From contig JAZBRS010000014.1 of the NCBI GenBank assembly GCA_037176725.1, forward strand, positions 79,590,501 through 79,654,500: a DNA stretch of 64,000 nucleotides, in the 5' to 3' direction. The notes beneath the pieces were generated by a model. The model did not search any database. It was not told the origin of the DNA and was given only the letters and a program-made list of their open reading frames with translations. This document shows positions 1-64,000 of the stretch, in pieces; position 1 is the first letter of the stretch, and each line of letters starts with the position of its first letter. The stretch comes from Posidonia oceanica. Lineage: Eukaryota > Streptophyta > Magnoliopsida > Alismatales > Posidoniaceae. Both the position numbers and the translations under genes were made by a program.

Positions 1-94
1 CACAAAGGCGCGACGGGAGAGGCAAACCTTTTCCCAGACGCGGAAGGATGCGGGGCTCCGTCTTTTGGGACGAAGTCGCGCGGGGGGGTGATAA

Positions 95-1035
95 GTTGTC
101 AGACTTATCGACCGGATGAGTTTCGGATCATCAGCTGAGGGCGATAGTTTAGGTTATCAGCCTGGCGATAGTTTACGGTCCTATCAACCAGAAGGCGCAG
201 TTGTGAGTGATAGTTACTGGATATCAGCCGTATAACATGGTTGCCATAGATAGTTTAGGATATCAGCCTAGATAGATAGTTTAGGATATCAGCCTGGATA
301 GTTTAGGTTATCAGCCTGGATAGATAGTTTACAGTCCTATCAACTGGAAAGGGCAGACCATGAGGGATAGTTACTGGATATCAGCCGTATAACGCAAGTG
401 CCGGATAGTTTAGGATATCAGCCTAGATAGATAGTTTAGGGTATCAGCCTAGATAGTTTAGGTTATCAGCCTAGATAGATAGTTTAGGTTATCAGCCTAG
501 CGGCCTTGCGAGGGACAGTTACTGGATGTCAGCCGTATAATGCAATTGCGATGGATAGTTTAGGATATCAGCCTAGATCGATAGTTTAGGTTATCAGCCT
601 AGATCGATAGTTTAGGATATCAGCCTAGCGATAGTTTAGGTTATCAGCCTAGAAAGAGCAATTGCAAGGGATAGTTACTGGATATCAGCCGTATAACGCA
701 GATGCCGGATAGTTTAGGATATCAGCCTGGATAGATAGTTTAGGATATCAGCCTAGATAGTTTAGGATATCAGCCTAGATAGATAGTTTAGGTTATCAGC
801 CTGGCGGCACTGCGAGGGACAGTTACTGGATGTCAGCCGTATAACACAACTGCGGGCCAACCATGGATCGGCCAAAAGATAGATAGTTTAGGAATATCAG
901 CCTGAGAATAGATAGTTTAGGAATATCAGCCTGGGAGTAGATAGTTTAGGAATATCAGCCTGGATCGATAGTTTAGGAATATCAGCCTGAGAGAACTTGA
1001 TTGATTGATAGTTTAGGATATCAGCCTAAGGGCGC
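95..1035. repeat. 3' UTR tandem array 1 (GATAGTTTAGGATATCAGCC units, ~150 bp higher-order period)
   Basis: The basic unit of about 21 to 28 bp is GATAGTTTAGGATATCAGCC with short variable linkers such as TAGATA. A variant unit, AGTTACTGGATATCAGCCGT, starts at 212, 369, 517, 672 and 821, spacings of 148 to 157 bp, so there is a higher-order repeat of about 150 bp made of several basic units. From about 880 the units change to a version with an extra base (AGGAATATCAGCCTG). The array lies between the last ORF of element A and its presumed 3' LTR. Tandem arrays in the 3' untranslated region are a known habit of Tat/Ogre elements and have been proposed as seeds of plant satellites. Confidence 0.9.
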
Positions 1036-1140
1036 TTGATTGATGAATGATCGAGTGATGAGTGATTGTTTGACGAGTGAGTGAATGCTGAGTGATTGAT
1101 TGACGAGTGCTCGATTGCTTGATAAGAGGGGGTGAGATCA

Positions 1141-1446
1141 TGATGAGAGGCTACTTCTAAAGAGGGAGATGAGGTAATGATGAGGGTTACTGCTAAAGAA
1201 GGGGGATGAGGTAATGATGAGAGCCAATGCTAAAGAAGGGGGATGAGGTAATGATGAGAACTAATGTTAAAGAAGGGGGATGAGGTAATGATGAGAGCTA
1301 ATGCTAAAGAAGGGGGATGAGGTAATGATGAGAGCTACTGCTAAAGAAGGGGGATGAGGTAATGATGAGAGCTAATGCTAAAGAAGGGGGATGAGGTAAT
1401 GATGAGAGCTAATGCTAAAGAAGGGGGATGAGGTAATGATGAGAGC
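1141..1446. repeat. 3' UTR tandem array 2 (37 bp unit)
   Basis: A regular 37 bp tandem repeat. The anchor AAAGAAGGGGGATGAGGTAA begins at 1195, 1232, 1269 and 1306 and continues to about 1417, giving roughly eight units including a diverged first copy (around 1158). Copies are almost identical, which implies recent amplification. The sequence is unrelated to the first array. Confidence 0.92.
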
Positions 1447-1650
1447 TTGATTGAAAAAGGTGATAAGATATCAGACTTATCGGCCGGCAAAGAGGAGATG
1501 AGATAATGATGAGATTGATTGATTGAGAAAGGTGATAAGATATCGGACTTATCGGCCGGCAAAGAGGGAATGAGATAATGATGAGATTGATTGATTGAGA
1601 AAGGTGATAAGATATCGGACTTATCGGCCGGCAAAGAGGGAATGAGATAA
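1446..1650. repeat. 3' UTR tandem array 3 (72 bp unit, three copies)
   Basis: Three copies of a 72 bp unit; the anchor GGTGATAAGATATC occurs at 1459, 1531 and 1603. Each unit contains GACTTATCGGCCGGCAAAGA and ends in part of the 37 bp repeat (ATGAGATAATGATGAGA), so array 3 seems to have grown from array 2 plus new sequence. A related string, GATAAGTTGTCAGACTTATC, occurs once near position 90, on the other side of array 1. Confidence 0.88.
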
Positions 1651-1682
1651 GGGTGAGATACTGCGGGGCGTCTGAAAAGATG

Positions 1683-1709
1683 CCCCTGGTATCAGGATGA
1701 TGCCAGGGG
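1683..1709 (-). other. 3' UTR hairpin CCCCTGGCATC / GATACCAGGGG, shared with element B
   Basis: On the minus (sense) strand this is an 11-base stem CCCCTGGCATC, a short loop, then GATACCAGGGG followed by GCATCTTTTC. The stem pairs fully apart from one G-T pair. A second, half-preserved copy follows at about 1719-1737 (CGATACCGGGGACGTTT on the sense strand). The same hairpin with the same trailing GCATCTTTT occurs twice in the 3' UTR of element B at 26178-26206 and 26338-26366. Function unknown. Confidence 0.75.
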
Positions 1710-1745
1710 TTAGTCGAAACGTCCCCGGTATCGAGAAAGCGAAGG

Positions 1746-2089
1746 ATGGACAAAACTGACGCGTTTGTCAGACGAGTAGTTTGGGGTACCAGCCTAAAGG
1801 AGACTCAGCCGGGTATGTCCGGTAGCAGGTTGGATGGTGCGGGTTCGCGGAGGTCCTGGAGCCTGGGTCGTTTGCTGAGGACTTTCCTGCGTCATGTGAG
1901 CAATCAGTCGGGCCAAGGGGCCTCCGGATGTAAGCGACGAGGAGCACGGAATGCATGATCAGCCTTGAAATGTGAACAGCCAGCACAAAACAGTTTTGCA
2001 TTGATAGAATTGTTGGTTACATGCCCGTGACAGGCCAAAAAGTACAGCACAACTTGAAAGGAAGACAGAATGACAGCTGCGTGATGGCT
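1746..2089. other. Unassigned spacer between hairpin and extra ORF of element A
   Basis: About 340 bp of non-repetitive 3' UTR downstream of the DUF7745 ORF (sense is minus). Short reading frames on both strands resemble nothing I recognise. No feature beyond its position can be supported. Confidence 0.5.
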
Positions 2090-3355
2090 CTAGCCGGTTC
2101 GAGCCTTCTTTGATCTTCCAGAGTCAGAGAACAAGGGACCGCTCGGCGGGATTTCATTGATGGGCCAGAGCTCTTGGACCTCAGTCACATACCCAGGGGT
2201 GCATCCTATACCTCTCGCAGCTGCGATGTCTGTTGATCGCACCCCATGCTGCATCAGGTTGGCCAGCTCCTTCGTGGGGGCAATTGTACTGAGTGGATAT
2301 TCTTGAAGAAGCTTAGGCGCTGCGCTGTTGACAAAGGCGTCCTGTTGGAAACCGAACTGGCGCATGACTCTGATAGGGTGATATTCTACACCCGCAGTAA
2401 ATCCTGGTAGCACAACCAGACGCATGTCACGTGTATTGAAGAAGACAGTGAATGCTTCGGCTGCAGAAGGAATGATACGCCATGTGACTGTGTCGTCTGT
2501 CAGTCCCGATAGCCTTTCATATTCTCCTTTGACGCTCTTGACTGCCTTGGCATGGCCGCTGCTGCAGTAGGCCTCGAAAGCATGTACTTGGGGGCGCAGA
2601 AGGTCTATCTGAGTGTGCGCCGCCAGCCAGACCTGAATGAATGATCCGCAACCATGAAAGTGGCGGCAGCGATGCGAGATGCGGTCCAGACCGCGGTAGG
2701 TTTCTACCAAGACAACCGGTGCCAAGTCTATGTGCTGGGTCACCACGGCGAGTGCTATTTCTGCAACCTCGATGGCCACTGTTGCCTTGCCATGAGTAAA
2801 GACCAGCTCGCCTAGGAAACGGGTGACAAACCCTCGGAGCCACAGCTCGTCTCCGAGTTCAGCACGCTTTTCCACAATATCATCAAAGTACGCTAGGCGA
2901 AGTAGAGGCATGGGCCCGCTAGTACAAATCAGCTTCTGCTGGCAACTTTGGGTAGAGAGGCCGGTCAGCTGTTTCAGGACTGCCAAGTATCCGTCACGCC
3001 TCATGAAGATAGGCGGCCCCAAGATCTTGGAAAAGCCACAGATTCGACGCACTTCTTCCAGTGTAGGTGTCAGTTCAGTTTTGCCGAAACGGAAGACATG
3101 GTGTGCTGGTTTCCAGAATCGCGCAGCAGCACACAGACGATGGCGGCTCACTTCTACATCAGCAGCCTTGAGCAGCTTGGTCGGAATGCCCCACAGGCGC
3201 AGCTTCTCACAGTCATCTCTTGTCAGTTTGCCGATCCATTCTCGCAGGATCTCGGAGCAGTGTGTCGGGGTTACCAAGGTGGGGAAACCCATTGCACAGA
3301 TTGCAGGATGTGGGCAGACGGCTGTTACAAGAGTCTTTAGATACCTGTTTGCCAA
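2090..3355 (-). CDS. Extra sense ORF of element A, DUF7745-type (plant retroelement-associated) protein
   Basis: A 421-residue ORF downstream of integrase on the same strand as gag-pol. The segments I recognise as typical of plant DUF7745 proteins are an N-terminal part with LRLWGIPTKLL (about residues 52-62), TPTLEEVRRICGF (97-109) and, in the middle, ETYRGLDRISHRCRHFHGC followed by FIQVWLAAH (about 219-247), the counterpart of the family's usual GC-LLQLWL pattern. No catalytic motif is visible. Function is unknown; related domains are carried both by plant genes and by Tat-lineage elements. The first methionine is at 3355; a start at the internal MGFPTL (about residue 22) is equally possible. 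The frame is intact and ends with TAG. It could be expressed from a spliced or internal transcript, since about 1.2 kb separates it from integrase. The family call is from memory of its pattern, not a search. Confidence 0.7.
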   Translation of the reverse strand: MANRYLKTLVTAVCPHPAICAMGFPTLVTPTHCSEILREWIGKLTRDDCEKLRLWGIPTKLLKAADVEVSRHRLCAAARFWKPAHHVFRFGKTELTPTLEEVRRICGFSKILGPPIFMRRDGYLAVLKQLTGLSTQSCQQKLICTSGPMPLLRLAYFDDIVEKRAELGDELWLRGFVTRFLGELVFTHGKATVAIEVAEIALAVVTQHIDLAPVVLVETYRGLDRISHRCRHFHGCGSFIQVWLAAHTQIDLLRPQVHAFEAYCSSGHAKAVKSVKGEYERLSGLTDDTVTWRIIPSAAEAFTVFFNTRDMRLVVLPGFTAGVEYHPIRVMRQFGFQQDAFVNSAAPKLLQEYPLSTIAPTKELANLMQHGVRSTDIAAARGIGCTPGYVTEVQELWPINEIPPSGPLFSDSGRSKKARTG

Positions 3356-4620
3356 GACTGTGAATCATCAGAGCTCATATAGGCACAAAACCATCATAGG
3401 AAAGCAGATTCTAAAACTGGTAGAAACAGGTGCAACATGTATAAGCAGTAAACATTCAGACTATGGTAATTGAACATGTATAAGCATAAGGGCATTCTAT
3501 TGATGTGACGGGGACCGTCGGGAACCCCGGGTTGTCGCAGCCTGACGGTGCCAACGCATGCTAAGTAGAAGTACTGCCTCAGCGCCGGAGTAAGCCTTTG
3601 CAGAGCAGAATGATCAAAGAGGGTAGATGACTGGAAAATGCAGATGCGTGTGATTTGGTGTAGTTTGCCCTCAGTATCGGGGTGCTTTGGTGCCTGCTGT
3701 ACAGAAAGGGGGCGGTCCTTAACTCACCGGACTCTACTCGGACTCCTGACTTGTTGGTGGCACTCTGGGGAAAGGTATGGGTGATGTTTGGTGGTGGTGT
3801 AGAGAGGACGGGCTCCATGCCAAACTCTCAAGGACTTACACTCACTCCTAACTCTTTCTTCTCTCTCTTTTTTTTTAATGTCGGTGTACAGGGCTCTCCT
3901 TATTCCCATTTTGGAAGCGAGGAGGACCTGACCCGGGCTTTGGCTCTTTTCTGGGGTAGGTGAGAGGTGCGGGGTTACCCTGCTTGCCTTTATTCTCTTC
4001 TTCTTTTTTTTTTTGCGGGAATGGGGCCTTTGTCTCCCTTCCTTTTCTTTTCTATCATTCTCCTTTTGTTTTTTTCTTTTTTTTTGTTCCCTTTTTTCTT
4101 TTTCTTTTTCTTTTCTCTTCTTTTTTGGCTTGCAGGTTTCCGCTGTCCCCTCCCCTAGGGGAGATGGGTGTTAGGGTCTTTCGGGTACAGACTTTTGGCT
4201 TTCTCTTTCTCTTTCTTTTTTCGCACATCTAGGCTGGGGTATGTACTACTTTCTAACCAACACCTAGCACTCTTCTAAAGGGTGTTAGTCCTTAGGGGTT
4301 TGGGCATTTCGCCTGCTCTCATTGGGTGGTGGCTCCCTCACTAGCCAAGACATCTAAGTAGTATCAGGTGAGGTCGGGAGACTCCTTTCGCAGCAGGCAA
4401 GCACCTCCGGTTTTCATCACCGGGCAACTATGCGATGTATGGTTTGACAAGAGAATGTGAATGGAATGAGCAGGGATGCACGGGAGTGCTGCAATGTCAG
4501 GGAATGTAGGAAATGGGATGAAGTAAAGTATGGAGGAGATAGAGCAAAAAGAGATGCAAAGATATGCAAATGGCGAGAACATGACAAATGGGAGGAAGAG
4601 TCCGCAATGGCTACTCTCGG
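3356..4620. other. Non-coding spacer of element A between extra ORF and integrase, with long T-rich tract
   Basis: No gene seen. The notable content is a strongly pyrimidine-rich stretch at about 3865-4225, many T runs on the plus strand, hence a purine-rich (A/G) stretch on the element's sense strand. Such a tract could serve as an additional polypurine primer site or as splice-acceptor-poor spacer for an internal transcript; neither can be shown from the sequence. Short frames here are products of low complexity. Confidence 0.6.
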
Positions 4621-5076
4621 CTACTGATAGTACTTCTTGAGGTAGCACATGTTGACCGGCTCAGACTGCTCGACCTGGTCCATGTCCTCAAGAGTTACTG
4701 CGCCGCCTGAGAAGATCTGCTTAACTACAAAGGGTCCGCGCCAATTAGGTCGGAATTTGCCTCGACCGTCTGGTAGATGAATGGCACGCAGAACAAGATC
4801 TCCGGGCTGGAAGCTTCTGGGCCGGACTTTCTTCAAGAATGCTCTAGCCATTCGCTTCTGATAACAATGGGCATTGTGCATGGCTTGTAGTCTGTGCTCA
4901 TCAATCAGGTTCAGCTGGACGCAGCGGTCTTCGACCCATTCTGCCTCTTCCAACTCGGCTTCTCGCAAGATTCGCAGCGAGGGGATCTCCACTTCAACAG
5001 GCAATACAGCTTCCATGCCGTACACCAGCGAGTACGGGGTGGCTCCTGTCGAGGTCCGGATTGATGTCCTGTACGC
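4621..5076 (-). CDS. pol (3' part): Integrase C-terminal part of element A pol (after in-frame TAG)
   Basis: This segment continues the pol frame directly after the TAG at 5077-5079. The first residues, AYRTSIRTSTGATPYSLVYG, are the classic motif that follows the integrase core in plant Ty3/gypsy elements. A GPY/F-type module follows: GKFRPNWRGPFVVK, then SGGAVTLED, and the frame ends at 4621 with TAG. It binds DNA and helps position the integrase on viral-like ends by family analogy. There is no methionine at the break, so this part is translated only if the TAG is read through or is not real. The residue position of the TAG is normally tryptophan in elements with the ALWAYRT pattern. Confidence 0.88.
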   Translation of the reverse strand, partial: AYRTSIRTSTGATPYSLVYGMEAVLPVEVEIPSLRILREAELEEAEWVEDRCVQLNLIDEHRLQAMHNAHCYQKRMARAFLKKVRPRSFQPGDLVLRAIHLPDGRGKFRPNWRGPFVVKQIFSGGAVTLEDMDQVEQSEPVNMCYLKKYYQ

Positions 5077-8061
5077 CTAGAGTGCGTACGGGAGCTGATC
5101 ATGCCAATCCTTGTGGGTTTCTGCCATCTTCTTCATGATCTTGATGATGTTCTTGTTGGCAGACTCCACTGCTCCATTCATCTGAGGCCGGTATGGTGAG
5201 GAGCGGTGATGCTTGATTCTGAAATTCTGTAGGAACTCCTCAGTTCTTTTGGCAATGAAGTTCGTGCCATTATCAGAGATGATGGAGTGAGGGACCCCGT
5301 ACCGGGCAACGATGTTGTTTCGGATGAACTTTTCGGTTGCCACTGCGGTGACTGTCCTGTAGGAAGCTGCTTCCACCCACTTAGTGAAGTAGTCTATTGC
5401 CACCATGATGAAGCGATGGCCATTTGAAGCAGCAGGGTGTATTGCGCCAATGACGTCGATCCTCCAAGTGGAGAAAGGCCATGGCGAGGACATGTTGTGC
5501 AGCTGATGAGGGGGAGCCTTGATGAAATTGCCATGGATCTGACAGTTGTGGCATTTACGCACGAAACGGCAGCAGTCCGCTTCCATGGTTTGCCAGAAAT
5601 ACCCTTGGAGCATGATCTTCTTAGCTAAAAGGACACCGTTCATGTGCGGGCCACAGGTCCCGGCATGCACTTGAAGCATTAAGGTGTCAGCCTCTGGTTT
5701 GTCCAAGCAGCGTAATAGCATCTGATTGTACGATCTTCTGTACAACTGCCCAGCCCCCAGTACATACTTTGACGCCAGACGTGCCAGAGTTCTCTTATCT
5801 TCTGCAGTGGTGTCAGATGGGACGCTACCGGACTCCAAGAATGCTTTGATATCATAATACCATGGCTGCTCCGCTGTCGGATCTGCCTCCTCTATATTCA
5901 TGCAATGGGCAGGCTCCTCAATGCAGGTGACTGACACATCTACCATGCTGTTGTCTGGTATGCTGAGCCAAGAAGCCAAGGTCGCTAATGCGTCTGCATA
6001 CGCATTTTTTGCCCTATTCATGTATGTGAAATCAATGCTCTTGAACTCCTCTATTAGCCTCAGCAGACATTCGTGATATGGCACGAGCTTGGGGTCTTTT
6101 GTCTTCCAGTCGCCATTCGCCTGAGAGATTACCAACATGGCATCACCGTGCACGTGCAACTTCTGTGCTTTGTGCTCGAGGGCGACTTTCAAACCCAAGA
6201 TGCATGCTTCGTATTCTGCTTCATTGTTCGTGCATGCGAAAGTCAGCTTCCTCGCAAAAGGAATCATCTGTCCATAAGGTGTGGTCAGCACTGCGCCTAT
6301 GCCCCGACCCTTCTTATTGACGGCGCCGTCGAAGTACAGCCGCCACTGCTCTTGCTCTTCAGGATCTTCCTCTTCTGAGTCCTCCGTCGCAAAAAGAATG
6401 TCCTCGTCAGGGAACTGTGTCTGGAGGGGTTGATATTCAGGCAGAGGGAAGTCCGCGAGGTGATCCGCCATAGCCTGGCCCTTCATAGATCTCTGTGTGA
6501 CAAAAGTGATGTCATATTGGGACAACAACACCTGCCACTTGACACATCTGCCCACCAGAGCCGGCTTTTGGAAGAGGAACTTGATGGGATCATGCCGGCA
6601 CAAAAGCTGAACCGGGTACGCCATCATATAGTGCCTCAGTTTCTGTGCGGCCCAGACAAGGGATAAACAGGTTTTCTCCATCACGCTGTACCTGGCTTCA
6701 CATTCATTGAACTTTTTGCTCAGGTAGTAGATGGCGCGCTCTTTCCTGCCAGATTCGTCGTGTTGGCCCAGGACGGCGCCCATGGAATGCTGTGTGGTTG
6801 ACAGATAGAGGAGCAGAGGTCTTCCTGGTGTGGGAGGGACCAAGACTGGGGGCTTGACCAGCAGCTGCTTGATCTTCTCAAATGCGGCTTGACATTCTTC
6901 ATTCCAGTCGATTTGTGCATTTTTCCTCAGGAGTTTGAAGATGGGCTCGCAGATGGGCGTGAGCTGTGCAATGAAGCGGCTGATGTACTGTAAACGCCCA
7001 AGTAGGCCTCGAACCTCCTTCTCGGTTCTAGGGGGTGGCATCTCCACGATGGCTTTAGCTTTCATCGGGTCCACTTCAATCCCTCTTTGGCTAACAATGT
7101 AGCCGAGCAGTTTGCCAGATGAAACCCCGAATACGCACTTGTTGGGGTTAAGCCTCAGTCTGTACTTCCTCAGACGGTCAAAGAGCTTCTTTAGGCAACT
7201 AAGGTGATCCTCAGGCTCCTTGGTCTTCGCGATCATGTCATCCACATAGACCTCCACTTCTTGGTGCATGAGGTCGTGGAAAAGTGTGGTCATGGCCCTC
7301 TGGTATGTTGCGCCAGCATTCTTCAACCCAAACGGCATAACCTGATAACAGAAGACCCCCCAGGGGGTGATGAACGAAGTTTTTTCCATGTCTTCTTCTC
7401 CCATCTTGATCTGATTATAGCCGGAGAAGCCATCCATAAAGGACAGCATCTTGTGGCCTGCGGTATTGTCGACTAGGACGTCAATGTGAGGCAATGGGAA
7501 GTCATCCTTGGGACTCGCCTTGTTCAGGTCCCTGTAGTCGATACATACCCGGATCCGGCCGTCCTTCTTGGGCACTGGCACGATGTTTGCAAGCCATTCA
7601 GGGTAAAGGACGACCTTTAAAAAGTTAACATCAAGCTGCTTCATTATTTCTTCCTTGATCATGAGCAGCCACTGTGGTCGCCATCTTCTCAGTTTCTGCT
7701 TTACTGGCTTGGCATCTGGCTTCAAGGGCAAGTTATGGACCACTATTTCGACATCCAGGCCGACCATGTCCTCATAAGTCCAAGCGAAGACATCCGCGTA
7801 CTCCCTCAGGAATGCGATGAACTCTATCCTGACTTGTGGTGATAGCAGGGCACTGATGCGAACTTCTTTGGTTTCTTCGGCTGTACCGAGGTTAATAGTC
7901 TCCGTTTCTTCCTCAACATGCAGATTGGGACCTTCTGGGTCGTCGTCACAGGGCCGGAACTCAGGCGATGGGTCATCACTCTCATCTTCGCCTGTATTAT
8001 CCTCCTCTCCGTACGCAACAAGTTCCGAGAGAATCTCCTTTTCGAAAGTGGGGTTCGTCAC
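5077..8061 (-). CDS. pol: Element A pol: reverse transcriptase, two RNase H domains, integrase core
   Basis: 994 residues in the gag-pro frame. The RT domain runs from about residue 120 to 300, with IRVCIDYRDLNKASPKDDFP, then FMDGFSGYNQI and the catalytic YVDD at about 272-275. The first, gypsy-type RNase H follows (about 390-500: LLLYLSTTQHSMGAVLGQ, YSVMEKTCLSLVWA). A second, archaeal-like RNase H starts at WRLYFDGA (catalytic Asp near 578) and includes NNEAEYEACILGL and ANGDWKTKDP. This pair of RNase H domains defines the Tat lineage. The integrase shows an HHCC finger (VHAGTCGPHMNG ... CCRFVRKCHNCQ, about 785-830) and a DDE core: Asp in WRIDVIGAI, Asp in IISDNGTNF, Glu in GAVESANKNI. All catalytic residues are present. 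The segment ends at a TAG (5077-5079) inside the integrase. Confidence 0.97.
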   Translation of the reverse strand: MTNPTFEKEILSELVAYGEEDNTGEDESDDPSPEFRPCDDDPEGPNLHVEEETETINLGTAEETKEVRISALLSPQVRIEFIAFLREYADVFAWTYEDMVGLDVEIVVHNLPLKPDAKPVKQKLRRWRPQWLLMIKEEIMKQLDVNFLKVVLYPEWLANIVPVPKKDGRIRVCIDYRDLNKASPKDDFPLPHIDVLVDNTAGHKMLSFMDGFSGYNQIKMGEEDMEKTSFITPWGVFCYQVMPFGLKNAGATYQRAMTTLFHDLMHQEVEVYVDDMIAKTKEPEDHLSCLKKLFDRLRKYRLRLNPNKCVFGVSSGKLLGYIVSQRGIEVDPMKAKAIVEMPPPRTEKEVRGLLGRLQYISRFIAQLTPICEPIFKLLRKNAQIDWNEECQAAFEKIKQLLVKPPVLVPPTPGRPLLLYLSTTQHSMGAVLGQHDESGRKERAIYYLSKKFNECEARYSVMEKTCLSLVWAAQKLRHYMMAYPVQLLCRHDPIKFLFQKPALVGRCVKWQVLLSQYDITFVTQRSMKGQAMADHLADFPLPEYQPLQTQFPDEDILFATEDSEEEDPEEQEQWRLYFDGAVNKKGRGIGAVLTTPYGQMIPFARKLTFACTNNEAEYEACILGLKVALEHKAQKLHVHGDAMLVISQANGDWKTKDPKLVPYHECLLRLIEEFKSIDFTYMNRAKNAYADALATLASWLSIPDNSMVDVSVTCIEEPAHCMNIEEADPTAEQPWYYDIKAFLESGSVPSDTTAEDKRTLARLASKYVLGAGQLYRRSYNQMLLRCLDKPEADTLMLQVHAGTCGPHMNGVLLAKKIMLQGYFWQTMEADCCRFVRKCHNCQIHGNFIKAPPHQLHNMSSPWPFSTWRIDVIGAIHPAASNGHRFIMVAIDYFTKWVEAASYRTVTAVATEKFIRNNIVARYGVPHSIISDNGTNFIAKRTEEFLQNFRIKHHRSSPYRPQMNGAVESANKNIIKIMKKMAETHKDWHDQLPYAL

Positions 8062-8178
8062 ATCGAAGGAGTGTAGGAGTTCTGCTTCTTGGCCCTAGTG
8101 ACGCCTCAGGATGGTCACGCCTACCCGAGTGTTTCTGAATCTTCGGTGTGCGACCTCTGCTCTGGCAGCTTCTGCTGT

Positions 8179-10206
8179 CTACTCTGCTGCTGATGACACT
8201 ACTGCATGTTCTGCTGACACTACTGAAGGCCTTACTGACTCTGTGACTGATACTGCTGATGATTCTGCCACTGAAACTTCCGACAGCTCTGTCACTGACT
8301 CTGCTCTTTGCTCTGTTACTGCTGCTGTGCAACCCGCTGGTGTCTCTTCTTCTGAATCTGCCAACGTACTCGTGGAAGGCATATGCTGTACAAGCCATCT
8401 GGACCCACCCTCGGTTTGAAAAGTAATGAGCTCGTCGGGTCTGAAGGACTCCGACACCACCGAGCTTTCTCCGAGGACCATGATGGGGGTGGAGCCCTCT
8501 CGCAGAGGAGGATCCGTAACCACGGCTTTTCCTTTCCTTTCTGCGGCTTGGTGTCGTGCCAGGTCTTCTACTATGGATTCGAGCTGTTCTTGGTAAAGCA
8601 GTTCCAAATCCGACATCCATGAATCGACTTGGGCTTCTACTGCCCCTTCTTCTTCCTCATCTGGAGGTGAATCAACATAGTAGGTGCCGAGGGCCTGAGG
8701 CACTGGCTCGGCTGCGAGATGGATTGCTGTCTCTGATACTTGTACCCTCTGACTCACGGGCGCGCCTGGTTGCGTCTGTCCCGGCAGGGGAGACCCAGAT
8801 GGTCTAGTCAGAGGGATTGCCGATGGATATGCTGCCAGAGTGACTGCGGCTGTTAGAGGATGGGCGGAGGTGCTCTCTTGAAGGCCCGAGGGCCGGGAGA
8901 CCGCGATGCTCAGCTGGTTCTCCGTGACTGATGATGATGATGAGAGCGCGGCCTCCGATGCCATAGGATCTGGCCATGAAAATTGCCGGTCTGCGGCAAG
9001 GGGAAGTGTGACTGACTGAACTGGCTGTATTGCCTGTGATGTGGCCTTTGAAAAGGGCTGAGCTGTGCTGCTGACTGAACTCAGCGATTGACCTTTCTGC
9101 GAAGGTGGTAGTTGCATTGATGCGACAACGGTCGCCTGCGAACTGACTGACTGTGCTTGAGCTGGTGCTGATATTGCTGACATGGCTGCGGGAGAATCAA
9201 AGACTGCCAAATCTGCCAAGGGTTCTGCCAAGACTGCTGCTTCATGATCTATGGAAGGAGTGGCCAAATAAACCGACTGATGTACTGTTGCATTGGGCTG
9301 GCTTTCACTGCAAGTCTGAACTGCCCCTGTTGTGTCCGACTGTTCCTCGTCCGAGTAATAGTCCTCAACGCAGACCCAGTCCTCCTCCGGTGGCGGAGGG
9401 CTTTGACACGGCTCTGACGGCACTACGGCTTGAACTGCGCTTGAGTCCAGGATACCCGCACTCGTAAAGTTGGCCAAGCTCCGAGGTATGACCATTCTCT
9501 GATTCTTTGCTTGCGGGCGCTTGCCTTTATCGGAGTGAGGGTCGTAACCTAGACCCTCGTTGTCTCTTCGTTCTTCTGCCATGATCGGTTCAGCGATTCC
9601 TTGGCCATGTCGCCCGAGCGGTGTCCCTTTGACGTAGCCCCATCTGTGACAAACGTTCTCGACCATCCGAAAGGGGTTGTTGTGAACGGCCAAGGAGTTG
9701 ACACGTTCAAGATCTGGCAAAAAGTTAACCGGCTCGCACCGATTAACGCGATACAAAGCGTTCGAAAGATCAGGGTCGAAGGGGATAGTCCGCGAAGAGA
9801 TAGAAGAAACCGCCTCGATCCGCTCCTTCTCAAAATTCTCCGCCATGACAACGATGACATCGTCACCTCGACGGAACTTGATCATGCGATGGAGGGTCGA
9901 GGGGATAACTTGATGCTTGTGGAGCCAAGGGCGCCCAAGCAGAAAGTTGAAATTAGGTTCCAAGTCGACGACGTAGAATTCCACATCGAATGTGACCGGG
10001 CCAATGGTAAGAGGGATAACCAAAATCCCTAGAGCGTCATGGTGAGTATTATCAAAAGCTGTCATTCCCTTTACAGCTGGAGTAATGTCCTCGGCCTTGA
10101 ATCCGAGCTTGGTTGCTGTTCGCAAGGGACAGACGTTAAGGCCCGACCCATTATCGACCAGTGCAAGGGGAATGCGAAAGTTCTTGAATTGTACCGTGAC
10201 GAACAA
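8179..10206 (-). CDS. pro: Element A protease with G-patch-like motif and long Ser/Thr/Ala-rich linker
   Basis: A retropepsin-type aspartic protease at the N-terminus: active-site VDNGSGLNV (about residues 16-24; Asn follows the catalytic Asp, as in other Ogre/Tat elements), then ALGILVIPLTIG and FNFLLGRPWLH, the second conserved protease motif. At about residues 168-195 lies GYVKGTPLGRHGQGI, a G-patch-like motif known in Tat proteases. The remaining 450 residues are a low-complexity linker rich in Ser, Ala, Val and Glu (repeats like SVTE). The frame is the same as gag: translation is open from the gag TAG (10264-10266), and the residues before the first Met (VITFTSDELP and following) match the usual start of Ogre-type protease. 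A TAG ends the segment at 8179-8181 and a further in-frame TAG lies at 8095-8097 before RT. Ogre elements have an intron near this junction; none is needed here. Confidence 0.93.
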   Translation of the reverse strand: MFVTVQFKNFRIPLALVDNGSGLNVCPLRTATKLGFKAEDITPAVKGMTAFDNTHHDALGILVIPLTIGPVTFDVEFYVVDLEPNFNFLLGRPWLHKHQVIPSTLHRMIKFRRGDDVIVVMAENFEKERIEAVSSISSRTIPFDPDLSNALYRVNRCEPVNFLPDLERVNSLAVHNNPFRMVENVCHRWGYVKGTPLGRHGQGIAEPIMAEERRDNEGLGYDPHSDKGKRPQAKNQRMVIPRSLANFTSAGILDSSAVQAVVPSEPCQSPPPPEEDWVCVEDYYSDEEQSDTTGAVQTCSESQPNATVHQSVYLATPSIDHEAAVLAEPLADLAVFDSPAAMSAISAPAQAQSVSSQATVVASMQLPPSQKGQSLSSVSSTAQPFSKATSQAIQPVQSVTLPLAADRQFSWPDPMASEAALSSSSSVTENQLSIAVSRPSGLQESTSAHPLTAAVTLAAYPSAIPLTRPSGSPLPGQTQPGAPVSQRVQVSETAIHLAAEPVPQALGTYYVDSPPDEEEEGAVEAQVDSWMSDLELLYQEQLESIVEDLARHQAAERKGKAVVTDPPLREGSTPIMVLGESSVVSESFRPDELITFQTEGGSRWLVQHMPSTSTLADSEEETPAGCTAAVTEQRAESVTELSEVSVAESSAVSVTESVRPSVVSAEHAVVSSAAE

Positions 10207-10263
10207 GGGTTGATTGTGATTAATCCCTGTCAGAGGCAGTTCATCACTCGTGAAAGTAATGAC

Positions 10264-13200
10264 CTAGGGCTCCGCGATCATTCCGACCATGCTTTCCAAA
10301 GCGGCGGGCTCTATGGCTTGGGACACACGGGCGGCTTGGAACACGCGAAGGAAGGCTTCGCGATGCTCGGCAGAAGTGTGTATCAGGTCCCAGATGGATA
10401 TGTCGGCTTTGACTTTTTTGAGCTGGGATGTGATGTCGGCTTTAGGCTGGCATTTCTTGGTAGCAGGTGGTGCAGTTGTAGGGACAGGTTCAGCTATGGT
10501 GGATTCAAGAGGCTGGCCTGAAGGTGGTGGGACTGCAGGCTGGACCAAAGGCAATGGTCTTGCGGGTTGTGGATGACTAGGTCTGGTTATTGGTGCCGGA
10601 GGTCTGTAGACCCTCCCCGATCGCGTCACTTCCGCACACATTTCTGTGGCGTAGCTGTAGGGTACGCGATGGGTATCCCGGGTCAGGTTAATAACCACGG
10701 GAGCGCGTGCGGCGAGCACGAGAGGGGCTGCAGGCTGAGGAGGGCATGGGTAGGTGGGTAGTTGGGAAGACAAGCTAGGTGGGGACTGAGGTCTTGCTAG
10801 TAGGTGCACGGGAAGCTCTGGCTGAGGTCTGACTAGGAGATGTATTGGGGCTTGGGCCCGGGAAAGCATGGCGGCTAATGCAGGAGAACGCTCCGGCCTG
10901 GCTCGCGGTCGGATCATATGGACGCCCGACTCGGAACCGGCGATAGCTGCAAGATAGAGAGAGACTGGAAAGGGAGTAGAAACATCATGGATAAGCTCGG
11001 AAGGATCTACCACAGATGTGGGAGACCCAGAGGGAAACAAGGAGTGAATTCCTGAGGTCCCTGCGCCTCCTGAATAGGAGTGCTCCAGCAGGGGTCGGCG
11101 GACAACATTAGCTGGGGTAGATGCTGATGCAGGTGCATGAGATGGTGCAGAAGTGGATGCCTCGTGCGTGTCGATCACAATCGTTCCAGATTCGATCAAG
11201 TCCTGGATAGCATTCCGGAGAGTGAAACAACTATCAGTCGAATGCCCGACACTTCGATGAAAGTCGCAGAAAAGGTTCGCCTTAAACCAATGCGGTAGTG
11301 GGTTTGGTGGCGGGCGAACCTCTGGAAATCGCAGGAGCGACGCAACCTTCGGGAGGACGGCACTGAGCGGTTCCACCAGTGGGGCGAACTTCCGCTTTTC
11401 CATGGGTGGCTGTCTCGGCCTCGGGAATTGTCCTTGCTGAACCGGTGCGGCAGGATAGACCGGTCGAGCGGTGGTAGTGATTTGTGGTGTAGGGTGTGCC
11501 CTAGGTGCAGGTGCGTAATAGATCTGAGGAGGGGCAGGCCGGGACGCCAGACGGACGGGCGCAGCAGGGGAGTCGACGTATGCAACAACGGGCTTCGGCG
11601 GATCCTTCCTCTTGGGACGATTGTTGTTGAGACTGCTGTTGTTGTTGATGGCGCTGCTGCTACTACCGTCGTTGCTGGCGAGGGCCTGCCTGGCAAGCAC
11701 AGAGAGTGCGGGGAAGTTGCCACTCCGCAACGAACTCTCTACGCGAGTGCCAGCTTGGATCAATGCAGTGAAGGTTGTGACGGGTTGGATGCTAAGCAAA
11801 GCTCCGGTAGACGGCTGTGCCCCTTTTATGATGATCTCGATAGACTCCTCGTCGGAGGGCCTATCTCGAACTTGCGAGGCAAGGGCACGCCAGCGGCCGA
11901 CGTACTCCCCGAATGGCTCGCCCGGATTCTGCTTGGTTGCGATCAAGTCCGCGCGCTTTGGGACCAGATCGAGGTTGAAGGAGTACTGTTCCAAGAACGC
12001 CTGGCTTAGGTCGTTCCAAGTCTTGATCGTAGCCATGTCAAGCGAGGTGAACCACTTGAGGGCCGGACCAGACAAACTCTTCTGGAACAGGCGGATCAGC
12101 AACCTCTCGTCCGCCTGGAGTTGGGCGAGATCACTGCAGTACGCCTTCAGATGGGCTATGGGGCAGCCCCTACCATCATACTTCTCGAAGTCCGGTATTT
12201 TGAACTTCGGGGGGAGTACCGCCTCTGGGAAACAGCAGAGGTCTCGAAACTGGTAGGTCTGGTGGTCCGTGCCCTGCACTAGACGCAGTGCTTTCTCCAG
12301 AACATCCATCCTATTGTTGATGGGGTCTGGAATAGCTGCTGCAGGAGATGGGGCAGCGGGGGCGGGGACCACGTATGCCGATTGGGTCGCACCGAGGTGC
12401 TCCTCCGGATCCACCATCACGTCGCCTGGTGACGCAAGGTGATGGCCGGCATACCCGTGCTGTGGTGGAGTGCAAGGAGGGATGCATGTGGAATTCTGAG
12501 CCTGATGCAAAGGGGGAGGATAAACGGTATGCTGTGCGGTGGGTGCAGGATGCTGGAGCATCAACGACCGTACCGGGGCGATGCCGGGGGACGGGCCTGC
12601 GAGATACTGTGCTCCCACCAGTCCGAATGACTGACCACCAGGTGGCGGAGGTGCATGCTGTGTGAGGTGTGGTGCTGATGCAAGAGGCGGAACACGTGCC
12701 CCCATCGTCGGAACCGTGAGCAGTTGGGACGATGGTCTAGGCGGAAGTGCAGAGTGCAATGCAAGATGTGCGGGAGTAGGCCGCACAGGAACCTCAGGAA
12801 CAACAGGAGGGGAAGGAGGACGGACTGATAGAGCTATACCCTGCAGCCGCTGGATAGTGTCCATCAGTTGCTGGTACTGCTCTTCAGGTGTCCCGTCAGT
12901 GGGAACACTGAATTGCAGTGCCGGCGAGGAACCAGAACCAAGAGATCCGGACTGTCCGGGAGACTGGAATCCTAAGGCGTGAGTCGCCGCAGTAGAAGGG
13001 TCAAAAGTGACAAAACCCTGAGAAGGTGGGGTCAGTGGTGCCTCCAGAACACGTGAAGTGGTCATCAAGATGGACTCGGCGACTGGATCAGGAGGAACGG
13101 GCGTCTGCCACTGTCCCACAGCAAACTGGGGTGCCCCAGACGACAGAGGGGAAAAGCCTGGCGTCACAGAGGGCACAGAGGGGTTAGAAACGGGAACCGG

Positions 13201-13404
13201 AGGGGCCGGAGCGGGAACCACCTCCGAGGCAAGGGTGAGGGGGGTCTCGACAGTGCGCTGGGCCATTGCTGACCGAGAGCGAGTCAAAACGGGGCTGCGA
13301 CGAGGGAAAAGGGGACGGGCTCTACGAGGAGCTATGCTCGCAAAGACGAGTAGCTCAGAAAAAGGGATGGTCGAGCACAGGTGTCTCAGCAGAGATGTCA
13401 GCAA
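10264..13404 (-). CDS. gag: Element A Gag (capsid/nucleocapsid precursor)
   Basis: 1046 residues from the first Met; a start at residue 47 (MAQRTVETPLTLAS, codon at 13264-13266) is more plausible because the upstream part is Arg/Ser-rich and not conserved-looking. The N-terminal third is rich in Pro and Ser. The retrotransposon gag domain is at about 390-540 (FKIPDFEKYDGRGCPIAHLK, PALKWFTSLD, FLEQYSFNLDLVPKRADL, GEPFGEYVGRWRALASQV). A zinc-binding motif C-X2-H-X4-H-X4-C (CDFHRSVGHSTDSC) sits near 705-718, the knuckle variant typical of Ogre/Tat gags. Gag packages the RNA and forms the particle. It ends with TAG at 10264-10266, after which the protease continues in the same frame. Confidence 0.94.
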   Translation of the reverse strand: MLTSLLRHLCSTIPFSELLVFASIAPRRARPLFPRRSPVLTRSRSAMAQRTVETPLTLASEVVPAPAPPVPVSNPSVPSVTPGFSPLSSGAPQFAVGQWQTPVPPDPVAESILMTTSRVLEAPLTPPSQGFVTFDPSTAATHALGFQSPGQSGSLGSGSSPALQFSVPTDGTPEEQYQQLMDTIQRLQGIALSVRPPSPPVVPEVPVRPTPAHLALHSALPPRPSSQLLTVPTMGARVPPLASAPHLTQHAPPPPGGQSFGLVGAQYLAGPSPGIAPVRSLMLQHPAPTAQHTVYPPPLHQAQNSTCIPPCTPPQHGYAGHHLASPGDVMVDPEEHLGATQSAYVVPAPAAPSPAAAIPDPINNRMDVLEKALRLVQGTDHQTYQFRDLCCFPEAVLPPKFKIPDFEKYDGRGCPIAHLKAYCSDLAQLQADERLLIRLFQKSLSGPALKWFTSLDMATIKTWNDLSQAFLEQYSFNLDLVPKRADLIATKQNPGEPFGEYVGRWRALASQVRDRPSDEESIEIIIKGAQPSTGALLSIQPVTTFTALIQAGTRVESSLRSGNFPALSVLARQALASNDGSSSSAINNNSSLNNNRPKRKDPPKPVVAYVDSPAAPVRLASRPAPPQIYYAPAPRAHPTPQITTTARPVYPAAPVQQGQFPRPRQPPMEKRKFAPLVEPLSAVLPKVASLLRFPEVRPPPNPLPHWFKANLFCDFHRSVGHSTDSCFTLRNAIQDLIESGTIVIDTHEASTSAPSHAPASASTPANVVRRPLLEHSYSGGAGTSGIHSLFPSGSPTSVVDPSELIHDVSTPFPVSLYLAAIAGSESGVHMIRPRARPERSPALAAMLSRAQAPIHLLVRPQPELPVHLLARPQSPPSLSSQLPTYPCPPQPAAPLVLAARAPVVINLTRDTHRVPYSYATEMCAEVTRSGRVYRPPAPITRPSHPQPARPLPLVQPAVPPPSGQPLESTIAEPVPTTAPPATKKCQPKADITSQLKKVKADISIWDLIHTSAEHREAFLRVFQAARVSQAIEPAALESMVGMIAEP

Positions 13405-14578
13405 AGGAGAGACCCGAGCTCTAGCTAAGGAGATCGCTTACTGAACTCTGTTAAAGATACAATGGGAAACTAGGGTTAGAAAAGAAAGAGATGCAAAATG
13501 CATTATGTTATGGCATGAATGTCATGTATGCTTTCTAGTATGCCCCCCTCACCTAACTAGTGTTTCCTAGCAAGGTTGTCTACTTCGGGTATCCCTGGGT
13601 GTACGGGTCACCGACTCGAGTCAGAAAAGTAGGCTCCCTGTCTAACTCCCGGCCCAAAGCTCGGGTAATGACAGGGTGGTGCGTTGGTGGCCTCTACCCC
13701 GCCAAAGCGTAGGTGGTACCCTCCACTAACACCGACACGACCCCGGACAAGGGGGACAGACCGACTGACTCACACCATGCCAAAGCATCGGGGTGAGAAG
13801 CCGGAACCGTCCTTCGCAGACTAGTAGGTGGACTCAGAGGAGAAGAATGCATGCCCTATATGATGCTTATGCAAATGATTAAAGTCTTTTATCTTGCACA
13901 TTTTATTAACCAAAAGGGGAGTGAAGGATTGTTCAGAGTCTCTAGTTGCTCCTAAAAGTTCTTTTACTTGCTTGTTTTAGTTAACCATGGGGAGAGCAAA
14001 CAAGTTTCTACTATCCTAGGCATGGCAAGTGCGAAAGGGAAGAAAATCAGCCAAGCATGGCAAGCAAACAATCATACAACACAACAAAAGGCAAGTGCAT
14101 GGCATGTGCAAGTGTTTGTGAGCATAATGGTGAAGAAAAACATTCATCAAGTCAAAAGGCATGTATGCAAGGTATGTGCGTGCGTAGTGACATAGCAAAG
14201 GTGTAAAAGAAGCATTCAGCATTCAAAAAGCATGTATCGTCGCCAAACAAGTATGTAGACATGCAATGTGCGAGAATTAAAGCAATAATAAGCAAGTAAG
14301 GCAAAGAAGGTAAAGGCAAGTAAGCTGTAAAGGAAGTAAGAGCAGAAGCAAGGAAACAAGTAAATAAACAAGCAAATTAGACAAAACAGAGCAAGGCAGA
14401 GCTAAACTAAGGCGAAAGCAGCCGGAAGGGGGTGCAAAACCTAGGCGAAGTGACCGCGGGGCGACTTGCTAGGAGTTTGCACAGGAAAAAGAGCAAAACA
14501 GACAAAGGAAACACCAAGGCAAACAAAGAAAGCAAATCCCAAGCGAGCGAAAGCGGAGGCGAAAGTCGGAGTCTAGTA
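13405..14578 (-). other. 5' leader of element A between PBS and gag
   Basis: About 1.2 kb between the PBS and gag on the minus strand. No ORF of note. It is A/G-rich near 14280-14420 on the plus strand (AAGCAAGTAAGG-like simple sequence), and the part adjoining gag (13540-13860) is more complex. It should contain packaging signals by position, but none can be pointed out. Confidence 0.6.
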
Positions 14579-14596
14579 TCCCCAGCGGAGTCGCCA
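14579..14596 (-). promoter_or_regulatory. Primer binding site of element A (tRNA-Arg-type)
   Basis: On the minus strand TGGCGACTCCGCTGGGGA follows the LTR end (CGCTACA at 14598) after one base. Tat/Ogre elements use a PBS beginning TGGCGACTC, reported as complementary to the 3' end of a tRNA-Arg. Position and sequence both fit. Confidence 0.88.
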
Positions 14597-14957
14597 CTGT
14601 AGCGATCCCGGCGTTCGGATCGTCCATGCACGATGCCAAAGCTCGCGTGCACCGATCGGAATCAGGCTCACTATAAGCGGCTATGTCCGAGAAGGAAGAC
14701 CTAACTCGAAAACATTTAAAAGAAGGAAAAAAGGAAAGAAAAGAAGAAGATAAGACAAAATCGAAGTCGCCACCAAGTCTATTAAATCGGAAGACGAGGA
14801 AAACCGGGGAAATGCGCGAACAATCACGCAAAACCAAGCAAAAGATGCAAAGCAAAGCAATGCAAAAGAAATAAGATGCAAATGAATGCAAATGAATGCA
14901 AATGATGTGACTCGTGCCTAGGACAAGGGCAATATGGTCATTGCGGGCCAAGAGAGG

Positions 14958-15040
14958 GTAAGGACTCCTGTTACGCGCGGGGAAGGTGTTAGGCACCCCC
15001 GACACGCCCGAGAATCGGTCTTTCTAGGCTTACGCTCGCA
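14958..15040 (-). promoter_or_regulatory. Conserved LTR block with GGTG-CCTAA-CACC hairpin (element A copy)
   Basis: On the sense strand this contains AGACCGATTCTCGGGCGTGT, then GGGGGTGCCTAACACCTTCCCC-type sequence followed by ACAGGAGTCC. The same block is present in the solo LTR at 33344-33427, B at 35000-35075, D at 49345-49435 and E at 60144-60232, while surrounding LTR sequence differs widely. GGTG and CACC can pair around CCTAA, with an outer GGG/CCC extension. Function not known. Confidence 0.8.
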
Positions 15041-15459
15041 TATGCAGGGAAATGCAGACTTTGAATGCCTAAGTGCCAATGAATGCCTGTCTAAATGCTC
15101 AAAGGTGTGCTCTAAGTGACGAAAGACGATGCAAGGAAGTAAACGTGCAATCTAAACGCTCAGCAACGCTGTCTGTGTTCCGAACCAGGCGGAATCTGGC
15201 TCGTGTGAACTCCGGACAGTAAGCATCACCGCCCTATATGCAAATGCGGGCGATAAAACAAAACAGTGAGAAAACCATGCAATGCAATCGACATGCAAGG
15301 GAAAACGGCGTAAAACAATGCGAGGATCGAGACAAGTATGCAAAAAGATGCGAGAACAAGGTTGACATGCAAAATGGGGCAAGAAATGGGACAAGAACGC
15401 AAAACCGTGCGAGAAAACGAAAGAAGGGCGCAAAACTGGGCAAGAAAACACCAGGGCAT

Positions 15460-16170
15460 GCAAAACGGAGCGGAAAAACAAGACTACGCGCAAAACGAGG
15501 CGGGAAAACTAAAGGGCACGCAAAACGGTGCAAGACAGGGAAGCGGCATGCAAAACGGAGCGAGAAAATTTGAAAACACGCAAAACGAGGCGAAAAAACT
15601 AAAGGGCACGCAAAACGGTGCAAGACAAAGAAGCGGCGCGCAAAACGGAGCGAGAAAACTTGAAAACACGCAAAACGAGGCGAAAAAACCAAAGGGCACG
15701 CAAAACGGTGCGAGAAAACAAGACTGCATGCAAAACGAGGCGAAAGAACTAAAGGGCACGCAAAACGGTGCAAGGCAGGGAAGCGGTACGCAAAACGGAG
15801 CGAGAAAACTTGAAAACACGCAAAACGAGGCGAAAAAAACTAAAGGGCACGCAAAACGGTGCGAGACAAAGAAGCGGCGCGCAAAACGGAGCGAGAAAAC
15901 TTGAAAACACGCAAAACGAGGCGAAAAAACTAAAGGGCACGCAAAACGGTGCAAGACAAAGAGGCGGCGTGCAAAACGGAGCGAGAAAACTGGAAAACAC
16001 GCAAAACGAGGCGAAAAAACCAAAGGGCACGCAAAACGGTGCTAGAAAACAAGACTGCACGCAAAACGAGGCGAAAAAAAACTAAAGGGCACGCAAAACG
16101 GTGCGAGAAAACAAGACTGCACGCAAAACGAGGCGAAAAAACTAAAGGACACGCAAAACGGTGCGAATGG
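15460..16170. repeat. 30 bp tandem array inside LTR A
   Basis: The word GCAAAACG recurs every 30 bp: CAAAAC begins at 15491, 15521, 15551, 15581, 15611, 15641, 15671, 15701 and onward to about 16150, with rare one-base slips. Three 30 bp variants alternate (GGTGCAAGACA..., GGAGCGAGAAAAC..., GAGGCGAAAAAAC...), so there is also a higher-order period of 90 bp. Because 30 is a multiple of three, long open frames exist on both strands here; these are not genes. A diverged version (TTTTGCGTGC words) is in the solo LTR at 32900-33130. Confidence 0.93.
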
Positions 16171-19100
16171 CATGCAAATGAATGCAGTGCAGAGGTTCAG
16201 GAGGACATACCTGGAGATCCGGGAGTCTAATCGGAGATCTGCTTGGTCCATGCTGAAGAGTGCTTCGCTGCGGTCGCCGGGGCAGCTTACTTGAGGAGAT
16301 CCAGCGGTCGGATTGGAAGATATCGCAGCTTCGGAGCGGAAGGGCCAGAACAGGGGAGAAGAACAGATCTAAGTGTCCAGGGGGGCCTAGGGGTGTGCTG
16401 AAGGTCCTCCCGAATGAAGGGGGAGTTAAAAGTGCTTAGTGTATGCAAAGGGGAGCTTAAATGCAAGATTAAATGAATGCAGAATGCAATGCAAAGCAAG
16501 AAAATATAAAGGAAACGATTTGGAAAGAACAGGGGTTTAAAAGCATTTTTGAAGAAAGAAAGGGGCTAAAATGCAAATTTTCCAGAAAACAGGGGTTCTG
16601 GGGAGTCCGGGAATGCAAGTGGAGGGCCTACATGCGATTTTTGCAAACATGGGAGTTAAAATGCTACTTAGGGGTAAAACAGTCTTTTCACATGATTTTT
16701 CAAAAGATGCAAGGCTCTATGTGTGATTTTCAAATCATGCAGGGTCAAATATGCAATTTCATATGGAAAACATGCTCTGAAAAATAGATTACAGGACTGC
16801 AATGTGATTTTTAGAAAGATCAGGGTCAAAAATGCAAAAATGCATGCAGGAGTTACTGTCCATTTAAAATGGACCTAAGTGTAAATATGTAAAGTCAGAA
16901 GGTAAAAAATGCAATGCAGTATGCAAAATGGGAAAATAAAACCTAGGTCACTACAGTGTGTTGGATCTAAATGAAAAATCAGTAAAACATGGGGATGCAG
17001 AATGCAATTTGATATGGTAAAATGCATGCAATTAAATAGACTGATTTAAAACAGGACCTAAGTGCAATAATGGAAAGCAGAAGGACCAAAGCATAAAATT
17101 TTATAACTAAGCAGCACAGTAAAAGGACTAAATTGCAAATACAGAAAAGCACAGATATTTAACGCAATTTAGCATGATTTCAGACCATAAACATAGCAGA
17201 TTTAATTAAATAAGGACCGGAATGCAAATAATTGGAAACTGAAGCAGAAAATGCAATTTTCGGGCAAAAATAGCTAGGTTAGAAGAAAATAAAGCCATAG
17301 TGATTTGCAGGCCGTCGGCCACTGTAGCAGCTGCTACCAGTGGCCGACAGAGGGGGCCAGAGGCTGCTGAAGGCGAAGCGGACCGTCGGGCGAGAGTCGC
17401 CCGATCCTGGCGGAGCGCGGGGGACGTGCGGCGAGCGGCGACGTGGCCTGGAGCAGAGCTGAGGAGCCGCCGGAGATCTGAACTGAGCTGAAGACAGTCC
17501 GGCGAGAGGAAGCGACGTCAGAGGGAACGGAGGCTGTGAGCGGAGTCCTGGCGGCCGCGCGAAGCTGGGACGGCTGACGGGGAGCCGTTCTGCAGCTCGG
17601 CGCGGCGGGACGAGCGTCGAGCTCGTCGGGGAAGAAAGGTCAGCGACGGCGCTGACCTCGCGACAAAGGCCGCGAAACCCCCTTTTGAGGGGCGGAAAAG
17701 CAGGAGAAGAGGGAAAGGAGGCTGAAGGAGTAGGCGCTTACCAGTTTCCGCGTCTGGGACGTCCTCCCGACGCAGGTGGTTCCAGAAGTTGCCGGTGGAG
17801 GTCGTCCGGTCGCGGCGGACGTCGCCGGCGGCTCGCGAGGGTTGGAGCAGCTTCAGAATGTTCTTCCGGTGCTTCCCAGTCGTCCAGACGCGAGCTTCGA
17901 AGATCGGAGGAAGATTCGGCCGAAATGGGTGCACTGCCGGTCGTCCGAGGTGGGGGGAGGTGCCTGTTGCTCGTTGGGTCGAATGGAGGCTTCCGGCGAG
18001 TAGCTGGGGCTTCAGCGGTGGGTTCTGGATGGTCGGAAGGGTCTGTGGATTGCAGTAGTCGGAGATTGGTGTCGGGTTGATTTCGGGCCGAAAATGGGGA
18101 CGACTGTTTGTTGTGGGGGGTTTGGTCTGTGAGGGGAGCTGGAGGTGAAGCAGAACGGGGTTGGAAAGGTAGTGTTCTGGGGACTAACCGGGCAGAGTTT
18201 GGGGAGGAAAGGTGGTCTGTGGAGTTGTGAATTCTGAGGTGGAGGAGAGTTGGGTTCTGCTGGATTTCCGGTGGATTGAGGAGGAATGCTGGGCTCATTT
18301 CGCTGTGGGAAGAAGGGGAAGGTTTGCAGGAAGGTCGGGTGAGATTGGGGGATGAAATTCGATGGATTCAGAAGGTGTTTCAGCTTCTGGTTTGCTGCGG
18401 AACGAAGGGGTGGAAGATCTGAGTTTTTCGGTCGATTTCTGAGGGGAATTGGTCTCTCTCGCGCTGGAGGTTCGCACCGGAGTCCGGGTGCTCTCTCTGG
18501 GATCTTTTTTGGATGAACTCCTCCCCCCGTTTCTCTTCTGGTTTTTGGCTCTTAAAGTTCTGGTTGCTTGCAGGCCTGGCTGTGGCGAATTAATGCGGAG
18601 AGGCGGTGGCAGGAAGCACGGACGCGGTGCGGCGCACGCCGGTCCGGTCCGGCAGAGACGTGCGAGCGCAGGTCTGCGGTGACAGGTGCTGGCGCTGCAG
18701 CTGCTGTGGCAGGACTGTAGCTGTGCAGCCGGCACTGTAGACCTGCGAGAGGAGGGAAGGAGGAAGATGCCGGTTCACTGTAGCTGTGGGCTGCGGATTT
18801 TAAAAAAGAAAAAGGGTAATGGGCTGGTGAGCCCAGTAAAGAAGAAAAGAGAGGATAAAAAGAAAAAAGAAAGAAAGATGGAAAGAAGGAGGGAAATAAA
18901 ATAGGGGAAAAAAGATAAAAATAAATAAAAATATTAGATGAGTTGGGTTGTAGGTTAGGTGTTTAATTGGGTTTTTTAATGACTGTTTTTAGTGTGTTTC
19001 AGGCTTGATTAGGGTTTTAGGACTTTCTTTTGTTTTTAAATCATTTCCCACTTGATTAAGTGTTGGTTAAATTCTTTTAAATTGTTTTTAAAATTGTGTT

Positions 19101-20558
19101 TTCTTGTTAGGTATTTTAGGATGTTAATTAGGATTTTTAGGATTCATTTTTATATTATTTTGAGTGGGTTTTGGGCTTTTTAGTTCTAGTCTTTTATGCT
19201 TTCCTTCTTTAAGTCTTTTGACTTATGTTTTTATTTTTACTTGTTAATTCTTCTTGGTGTTTTTTAGTTGGATTTTTCTGGTTTGATTAAGTGTTTTAAG
19301 CCTTTTAACTGTATTTTCTTTTTCCTTTTTTAATTAAGTTCTTATGCTTTTTTTCTTATGTTTATTAGGTTAAGCCTTTTGTCTTCTTTAATTACTTGTT
19401 TTAGCATTTGATTTTTAATTCTTTCCCTTGGGGTTTGTCTTTTAATTCTTTCAGTGGGGTTTTTATCTTGGGTAGGTTCTGATTTTATTTCAGTTTTTTA
19501 CTTGATTTTACAGTATTTTCCTTTAGTTTGTTTTGCATTTTTTTAGTTTACATGCTTGATTTTCTTCTTAGCTTGATTTAGTTAATTTTGAGTTTTTAGT
19601 CATTTGTTTAATGTTTTTTAGTTGTTTTTCTTGGAGTTCTGATTTGTTTCTTTTATGTTTTGGGGTTTTACAGGTTTTTAAGGATTTTTATGGGTTTTTG
19701 CAAAAGAGAGAAGGAGGAAAAGGGAAAGAAGAAGAAAAGGGGAAAAAAGGGAATAAAAGGGGAAAGAGATAGGTTTGGGGAAAAGATTTTTTAAAATTCG
19801 GGAAAAATGCTAAAAATAAAATAAAAATAGGAATAAGATAGAGAAGGGATAGGAGTACAAGGGGGGCCCGCAGCCAAGCCAGAGAAAGGGCAAGAAGGGA
19901 ATGAAAAGAGAGACGATAATCAGGAGAGAGAGAGGAGAGAGAAAACGATAATCCCGGAGAGAGAAAACGATAATCCAGGCAGAAGGGGGTCTTAGAGGTC
20001 TCGGAAAGGGGTGAAACTTGGCGGGCGCGGGGTCTAGGGTCTCTAGTTCTGCTCCCGGAGTTTTGGTTTGGTTTTGAGGAAGTTTTGGAGGGGTTTTGAG
20101 GTGTAGAAAAAGGGTATTTTTGTCTAAGTTTCCTAGGGTTTTTGGGAAGGGTCTGGTTTGAGATTTTGCATGCTTTTTGGTGGGTTTGCTAAGTCATCAG
20201 GGGTGAGTTTTCCTATGGATTTTGGTTGGTTTTCGGGTTCGGGAAAGGGGGTAAGCCTAGATTGAGTTTGGGCTTGTTTTGAGGGGAAAGAAGGAGAGGA
20301 AGGTGTGGATTTGGGTCTGGGTTCGGGTCCAGCAGCCACCGGAAGGCTCCAAACGATCCAGCCTGTCAAAATGGGGTGTCTACACAATACAAGCACACAT
20401 ACACATATTTTGTCATCCAAAGGGCCCCTCGGGCAGTTCTTTTTGCATTCCATATCCAATTCAGTTTACAGCATCAGGAGTACAACAGAGGATAAAGCAT
20501 AAAGAAAACAATAGAATGCAAACAAGCCCAGCAAACAAAATTCCATGACTACAGGCAC

Positions 20559-22866
20559 TTAGTCCTCCTCGGACGAGTCAAGAGGCGGGGCGCCATGAAT
20601 CCTCAGGAGACCTTCCCTGACCTGCTTCCTCCACAGCCTCCTAGCGAGCCTGGTTGCAACTGGTCGAGATTGCGAGGGACCTGGCCCCGTGCTGCACTCC
20701 CCAGTAGGAGACTCTACGTCTGACACATCCGCCAAGGCGAAGTTTACACTGAACTCCCCACTGGACTCAGTGTTGACGACTGGACCAGAGCTGCTCCCCT
20801 GAAAAGCAAACATAAGGCATTTTCGTAGGCATTCATGGTGGGTTAAGCTGTTTGCATTTAATTCAAGCTTGAACCGCTGGAAGCCGTCTTTACCGCCTCC
20901 CCTGTGCCAAAGAACCAAACATGTCAGAACAGGCAGGTATACATTCACAAGCAAATTTAAAGGCTACTCTACAGCTATTTTATCGAAGCAGCTCGCATCT
21001 GCTACATCCAATCCTGCAGCCGCACCTCAAAAGCCTATACCCAAGTCAAAGAGTCAGAATGAGAAGAACAAATACTACATTTATCTGACCTGCAGCGGTG
21101 TTAGGGGTCCTTTAGCTGACTCCAGTCCTCATTGTACCACATCTGGGTCTGTCCATCCTGAAGGTCCTCCAGGAACAAATGCGGTTTGCCGACCCGCTCG
21201 AACCAATCCATATACTCGTTGCGGGAGACCTCTTGGATGGTGAATCGGCTTCAGGCCATCGTCGACGCGGCCAAGGCAATCCTGGCAGCAGCCCGAGTCA
21301 GGGTCTCTGACACCATATCAGCAGGCGACGGTTTGGGGATGTTGAATGCCCGAGTAAACTGGTGCCGAACCCACCCGGGAAGGTAGTAGGCATACCGTTT
21401 AAGGCAGAAAAACTGAACCTGCACTCTCCTCAGCTTTCGGCCCGCAACCAAGGGAGCCCACTCTAAGGTCTCGTACCTCCGAAGGGGGCATAAATCCACC
21501 TGAAAGAAAAACAGAACAAACATCAGAACAGTGTTTTCTAAGCAATTCATAAGCAGCTAATGCAAACTGCAATTTAAAGCTCACCTCATCAGCATGGATG
21601 ATATCCAGGAGGTACCGGTATGACTCGTATCCGTACACGCCCGAGGCCACCAAGTGATCTGGCTCGCACCACTACTGAGGAAGTGGAAGGCGCTCGGGAC
21701 GAAGGCGGAAGAAGTAATGTCCCCGCCAGGAATGCTCCATCGCCCAGTACTACAGGGCAAACAAGCAATATGTCAGTACAGCCAACAAGTAAACAGAGCT
21801 GAAACTAATGCAGAATAGAAGCAAATTTAACACTTACAGTGATCAAGGGGTACAGGCCCACGTACGACCGTTGGTTCTTGTGAACCACGTCGTCCAGGCC
21901 ACACAAGAGATAAGCATAGCTGGCGCCTCCCCAGTCATAGCGTCAAAGCTCGCCAAAATCAGCCAGGTAGACGAGCCAGTCCGCGTGAATGTAGTATCCA
22001 GACACGTCACAGAAGACGACCCCTAGCAGGTCCAGCAGGAAGTGACGGAGGATGAAGGCTGCCTCCGCCGAGCCAGGGGCTGGGTCTGGCCAGATCCTGC
22101 TCCACTCCCGCAGCCATGACGCGTGGAAGTTGTAGGTTGAGCACATCTGATCCAGCGGCAGTCTCCCTAGCAACTCAGGAACCCGGGCATATCCCAGAAC
22201 GCCCTTGCCCACTATGGGCTCTCCCCCAAAGGTCAATCCAGACATCAGGGCCCAGTGCTCGGGCAGAATCGTCATCTCCCTGTACGGGAAGTGGAAGGTG
22301 TGCGTTTCGAACAGCCACCGTTCTACCAGAGCCCGGAAGAAGTTATAGTGGCCGTGGATGGCTGGAATCCGCAGAAAGCTGCCGAAGGGACTCTGATGTA
22401 GCAAGAAGTTCTGCAGGAAGTCCGACAGGCGGTGAAAGTGAGCCAACATCGGTGCCCAGCCGCACCGCATCACCCGGCGAGGGCTCCCATCCTGTATAAG
22501 CAACAGGGCAGGTCAGAAAAGGCAATATGCATACGAGGCGAGAGATTAACAGGGAAAGAGCCACCTTACCTTAAACCAGTCCTGGTCGCAGATGTGCTCC
22601 TCACTAAGCAAGTGGCCTCCATGGTTTCCTACTTCCTGTCGAAAGTTCGAAACAATAATCAAAAGCAGATGAAAGCAGAAACAGAAGTACAAATCAAGGG
22701 CCAGTTTCGAGTCTACCTCTAAAGGAATGGTGGGACCTGGACTGGCGGAACCCTCCCGCGAGTCGTCCGAATCAGAAGCACCCCCGGACGCTCGGGATCC
22801 CGAGGCTCGCTATCCCCGGGACCTCGAGCTCGAGGCGCCACTCGCACCCGCTCGTCTTGAACCAGA
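20559..22866 (-). pseudogene. Antisense plant-mobile-domain (PMD) ORF of element B, multi-exon, decayed
   Basis: On the minus strand several exons can be joined by good splice signals. Exon 22866-22717 (Ser/Arg-rich, ends before GTAGAC); exon about 22634-22571 (GNHGGHLLSEEHICDQDWFK, ends before GTAAGG); exon about 22495-21832 with the PMD core (HFHRLSDFLQNFLLHQS, FHFPYREMTILPEHWALMSGLTFGGEPI, RHFLLDLLGVVFC, YDWGGASYAYLLCGLDD, ends before GTAAGT); exon about 21765-21585; exon about 21505-21100; last exon 20801-20559 (ends TAA). PMD is a transposase-derived domain found in plant genes (MAIN, MAIL) and in retroelements as an extra, often antisense, ORF. In-frame stops at about 22810 (TAG), 21943 (TGA), about 21675 (TAG) and 21251 (TGA) show decay. 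Exon edges are my reading of GT/AG sites. Confidence 0.75.
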
Positions 22867-24355
22867 CTGCAAAGCAAAAATTAAGAAGCTCAGAGCAAAT
22901 CATTTTCTAAATGCAAGAGGAAAATACATAAGTAGCATTTATTTCATGAAATAACGCCAAGCGGGGTCAGGCATGCCACAAGAACATCCCAGGTGCATGA
23001 AAGTCAGGCAATTGGCGGTACAAGCATGCTTTATCAGGTGTTTAGACAAATACTGGTATTTAAAATGTACTCAGACCAAGCACAATATCCCCAGGTTTGA
23101 CAGAAAAATCAGAGCACAGTCCATGGCAGTTAAATATACAGGCAAACTTAGAATTTGAAATGCAAAGTCATTTGGCCTAGTTGGCATGCCGCATTCAACA
23201 AGGAAAAATCAGGGATCTAATTGAAAAATCATATGGCCAATACAGCATGCAGGCAGAAATCAGAGAAATATGTACAGGTTTGATCATGCATAAACAAGCT
23301 TGCCCAGGGCACATTGCATCAAGTGGGAACAGCATCACAACAGAGCATAGCATATATCAGCATCAGGCAATGAGATGTATCAGAAAAAGGAAAAGAAGAA
23401 GTGCATAGCAGACAAATCAAGCATGGCAAAGAATCAAAAAAATCAAGCAAAAAGAAATCAAGAGCAAGACAGGCATTTTTTTTGTTATTTGGCAGTCAAA
23501 AAAAAAAGCAAGCAACCCGACACAACCCGCCAGCCAAGTCTCATCTAGCAGGCATTCGGTTGTGGCCGAGCCACCTCGTGCTTGAGGGCCATCGGTAGGG
23601 CAACCCACCAGCCATGCCCCCCACTACCGGAACGACACCCACCGGCCGAGCACCCCCTCCAAGCACCACTCCAGGTCGCTCGCACAGCCGTGCTTCCCCG
23701 CTACTAGAATAGCCGCCCACCACGGTGTCACACCGCCCTAGCCTATCCGTGCGGCCAAGCACCATAGCTGGACACCCATCGGTGCCAAACCCTCACGGCC
23801 CGGACAGCCCGTCGCCAGCAACCCTTGTCCAGTGGCACCCCAGAAGGAAGGGAGAAAGGGGAGATCGAAATACAAGGAAAGCGAAGAAGTGGAGAATCTG
23901 GGGTACCATTTTCCGTGTCGTCGGAGAGCCACCTCCCGCCACCGGAGTTCAGCCCTAGCCTCAATACCGCACCCCGTGCTCGCGGAGTTCCTCCCCGGAA
24001 TGGCCTGCAACTGCCGTGCCCCCAACACCGCAGCCCTCGATCTCGCCGATGCCACCACTCCGTCGCCGCACGCAGGAGGAGAAGAGGGAGATGGGTCGGC
24101 GGTTTGCAGTGGAGTGTAGAAAGAGAAGAGGGAAAGAGGAGTCTAGGGCACATTTTTTTGGTTGAAAAAGAAAAATGCAAATCAAATAAATGAATAGTGC
24201 CACCCATTGCTAAAGTTGCAAATTAAAACTTGGGGCAAACGAAGAGATGCACCCTTAGGAGCCCAGAAATGGTTGCAGCGGTTACCCAGGTGGGACCCAC
24301 TAGGTTTTAAAGCCTTTGGCATTCCCAGCAAATTTCTTCAGGGGCCAAAGTGTAA
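22867..24355. other. Element B internal spacer, no gene seen
   Basis: The first part is AT-rich; 23560-24120 is GC-rich with many CCGCC/CACC words and short open frames on both strands. As it lies upstream of the antisense PMD exons it could hold their promoter or leader, but no promoter element can be demonstrated. Nothing else is recognised. Confidence 0.5.
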
Positions 24356-24359
24356 TTTA

Positions 24360-25250
24360 CCTAGAAAATTTGCATTTTGCACTCCAATTTCGCAACAAGT
24401 CAGTAGAGGACCCTCTACTTGACGAAATTGTCATGAATTCCAATACAGTGGCCATCACCATGGAGACTCCCATAATAGCAGAATTTACCTCAAAACCCTG
24501 TAGTTCCGTAAATTTGCAGATAGGTCCCTGACTTGTTGAAAACGGCAAAAGCGATCACAACGTCGTGACAGAACCCTTGTTTCAATGTTCGGCAACACTT
24601 GTCACATCACAGACGCCCCAGGATAGGCAGTAGAGTAATGGCAAATTGCAAAAAAATCCTCAGTTTGCAAAAATTACAGATAGGCCCTTAGCTTCTGTAC
24701 AAGCACCCGGAATGGCCATAGCCCGAAGCAGAGCCCTCACAGCAGTGCATCAACACTTGTCGCACCATGAGTGCCCAAGACAAAAAACAGAACGGTAGCA
24801 TCAGTCAGCCTGTAAGCCAACAGACATCAATTTGCAAAAATTACAGATAGGCCCCTGCCTTTCATAGGAAGGGCAAATCAGCTCTAGTCTCCAACCGAGT
24901 CCCGGCAGGATCCTTTGTGGTCACAAGGGAATCGAGGTAGGACCTGGTCAGGTCACTACAGCCTAGGACGGGCGTTGAGCCTCGCAATTTGGACAAATTA
25001 CAGAGAGCCCCCTATAGTTTTATCAGGCAATCTGAATCTCTTCAGGAGTATTGGCCGAACGAAGCTGCCATGCACCGCAGACTGTGAGATTTGCATAGAA
25101 GCCCTTATCAGAACAGAAGCCACAGTTTTGCCTCTCGAGGCGATGCAGTCACAAGTCGCCAACCCGACGCATCGGAGCGTGCCTGTTCTCGGTTTTCTTT
25201 CTCGGGCTGACACCCCCAACTGTCACGGGATCGTCTTTGGACCTCTGCCA
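24360..25250. repeat. Diverged ~160 bp tandem repeats in element B
   Basis: A word related to AAAATTACAGATAGGCCC recurs at about 24512, 24668, 24833 and 24991, spacings of 156, 165 and 158 bp. Between the copies, matching but diverged text is seen (for example CAACACTTGTC-C-CA after about 60-100 bp). An old, eroded tandem array in the 3' region of B. Confidence 0.65.
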
Positions 25251-25302
25251 AACTTCCAGGTATTGGTATTCCCATCATCTTCGTGGTCAATAAGTCCGAA
25301 AC

Positions 25303-26010
25303 TTATCGCATTTCAGCCCCTCTTGCGCGTCTTCGTTCCAGACGGATGAAGCCCCACTTGCTTGCTTCCTTAGTTGAGGATAAGCTTCTCTTGCACGTCT
25401 TCGTTCCAGACGGACGAAGCCCCGCTTGCTTGCTTCCTCAGTCGAGGATAAGCCTCTCTTGCGTGTCTTCGTTCCGAACGGATGAAGCCCCGCCTGCTTG
25501 CTTCCTCAGTCGAGGACAAGCCTCTCTTGCACGTCTTCGCTCCGGACGGACGAAGCCCTGCCTGCTTGCTTCCTCAGTCGAGGACAAGCCTCTCTTGCGC
25601 GTCTTCGCTCCGGATGGACGAAGCCCCGCCTGCTTGCTTCCTCAGTCGAGGACAAGCCTCTCTTGCACATCTTCGCTCCAGACGGACGAAGCCCTGCCTG
25701 CTTGCTTCCTCAGTCGAGGACAAGCCTCTCTTGCACGTCTTCGCTCTGGACGGACGAAGCCCTGCCTGCTTGCTTCCTCAGTCGAGGACAAGCCTCTCTT
25801 GCGTGTCTTCACTCCAGACGGACGAAGCCCTGCCTGCTTTGCATCCTCAGTCGAGGACAAGCCTCTCTTGCGCGTCTTCGCTCTAGACGGACGAGGCCCC
25901 GCCTGCTTGCTTCCTCAGTCGAGGACAAGCCTCTTTTGCACATCTTCGTTCCAGACGGATGGAGCCCCACTTGCATGTTTCCTCAGTCGAGGACAAGCCT
26001 TTCTGCTCAG
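25303..26010 (+). repeat. 3' UTR tandem array of element B (68 bp unit, about ten copies)
   Basis: The anchor GTCGAGGACAAGC (or a close variant) begins at 25373, 25441, 25509, 25577, 25645, 25713, 25781, 25850, 25918 and 25986: a 68 bp period with one 69 bp step. Each unit reads CTCTCTTGC-CGTCTTCG-CCGGACGGA-GAAGCC... The unit has no stop codon in several frames, so long frames span it, including one of 326 residues; since 68 is not a multiple of three they rotate through the frames and are not genes. The array occupies the same place relative to the 3' LTR as the unrelated arrays of element A. Confidence 0.93.
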
Positions 26011-26165
26011 GCTGGCAGCCCCAACTTCTCGGTTGACAATCGTCAAAATGTCTACTCGGGCTGGCAGCCCTAACTGCCCGGATGACATCCGTCAAAGTGT
26101 CTGGAGCTTCTCTGCTCGGGCTAGCATCCCTAACTGTTCGGTCGACACCCGTCACCATGTTTGGA
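26011..26165 (+). repeat. Short repeats of ~60 bp (CTCGGGCTGGCAGCCCTAAC units)
   Basis: Three diverged units at about 26011, 26056 and 26120, each with GGCTGGCAGCCC-AACT, then CGG-TGACA-CCGTCAAA-TGT. A related single copy stands before the 68 bp array near 25200 and another near 26250. Confidence 0.75.
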
Positions 26166-26177
26166 GTGTTTTGCTGC

Positions 26178-26206
26178 CCCCTGGCATCGTTTCTCGATAC
26201 CAGGGG
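26178..26206 (+). other. 3' UTR hairpin of element B, copy 1
   Basis: CCCCTGGCATC, a 7-base loop, then GATACCAGGGG, followed by GCATC and a run of six T. Perfect 11-base stem apart from one wobble. Homologous to the hairpin of element A at 1683-1709 in the same sense orientation. Confidence 0.8.
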
Positions 26207-26337
26207 CATCTTTTTTCCGCTGTCTTGAGGGATCTTTCCCTTCTTCAGGCTGGCAGCCTTTAATTGCTCGGTTGATGCCCGTCATAGCTATCTCGCATCT
26301 CCCCCTTTTTCTTTTTCACCAGGAATACCTCAGCTGC

Positions 26338-26366
26338 CCCCTGGAATCGTTACTCGATACCAGGGG
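26338..26366 (+). other. 3' UTR hairpin of element B, copy 2
   Basis: CCCCTGGAATC, loop GTTACTC, GATACCAGGGG, then GCATC and five T. About 160 bp downstream of copy 1, with the flanking CTGCC also shared, so the two arose by duplication. Confidence 0.78.
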
Positions 26367-26469
26367 CATCTTTTTCGGTTGTCCTAGGCCGTCGTCCTTT
26401 TCCTTCGGGCTGATAACCCGAACTATCCGACGGTGAGTCTGTCAACTCATCAAGCATTGCATCATTTGC

Positions 26470-26628
26470 TTCTGCATCGCCCTCGCTTAGAGCAATCCTC
26501 GGTGAGTGGCACCCCGCGCCTGAGCTGTACACCGCCCAACGCATAGCATCTGCATTGCCCTCGCTTAGAGCAAGGCTCGGCAAGTGGCACCCCCACGTTT
26601 GAGCCGTACACCGCTCAGTACGTCCCAG
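26470..26628 (+). repeat. 78 bp direct duplication in element B 3' UTR
   Basis: Two copies in tandem; the word CCTCGCTTAGAGCAA starts at 26481 and 26559. Copies share GTGGCACCCC and GAGC-GTACACCGC-CA. Followed at 26665-26722 by a short TTTGCA/TTCGCA microsatellite. Confidence 0.85.
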
Positions 26629-26664
26629 CATACCATCAGCATCTCAAGACTAACACTAACTGTG

Positions 26665-26722
26665 CATCTTGCATTTGCATTTGCATTTGCATTCGCATCG
26701 GCATTCGCATTTGCATTACGGC
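26665..26722. repeat. (TTTGCA)n microsatellite
   Basis: About nine hexamer units, TTTGCA changing to TTCGCA, in the 3' UTR of element B. Confidence 0.85.
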
Positions 26723-26850
26723 AACGAGTCATGACCTTTCCGGTGCATCCGCTGGATAAGTGACCCACGCCGACAGCAACATTTCACCCACCAACTCCAA
26801 GCAGGGTGTCTTTGTCAACCCTGAGCAACGGCCTTGGTCCCCTCAACCGA

Positions 26851-26867
26851 ACTCAGGGAGGGGCATC
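26851..26867 (+). promoter_or_regulatory. Polypurine tract of element B
   Basis: CAGGGAGGGGCATC lies directly before the LTR start TGTAGACACC at 26868. A purine run with a short tail at this place is the plus-strand primer site of LTR retrotransposons. Confidence 0.75.
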
Positions 26868-27996
26868 TGTAGACACCCCAAATCTGGAAGTCGGGCGACG
26901 GTGGTTGTTTGCTCCCAGATGCGTACGGACGAGGCAGCTCCAACCTTTTCTTGAAACCCCAAGCCTAGACCCAAACCAGCCCAGACCAGCCAAAACCCCA
27001 CCAGTCACTTCCCAATACATCCACTACTGCAAAAACCCCAAAACCCTAGCCCTAGATGGTCGTCGAACCAGAGAAGCAAGATCAGAAAGGTGAGGCAGCT
27101 ACTGACGGGATCACTTCCATGCAGAGCTCCCGCGTGTAGCTCCCGCGTGTTTTCCTGCATCAGTGGTGACACTGACGGGATCACTCTCGCGTCGAGCTCC
27201 CGTGTGGAACTCCCACGTGTTCTCTTACATCAGTGGCAGAAATCGGCACTCTGACACTCACGTATAGCTCCTGCGTGAAGCTCCCGCTTGTTGTCATGTG
27301 TCGGTAGCGAAAACTGACAGACTGACAGCTGCGCCCAGCTCCCGCGTTTTGTCCTGCGTCAGTAGCAAAAATCAAGCAAACGAATCACCTTGGCCCACCT
27401 CCTCCTCACTCGCCATTGGCTCCCACCGATCTGGGCTCGCGCCTCCAGACACCTGGATCATCCAACCGCACGTCCCAACCAACTCCATCCATCGATCTTT
27501 AGCTACCATCCTGGCCCTCCGTTTTAAATCTCGATCTGCGCTAACGGCTAGCATCGACCTCCGCCACCTATAAAACACCGACCAGAGCTTCGCCAAGGTC
27601 CAGTTAGTACTCCTAGCTTCCCTGAGAGCACCACCTACACCGAGAGCATCTTTCCCCGAGCTTCCCAGAGCTTCCCGACCTTTGAAACCCCTCAATTCCA
27701 GCGTTCTGGAATTGAGGACTTATCTCCGGTGAACTCCCACGCCGTCGAGACCCCACCGGAACTCCAGCACCTCCAGAGCAACCCCGCGAGCTCGTGAGGG
27801 AGAGCACCACCTTCCCAAGCGACCTCCTGAGCTCCGTAGCCTCTGTCCACCCATCTGTCTGTAGCAGCGACGTCGCCAGAGAAGACAGCGTCTGCGGCGC
27901 GTTTCAGGCAAGCATCCGGTCTTCTGATAGCGTAGAATAGTTCTCTAGTGTAGTGCATTCATTCCCCAAGAGTTTTCCACTTCAATTATTGCCTGC
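26868..27996 (+). repeat. 3' LTR of element B, left part (interrupted)
   Basis: Starts TGTAGACACCCC after the polypurine tract and continues until the solo LTR at 27997. At 27100-27330 there are four diverged copies of a ~70 bp unit with GAGCTCCCGCGTGTAGCTCC and ACTGACGGGATCAC. A GC-rich segment ends with a GCAAGC site near 27908 (CAG before it). The LTR resumes at 33725 after the inserted solo LTR and its target duplication. Confidence 0.85.
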
Positions 27997-30900
27997 TGTT
28001 GACACCCCATCTTGACAGGCTTGGACCCTTGGAGCCCTCCTGGTAATTGCTGGATCAAACCCCAACCAAACCCTAACCCTAATCCTCCTCTCTGCCCTTC
28101 AAAATCAGCCCATTTTGACCTAAACCTTTACCCTCCTTCCCAACCTCAAAACCTAACCAAAATCCATAGGAAAACCTACCACTATCCACTCAACAAATCT
28201 ACCTAAAAACCTAGGAATTTCCAAACCCAACCCATCCTTGAAAACCCTAGAAAACTTAGGAGAAACTACCCTTCTTCTACACCTTGAAACCCCTGCAAAA
28301 CCTCCTTAGAATCAAACCAAAACTTCAGACCCAAGACTTCAAACCCTAGACTACCCACTCACCAATTTTCATCCCATTCCAAGACCATTAAGACCCTCTT
28401 TCACCCAAATTATCCTTTTCTCTCTTCGAGATTATCATTTTCTCTCTCCTCTCTCTCTCCTGATTATCATCTCTCTTTTCATCCCTTTCTTATCCTTTTT
28501 CTGGTCTGGCTGTGGGCCCCCTCTGTGCTTCTATCCTTCCTCTATCTTATCCCTATTTTTACTTTATTTTTAACACTTTTTCTGAATTTTTAAAAATCGT
28601 TTTCCTCCAACCTATCTTTTTTCCTTTTATCTCCTTCTTTTTTCCATTTCTTTCCTCCTTCTCTTTTCCTTTTCTCCCTTTTGCAAAAATCCACAAAAAC
28701 CCATAAAAATCTGCAAAACCTCAAAACATAAAACAAACAAATCAGTACCCTAAGAAAAACAATTAAAAAATATTAAACAAGCAATTAACAACTTAAACTT
28801 AACTAAAGCAAGCTAAAAAGAAAACCAAACATGCAAACTAAAAAATGCAAAACAAATCAAAAGAAAACACTGAAAAATCAAGGAAAAAGCTAAAATAGAA
28901 TCAAAACCCACCAAAAATAAAACCCCATCAGAAGAATTAAAAGACAAACCTAAAAAGGAGAATTAAAAATCAAACACTGAAACAAGTAATTAAAGAAGGC
29001 AAAAGACTTAACTTAATAAACATAAGAAAAACAAGTAAAAAACTTAATTAAAAAAGAAAATAAAAACACATCTGAAAGACTTAAAAAACACCCTATCAAA
29101 CCGAAAAAATCCAACTAAAAACTTCAAGAAAAAACCAATAAATAAAAATCCAAACATAACTTAAAAGACTTAAAAGGAAGAAACCCTAAGAAGACTAAAA
29201 CTTAAAAACTCAAAACCAACCCTGATTAATACGAAATTAAATCCTAAAAAATCCTAATCAATATTCTAAGTATCCAACGAGGGAAACACCATTTTTAAAA
29301 CAATTTAAAAAGGGTTTAACAAACATTTAATCAAGTGAAAACCAATTAAAAACAAAACCAAAGCCCTAAAACCCTAATCAAGCCCAAAACACATTAATCA
29401 ACTCAAAATAACCATTAAAAATCTTAATTAAAATCCTAATCTACAGCACAACTCTTCTAATATTTTTATATATTTTTAGTCTATTTTTACCTATTTTATT
29501 TCCCCATTCTACCTTCTCTTTCTCTCTTACTTCTCTTTTTCTTTCTTCCCTTTCTTCACTGGGCCCTCCGGCCCGTTTCTTCTTTTTATTCTTTTATTTT
29601 TCTTCTTCGGCCCGCAGCACAGTCTGGCCTGCCATCTCCACCCTCCTTCTTCCTCAGTCTTCCTCTGTTTTTTTCTTTCCACCGATTCTCCTGCGAGCTG
29701 CAGCAACAGCCTTCCCTCCATTGTTCAAATTCGAAGCTTCAATCCAATCGTCTACAGCAGCTCGCCGCCCTCTCCTATCTCAGCTTCTTTTCCGGAGGCA
29801 TTGAATGCCGGTCGCCTCGCCGTCTCCTGTCTGCTGCAGTGCCGCCGACGAGTTTGAAATTCGGCAGCACGCCAGCAGCCAGCTCCTCTTGATATAATCC
29901 TCCGCCCTTCCTTCAATCTTTTAGGGAGAGGGAGTGGACCTTCAGTTGGCAACCTGTGAGAGCGAGCAACAAGCAAACCATCACCAGCAGTTAGTGAATC
30001 AGAATCCATTCTGCTTCCTCCACCCAAGCAACTTTCCTCCTTCTTCCTCTCTGCCTCCTCCATTTTCCAGAAAAAGAGAGCAGTAGAAGAGAGCGTTCGA
30101 GAGCCACCTTGGCATCCTGGGGAGAGCCCTCCATTCCAGAGCATTCCCCACCCAAATCCCTCTCATTTCCCTTCCGAAATCCACAGCAAACCATTCCCCT
30201 TCCTTTCCAGCAAAACAAACCCACTTCAAGCCCCCATCCTTCTCCCAGTTGTCCCCCCAATCTCACCCAACAACCGGCCATCTTCCTTCACCTTTCTACA
30301 GCCATTCCACCACACAAAACACCCTCAGACCACCTGCAATCCCAACTGAAACCCAAAACTAACTCCATTCACAATTCCCTCCACCGCAGCTCACGACTCC
30401 CTTCCAAACTCCACCTAGAGATTCACCAAGCATCCATCTTCTCAAAACACCAGACCTCAAGCCCGGTCATCCCCCACAGCCTGCAGATTCCACAACAAAC
30501 ACCTGTCCTAACCTCAGACCAAAAATCGACTCAACTCTCGAACTTCCTCCACACCCTTCAAAAACCTAAGCCAGTCATCCAAGTACACTCTCCAGACCTC
30601 CAGCTTCCTCCCGGAGGGTTCCACTTCACCGGACGGGCAGCAACACCCCCCTTCCACCTCCGGTTCCTTTCTGAGAACCCAAAAGCACCGGATCTTCTGT
30701 TGAGCTGCAGAACTTCCTCCTGGTCGACTGGGGAGCTCCAGAGCTTCGTCCTGAAGACGCTCGAACCACTGCGGGCCGCCGGAGTCCACCGCAGCAACCA
30801 GACGACGACCGCCGGCCATCTCCGGCACTGCTGAGGTCGGGAGGACGCACCGGACGCGACGACAGGTAATCACTAACCTCCCCCGCTCTCTCTCTTCCCC

Positions 30901-33724
30901 CTGCTGCTTCTCCACCGGTCAGAGCCGGATTCCGGGCCTTCCAGACGCTACTGCAGCCCGCCGGACTTCTCTCCTTCTCCGGCGCCGATCGCCTGCACTC
31001 CGGATGCTCCGGCCAGTAGGGCGGTCTCCAGTCGATCCCCGGAGCTCCGCACGATCGCCGACGTCGTTCTCCGCCCTCCCGCGCCTCCTCAGCCTCCCCT
31101 GTCGGCGGCCACGAGTACTGCCGGCGTTCTGCTACAGTACTCGTCGCCGTCGACCAGTTACTGTGCATTTATTTCTTTTGTTATATAGTTTTAGGCGTAA
31201 ATATTGCATATCTGCCTTAAGTTTTTTAATTTTTGCGTTTCAGTCCTCCTGCCATTTATTCTGCTTAGTTTTTAATTAAATACTATGCTAAATTGCTGTT
31301 TTTATTTATGTTTTTCAGTATTTGCAATCTGGTCCATTTACTGTGCTGTGCTGTTATAATATTTTGCATTTTAGCCCCTTTGTTTTCGTTTTTTGCATAT
31401 AAGTCCTGCACTAAATCAGTTCATTTATTTGCATATATTTACCATACTGCATTGCATTCTAGGTCCATGCATGTTTCTGATTTTGCATATAAGTCCATGC
31501 ACTGTAGGAACTTAGCTTTTATTTTCTTATTTTGCATACTGCATTGCATTTCTCTCCCCTTTGTTTTTGCATATTTGCATTTAGGTCCATTTTAAATGGA
31601 CAGTAACCCTTGCATGCATTTTTAGCTTATTGTATTGCATTTTTGACCCTGTCCTTTTTAAAAATTGCACTGTAGTCCTGTCCTTTATTTTTCAGAGCAT
31701 GTTTTCCATATTAAATTGCATTTTTGACCCCTGCATGATTTAAAAATCACATATAGGTCCTTGCATCTTTTAAAAAAGCATGTGAAAAGACCATTTTGCC
31801 CCTAGGTTGCATCTTAGCTCCTATGCTTACCAAATTGCATGTAGACCCTCCACTAGCATTCCCAGACTCCCCAGAATCCTGTTTTCTAGAAAATTTGCAT
31901 TTTAGACCCTAGTTTTTCCAAAATTGCACTCTGACTTCTTTCTGTTTTCAAAACCTCTTTTAAAGCATACCCTCTCTTCAAAAACAGCTTTCTGAGCCTA
32001 GTTTTTTGCAAAATGAACCTCTGTCCTCTCCTGTTTTCGAAATCCTTTCCTGTGGACCCCTGTTTTCTGGAAAATTTGCATTTTTGGTCCCTTTCTTTTT
32101 CAAAATGCTTTCTGAACTCCTGGTTTTTTCCCAGTTTCTTCTCTTTGCTTTTTCTTGCTTTTGCATGCATTCCGCATCCATTTAGTCTTGCATTTTAGCA
32201 CCTTCTTGCACACACCAAGCACTTTTAGCTCCCCTTCACCTGGGAGGACCTTTTTGCACACCCCTAGGACCTCCTGAACACCTAGATCTGTTCTTCTCCC
32301 CTGTTCTGTCCCTTCTGCCTTGAAGCTGCGATATCTTTCAATCCGGCCGTTGGATCTTCTCAAGTAAGCTGCCCAGGCGACCGCAGCGAGGCGCTCTTCA
32401 GCATGGACCAGACAGATCTCAGATCAGGCCCCTGGATCTCCAGGTATGTCCTCCTGAACCCCTGCATTGCATTTGCATGCCATTTGCATAGTTTTCCTTG
32501 TTTTCGCTTTCCGTCTCTTTGAGCATGTAGAATAGAGCCTCCCCTTTCTTCTTCTATCCTCAAATCCTCGCTTCGCGTTTCTCCGTGTGTTTTGTGTTGT
32601 GTTTTCCCTGGATTTGCCACTTAATGTGACTTTCTTCCCCCTTTTCCACGATCCGATCGCATCGCGAGCTTTGGGCAGCATGCGAGACACACCGTGGAAC
32701 GGTTTAGTGGGAAACAGTCGCAAAGAGGTGGTAATCCCTCCGTTTGCACACTCTCCCCTCCGTAGGTCTTCACACCTACTCTGAGCGGTCCTAAACGACG
32801 TCTGTTCTTACACACACGTTGTTTTGCCTTCCCTTTGGCCTCTTCTGATTTTTTCTGCATTCTCGCATTCGCATGGCTTTTCCGAGGATTTTGCTTCGCT
32901 GTTTTGGCACCATTTCGCGTGCCCACTCACTTTTGCACCGTTTTGCGTGCCTCTTTGCTTCCTTGTCTCGTTTTGCGTGCTACCTTGCTTTCTCGCTCGT
33001 TTTGCATGCCGATTTTGTTCTTTCGCTCCGTTCTGCGTGCCTTGCTCTTTTCTCGTCTAGTTTTGCGTGTTTTACGCCGTTTTCCCTTGCATGTCGATCG
33101 CATTGCATGATTTCCTCGTTGTTTTGCTTTCTCGCCTGCATTTGCATATAGGGCGGTGATGCTTACTGCCTGGAGTTCTCACTAGCTAGGTCCCGCCTGG
33201 TTCGGAACACGGGCAGCGTAGCTGAGCACTTAGAGAGCACGTTTACTTCCTTGCTTTGTTTCTTCCCACTTAGAGCACACCTTGAGCATTCATTTAGGCA
33301 TTTATAGGCACATAGGCATTCAATCCTGCATTTTTCTGCGTATGCGAGCGTAAGCCTAGAAAGACCGATTCTCGGGCGTGTCGGGGGTGCCTAATACCTT
33401 CCCCGCACGTAACAGGAGTCCTTACCCTGTCTTTTGGCCCGCAATGACCGTACTGTCCTTATCCTAGGCTAGAGTCATCTCATTTGCATTTGCTTGCATT
33501 TGTTTTCCTTTGCATTGCTTTGCTTTGCATTTATTGCTCGGTTTTGCGCGTTAATTCACGCATTACCCCGGTTTTCCTCGTCTTCCGTTAATAGACGTGG
33601 TGGTGACTCTGATTTGTCTTATCTTTCCTTTTTCTCCTCGATTTTAAGTGTTTTCGAGTTGAGCCTCTTCCTCGGATCCAATCGCCGCTAAATAGCGAGC
33701 CTGATTCCGATCGGGATCGCTACA
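27997..33724 (+). mobile_element. Solo LTR (5,728 bp) of a Tat/Ogre-type element related to A
   Basis: Starts TGTTGACACCCC and ends GGGATCGCTACA, with no PBS or coding region beside it and a perfect 5 bp target duplication, so it is the product of LTR-LTR recombination. Parts in order resemble LTR A: A-rich segment (28700-29450), possible TATA region, GC-rich segment (29700-30865) ending in a CAG/GTAATC donor-like site, region with scattered TTTGCAT words and the phrase TAGGTCC (31200-32500), diverged 30 bp repeats (32900-33130), conserved hairpin block (33344-33427), and PBS-like TGGTGACTCT (33600). A 241-codon open frame at 30109-30834 falls in the GC-rich segment; the matching part of LTR A has no equivalent frame, so I do not call it a gene. 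Confidence 0.95.
29459..29480 (+). promoter_or_regulatory. Possible TATA region of the solo LTR
   Basis: TCTAATATTTTTATATATTT occurs just upstream of the pyrimidine-rich and GC-rich segment. A related TCTAATATTTTTATTTATTT lies at the equivalent place in LTR A (minus strand, around 18935). Weak evidence: AT-rich words are common in this stretch. Confidence 0.3.
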
Positions 33725-35606
33725 CCTGCATTGCTATTTCTTCTTCTCCTCCGCCGCCTCTCGCGCAAGGCAGACGGTTCGCGCTCGGCCTTGCACCGAC
33801 GTGCCCATAGCCACCTCGCCTCGCTACGCAGAGCCTCCGACTGGCTCCCTTACGTTCGCATCTAACCTCCTCAGTGTGCCTCAGGCTGATAGTGCCCTCC
33901 AAGCCACCTCTATGGCCGGCGGAGAAGCTTGGTCGCTGGCACTGTACTGTCGAGGTGGGGCCGACAAGTCGGGCAGCGCAACCTCGCATCCGCACCTCAT
34001 GTGGATAGCTGGGTGTGCCACCTCGCCTCCCCAATTGTTTTCGTCGCATTCCATTGAGCATTGGGCCCGAAATCGGGCGATGAAGATCCTCTGTCTGACA
34101 AGTCGTTCCCGCGCCGAGGTCCCGCGTGGACCTCCCGCGTGTTTGACTGTGACATCAGGCCGAGCTTCCAACCTCTTTCCGACCCTTGTTAGCATCTGTT
34201 TCCTTCATATTTTTACATAATATTGTTGTTTAGGATCTTCCTTTCAGTACCCATTTGCTTTCTTTAAGTTCCATTGTCTATGGGTCCCGGAATCTGGCAA
34301 TGAAGGTTCTCTATCTGAACCGACTGGTCCTGTGTCGAGGTCCTACGTGGACCTCCCGTGTGTTTGACTGAGATATCAGACATTGTTCCCAGCCATCGTT
34401 CCAACCTTCGTTTATGCCTATTTCCTAGATATTATCGCATAATATTGTTCCAGGATACTTCCTCCCCATCATCCAACCGGTCTCATACCGAATTGGATTG
34501 AGGAGGGCCTCCTATTTGGCTATGACTTACCACTGGAAGTGCGAATTGTCCCCACGTGGAGGTCCTGTGTAATACCCCTGCGTATTTAACAATGGCTTCT
34601 ATAGATGTGGCTAGAGCCCTTTTTCCCTCGTTTTAGTTATCCCTCATGCATGTTTACATTCAAGTACCCTTATTTACTTCTCTATTTCCTTTTAAGCATT
34701 GTTTACTTAAGTCTTACTTACTTTACTTATGCTCTTTATCTTGTACATCACCTTCCCACTTTATATTATTGATCTCCTGATTGCTTGCAGCATGTGTGAT
34801 GTTTAATTACATTCTATCTTCTCATGCATGTTTTCTTCTTAGCCTTGTGTAGCTACTTGCCTTGGTCTTCCCTTAATCTACGAACATGTTCACTTGAGTT
34901 TCTTTCTTTTCGCCTTCTTAAAATATCATGGCATGTTTTCTTTAGCTAGAACATATTAATTGGCCTTCAGCTTACATTAAGCCACACTATGAGCGGAATG
35001 ACGTTAGAAAAGGCTGCTCCTCGGGCGTGTCGGGGGTGCCTAACACCTTCCCCACGCGTACCAGGAGTCATTACCCATCTCTGGACAACAATGACTCAAT
35101 GTCGCATCTGTTTCGCATGGATCCATTTTGTTTTCTTTCGCTTTCTTTGTTTACTCCGATTTTCCTTGTCTTCTGGCTTTTCCCAATTAGACTAGGTGGC
35201 GACTCCCCTATTTTTGTTGTTGATTATCTTATTCGTCGATTTCGATGTTTATTGGTAAGTTTACACTCTTTATTGGGTCGAATCTCCCTCAGACATGCCA
35301 TTTATTGAGACCCTCTTTCTCTTCGACCGGGCGTCTGCTAGCTTTGGCAGCGGCTCCCGTATCGTATGCGAGAGACGGTCGCATAAGAATGACCACTTCG
35401 TCAAGGAATTTAGACTTGATCCCTTTCCTTTTCCTTTTATTCTTTTATCGTCACTTATCATTTTATTGGTGTTTTCTTCCTTGAGTCGAACTTTCCTCAG
35501 ATACACCATTAGCTGTGGCCCTCATTCCCTACGGTCGGGCGTCTGCGAGCTTTGGCAGTGGCCCCCGAGTCGTATGTCGAAAGAGACGGTCACACACAGT
35601 GCTACA
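33725..35606 (+). repeat. 3' LTR of element B, right part
   Basis: Resumes with the duplicated CCTGC and runs to GTGCTACA at 35606. It includes two diverged ~240 bp repeats (about 34040-34200 and 34270-34440, each with GAGGTCC-CGTGGACCTCCCG), the conserved block (35000-35075), a PBS-like GGTGGCGACTCC (35195-35206) and a duplicated terminal segment with CTTTGGCAG-GGC-CCCG at 35342 and 35552. Subtracting the solo LTR, the B LTR is about 3.0 kb. The 3' end is set by comparison with the ends of A and the solo LTR, since no PBS follows (it is a 3' LTR). Confidence 0.78.
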
Positions 35607-37995
35607 GTGATACGCGAAGAGAAACCAGAAGCGGGGGAGCCCCGCGCGCGCCGGCGACGTTGCCGGGGTAGAAAGCGAGGTCCGGCGACTTCAGGAGATG
35701 CGCACAAGCGGCAAAAAAGGAAATAAAAGGCAAGTAAGCTAGAGGAGGTTTAGGCGAACCCCTTGGACGAAGAGATTACTTGAGGAGCTATCTGGAGCAT
35801 GCTAACGATGCAGAGATCGCCAGTGTTCGCAGGCAGAGGTGGGGAGCGCTGCTGGAGCAGCTGTAGAGCTCTACGAAGGCCCCGGCGTGCTCTCGGGATC
35901 GGTATGGTGCTTTGTGGACGGTGAGGGAGCAGCTGCGCAGCGTCGGGTCCAGAGGTGGCTTTTGCTTACCAGAGTTGGGTGCAGAGAGGTCGTCCGGAGG
36001 TTCTGGGGCTATGGAAGCCAAAGTGGAGGCTCCGGCGACTAGGTGGAGGTCTAGTGAGCATGTAGGAGGGATCGGAATGGCATTGCGGTTGTTCTAGAGG
36101 GAGTTGGAAGCATTTGAAGTTTCTAGGCAGGTTCATTGCGAAGGTGTTTGTGGTGGTTTGTGGGGATTGTGGAAGGTTTCGGGTTGAGTGGAGCTGCTGG
36201 GGAGGAAGGTGGAGGTTCAGTGAGTGTCGTGGGGGATTCTGGGAGGCTTCTGATGGCTATGGGAAGTGAATTCCCAGGTGGAAGGGTGCTCTGTGAGGTG
36301 AGGAGAAAATGGGCGTTTAGAGGAGGATTTCTGGGTGGTTTTTGCTCTGTAATTGGGTGTCTCTCTGGGTGGGAATTCTGGGAGTGTGAGTGTGTGTGTC
36401 CTTGGTCGTTCTGGGGTGGATTTTTGGTTTTTGTTCTCTGCCTTTTCTCTGGTCTTCTTGCTGCCAGTGGGTGTCATGGAGTCATGGTCTTGGTCTTTGG
36501 CCATAGGGTATGGTGGTGATGGAGGTCATGGGATCGTGAGTGATGGAGGTCACGGGAGGAGGTCGGGAAAATCTTTGGGTGTTAGCCGGAGGTTTGAAAA
36601 AAAGAGGGGGAGCTCTGTTGTTTCTGGTTGTGAGAGGAGGAGGAAGAGAGAAGAAGAAGAGAAGGAAGAAGTTGGGTTGAGGAGTGGAAGAGGATGGAAG
36701 AGAAGAAAAAAAAAGAAAAAAGAAGTAGTGGGCTTGGGCCGGAGGGGAGAAACAAAAAGGAAAAGAAAACTGAAAGAAAATGGGAAGGAGGAAAAAAGAA
36801 TAGGAGATAAGCAAAAAGAAGAGAAAAAGGGGTTAAGTTTTGGGGGTTTTTAAGTTGTATTTTTTAGGGTTTTTTGAGCGATTGTTTTTTAGAGTTTTCA
36901 ATGTCTAGGGTTTTAAGTTTTTGTAGGATTGTTTTTTTAGGTTAAGTGTTTTAATTGTTTTTTAGGTTTTTGTTTTAATTTTTTTTAAGTTTGTTTTTAT
37001 TAATTGTTAAGTTTTTTTTTGATTATTTTTAAGTTTGTTTTAATTGTTAAGTTTTTCTTTTTTAAGTTTGTTTTAATTGTTAAGTTTTTCTTTTGATTAT
37101 TTTTAAGTTTGTTTTAATTGTTTGTTAGGTTTTTCTTTTGATTATTTTTAAGTTTGTTTTAATTGTTTGTTAAGTTTTTTAAATTGTTCTAATTGTTTTT
37201 TTTTTAAGTTTGTTTAACTTGTTTTTAAGTTTTTTTTAAAATGGTTTTAGTTTGGATTTTCTTTTTAAATTGTTTTTTAAGTGTTTTGATTTGCTTTTTG
37301 ATTGTTTTAAGTTTTGAAATCTGCTTTAATTGTTTTTTAAGTCTTGGGATTTGTTTTAATTTGTTTTTAAATTAGATTTTCTTTTGAATTGTTATTTTTA
37401 AGTGTTTTGATTTGCTTTTTTGATTGTTTTAAGTTTCGAAATCTGCTTTAATTGTTTTTTAAGTCTTGGGATTTGTTTTAATTTGTTTTTAAATTAGATT
37501 TTCTTTTGAATTGCTTTTTAAGTGTTTGATTTATTTCTCTGGTTGGATTTTTCTCTTTAATTGTTTTAAGGAGTGTTGAATGGGGCTGATGATGGGTTTG
37601 AGGAAGGAGGATAATGAGGAGAGAGAAGAAGGATAATGACTTGGATTTGGAGGGGTTTTGTGTGAGTGTGTGACCTAGGGTTTCTAGGGTTTGACCTAAG
37701 GTTTTCTATGGTTTTAAATGGGTTTTTGGAAGGTTTGGGGTTTAGAGTTGAAATGGGTTTTGGTTTAGGGTTTTGGATGGATTTCAGGATTGTTTTACCT
37801 AGGTTTTCTAGGGTTTTTGTGAGTAGTTTTGGTGGGAGATTCTTAGGGTTTTGGTTTAGGGTTTGGTTTAGGGTTTGAAAAGAGGGGTTTTAGAGTTTGG
37901 TTTTGAAAAGGATTTGGGGTTTTGAAGTGGAAGGGTTTTGAAGCCACCAGAGAGAGAGATCCACCAATTCAGCTTGTCAAAATGGGGTGTCAACA
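35607..37995 (-). repeat. LTR C, 5' part of a minus-strand Tat/Ogre-type LTR, truncated by element B
   Basis: On the minus strand it begins TGTTGACACCCCATTTTGAC at 37995 and runs to 35607, where the end of element B begins; the rest should be left of the window. Contains telomere-like CCCTAAACC words next to its start, an A-rich stretch (37560-36840), and a GC-rich segment with a donor-like GTAAGC (35964-35969, exon side CAACTCTG). Nothing coding. Confidence 0.8.
37254..37515. repeat. 122 bp tandem duplication in LTR C
   Basis: Two adjacent near-identical copies; GTCTTGGGATTTG starts at 37341 and 37463. The surrounding sequence (36840-37560) is simple-sequence T-rich text with repeated TTTTAAGTTTGTTTTAATTG words. 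Confidence 0.88.
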
Positions 37996-38123
37996 ACTTC
38001 TAAACCATTCCCTAAACCAAAACCCTAAATCCAAATCCAAAACCAAAACCAAACCCATTTCAAACCAAAACCCTAAACCCATTTCAAACCTAAACCCTAA
38101 ACCCTAACAACCAAAACCAAACC
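37996..38123 (+). repeat. Fragment of LTR E with telomere-like CCCTAAA motifs, left of LINE 1
   Basis: A C/A-rich stretch made of AAACCCTAAACC and AACCAAAACC variants. It is continued after each LINE (45802-45843, then 56597 onward), and joined together it reads as one smooth A/C-rich segment like the 5' region of the other LTRs. The interpretation as LTR E is inference from position and style. Confidence 0.6.
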
Positions 38124-38423
38124 AAAACCCTAAACCCTAACAACCAAAATCGAAGAAAAACTGGCTCTGGCGAAAAAGTGGGCGACAGCCCTAGTGCACC
38201 ATTCTTCCTCTGGTTTCTCGTAGTATCTCATCCTTCCTCCTCGGTTCCTGTGCATCTGGGGATTTCAAGGGGGATCGGAGTCTTCGCCACGTGATTCTTC
38301 GGCCTAGGGCTGGATCCCTGCTCCCCGGAGCGAGATCCAGCTCCTGGTTCTACTAGCTGCCGTTCGCCGGCTTTGTTTGCGACTTGGGCGATCCTGCGGC
38401 TTATTTGATTTTTGAAGGTTTCA

Positions 38424-41133
38424 ATGGTCGCCGTGGTCGGATCCTTGGGTGAGCCACCCCCAGACCACACGAATAAGATGAAGAGGCCCCCCGATCGGCC
38501 TCCTGATGCTGGGAAAGGGCAAGAGCGCACGAAAGGAACCCTCTCTAGTTTTTACCAGCCGCCTCCAACTTCCAGGAAGGATCTTGCTCAGAAGGTTGTC
38601 GTAGGACAAGATCGGTCGACTGGGGAGAACTTTGGTGGCGTTGATCCTCTACAATCCCCACCCAACTTCAGAAATCCTAAGAATGTTCCTGAGAGGACCC
38701 GCCTTATCTCCTTTGCGGCAACCACCTAGGAGACACACAAAGCCCCTCTGTTCCCTAGTGTTGCTGTGCGTAAACTTGTGGTGGTTGAGGGTGAAGAAAT
38801 GATTCAGTTCACTCCTGCAGAGGTTAACCAGATGGCATCAGCTTTTACATGGTCTTTGATAGGGAAATTTACTCTAGGAAGACCTTTCATGATGGACATC
38901 CTCACTTCCATGAAGAACGCCATGACTTTTCAAGAGGAAATCTTCCCTGTGGCTTTGGACCAAAGGCATGTCCTCATACGATTCAGGAATCGTGAGGACT
39001 TTGTCAAAGCTTACATCAAGGAGACGTGGTTTATTAAAGGTAGGCGAATGCGAGTTTTTAGATGGTCCCCAAACTTTTCACTTGGCTCTGAGTCTTCTTG
39101 TGCCCCTGTCTGGGTAGGCCTACCTACTCTGAGAGCCCACTTGCATGATCCTAGAGCTATCCAATCTATAGCGGGCCTTCTAGGAAAATTTCTATGCATG
39201 CATAAAGATGTAACAAATTTTACTAGACCTGGCTATGCTTATGTATGTGTTGAAATGGATCTTGCCAAACCTATTAAGAAGGTTATCACCATTGATAATG
39301 GGGGGGAAGTCATTAAACAGAAGGTGGATTATCGCAGGTTTCTCCCCCTACTGCCACTTCTGCGCTATGATCGGGCATTTGCCTACTAACTGTAGAAAAC
39401 AGCAACAGAAACAAAAAATTGAAACTCCCGGTGTTGAAGTGAATCACACAGAGACAGAGCAAGCTACTGATAAGAGCAAAGTCGGACTTTCAAAAAAAGC
39501 AAGGAAGAGAGCAAATAGGAAATTCCGCATAGGGGGAGTGAAAGTAGCTATAAATGGGAAACCGGCTCTGCAAGGTGTTAAAATTGGTGAGGCTAGAAAT
39601 GATAACTTTGAAAATGATCTGGAAAAAGCCAAGAAATTATCTCTCATTGGTATGAAAGGTAAGGGTAGAGTTCAGGAAGGCCACATTTCTGATATTTCTG
39701 AAGAGGAAGACTGGACTGTTGTTTCTAGGAAGAGAAAATGGAAAGGGGAGTCTTCTAGCAAGTGGGTTGAAAAAGCAGTCAAGCTGCCTGAGCCAGTGAT
39801 CCAACAAATTGTTATAGAGAAGCCTAAACAAGCCTCTCCCAATCCTAAAAATTTTGGTGAAAAGGAAGTCAAAAATTATGGTATGCCACCTCTAGATGAA
39901 ATCTTCCCTCCAAAGAACAGAATAGAACAGATAGGCCAGGGTAGGAAAAATCCCAGCCAAGAGGAGAAAGGTAGCTCTGGTAAGAAGAAGAACTTAGACA
40001 AGGAGAAGGAAAGGGACCAAGTAGAGGCAAAATCAGCTACTGAAGCCGCCATGGTTGAGGCTCAGGGAAAGTCCCAACAGGAGCTCACTTCAATCCAAGG
40101 GATCCTATCAGCTGACACAAGTAAAGAGGGCAACTCAGGTAAACTTATTACATTGGAAGTGAAGAAGGAGCTTGTTGATGATCAAAAGTACAAAAGCACA
40201 GGGGATAGTTCAGATGACTTGGTTGTTTTTGGATCGAAGGAAGATATAGCAAAAGATGTGAAAATTTGCCAAGATGCGAATTACAGTGCCAAGGATATCA
40301 GGGATTTCTTCCCAAAGATGATACCTGTTTTGAGTTCTGTGGCTAAAAACAAGGGGAATGTTTCATCTGCTAAGAAAGCTATTGTTACACCAAGTAGTAA
40401 TGAAGGCCCAAATGAATTAGACAAAGGAAATGTAAAGGTTGACCCTAAAGTGGCAGAAGAGTTTGAACAACTTATGAAGAACAGACTCAGTAGCTTTAAG
40501 ATTAAGAAAGAAGTTTTTGAGGAAGGTTGTCAGCGACCTTGTAGTCCTTGTGGTCAAGATCAGCCAGGATTATTTGGGTTTAGAAAGTCAATCAAAGATG
40601 ATTGGAATTTGTTGTGGAATGCAAAGTACTCTATGCAAGAAATTAAAGAAGCTTCTCCTACTTTATTTGTCCTAGCTGCTCAGTTAAACAGGGACATTAG
40701 GGAGGATTTGGCATTAAATCCAGTAATGCCGAGTAGTGATGAAGGACCTAATGAATTAGGGGGTTTATGGGATGCCCATTATTCGGATCCTAGATTCATT
40801 AAGGAGAATAAGCAAATCGAAATCTCTGAGGACTCCTCCTCCTTTGAAGCTGAAGTTAGTGAGGAGATTTCTAATCTTGGTGACCCTTCTTGGGTGCCAG
40901 GATTGAATAAGTTTGAAGATGTTCCCCCGGATATGCCTTTTGCTAATTCCACTGAGACTTCTACTTCCAGAGTGGTTGATTCTGAGTTGGAGGTTGTTAA
41001 AGCCTATTCTGATCCGGATACTAACAAGAAGCACACCACGAAGAAAAAGCAGAGATATAATCTTAGAAGACATTGCAAATCTTCTAAGTTATTCAGCCTA
41101 TCCCATCTTTCTGATGAGAATAACCATGATTAA
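38424..41133 (+). pseudogene. LINE 1 ORF1: RNA-binding protein with DUF4283 domain and CCHC knuckle
   Basis: Starts MVAVVGSLGEPPPDH at 38424. The DUF4283 (RRM-like) region is at about 38770-39340: MASAFTWSLIGKF, FPVALDQRHVLIRF, MRVFRWSPNF, PVWVGLPTLRAHL, SIAGLLGKFL, RPGYAYVCVEMDL. A zinc knuckle CHFCAMIGHLPTNC follows at about 39348-39389. The rest is a charged, Lys/Glu/Ser-rich tail that resembles LINE 2 ORF1, with shared ends (PSSDEGPNE, WVPGL, YNLRR). Two lesions: TAG at 38727-38729 (ACC TAG), and a one-base shift in the C run near 39343, just before the knuckle. ORF1 ends TAA at 41131-41133, overlapping the ORF2 start by 8 bases. The protein binds the LINE RNA by family analogy. Confidence 0.9.
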
Positions 41134-44100
41134 TACAATTATATGGAATTGTAGGGGGATTGGTAACTTGCCCACTATTTCTCACCTCAAGAAAATTATT
41201 AAGAAGCATAATGTGGCACTTATAGGCATCCTGGAGCCTATGTTAGCTGAGGACAGAGCTAAGGCTATTTGCAATCAGCTTCGGATGGACAGGTATTGGG
41301 TCAACAATGAGTCTGATTCTAAAATTTGGATTCTCTGGAAAGATTCTATTTCATTGGTTAATACTCTTAAGACTGATCAATCTTCATCCTTTATTGTGAG
41401 CAATGATGTGGGAATGGATTTCCAGTTCTCTTATGTCTATGCTTCTACTGAGAAGACCAAGAGAAGGTTGCTTTGGGTAGACTTGCTGAACTTGGGAGCC
41501 ACTACCTCATTGCCTTGGGTCTTGGGAGGAGACTAGAACGCGGTGCTTAGCTCTGCTGATGTGGTTGGGAGAGGGGAGTTTGATTTTCCCAGCTCTAATG
41601 ACTTTGGTGATTTCATCCAATTTACGGGGCTAGATGAGCCTCCTCATGAGGGTAACTTTCTTTCCTGGTGCAATAACCGGCAACGTATTGATAGAATTTA
41701 CAAGAGGTTGGACAGAGTGTTGGGAAATGCTGAATGGCTTGACAGGGATTCTTGCTCCGTTACTTATTTGGACAGGATCTATTCAGATCATGCCCCTATG
41801 CTTGTGCATAGTAAAGCTGATTGGTCTGGTGGACCTACTTCCTTTAAGTTCCAAACAATGTGGATAGAACACCCCAGTTTCCTGGATTTTGTGAGATCCA
41901 AATGGGAGTACTCTGCTAGTTCTAACCCTATGCTGAATTTAAGTTGGAAACTAAAAGGTCTGAAGAAGCAATTAAAATGGTGGAACAAGAATGTTTTCGG
42001 GAACATAAATGTGCGTCACGATAGCCTCCTGTCTGAATTATCTAGGTTGGATGAACTACTCAAAATTGAATGGTCTGATGATCTTTGGGATAATTATTCT
42101 GCTATCCGGAAAGAATTTATTGAAACTAAGAAGCAACAAGAAATCTTTTTGAAACAAAAAGCTAGGATCAACTGGTTGACAGTTGGTGACAAAAATAGTA
42201 AGTTTTTTCATTCTAGTGTGCAAGAGAGGAGGAGAAATAATGTTTTTTCTTCTCTTGTGCACGAATTTAACAATGACAGAGATGAGATGAGAAGTCAAGG
42301 TAGATCTTTTTTTATGAATTTGCTTAAGGAAGAGGGTAGGTGCTTGAATCCTGATATCATTAATGTTATCCCAGCTAGAGTGAATGTTGATGATAATCTT
42401 AAGCTCAGCGCAGTTCCCTCTAAGGAGGAGATTCAAAGCACTGTTTTTAGTATGGAACCAGACAACTCTCCAGGGCCTGATGGTTTTACTGCAATTTTCT
42501 TTAAAAAGTGCTGGGATTTTGTGGGGAGTGATGTGGTGAATGCCATTCAGTCTTTCTTCAGTGGTGATGCCCTCCCTAGAAGCTGGAAAGCTACTTTTTT
42601 GGCTCTCATTCCCAAGAAGGAGATAACTAAGGGTTTTGGGGACTTTAGGCCGATTAGTTTATGCATTGTCTGTTACAAAATTGTATCCAATATCTTATCT
42701 GACAGGTTGAGTGGTATTTTGCCTAAACTTATATCGCTAGAGCAAGGGGCTTTTGTGAGTGGGAGGCTTATACATGAAAGTATAGCTCTTACTCAAGAAC
42801 TCATTCAGCACATTGATAATGGCAAAGAAGGGGGAAATGTTGTTCATAGTATCGATATGGAGAAAGCATATGATAGGCTCAATTGGGATTTTTTGTTTGC
42901 TGTCTTGAAAAAGTATGGCTTCTATGATAATTGCATTAGTTTGTTAAAGCAATGTGTGGAAAACAATTCCTTCTCAGTTATTGTGGATGGGAGTTCCACT
43001 GATTTTTTTCTTGGCACGAGAGAATTGCGACAAGGGGACCCTATTTCTCTAGCTTTGTTTGTTCTCGCCGAGGAGGTCCTTAGGAGAGGTATCTCTAAAC
43101 TTCTGAAGGATGGTAGCATCTTGCCTTATTATGTGCACAAAGATTGTCCTATTATCACTCACTCCCTTTTCGCTGATGATACTATCATTTTTTTAAATGG
43201 TAGAAGGAGCTCATTATTAGCCCTCATGAATCTGCTGAATGAATATTAGGCTTCTTCTGGGCAAAAAATAAACTCTTCTAAAAGCTGCTTTATTGTCTCC
43301 CAAAAAACGGTTAATGTCAGATTGAATATCATTCAAGTTGTTATTGGATTTGCTAGGGGTTGCCTTCCTTTTACTTATCTTGGCTGCCCGATATTCAAAG
43401 GATTATCTAAACAAATATATTTTGAAGGCATGGTCCAGACTATATTGAAGAGGGTTAAAGGATGGAAGTCTAAATTCTTATCCCCAGGTGGCAAACTTAT
43501 ATTGATCAAGCATGTTCTCACCAGCATTCCCATTCACATGTTATCTGTTTATGATGTCCCAGGGGTGGTGCTAGACAGAATCAATAGAATCATGGCTAAC
43601 TTCCTTTGGGGGGATCAGGAGGGGGTCCATAAAAGACACTGGATTGGTTGGAGTACAATTTGCTCTACATTTGAAGAAGGTGGGCTAGAGATAAGACAAC
43701 TCAGAGATGTTATGATGGCCCTCAGAATGAAGTTTGCGTGGAGGGTGCATAATTCTGGCTCTTTATGGGCAGCTTTTATGAGGGCAAAGCATGGGTCTAT
43801 GGCTGAGGATGTTACCATGATCAGAGGCACAGCTAGGTGGAAGAAGTTGCAAAAGGCTTGGCTGTCTATGAGGGATCATATCCAGTGGACTATCAGCAGA
43901 GGGAAGTTGAGTTTTTGGTTTGACAATTGGTCCACTTTGGGACCACTTGTGAAATCACTGACACTCATATCCATGAACCTGCTCTGGCTGTTCATGAGGT
44001 ATTCAATAGCTTCAATAGAATCTTTGAGATGAATCTACCTAACAGTGTGCTTCATGAGATTCTTCACCTCAATATTGATATTACAGAGGAGGATGATGCC

Positions 44101-45255
44101 ATGCAGTGGGGTTTGAATGTTGATGGGGATTTCACTGTTAAATCGGCCTGGGAACTTTGTAGAGCCAAGAAAGTTTCTAAATGGTGGGGCAAGGGTATTT
44201 GGGATAACTTCCTTCCTACTAAAATATCTTTTTTCCTTTGGAAAGTGCTATGGGGAAGGCTGGCCACGGAGGATCGCATCAAACAAATGGGTATTGCCCT
44301 TCTTTCTAAATGCATGTGCTGTAAATTGAGGCCACAAAGTGAAGATGCTGTGCACTTACTGTTTGAAGGGGAATGGGCGACCATGTGTTGGAAGTGGCTG
44401 ATCAATATCTTCTAGATGAGGAACAAGGCTGACAAGTCCTTTTTTCAATGGCTTCAAGTTCTGTTTCAAAGAAGGAGTAAAGAGTCTTTTGTGCAAAAGT
44501 TCAGAAGGGTGCTTGCAGCTGTGATGCTATGGGAGATCTGGAAAGCTAGATGCTCTAGCAAATATGGTGGGAAGGAGGTTAAAGTATTTCAAATATTCTT
44601 GAAAATTAAAAGCTGGACTGATGATCATGCTTTTTTGATGCAGGGAATGAAATGCTATAATCCTAAGGAGGCGCGTATTCTCCTCAACCTGAACATAGTT
44701 GACATTCAACCTGTTAAAGAAGTCAATACGATTGTTTATTGGTTTAGACCTCCTTTTAATGCTTACAAACTCAATGTGGATGGTGCAGCCAGAGGGAATC
44801 TAGGGCCTGGTGGAGGAGGTGGGATCATCAAGGACCACAATGGCGACATGGTGGCAGCCTTCTCAAATTACTATGGGAAATGCACCAATACTGTTGTGGA
44901 ATTCCAAGCTCTCAAGGATGGTCTATCACTTTATCTTAGTCTGGGCCTAGATCTTGAGAAATTAATTGTTGAAATGGACTCCAAAGCCCTTGTTGACATG
45001 CTGCGGTTGAATAAATGTCTTCATTGGCGAATTCAACAATACTAGACTGAGGTGTGCTCCAAAGTTCACAAGGTTATCGATATTAATCACATTTATAGAG
45101 AGGGCAATGGTCCGATGGATGCGTTGGCAAATATTGGGATTGAAACACTTTGTCTAAAAAGGTATCACTCGTGGAAAGTTTTACCTAAGATGGTAAAGGG
45201 ATTCATTGTTCTGGAAAAGGGTGGTCTGCCTTATATCAGGGTTAAATTCAACTAG
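41126..45255 (+). pseudogene. LINE 1 ORF2: endonuclease, reverse transcriptase, zf-RVT, RNase H
   Basis: Starts MINTIIWNCRGIGN at 41126. The AP-type endonuclease (about 41126-41840) keeps NCRG, GILEP, GGD (then TAG where Asn is preceded by Trp in LINE 2) and SDHAPML. The RT region shows PGPDGFTAIFFKKCW, ATFLALIPKKE, DFRPISLCIVCYK, EQGAFVSGRLI, DMEKAYDRLNWDF, LRQGDPIS and catalytic FADDTIIF (about 43170). A zf-RVT region follows (WWGKGIWDNFLPTKISFFLW, about 44180-44250), then a C-terminal RNase H (LNVDGAARGNLG, VVEFQALKDGL, EMDSKALVDML, about 44775-45010). Lesions: TAG at 41534, 43247, 44413, 45043; a one-base deletion near 43952; no TGA or TAA in frame. Ends with TAG at 45253. Needed for target-primed reverse transcription. 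Confidence 0.92.
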
Positions 45256-45785
45256 GTGGTGCTATGTTTGTCTTTAGCCCAACTGATTTTTGGCTAGAGC
45301 TGGGGAGCATTGTGCTGTATAAGGCTGGTACAGGGTGAAGTGCTCAGTTCTTACAAGTGGACTAGTCCTTCAATTTGGCTGTGCTCTGATTCAAGCTATT
45401 TCAGGATGGCTGGAATTTGCCATCTTTTATAGAGAATTGTAGTAAGTGGAAGTGGCAGGTGATGGATCTGTTGGGTACTGTGGATAAATTTTACCCGTAT
45501 CTCCTTTTCCCTGCAAGGGCCAGGTTTTTGGGTTACAGGATAGAATTTATCAAGTGAACATGTACATTGCATGGTCACAACTCTATAATATTAGTAGCTT
45601 TGTTGCTTTTTGGTAGAGTTTTATTCTTTGTAATAATGAGGTCGTGTCTATGGTGACCTCACAGTACCCTTTGTGAACTTAGGAACAGATTTGTTGTTTC
45701 TTGTTCACTCTATAGCCTGAGTGCTTTGTAACCTTTCCATTTATGAATAAAGGTTACTATTGTTTGCTCAAAAAAAAAAAAAAAA
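45256..45785 (+). other. LINE 1 3' UTR and poly(A) tail
   Basis: Contains CCTGCAAGGGCCAGGTTTTT (near 45510), also present in the LINE 2 3' UTR near 56320, and ends with TTATGAATAAAGG-ACTATTGTTTGC then A16. These shared end features identify the 3' region recognised by the family's own reverse transcriptase. Confidence 0.85.
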
Positions 45786-45834
45786 CAACCAAAACCAAAC
45801 CTAAACCCTAAACCAAACCCTAAACCATAAACCC

Positions 45835-46089
45835 AAATCCATTAAAAACAACCAGCATGGTTACCGTAGTGGTTGGGAGCTCCCTCCACTACCCTTTGGT
45901 CGCGGGTTCGATACCTGCCCACCTCATGTGGTGTGGGATTTTCCCACACTCTCTTGCAGCTTGGGATTTATTCCCACACCTTTGTGTTACCCACAGGTTT
46001 CGATCTTGGGACCTATGGGTTCTCTTGCATGGAAAAAAAACCAATAGGCTATCTTCAGTAGGTAAAAAAAAAAAAAATCCATTAAAAAC
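45835..46089. other. Target site duplication of the SINE
   Basis: AAATCCATTAAAAAC at 45835-45849 and at 46075-46089, 15 identical bases on either side of the SINE. The left copy overlaps the left target duplication of LINE 2 (45832-45843), which places the SINE insertion after LINE 2. Confidence 0.92.
45850..46074 (+). mobile_element. tRNA-derived SINE
   Basis: About 225 bp with a tRNA-like head: GCATGGTTACCGTAGTGGTT resembles an A-box region, and GGGTTCGATACC holds an exact match to the B-box consensus GGTTCGANNCC, about 45 bases further on. The body ends in TTCAGTAGGT and an A-rich tail of about 14 bases. The 15 bp target duplication is perfect. SINEs are transcribed by RNA polymerase III and mobilised by LINE enzymes; the poly(A)-ended LINEs alongside are of the kind that could do it. 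No coding potential. Confidence 0.93.
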
Positions 46090-46710
46090 CTAAACCTAAA
46101 CCTAAACCCTAACCGAACCTAAACCCTAAACTTCGTGCACTGTGCTCTAGTGATAGTGGGCGACAGCTCGTCTTCCACTAACCTCGATCCCCTCGCAGAA
46201 CTTAATCTTCTTCCTTTGTTGATCTGGGTTTTAGCATGTGATTGGTCTTTTCCCTGTTCCTCCATTTTTCCTACTTGGGGCTGGATCCCTGCTCTTTGGA
46301 GCGAGATCTAGCTCTTGGCTGCCTAACCGTAGCCAGATCGGATGCTGCATCTCCTCTGCATCTGGTCTGCTTGAGCCATGGCCGTTGCAAAGGTTGAGGG
46401 TCTTCCGAAGAAACCTCCTAATTCGTACATCAGCAAGGATGGTGTTGAAAATCGTCCCCCTAAGCCCATGGCCCTTTTCATGGTGTAGACACCCCATTCT
46501 GACAGCATGGAAGTTGGTTTTTTTTTCTTTCGCAGGCTCGTATGGATTCTGGAATGGCATCCCTTTTCCTAACCCATTTTCTAGCCCATTTCCAAGCCCA
46601 AAACCTTGCCCAAACCCAAGAAGCCTTAACCCAAGCCTCTTTGCAACTTTTAAAACCCTTCTAAGCCCAAGCCCAAGCCCAAGCCCATTTGCAGCCTTTG
46701 ACAACTGAGT

Positions 46711-48822
46711 GTGTTGGATGCTGGAATAGGCAGCGTCCAACGTTAGACGTGGCCTGTGCTAGCGTCCAACGTTGGATGCCCTCTACTCCGACGTCCAATG
46801 GCTCGATTGCAGCAGCGGCTGCTCCGCCCTCTTCGGCTCACCGCCCGTCCACTCCACTGCCTCCCCGCACTTACTACCCATCCCTTCTCCCACTCCATGC
46901 CATCCACTACCTTCCAAGCTTGAGTAACTGCCCATCCCCTCTTGATCAGCCCCTAATCCGCTCTCTAAACCCTCACTGCAGCTGCTGACTTTCGCCGCCC
47001 ACGCCTGCCACCGCCTCGATCTCGCCGGCCTTCTGACAGCACCCATGCCCTCTTCTGACAATCCTCGTGGGCTTCCCACACTCATCCACACCTGCCAACA
47101 CCTGCAATTGCCAGAATTTGGCCTGCAACTTCGCTTGCTAGCATTTGAACCCATGTGAGCTAAACAAAACTGAGAGTTCATGCCTTTGCCACAGTCAGCA
47201 CACCGAGTCCAGAGAGAATTCGCCACCTCCAGAGCGTAGAGGGCACTCCCCTCTCCGTCCTCGACCCTTCGCGACCTCTTCTGGAGCTTGGAGCAGCTCA
47301 CGTGACCTCGCCGAAGTAGCCCTGGTCGGTACATCAGCAACTCCGACAAGCGAGGTGGAGCCGCCGTTCCAAGCCATCAAACAGTAAACACTCCATCCTC
47401 ATAGCTTTTGCATGCCTATTAGCATGTCCCCATGCATTCTTGCACTTTTTTGAATCCTTTTAGTCATGATTCACAGCTAAGAGAGAGTTCAGTGTGTTGG
47501 ACGCGGCATAGGCCGATGTCCAACACTCTACCTTGCCTTGCTCTTGTTCTGCTGTCTTCCATGCTTTGTCATCGCATGCTTTTCTGTAAATCCATGCTAT
47601 ATGCTTCCTTAAATGTTCTCTGATGCTATGCCATGCCTGTTTGCTTGTTCCATGCTTGTTTGAATCATCTTTGCAAGCTCTGATATTAGTCTGCCATCTG
47701 CCTACGTTGGGCGCTAGGGTGAGCCACGTCCAATGTTGGATGCTGGTTCACCTAGCGTCCAACACCCCTGTTAGCTGTAGCTTGCTGCCATGCCTATATT
47801 ATGTCCATTTTTTATGCTTATTCATGATCCATGCTTGCTTAGAGATGCCTGGCCCTTATGGCAAACATGCTTAGGCTTGTTAGGTCCTTCCAAGTTGCAT
47901 GCCTTCCTTTTGCAAGTTTAATCCTATATTCCTATGCATGTTTCCTTTTTATCTTATTCTCTTGGATTAAATGATTTTTATGCATGCTTCTGTTTGCTCT
48001 TACATGTCTCTATTATGTCTGCATGCATATAGGTGGGGTTTGAGCTGAGCTCCCCCTTTAGCACAGGTGAGCATGCATCCTACTGTCGTTGGACACCAGG
48101 GGTTTCAGCGTCCAATGTTGGACGCTGCTGCCTCCAGCGTCTAACACAGCAGCCATCTGTTTGTCTTCTATTAGCTTGCATGATTGGTCTGATCTCTTTT
48201 CTTGCATGCCTCCTATGTTTCCATGCATGTTAGCTTCCTTTTCAACTGTTCTTAAGTTTCCATTAGATTATTTGCTTGTTTATGCATGTTTTTTGTGTGT
48301 TGTGCCTCCTAGGGCATTGTACGCTGCTGGTGTAGGCATCCAACATTGGACGCTGGCCTAGCTCGTGTCCAACGACCTAGTTGTGCCTTTGGCCTGGCAC
48401 AAGCTGCTACTGGTAAGTTTTGGTTTTCTTTTGTGGTCCCATGCTTGTATGTTTGCCCCATGCTCATCTCCAGCAACCTAAATGCATGTACCCATCTTTA
48501 TTTTGCTTTTGTATGCTTCTTACTCTCCTCTGTCTTCTGGCCTGTGTTAGACGCCTATCACTCTGGCGTCTAACGTTGGACGCCAAGCTTACAGGCGTCC
48601 AACAACCTGCTTGCTCCTTGCTCTGATTCCTCTTCTAATCTTCTGTTAGGTTAGTCTTGCATGTCATGCACCCATTTAGTTGCATTTTTGCATCTGTATT
48701 ACATCCATGTATCTAGAATGCACTGTTTTCCAAAAATTGCATGCTGTCTACCTCCAGCAGGTGTTGGACGCCAGCATTGCTAGCATCCAACGTTGGACGC
48801 TGGTGTTGCCAGTGTCCAATGC
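46711..48822 (+). repeat. Seven dispersed double-hairpin motifs (GTTGGACGC ... GCGTCCAAC) in LTR D
   Basis: Clusters at about 46711-46799, 47490-47527, 47703-47766, 48089-48155, 48313-48383, 48546-48605 and 48763-48822. The full form reads GTTGGACGC, 10-14 bases, GCGTCCAAC, directly followed by GTTGGACGC, 10-14 bases, GCGTCCAAC, with a few substitutions per copy. Each half can form a hairpin with a 9-base stem. The spacers between clusters (200-650 bp) are unique T-rich text, so this is not a simple tandem repeat. Confidence 0.85.
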
Positions 48823-49475
48823 TTGCAGATGGCTGACAGCCATTTTAAAGCGCCGATTTTGTTTCGCTCGTCGTTTCTCGCGTTTTATTACTTCTTTGGC
48901 TTGCTGCAACCCCTGTGCATGTTACCCACCCCTTTGTCTTGGTTTTGCACCCCACTTCGCATCGTTTTCTGCATTTTACATCGTTTTCCATGTTTTGCAT
49001 CGCTTTTCCGCTCCTTTGCATAGTTTTCCATGCCCCTTTGCATCGCTTTCCGCCCTTTGCCTCTTTTTCCGTGCGTCGCATTGTTTTCCGCATTTTCGCA
49101 CCATTTTCCGCACCCACTTTGCTTTATCACTTGCATTGCTTGGTTTCCCTGCAGTTTTGCTTTATCGCTTGCATCTACATTTAGGGCTATGATGCTTACT
49201 GCTTAGGAGTTCTCACGAACCATGGTCCGCCCAAATTGGAATACTAGCAACGTGGCTGAGCACATAGATAGCACGTTTATTTCCAATGCATAACAGGTAG
49301 GCATTCATGGCATTTAGACATTAGGCTAGCATTTCCCTGCATTAGCGCGAGATTGCCTAAAAAAGACTGACTCTCGGACGTATCGGGGGTGCCTAACACC
49401 TTCCCCATGCGTAACAGGAGTCCTTGCCCTTTCTTTTGGCTCGCATCGACCTTTCCTTTATCCTAGGCATGAGTC

Positions 49476-49507
49476 ATAGCATAGCATAGCATAGCATAGC
49501 ATAGCTT
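49476..49507. repeat. (CATAG)n microsatellite
   Basis: About six copies of CATAG in a row (GTCATAGCATAGCATAGC), located between the conserved block and the LTR end in solo LTR D. Confidence 0.85.
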
Positions 49508-52041
49508 AGCATTGCATTCCTTTGCCCCTCCTTGCATCTGGTTTTGCATGTCTTTTCATACTGAACCCCCAGTTTTCCCTGTCTTCCAATTCAATAGACC
49601 TGGTGGTGACTCCGATTTTGTCTTATCATTTCTTTTCTTTTCTTTTGCCAGCGTTTCCGAGTCGAGTTCCTTCCCTCAGATCCAGCCGCATATAGTGAGC
49701 CTATTTTGATCGGTGCACACAAGCTTTGGTAACGTGCATGGACGATCAGAATTCAGGATTACTACACATGGCACCTGAGGAAGGTTCCCGCCGATCTCGA
49801 GTAACTCCATGCAGTCTCTTCCGAAGGATGGCGACAAGCAGCCACCTCATGTTGACTCTTCTGCCACGCTTGCCCCTCCTCATCGGGAGGCTCTTGGAGG
49901 AGAGGACCCCTTAAAATCTCCTCCGCTATTTAAGAATACCAGAGCTGCCCCGGAGAAGCCTAAATCCTTTGCTGTTGCTACTAGGGCTTCTCACCAAGTT
50001 CCCAATTTCCCTGGCATGACTGTTAGGAGTCTGGTAGTGGTTGATGGTGAGGAGTTGGTTAGGTTTTCTACTACAGAAGTTTCTCAAATGGCTTTAGCAT
50101 TCACATGGACTATGATTGGGAAATTCAGTACTGGCAGGCAGGCTATGATGGACATTCTCAACGCTATGAAGAGCTCCATGGAATTTTCTGATGATTTTTT
50201 CCCAGTGGCCATTGATCAGTGCCATGTGCTTATCCGTTTTCTGAAAGGGGAGGACTTTGTGGAAGCTTATATAAAGGAGGCCTAGTTTATTAAAGGTAAG
50301 AGGATGCGTGTATTCAGATGGTCTCCAAATTTTGCTCCTGGTTCAGAATCTACTTGCACTCCAGTCTGGGTGGGATTACCTACTCTTAGAGCTCATCTTC
50401 AAGATCCTAGAGCAGTGCAATCTATTGCTGGCCTTCTTGGTAAGTTTCTGTGCATGCATAATGATGTCACAAAATTTACTAGGCCGGGCTATACTTACAT
50501 TTGTGTTGAAATTGATCTTGCTAAACCCCTGAAAAGAACTATAAAAATTGATAATGGTGGTGAAATAATAGAGCAGATGGTCGATTATGGTAGATTTTTA
50601 CCTCCTTTTTGTCATTTTTGTACTATGGTTGGTCACCATCCAAGTGATTGTAGAAGGCAGTAGCCTATCCCTCCCAAGGAGAACCCAGAGCAGGTTCAAA
50701 AGGAAATAGATATGAATGAAAGGAAAGATAGAAAAATGGCCAAAGGAAAATCCAAAAGTGCTAAAAAAAGAGCTAAGAAGAAGGTTAAACTAGTTGGTAT
50801 GATCTCTAAAAAGGGCAAAGCTTAGATTGGAATTGTCTTCAAAGAGGGCAATTTAGTTTAGGAGACAACGGAAATTGAGGTAGCCAAACAATTGTCTCTC
50901 AAGAAGGATAAAGGAAAGAGCGCTGTTATTGAGGGGAAGGCTTCTGAGGATTTTGATGAAGAGGAATGGATAGCTGTTAAAAACAAGAATAAGTTATTCA
51001 GAGGCGAGGCATCTACTAATTGGGCAGCCAAGGAGCAGCAAGTAAAGCCACCTCTCTTTCAGGAGTTAGAACAGATGGAAAAGTCTTCTGGTAAAGCATA
51101 TTTACATTTGGAGGGAGCTGCTGAGACAAAGGGTATGCATCCTCTAGATGAGGTTTGTCCTTCTAAGGATATGGCCAATGATAATACTCAACCAAGAATA
51201 GAAAGGACTCCAAAGGGAAAGAGATCTGATAGCAGGAAGAAGCAGAATACCAGGTTATTAAGGAGCCAAGAATTTATCGATCAAAGCATGCAAGTTGAAA
51301 AAGATCAGTCCAGTCAGAAAGGTGAAAGGCCTAGTGTGAGAACTAGAAAAGAGTTAGCACAGAGAAAGGAACAGCATGTTGCAGAAACACAAAATGTTAA
51401 TGACAAGTTGGAAGCTATGATCAAGGCAAGCCATAATAGCTTGGAGGTGAAAAAGGAATTAGTTGGGGCTATCCAAGAAGATTCTTCTGATGAGCTGCTG
51501 ATGTTAGGCTCTAGCAAAAATATCAGGGATGATTTTTTGATGCTGAGAAATGCTAATTATTCAATGGCAGAAATTAAGGAGGCTTGCCCAGCATTGATTG
51601 GGGTAGCACAAGCTTTGCATATTGATTTCCAGAATGAGGTTCAAATGGAAGGGACTCCTAGTAGTGATGATGGGCCAAATGAACATGAGGACTTCTGGGA
51701 ACCCCACTACTCTGATCTTGCTTTTATTAGATTGAATAAGCAAGCTTCCTCTACTGAGGATGGAGGGTCAGATGGTGATGAATTAAGTGAGTTCATATCT
51801 AATGACACTGATCCACCTTGGATCCCTGGTATGGGAGATGAGCCCCTAGATCTGTCTACTCCCCTTACTAATGCTGTTGTTGATTCTGATTCTGGGATGG
51901 CTGAGCTGGAAGTGAAGGATGGCAGAGCTTTTTCTGATGGGGAGAAGGTCATTACCAAGAGTAGGACTTATAACCTCAGAAAGAGATTGAAACTACCAGG
52001 TAGATTGAAAGGTCAATCTCACCATTCTGATGATAGTTATC

Positions 52042-55000
52042 ATGGTTGATGCAATTATCTAGAATTGTCGAGGTGTTGGGAATACTTCTACTTTAGCTCA
52101 TCTTAAGAATCTGGTTAGTAAATTCAAAGTCCCAATTGTTGCTTTGCTGGAGCCTATGATTGCTGGGGATAAAGCCAACAGAATCATGAGTAATTTGAAG
52201 ATGGATCACTTATGGATCAATGTAGTAGCTGATAATAAGATTTGGGTTTTCTTGAATAACTCTATTTCTTTAAAAATTTTTTCTGATACTGGCCAAGCTT
52301 CTACTTTTCTAGTGAAGAATGAGCTGAATGAAGAAATTTATCTATCGATTATTTATGCTGCTTGTGATAGAATTCTCAGAAGGGATTTATGGGTTGATTT
52401 GCTGAATTTTAGTTCTTTAATTGACAAACCTTGGCTTCTGGGAGGTGATTGGAATTGTATAACGTCTTCAACTGAATGTATTGGAGGGGGGGTTTGATTT
52501 TCCCAGTGCGGATGATTTTTCTGACTTCATGCAAATGTCTGGTTTAGGGGAGATGGCTCATAATGGAAATTTGTTTTCCTGGTGTAACAATCAACAAGGA
52601 GTGAGTCGTATTTTCGAAAGACTGGATAGGGTGGTTGCTAATGTGGAATTTCTGGATACCTTTCAGTTCACGGTCTCTTACCTTCCTAGGGTCCACTTAG
52701 ATCATGCTCCTATGCTGGTTAGAAGAAATGAAGTTTGGAAAGGGGGGCCCATTCCTTTTAGATTCCAATCTATGTGGATCTCTCATGCTAACTTCCATGA
52801 GTTCATCAGTGATAAATGGAATTTCAACTCTGGTCTTCCCCCTATGCAAAACTTGTCTTTTAAACTTAAAGGTCTGAAGCAACAGTTGAAGGTTTGGAAT
52901 AAAAATGTCTTTGGGAACATTCAAGTCAGAAAGGAGGTGCTCTTATAGGAAATGAATACTCTAAGGGAAACCCTGCAGATGTCTTGGTCAGATGACTACT
53001 GGAGTAAGCTAGTTGAGGTCAGGAGGAACTTCTTTGAGTCTGAAAAGCAGTATGAAATTTTTCTCAAGCAAAAAGCTCGCATTGATTGGTTATCTGCTGG
53101 AGATAAAAATACCAAGTATTTCCATTCCACTCTAATGGAGAGAAGAAGGAATAATCCTTATTCAAAGCTGCTTGAAAGTGTCCAATTTTCTAGAGATAAC
53201 TTGAAACAGAAGGGCAAGGACTTTTTTGAGAAACTGTTAAAAGAACAAGGGTGTACTAGAGATGAGAATCTATTGAACTTTATTCCATCTCCTGTTGGTG
53301 TGGAAGATAATATTATGCTGTGTGCTATTCCAGATGATAAGGAGATTAAAGAGAGTGTGTTTTCTATTGCTGCTGACAGTGCCCTAGGGCCTGATGGTTT
53401 TTCAGCTAATTTCTTCATTGAATGCTGGGATGTTGTAAGGGTTGATGTTATCAATGCTGTGAAAGGCTTTTTTAAAGGTGAGGAGTTGCCTAGAGGATGG
53501 AAGGCCACTTTCCTAGCTCTTATTCCCAAGAAGGATAGTCCTGATAATTACTCAGATTTTAGACCAATTAGCCTATGCAATGTTTGCTATAAATTTATTG
53601 CTAAAATTTTGGCTAATAGACTGGGTCGGATACTACCTAAGCTGGTGTCTCAGGAGCAAGGGGCTTTTGTCTCTAGAAGACTTATCCATGAAAATGTGGC
53701 TCTTACACAGGAATTAGTGCAGAGCATTGATGGTGGGCTGGAAAGTGGTAATGTGATTCTGAACATTGACATGGAGAAAGCCTATGACAGACTAAATTGG
53801 GAGTTTCTCTTTGCTGTTCTAAAGAAATTTGGTTTTTCTTTGAGTTGGGTGGAGCTTATAAAGAATTATGTCAAAGATAATTATTTTTCAGTTCTTATTG
53901 ATCAATCTTCCTCTGAATTTTTTGCTAGTTCTAGGGGGTTGAGGCAGGGTGACCCTATATCTCCTACTTTGTTTGTGCTGGCAGAGGAAGTTCTTAGTAA
54001 GGGGATAAGTTATATGGTGGAAAATTAGTATATCCTTCCTTACCATGTCCTTAATAATTGCCCTTTAGTTACTCACTCACTATTTGCAGATGATACCATA
54101 ATTTTTTTGAATGGGAGGAGAAGTTCTTTGAACTGTGCCATGAGCTTCCTTAAATCTTACCAGACTACTTCTGGACAGAAAATTAGTCTTAAGAAGAGTT
54201 GTTTCTTTGTGTCAAACAAGATGGCGGCCTCTAGAATGAAAATGATTCAGGAGATTACTAGGTTCACAAGAGGTAAGTTACCTTTTATCTATTTAGGCTG
54301 CCCTATCGTCAAAGGCAGGTCTAAGCAAGTTTATTTTGAGGAGGTTGTTAAAAAAATTTCCAAGAAGGTGGTAGGTTGGAAATCGAAATAGTTATCTCCT
54401 GGTGGTAAGTTGATTCTGCTCAGGCATGTTTTATCTGGCATGTTTTATCTTGTATTCCAATTCACACCCTTTCAGTTTTTGATATTCCCATGGTGGTGGT
54501 TGAGAGGATCAATAGAATTCTATCTAACTTTCTTTGGGGGGAGAGTGATGGCTCTTTGAAAAGACATTGGGTGTCATGGGATACTGTAATGACCACTTGT
54601 GATGAGGGTGGGTTCGGCATCAGAAAATTTATTGATATCATGAAAGCGTTGAGAATGAAATTTGTTTGGAGGATTCAAAACTCTGATTCTCTTTGGGCTA
54701 GGTTCATGAAGGCAAAGCATGGTATCATGGCTGAAGATATTAATGAAGTAAAAGGCACTGCTAGGTGGAAGAAGCTGCAGGTGGCTTGGATTACTTTGAA
54801 GGATCACATCCAGTGGACGGTTGGCAAGGGTGATGTGCTTTTCTGGTTTGATAACTGGTCTCACATGGGGCCTCTAGCTGAAGTTACTGATGTTGAAGTT
54901 GTGAACCCTCAATTGAAGCTACGTGAAGTCTTAATCGAGGATGAGAATATCTATAAATTTGGCTTCCCATATGAGATTCTTGTTGCTCTACTTAGAGGTA

Positions 55001-56166
55001 ATATATCATTATCTGAGGAGGATGATATCATGCATTGGGATCCAGAAGTTGATGGTATTTTCAGAGTCAAGTCTGCCTGGGGTATCTGTAGAGACAAAAG
55101 GGTGTTGCAATGGTGGGGTAAAGGGATTTGGGATGCTGCATTGCCCACGAAAATATCCTTTTTCCTTTGGAAACTTCTTTGGCGTAGAATTCCTACTGAT
55201 GATATCCTTAACCGTATGCATATTGCAGGTCCTTCTAAGTGTTCTTGTTGTTGCAGGTTACCTCATTGTGAATCAGTTTCCCACTTATTTTTGGAAGGGG
55301 AATGGGCTAGGGATACCTGGGCTTGGTATTGTACCAACTTCCATATTGAAATGCCTAAAGGTGTAATGCTGGAAGGGTGGCTCCGCATTGTGCTAAGGAA
55401 AAGGAAAAGAGACAATTTTATTGCTAAATTGAGAAGGCTTATGGCAGCGGTTGTGTTGTGGGAGTTATGGAAAGCTCGTTGCAATTCCAAATTGGGAGGA
55501 AACACTATGGTCTTATCCCAGCTGATTTTTATTCTCAAATTATGGATTAATGATCTTTCACCTCTTTTGCAGGGCCTTAAATTTAAAGGAGCTAAGGAGA
55601 AGCAAATCCTAGGGAATCTACAGATTCTTGGAGTGGAAGTTGCAAGAGATCATTCTCTCATTGCCTGATTTTGTAAAGCTCAATGTTGATGGAGCTTCCC
55701 GGGGCAACCCTGGTCATAGTGGGGGGGGGGGAATCATCAGGAATCACAAAGGAGATTTGCTCAAAGCTTACTCTAATTATTATGGGTTTTGTTCAAATAT
55801 GGTGGATGAGTTTCGTGCTTTGAAGGATGGCATTTACCTTGCTCTGGAAATGGGGATAGATCTCAGCAAACTGATTGTAGAATCAGATTCAAAAGTGTTG
55901 GTTGATATGTTGCATAGAGCCAGCTGTGAACAATGGCAACTTCAAGCTCACTGGAAAGAGAGGTTCTAGGGCTTATTAATAAAACGTTTTTGGTGCAGCA
56001 TTAGTTCCGAGAAGGGAATGCTATTGCTGATAATCTAGCAAATGTGGGTATTGATACTTGCACTTACATAACTTATGAGAACAGAGCTGATCTTCCAACT
56101 GTTGTGAAGGGTGCCTTGATGTTGGAAAAATCAAGGTTGCCGTATATAAGATTAAAACATGGCTAG
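52042..56166 (+). pseudogene. LINE 2 ORF2: endonuclease, reverse transcriptase, zf-RVT, RNase H
   Basis: Starts MVDAII at 52042 and reaches TAG at 52060 where LINE 1 has Trp (IIWNCRG). The endonuclease region keeps NCRGVGN, ALLEPM and GGDWN; its SDH motif is LDHAPML here (Ser lost). RT motifs: LGPDGFSANFFIECW, ATFLALIPKKD, DFRPISLCNVCYKF, DMEKAYDRLNWEF, LRQGDPISPT, FADDTIIF (about 54085). zf-RVT: WWGKGIWDAALPTKISFFLW; RNase H: LNVDGASRGNPG, ESDSKVLVDML (55680-55905). Lesions: TAG at 52060, 52946, 54026, 54389, 55967 and 56002; a frameshift in the G run near 52490; a 14 bp tandem duplication at 54424-54451; frame changes near 55650 and 55985. Ends TAG at 56164, the same place as LINE 1. Confidence 0.9.
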
Positions 56167-56584
56167 TTTGTATTTATTTCATTGCTTTGGGTCTGTGAGA
56201 GTTAAAGCTTGTGTTCAGTTTGCTTACAGATTTTTTATCAGTAGTTTGAAGGTGGCTGAAGCCATATGCAGTTGCTTGTTGCTGCTGGGTACTCTAGTTA
56301 TCTTCACTTATTTCTCTTTTTTCCTGCAAGGGCCAGGTTTTTGGGAATTGACATGGGGATGGCTAAGTGGACGTGTACTTTGCAAGTCCACAAGCTCTAA
56401 TTCTTTTCTTAGAGTGTGTTATTCTTGTGTTGAATAAAAGGGACAGTGTAGTCTCTTGAGTACCTTGGTAATTCTTAGAGCAGAGTCTGTAGTTGCTCTT
56501 TGGATTACTTTTATAGCCTTAGTGCTTGTAATCTTTCTCGTTATGCAATAAAGATAACATTTTTTGCCCAAAAAAAAAAAAAAA
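56167..56584 (+). other. LINE 2 3' UTR and poly(A) tail
   Basis: Shares CCTGCAAGGGCCAGGTTTTT (near 56323) and a terminal TTATGCAATAAAG-TAACATTTTTTGCC with LINE 1, then A15 at 56570-56584. Confidence 0.85.
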
Positions 56585-59500
56585 CCCAAATCCATTCCCT
56601 AAACCAAAACCCTAATCCTAAACCCATTTCCAAACCTAAATCCCCAAAACCAAGAAACCAAAATCTTTACTTTTCCAAAAGCCCACTTCACCCTTCTTCC
56701 TTCCCTTCTTTCTTTCTTTTCTTTCTTTTCTTCTTCCACCAAGGCTCATGCCCAACACCTCCTCCTTTATTTTCTTTTCTTTTTTTCTAAACCTTTTCCA
56801 CAGCCATGCCTAGCCCACTCCACCTTTTTTTCTTTTTTTTTCTTTCAATAGCCCAGCCCACGACCCAACTCTTCTTCCTCCTCTCCTTCTCCATTTTCCC
56901 TCTTCTTCTTCCTCTCTTCAGCTCACCCAAACCAGAAACGACAGCATCCCCCTTCCGTCACCTTCCCCCCATTTTTCAAACACCTGACACCACCTTGCTT
57001 TTGCCACCACCATGACCTCCATGATCACCATGACCCTGCTAGCAACCATGCCTCCACTGCCAGCAGCCACAATGCCTTGACCACTGCCAGCAAACAACCA
57101 AACAACACCCAAGATAGCAACACCCACAAAGACCAGTTGAGAGGTTAGGGAGCCAAAGTGGAAGAAGTGGAGTGAACCCAGAAACACCCAGCAACCAGAA
57201 TTCCAACCCAAAGCCTCCCTAGCATCCCCACTGCCAAAAAACCCAAAAATCCTTCCACCAGCAAACCCAGAAGCCAACACCAAAACCAAGTGAAACCAGT
57301 AGTGGAAACGGTTAGGAAATCAGAGAGTGAAGTGTGGAGAAAACACCTAGAGAGAACCCAGCATCCAGAAGCCCCGAGAGCACCCAATTCGCCCAGCATT
57401 TTCCACCAGAAATCCCGTCAGACCCAACTCCTCCAGAATAGCCTCCTCCTTTGCCAAGCGAACGCCACAGCTCTCACCATCCCCCAAAACCTCCCCAGTA
57501 GACTCACTAGGCAACCACCATCACGAGCCAACTCCGATTTCACCTCCAAACACCCCACAGCCCTCACATTTCACCACAAACACCTGCACTCCCATTTTTG
57601 TCCGAAATCTCCAGAACTTCCAACTCCCTCCAGAGCAGCCACCATCCCATTCCAACCACCTCTCCACCTTCACTGAGCCTCCACCAAGCCACTAGAGGAG
57701 CCACCTTAGCCTGGAGAGTAACAGGCCACCCAAGTGACCCAGTTTCACAGACTACCACCCAAAAAAATCCAAATCCTTCCCCCAGCGACCAAATTCGCTT
57801 CTGGCTGGCCCTTGAGCTCCGAAGGAACTCCAGCAACCAATCCCAACCATCGCGCGCCACCAATGACGCCTGCAGCACCTCCGCGAGCCCTCCCTGGACC
57901 GCTACACGAGCCTGAGGTCGTCAGCCATCTCCACGCGCACCCACCGGTAGATCTCTCCTCCCAGAAGTTCGTGATAGTGATCTTGTGCTTTTCTTCCCTC
58001 TTTTTGTGCGTTTTGCTTCGTGCCAGTGCCTCCCCACCTCGCTGGACTTGCCCTTCTTCTCCAGTGATGACTGCTGGCTCTTCGGCATCGAGCTCGCTCC
58101 AGACCACTCGCCGTCCCTCCGCTCGCCTCCAGATCACTTCATCGGACGTCTAGAAGCCTCGCTAAGCTATGCCCTCACTCCGTCGCCGCCCGTAGAGTTG
58201 CCTCCGCCCACACCTCGCCGCAGCATCGGGAGGCACTGTAACAACTGCAGATTTAAGTTAGGATTTTATTTTTTGTTTTTGATTACTGCATTGCAATTAG
58301 GCCCCCAGGTTTTACTTATTTGCTTTCCAGTCCAGCTTTAGTTCTAGAATCATTTAATGTTTGATTTTAATCTTATTACATTGCATTTTAATATTTCTGT
58401 TTGTTTAAATTACTTTTTAGTCCAGTGGTTGATTAGATTTTATTTAAATCCATTTTAAACTTTATTGCATTGCATGAAAGTACAGTAGGTTATTTAAATT
58501 GCATGTTAGTCCTCTATTCAATTGAAAAATCATTTAAATCATAGTTTTATCATACTACATTGCATAAAAGCCCTCCAGTTTACTTTATTTGCATTTTAAT
58601 CCTCTGTTGGTTCATCAGATCATTTAATTTGCATTTATTATCTTATTACATTGCATAAAAATCCTGCAGGTTACATTATTTGCACTTTAGTCCACAAACC
58701 ATGCATCCATTCATTTAATTCACATGTTTATCTTATTGCATTGCATTTTAGCCCCTGTAATTATTTAATTTACACATCAGTCCTCTACAATTGTTAGATT
58801 TCATTTAAATCATGATTTTAACTAAATTGCATTGCTTAAAAATCCAAAAAACATGTTTATTTGCATATCAGTCCATTAGTGGTTTAAAACTCATTTAACT
58901 TTGCATTTTACCTTATTGCATTGCATCAAAAAATCAGAAAAATGTTTGAATTGCATTTAGGTCCATCTGCTGTGAATCAGTTGTTTATTTCTGCATTTTA
59001 ACATTGCTAAAAAACACAAAACATGTTTTATTTGCATTCTAGTCCTTTATGCATTTAAATACCATGTAAGTTGCATTTTAAACCATATTGCATTGTTTTA
59101 AAAGCCCAACTATTTTCTGAAATTGCATGTCAGTCCCCTGTTTTCAACTTCTGTAAGTTTGCATGCTTTCTTTCTATTACATTTAGGTCCTACATGTTTC
59201 TAAAATTGCATTTGGGTCTTTTTCTTGCTTTTTTGCATGTATATTTTCCAGTTAGCTTTGCATTCAGCATATGCATTGTTGCATTACCATTCTTGCATGC
59301 ATTTGTCCTGTTTTGCACACACATAGGGAAATTTTACATGTAGACCCTTGTAGTTTTCTTAAATTGCACTTAGGTCCCTACATTGCATTTCTACATGCAT
59401 TTGCACTCCCATGTCATTGAGCATCGCATTCTTGCATCCATTCAAGCATCCTCAGCTCTCTTGCATGTATACATCCTGCATTGCACACCCTTAGGGGCTA

Positions 59501-60568
59501 TTTGCACTTAGACCCCTACTTTTGCTGGCTTTTGAGCCTTCTGACTTGATTCCTGAATAATTTTTGATCGGATCGATGGATTTCCACAATCTAACTGTCC
59601 AGGTCTTCTTGGTTGAATGATCTTTCATTTAAACCAAAGTTATCTCAGATCAGGCCTCAGATCCTCAAGATAAGTCCATCTGAATCACAACACATCATCT
59701 ACATGCACTGCATGCATTATCTTCGCGCCCTGTTTTCGCGAACATGTAGATTAGGCTTTCATGCCCTTGTTTTCTTTCCCCTTTGCTTGTTTCACACTTG
59801 CATTGCGTGGTTTTACTTGGCTTTTCCGCCTTTGTCTCCTTTCCCCCTTTGCATGTACACTTGCATTGCGTGGTTTTACCGCTGTTTTGTTTTATTGCCT
59901 GCATTTGCATTAGGGCAGTGATGCTTACTGTCTGGAGTTCTCACGAACTAGGGTTCGCCCAGTTCAGAACACAGACAGTGCTGCTGAGCACATAGGTTGC
60001 ACGTTTACTTTTCTTGTGCACTGCATCATTTAGAACACACATTTGAGCATGTAATCACAGCATACCTAGCATTTAAGCATTCAGGCACATCATTTAACAG
60101 GCATTCATGGCACTTAGGCATTCAAAGCATGCATTATCCTACGTATGCGAGCGTAAGCCTAGAAAGACCGATTCTCGGGCGTGTCGGGGGTGCCTAACAC
60201 CTTCCCCGCACGTAACAGGAGTCCTTACCATTTCTCATGGCCCGTAATGACCATATTACCCTCATCCTAGGCATGAGTCACATCATTGCATCTCATTGCA
60301 TATCATTTCATTGCATTGCATTGCATTGCATCTTTTGCTTGGTTTTGCGTGTTTATTCACGTATTTCCCTGATTTTTCTTGTCTCCCAACTTAATAGACA
60401 CAGTGGCGACTCTGATTTGTCTTATCTTTCTTTGTCCCCTTTTTTTTCGATGTTTTTGAGTCAAGTTTCCCTTCTTAGACACACCCGCTAATAGTGAACC
60501 TGATTTTGATCGGTGTACGTGAGCTCTGGCAGCGTGCATGGATGATCCGAACTTCGGGATCGCTACAC
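56585..60568 (+). repeat. LTR E, 3' part of a plus-strand Tat/Ogre-type LTR
   Basis: Begins in A/C-rich telomere-like text (after the LINE 2 target duplication) and ends GGGATCGCTACA at 60568. In order: CT-rich stretch (56690-56930), GC-rich segment (57000-57957) with a GGTAGATC donor-like site, TGCATT/TTTAGTCC-rich region (58280-59480), a segment with ATCTCAGATCAGGCC also found in F and the solo LTR, the conserved block (60144-60232), PBS-like CAGTGGCGACTCTG (60401). No PBS follows the end, so it is a solo LTR or a 3' LTR. Its 5' end is not in the window. Confidence 0.85.
60144..60232 (+). promoter_or_regulatory. Conserved LTR block with GGTG-CCTAA-CACC hairpin (LTR E copy)
   Basis: GCGAGCGTAAGCCTAGAAAG, then GACCGATTCTCGGGCGTGTC and GGGGGTGCCTAACACCTTCC. 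Nearly identical to the A and solo LTR copies over about 80 bases although the LTRs are otherwise diverged. Confidence 0.82.
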
Positions 60569-63299
60569 AAGCGATATGCAAAAGAAAACAAAAACTGATG
60601 CGACAAAGCCTAATCTACATGCACGAGAAAACAAATCTCGAAAACAATGCATGCAATGCAAATGATAAGGCAATGAGTGCTATGTAGTGATTCAGATGCG
60701 ATTATCTTGAAGATCTGAGGCCTGATCTGAAATAACTTTGGTTAGAATGAAAGATCATTCAACCGAGAAGACTAGGATAGTTAGATCATGAAGATCCAAC
60801 GGTCTGATCAAAAGTTATTCAAGTTTCAAGTCAGATGGCTCAAGGGCCAGCAAAAGTGGACTAAGTAGGGGTCTAAGTGCAAAAAGCCCCTAAGTGTGTG
60901 CAATGCAGGGTGTCCTATGTGCAATGAAGCTAAGGACGCTCAAAAGGATGCAAGGGTGCAATATGCAATGATATGGGGATGCAATGCATGCAAGAATGCA
61001 AATGCAGGGACCTATGTGCAATTAAAATAAATGCAGGGGCCTATGTGCAAAGACATGGCAAAATGCAATGCTACAGGGTAAATGCATGCAAAGATGTAAT
61101 GCAGTAATGAAAGATGCAAGGGATGGCAGAATGCAATGTTAATTAAAAGATGCATGCAATAATGCAAGGAATGGACTTACATGCAGTTTTGAAAACAAGC
61201 AGGGCCTAAGTGCAATGCAAAGCAGGCAAGCAGACAACAGTAGGTTTTAGGACTAACATGTAATTAGACCTAACTGTTGAATTTAAAATGCAAAGCAGGA
61301 TGCAAGCATGAAGAAACTAGGCATAAGGACCTACATGCAATTTTGAAAACATGCAAGGTTTAAAATGCAAAGCTAAATAGGCATGCAAATAGGCAACAAT
61401 TTAAAAACATGGATTGAAATGCAATTTGGAAAACGGTTGGGCATTTAAAGCATTGCAAAATGATTAAAATGCAAATTAAATGATGCATGCATGCAAAATG
61501 GACTTAAATGCAATAAATACAAGTTGCAGGACTTTATTGCAATGTAATAAAGTTTAAAATTGCATTTAAATGGCAGTTGGAAGCAAACTAGACCTAAATG
61601 CGATAATGAAAACTTGCTGGGCTTTATTACATTGCAATAAGGTTTGAAATTGCCTTTTAAATCATAGTTTGAAAGTAAATAGGACTTAAATGCAATAATT
61701 GGAACTTGCAAAACATTATTGCAATGTAATAAAGTTTAAAATTCACATTTAAATCACAGTTGAAATTGAACTGGATCTAAATGCAAAAATTCAAACCCAG
61801 AGGGCTTTATTACAATGCAATAAGGTTAAAAAAATCACAGATGACATGTGACTGGACCTAAATGCAATTATTAAAACATGTAGTAGTTTAATGCAATGTA
61901 ATAAACTTCTAAATGCAGATTAAATGGCTTTCAATTGAAAAAGGACCTAAATGCAAACATAAAGAAACATGAGGGCCTAGATGCAATGCATGCAGAGAAT
62001 TTCAAATAACTTAAGCTAAAGCTGGACTAAAACGCAAATATAATAACATGCAGTACTTTATTTCAATGCAATATAGCTTAAATGCAGAATTAAATGAAAT
62101 CTAAACTGATGCTAGACTGCAAAGCAAATTTAATAATCTTAAGGGCATAAATAAAAACATTTAAACTTAAATGTTACAATGCTACCCGCGCTCCAACCGA
62201 CTGCGCCGGAGAAGGAGGCTGCTGCTGCAGCAATCCGGCGTGCGGGCGGTGGTGCTGGGGCATCCGGAGGCTGGAGGCGATGCGTGCGAGTGCTCCGATG
62301 GCTTCAACGGCGTGTGGCGGTGCCGGAGATGCTCTGCCAACCTCGGTGGCTTGCTGTAGAGGAGGCCGAAGACTGTGCGAGTGCTGGAGGCTGCTGTGGT
62401 GCTTGGGCGGTGCTGGACTAAGGTGCTGGAGGTCCGGTGGTGCTTGGGGAGCAATCCGGGAGGCTTGGAGGGGTCTAGCGCACGGCAGAGCTACGGAGCA
62501 TCGCCGGAGAAGATGCACTGTAGCAGCGGAGCTCGAATGGCGCATTGAAGCCTTAAAGCTAATTCTAGCTAGCTAGGAAGCTTACGATGGATGCATGGAA
62601 GCTAGGGAGGAGGTTCGTTACCTGCGTGGGAGGCTGAGGAAGGCTGCCAACCTCGGTGGGTTGCAGCTATGTAGGCGGAGGTTGGGGCAGCGCTGCGGGC
62701 ATTGGTGGCTGTTGAGGAAGATCGAAGGCGGTTGCTGGTGACGTGGGGAAGGTCTGGGGCCAAACAGAAGGCCGATTGTTGCTCAGGATCCGGAGAATGG
62801 TTTTTGGGTGCAGAGGGGAAATTCTGGTGGAGCTAGGGCTGCTGTGGCTCTCTCGGGCGATTCTCATGCTCACAGTGATCGTGGGATGCTGGGGAAGGTG
62901 ATGGAGAGGTGCTGGGGTGCGTGCGTGGATGGGGGATGAGAATTTGCAGTGGGGTGGTGTGTGCGAGCAGAGGGGAGAAAATGGGTTGCTGGGAGGTTGC
63001 TACTACTGCTGTTGTGCTAGGTGCGTGCGAATGGGTAAGGTAAGGTGATGGGGATGCTGGGAAGGGGGTGTTAGCAAGGGAGTGCTGGGCAAGTGGAGGA
63101 AGAGAGAAGGCAGGCTATCAGTGGAAGAAGAGGCGGTGGCAGGGCTGTGTGTGTGTGAATTGCAGATGCTGAGTGGGAAGTAAGTGGCGGATGGGAAGTG
63201 GAGTAAGTGGCGGATGGGAGGTGGAGATAAGAATGAAGAAGAAGGTAGAAGAAGGGGATGGAAGTGGATCGAAGGCAGTGGAAGCAGAAGAAGGCTGGA

Positions 63300-63890
63300 G
63301 AAGAAGAAAAAGAAAAAAAGGAAGGAGGAAGGAGGCAACGGGCCGGGCCCAAGAAAGAAAATAAAAAGAAAGAAAGAAAAAAAGAGAGAGCTGCTGGGCC
63401 GAGCCCGAGAGGAGAAAAAAAGTAAAAATAAAAGGAAAGAAAGGAAGAAAGGAGGAAGGGAAGGGGGGAAGAAAGGAAAAAAGAAAAAAGAAAAGAAGGA
63501 AGGAATTGGCAGTGGGCCGGGCTTAGGAGGGAAAGATAGAAAAAAGAAAAAAAGGAGGAGGAGAAGAAGTGGTGGGCTGGGCTTAGGAGGGGAAAGAAGA
63601 AAAAAGAAACAAAGAAAGAGAGAAAGAAAGAAAGAAAGAAGAAAAGAAGGAAAGAAGGAAGGAAAGAAAGAAAGAAAGAAGAAAGGAAGGAAAGAAGGAA
63701 GGAAAGAAAGAAAGAAAGAAAGAAAGGGGGGAGCAAGTGGGCTGGGCTTGGAAGATGGGTGGAAAAGGAGAAAAAAGAAGGGGAGAAAGAGAGTGGGTTG
63801 GGCTTAGGAAAAAGAAATGAAAAAAGAAAGAAGAGGAGAAGGAAAAAAGGAAGAAAAAAGAGGAGGGAAAGAAAGAAGAAAAGAAAGAAG
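63300..63890. repeat. GA-rich low-complexity tract with (GAAA)n runs
   Basis: Strong purine bias on the plus strand: runs of GAAA/GGAA, densest at 63600-63730, punctuated by diverged copies of GTGGGCTGGGCTTAGGA (about 63510, 63570, 63737, 63792). Long open frames on both strands are artefacts of composition. Confidence 0.9.
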
Positions 63891-63904
63891 AAGGGCTTAG
63901 GCTT

Positions 63905-64000
63905 GTGCATGGATTGCTAACCTAGGGTTTAAGCTAGGGTTTAGGTGTGCTAACCTAGGGTCTAACCTAGGGTTTAGGAGTGCTAACCTAGGGTTTAACC
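63905..64000. repeat. Short repeats with CCTAGGGTTTA (telomere-like) motif
   Basis: About five units of CTAACCTAGGGTTTA with spacers such as GGTGTG and GGAGTG. Close to the plant telomere word TTTAGGG but not a true telomere array; it belongs to the 5' region of LTR F. Confidence 0.75.

Follow-up and report, generated by a model that had tools for sequence, protein, structure and literature searches.

In fungi, the process known as RIP kills repeats through C-to-T changes, with CpA as the preferred target. C-to-T changes also kill the repeats described here, but they occur in CHG and CG contexts and are spread over all copies. For plants, mutation associated with CHG and CG methylation is already known (PMC12994199). 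In the passages of PMC12994199 that bear on the present case, plants show a CHG>T mutation signature whose rate predicts CHG depletion. Differences between species in the CHG>T rate are, by the same account, not predicted by their genome-wide average of CHG methylation, so the level of methylation does not explain everything. Our observations resemble this signature in that C-to-T change is raised at CHG and CG sites over CHH sites and in that the sites are depleted. However, PMC12994199 used polymorphism in 108 eukaryotes, whereas here two LINE families of a single genome were compared and the signature is read out as stop identity; stop codons receive no mention in the same passages.

The CMT3-type CHG methylation treated in part of PMC5221884 provides a further point of comparison, because CAG/CTG in heterochromatin is there the densest CHG-methylated target. 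That account groups CAG and CTG above CCG, whereas in the copies studied here CAG exceeds CTG by 1.5x and CCG is close to CTG (15/252), although it is decay rather than methylation that is compared in our case. An excerpt of PMC8547701 gives average methylation levels of 82% CG, 67% CHG and 4% CHH for maize transposable elements, and PMC8275611, in the portion consulted, reports that deamination lowers GC in Welwitschia. Two aspects may have been less noticed, namely that a single CHG change writes only TAG among the stop codons and that CAG decays faster than CTG.

The window, by which we mean the whole 64,000-nucleotide stretch of DNA that was analysed, lies in a plant assembly of 2.96 Gb and 80 contigs. 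Three retrotransposons in the window carry conserved frames that are interrupted by stop codons (Table 1). The domains of element A, found by scanning three pieces separately, follow the order gag, protease, RT-RNase H and integrase, as in Ty3/gypsy elements. No direct LTR pair flanking element A was found within the window, and the second LTR may sit beyond base 1. A 424-amino-acid frame on the minus strand (2090-3364) with a plant mobile domain (PMD, DUF7745) adjoins this element. The Pfam domains recovered from the two ORFs of LINE 1 constitute the plant LINE set, and a Pfam scan of the head of LINE 2 ORF1 (49812-50282) yielded no match. Taken jointly with the decay explanation developed below, we consider it highly likely that these are three ordinary dead plant retrotransposons.

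Table 1. Frames of the three retrotransposons in the window, with the stop codons that interrupt and end them.
Feature	Positions	Strand	Type and domains	In-frame TAG stops	Frameshifts	Terminator
Element A, gag-pol frame	4621..13266	-	Ty3/gypsy-type LTR retrotransposon; Retrotrans_gag, aspartyl protease, RVT_1, RNase H, RVT_3, integrase	10264, 8179, 8095, 5077		TAG 4621
LINE 1 ORF1	38424..41133	+	DUF4283	38727	near 39350	TAA 41131
LINE 1 ORF2	41129..45255	+	RVT_1, zf-RVT, RVT_3	41534, 43247, 44413, 45043	near 43945	TAG 45253
LINE 2 ORF1	49812..52049	+		50283, 50661, 50823, 50859		TGA 52047
LINE 2 ORF2	52042..56166	+	RVT_1 and zf-RVT in scanned pieces	52946, 52060, 54026, 54389, 55967, 56002	several	TAG 56164

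The original prediction, made from the window sequence, held that 19 premature stops in these elements are all TAG, that ten are preceded by C, and that all fit C-to-T changes at CHG sites. Re-reading the codons bears out the first two statements: all 19 are TAG (four in element A, five in LINE 1 and ten in LINE 2, with no TAA or TGA), and C precedes 10 of the 19, including three of the four in element A. These counts apply to frames that were set by homology, with approximate frameshift junctions, and they leave out a TGA at 55666 in LINE 2 that is present only after a deletion or frameshift. The two ORF1 terminators are TAA and TGA, as had been noted; yet TAG ends both ORF2s and element A itself. 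The fit of all 19 stops to CHG is true but holds by construction. Any TAG can be derived from CAG, and any C-preceded TAG can be derived from C-TGG. Such a fit is therefore no proof in itself, and ancestral codons from relatives are needed.

Therefore, following a check that had been named with the original prediction, more copies of the LINE families were aligned and the stops were tabulated by ancestral codon. This comparison covers the 15 LINE stops among the 19, and the LINE 2 ORF1 codons come from five of six ORF1 pieces, the sixth being outside the region and dropped. The codons of relatives are CAG at nine stops, C-TGG at five and CGG at one. The exception is 38727, which is C-preceded but is not C-TGG in relatives. 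Three of four copies carry CGG at this position and the fourth carries CAG, and an ancestral CGG would require one CG-context step plus one CHG step. At 44413, all four copies carry CAG despite the preceding C, rather than C-TGG. Copies are mixed at four further positions, where the ancestral codon is accordingly inferred: 50859 (three CAA, two CAG; n=5), 56002 (three CAG, two TAG, one CAA; n=6), 50823 (three CAG, one TAG, one TGG; n=5) and 52060 (11 C-TGG, four T-TGG, two C-TAG; n=17). Several TAG codons of the window recur in sister copies, such as that at 52946 (4/20), which may reflect either hit rates near 9%, at which recurrence is expected, or shared descent. Distant protein homologues were also considered as a guide to ancestral residues. 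They carry Trp at 50283 (5/5) and at 52060 (11/11), but this approach was rejected as misleading at fast sites, given that none of 74 homologues carries Gln at 54389 whereas 17 of 20 genome copies carry CAG.

Rates of C-to-T change by sequence context were established from copies of both LINE families in the genome. For LINE 2, searches with a protein piece (69 matches) and a 1.3-kb DNA piece (41 matches), with 30 loci each, gave 43 distinct copies; the 22 more distant ones were dropped, and rates were calculated from 21 copies with >93% identity, the window included. For LINE 1, six sister copies over 1.9 kb, drawn from 40 matches, were combined with the window to give seven copies. A majority rule of 0.7 was used by default and was relaxed down to 0.4, with four thresholds tried. 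In the LINE 2 family, C-to-T changes are found at 279/3185 CAG (8.8%), 186/3185 CTG (5.8%), 15/252 CCG (6.0%), 104/1073 CG (9.7%) and 224/28080 CHH sites (0.8%), and A:T transitions at 0.3%. The LINE 1 family yields 25/406 CAG (6.2%), 19/406 CTG (4.7%), 3/49 CCG (6.1%), 11/210 CG (5.2%) and 18/4235 CHH sites (0.4%), with 47/861 (5.5%) for all CHG. Thus CHG and CG sites decay at like speed in both families, at 9-13x the CHH rate (CG versus all CHG, 9.7% versus 7.2% in LINE 2 and 5.2% versus 5.5% in LINE 1). Such a pattern is what 5-methylcytosine in the two contexts would be expected to leave.

This order of contexts is kept when the majority rule is relaxed to 0.4 in LINE 2 (CAG 0.092, CTG 0.061, CG 0.111, CHH 0.011). 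Rates in C and G columns, compared without a formal test, are alike for both strands (CAG 0.078/0.094, CTG 0.060/0.056, CG 0.104/0.089). CHG hits are present in all 21 LINE 2 copies at 3-11%, with no burst in a few of them. The copy rates therefore uphold decay of CAG and C-TGG to TAG through C-to-T change at CHG, but not the accompanying implication that CG is spared, because CG decays as fast or faster and TGA appears at a CGA codon column. Deviations at positions conserved across LINE homologues are mixed (CHG 1/9 in LINE 1 and 2/10 in LINE 2); in our reading, the majority of them arose before insertion, so that ancient and recent change would be mixed in this spectrum.

The 21 LINE 2 copies contain 65 stops, comprising 28 CAG>TAG, 16 C-TGG>TAG, four other TGG>TAG, three CGA>TGA (all in one codon column), 14 others and no CAA>TAA. 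Assuming full coverage for all denominators, CAG>TAG occurs at 28 of 525 codons (25 codon columns x 21 copies) versus 0 of 483 for CAA>TAA, and C-TGG>TAG at 16 of 189 versus 4 of 756 for other TGG>TAG. When the window copy is set aside, the other 20 copies hold 51 TAG, six TGA and five TAA. CGA-to-TGA and CAA-to-TAA changes had both been described as absent, which is correct for the window. The absence of CAA>TAA extends to the copies, but the single CGA column in the examined LINE 2 stretch has become TGA in 3/21 copies. The lack of TGA from CGA in the window can be attributed to the small number of CGA codons in the CpG-depleted LINEs, whose frames contain six and two (CpG O/E 0.27 and 0.17).

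A wider TAG excess is evident in genome matches to the RT domain, where 122/163 stops (75%) are TAG among the best 150 of 78,990 candidates. Two further sets yield 104/141 (best 69 of 14,761 candidates) and 86/114 (best 76 of 13,526 candidates); the three sets overlap, include the window and hold the best-scoring matches. However, the excess is not uniform across families: 16 LINE 1-family matches in the third set carry 10 TAG, eight TGA and six TAA (non-TAG 14/24), although frameshifted copies may add false stops to this count. A genome-wide bias, for which a check had been suggested, is thus present at about 75% TAG in scored matches, but TAG-only is not general, as TGA and TAA together account for 18-26% of the stops once counts go beyond the window.

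These data also bear on how unusual 19 of 19 is. A chance near one in a billion had been given on the assumption of equally likely stops; context rates and sister copies give about 0.001-0.02 instead. Both the equal-chance null and a composition-only null (TAG share 0.43-0.48, P 1e-7 to 1e-6) were rejected as too simple given the context rates. Those rates predict TAG shares of 0.72 for element A, 0.63 for LINE 1 and 0.72 for LINE 2 (about 0.70), which gives P=0.001 for 19/19; the share in sister copies (51/62) gives P=0.024. The TAG-only state of the window is a local extreme draw from a real, wider TAG excess, and it remains a 0.1-2% draw even under the decay explanation.

We favour, as very probable, the explanation that the TAG excess arises from methylation-linked C-to-T decay of dead retrotransposons at CHG and CG sites. 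In this process, host methylation would cover the CG and CHG cytosines of retrotransposons, with CMT3-type enzymes as the presumed setters of the CHG marks, and deamination of 5-methylcytosine would slowly convert methylated C to T. In the CHG context, CAG (Gln) would become TAG in one change, and a C-preceded TGG (Trp) could become TAG by a change on the opposite strand, because that strand reads CCAG. A single CHG change can yield neither TAA nor TGA. In the CG context, the sole stop expected from one change is TGA from CGA, a codon that is scarce in CpG-depleted LINEs. With CHG changes writing only TAG and few CGA codons available, most nonsense codons would be TAG. The direct observations behind this proposal are the context rates in two LINE families, the codons that relatives carry where the LINEs have stops, and the predominance of TAG among scored matches; methylation and deamination as the cause are what we infer from them. 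If so, which stop codons a silenced element carries can give a clue to the methylation context that has been decaying in it, even without methylation data.

The C in CAG decays 1.5x faster than the C in CTG (279 versus 186 of 3185, p=9e-6) in the LINE 2 family over window positions 50990-55903. The difference holds for C columns as well as G columns and under each of the four thresholds, and the LINE 1 family shows the same direction without reaching significance. A general neighbour effect does not account for this asymmetry, because the order is reversed among CHH contexts of the LINE 2 copies (CTH 0.99% versus CAH 0.76%). We tentatively propose, with slightly less than even confidence, that retrotransposon frames in this plant are lost chiefly through CHG methylation, every CAG and C-TGG being one deamination from amber, and that unequal decay of the CAG and CTG strands further favours TAG. 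Such inequality would point to a strand difference in methylation or repair.

An assembly artefact was suggested at the outset as an alternative, in which a basecaller misreads the methylated C of CHG as T and thereby places false TAG codons in elements that are more intact than they appear. The stops do sit where methylated CHG would be, and one LINE 2 frameshift is at a G run. Under the relaxed rule (0.4), hits on CAG sites are mildly clustered (variance/mean 1.41, p 1e-5). However, the values for CAG and for CTG (1.05) are below those for CG (1.62) and CHH (2.89), which argues against bad sites specific to CHG. Hits are near Poisson with the 0.7 rule (CAG 1.14, CTG 0.97), although that rule trims hot sites. 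Miscalls tied to methylation should also ignore the age of a copy. Copies with more CHG hits tend to have more CHH hits (rho 0.53, p 0.015) and more A:T transitions (rho 0.52, p 0.018); the trends with CG hits (rho 0.32) and transversions (0.30) are positive but not significant (n=20 throughout, with the outlier L013 left out). CG is equally raised, which an artefact need not produce, and in the young element A family, 53 copies with 32 CAG/C-TGG codons each show just five stops, in top-scoring matches biased towards intact copies. No documented C-to-T miscalls at plant CHG sites were found among the titles and abstract openings of the nanopore-miscalling literature. We regard miscalling as very unlikely, if marginally less so in view of the clustering check, which also lowers our confidence in the decay explanation very slightly.

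More improbable still is a fast mutator restricted to CHG, such as a plant process akin to RIP that spares CG. Although the TAG-only stops of the window and the 9-13x ratio of CHG to CHH would suit it, CG decays equally (104/1073 and 11/210), CGA has become TGA in 3/21 copies, and every one of the 21 copies is hit at CHG. With CpA as its target, RIP of the fungal kind should also produce CAA>TAA, which is found at 0/483 compared with 28/525 for CAG>TAG. We give least credence of all, almost none, to the idea that TAG is read as sense through amber suppression or a code change, or acts as a programmed readthrough signal. TAG alone interrupts the frames, and the stop at 10264 falls between the gag and protease matches, which are the points in its favour. 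Against this, most sister copies have a sense codon at the LINE sites, mainly CAG or TGG, even though some share the TAG. Frameshifts accompany the stops, and TAG terminates both ORF2s. Other copies of element A carry stop-free frames of ~2.9k amino acids, so the stop at 10264 is not a conserved end of gag. Sister copies should be compared before TAG-only pseudogenes are ascribed to a suppressor host, a code change or a sequencing fault.

Among the 40 scored of 6,940 candidates for element A, 39 other copies share 98-99% identity over 1.5 kb, and the best 54 of 121,408 first-look candidates include at least 53 other copies with 99% protein identity over 833 amino acids. This family has probably undergone a recent and very large expansion. 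The five stops in the 53 copies lie within the 833-amino-acid stretch and are all TAG, and 19 of the 53 have frames of at least 2890 amino acids, read as stop to stop, with no stop in the match. The scored copies are the best-scoring ones and so form a set biased to intact copies.

Repeats elsewhere in the window give a mixed answer on context, being divergent copies. A long inverted pair (14598-20384 and 27997-33714), mostly 77-84% alike and LTR-like by position, has C/T differences at 25/119 CWG sites, which is not above CHH (175/671), while CG (33/95) is above. In the other three sets of within-window pairs, CWG is above CHH. One end of the inverted pair recurs at 49113-49768 and 59843-60569, and the piece at 49 kb lies directly upstream of LINE 2. 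Tandem repeats are present at 1089-1484, 15325-16169 and 25247-26044, with units of 37, 30 and 68 bp, respectively.
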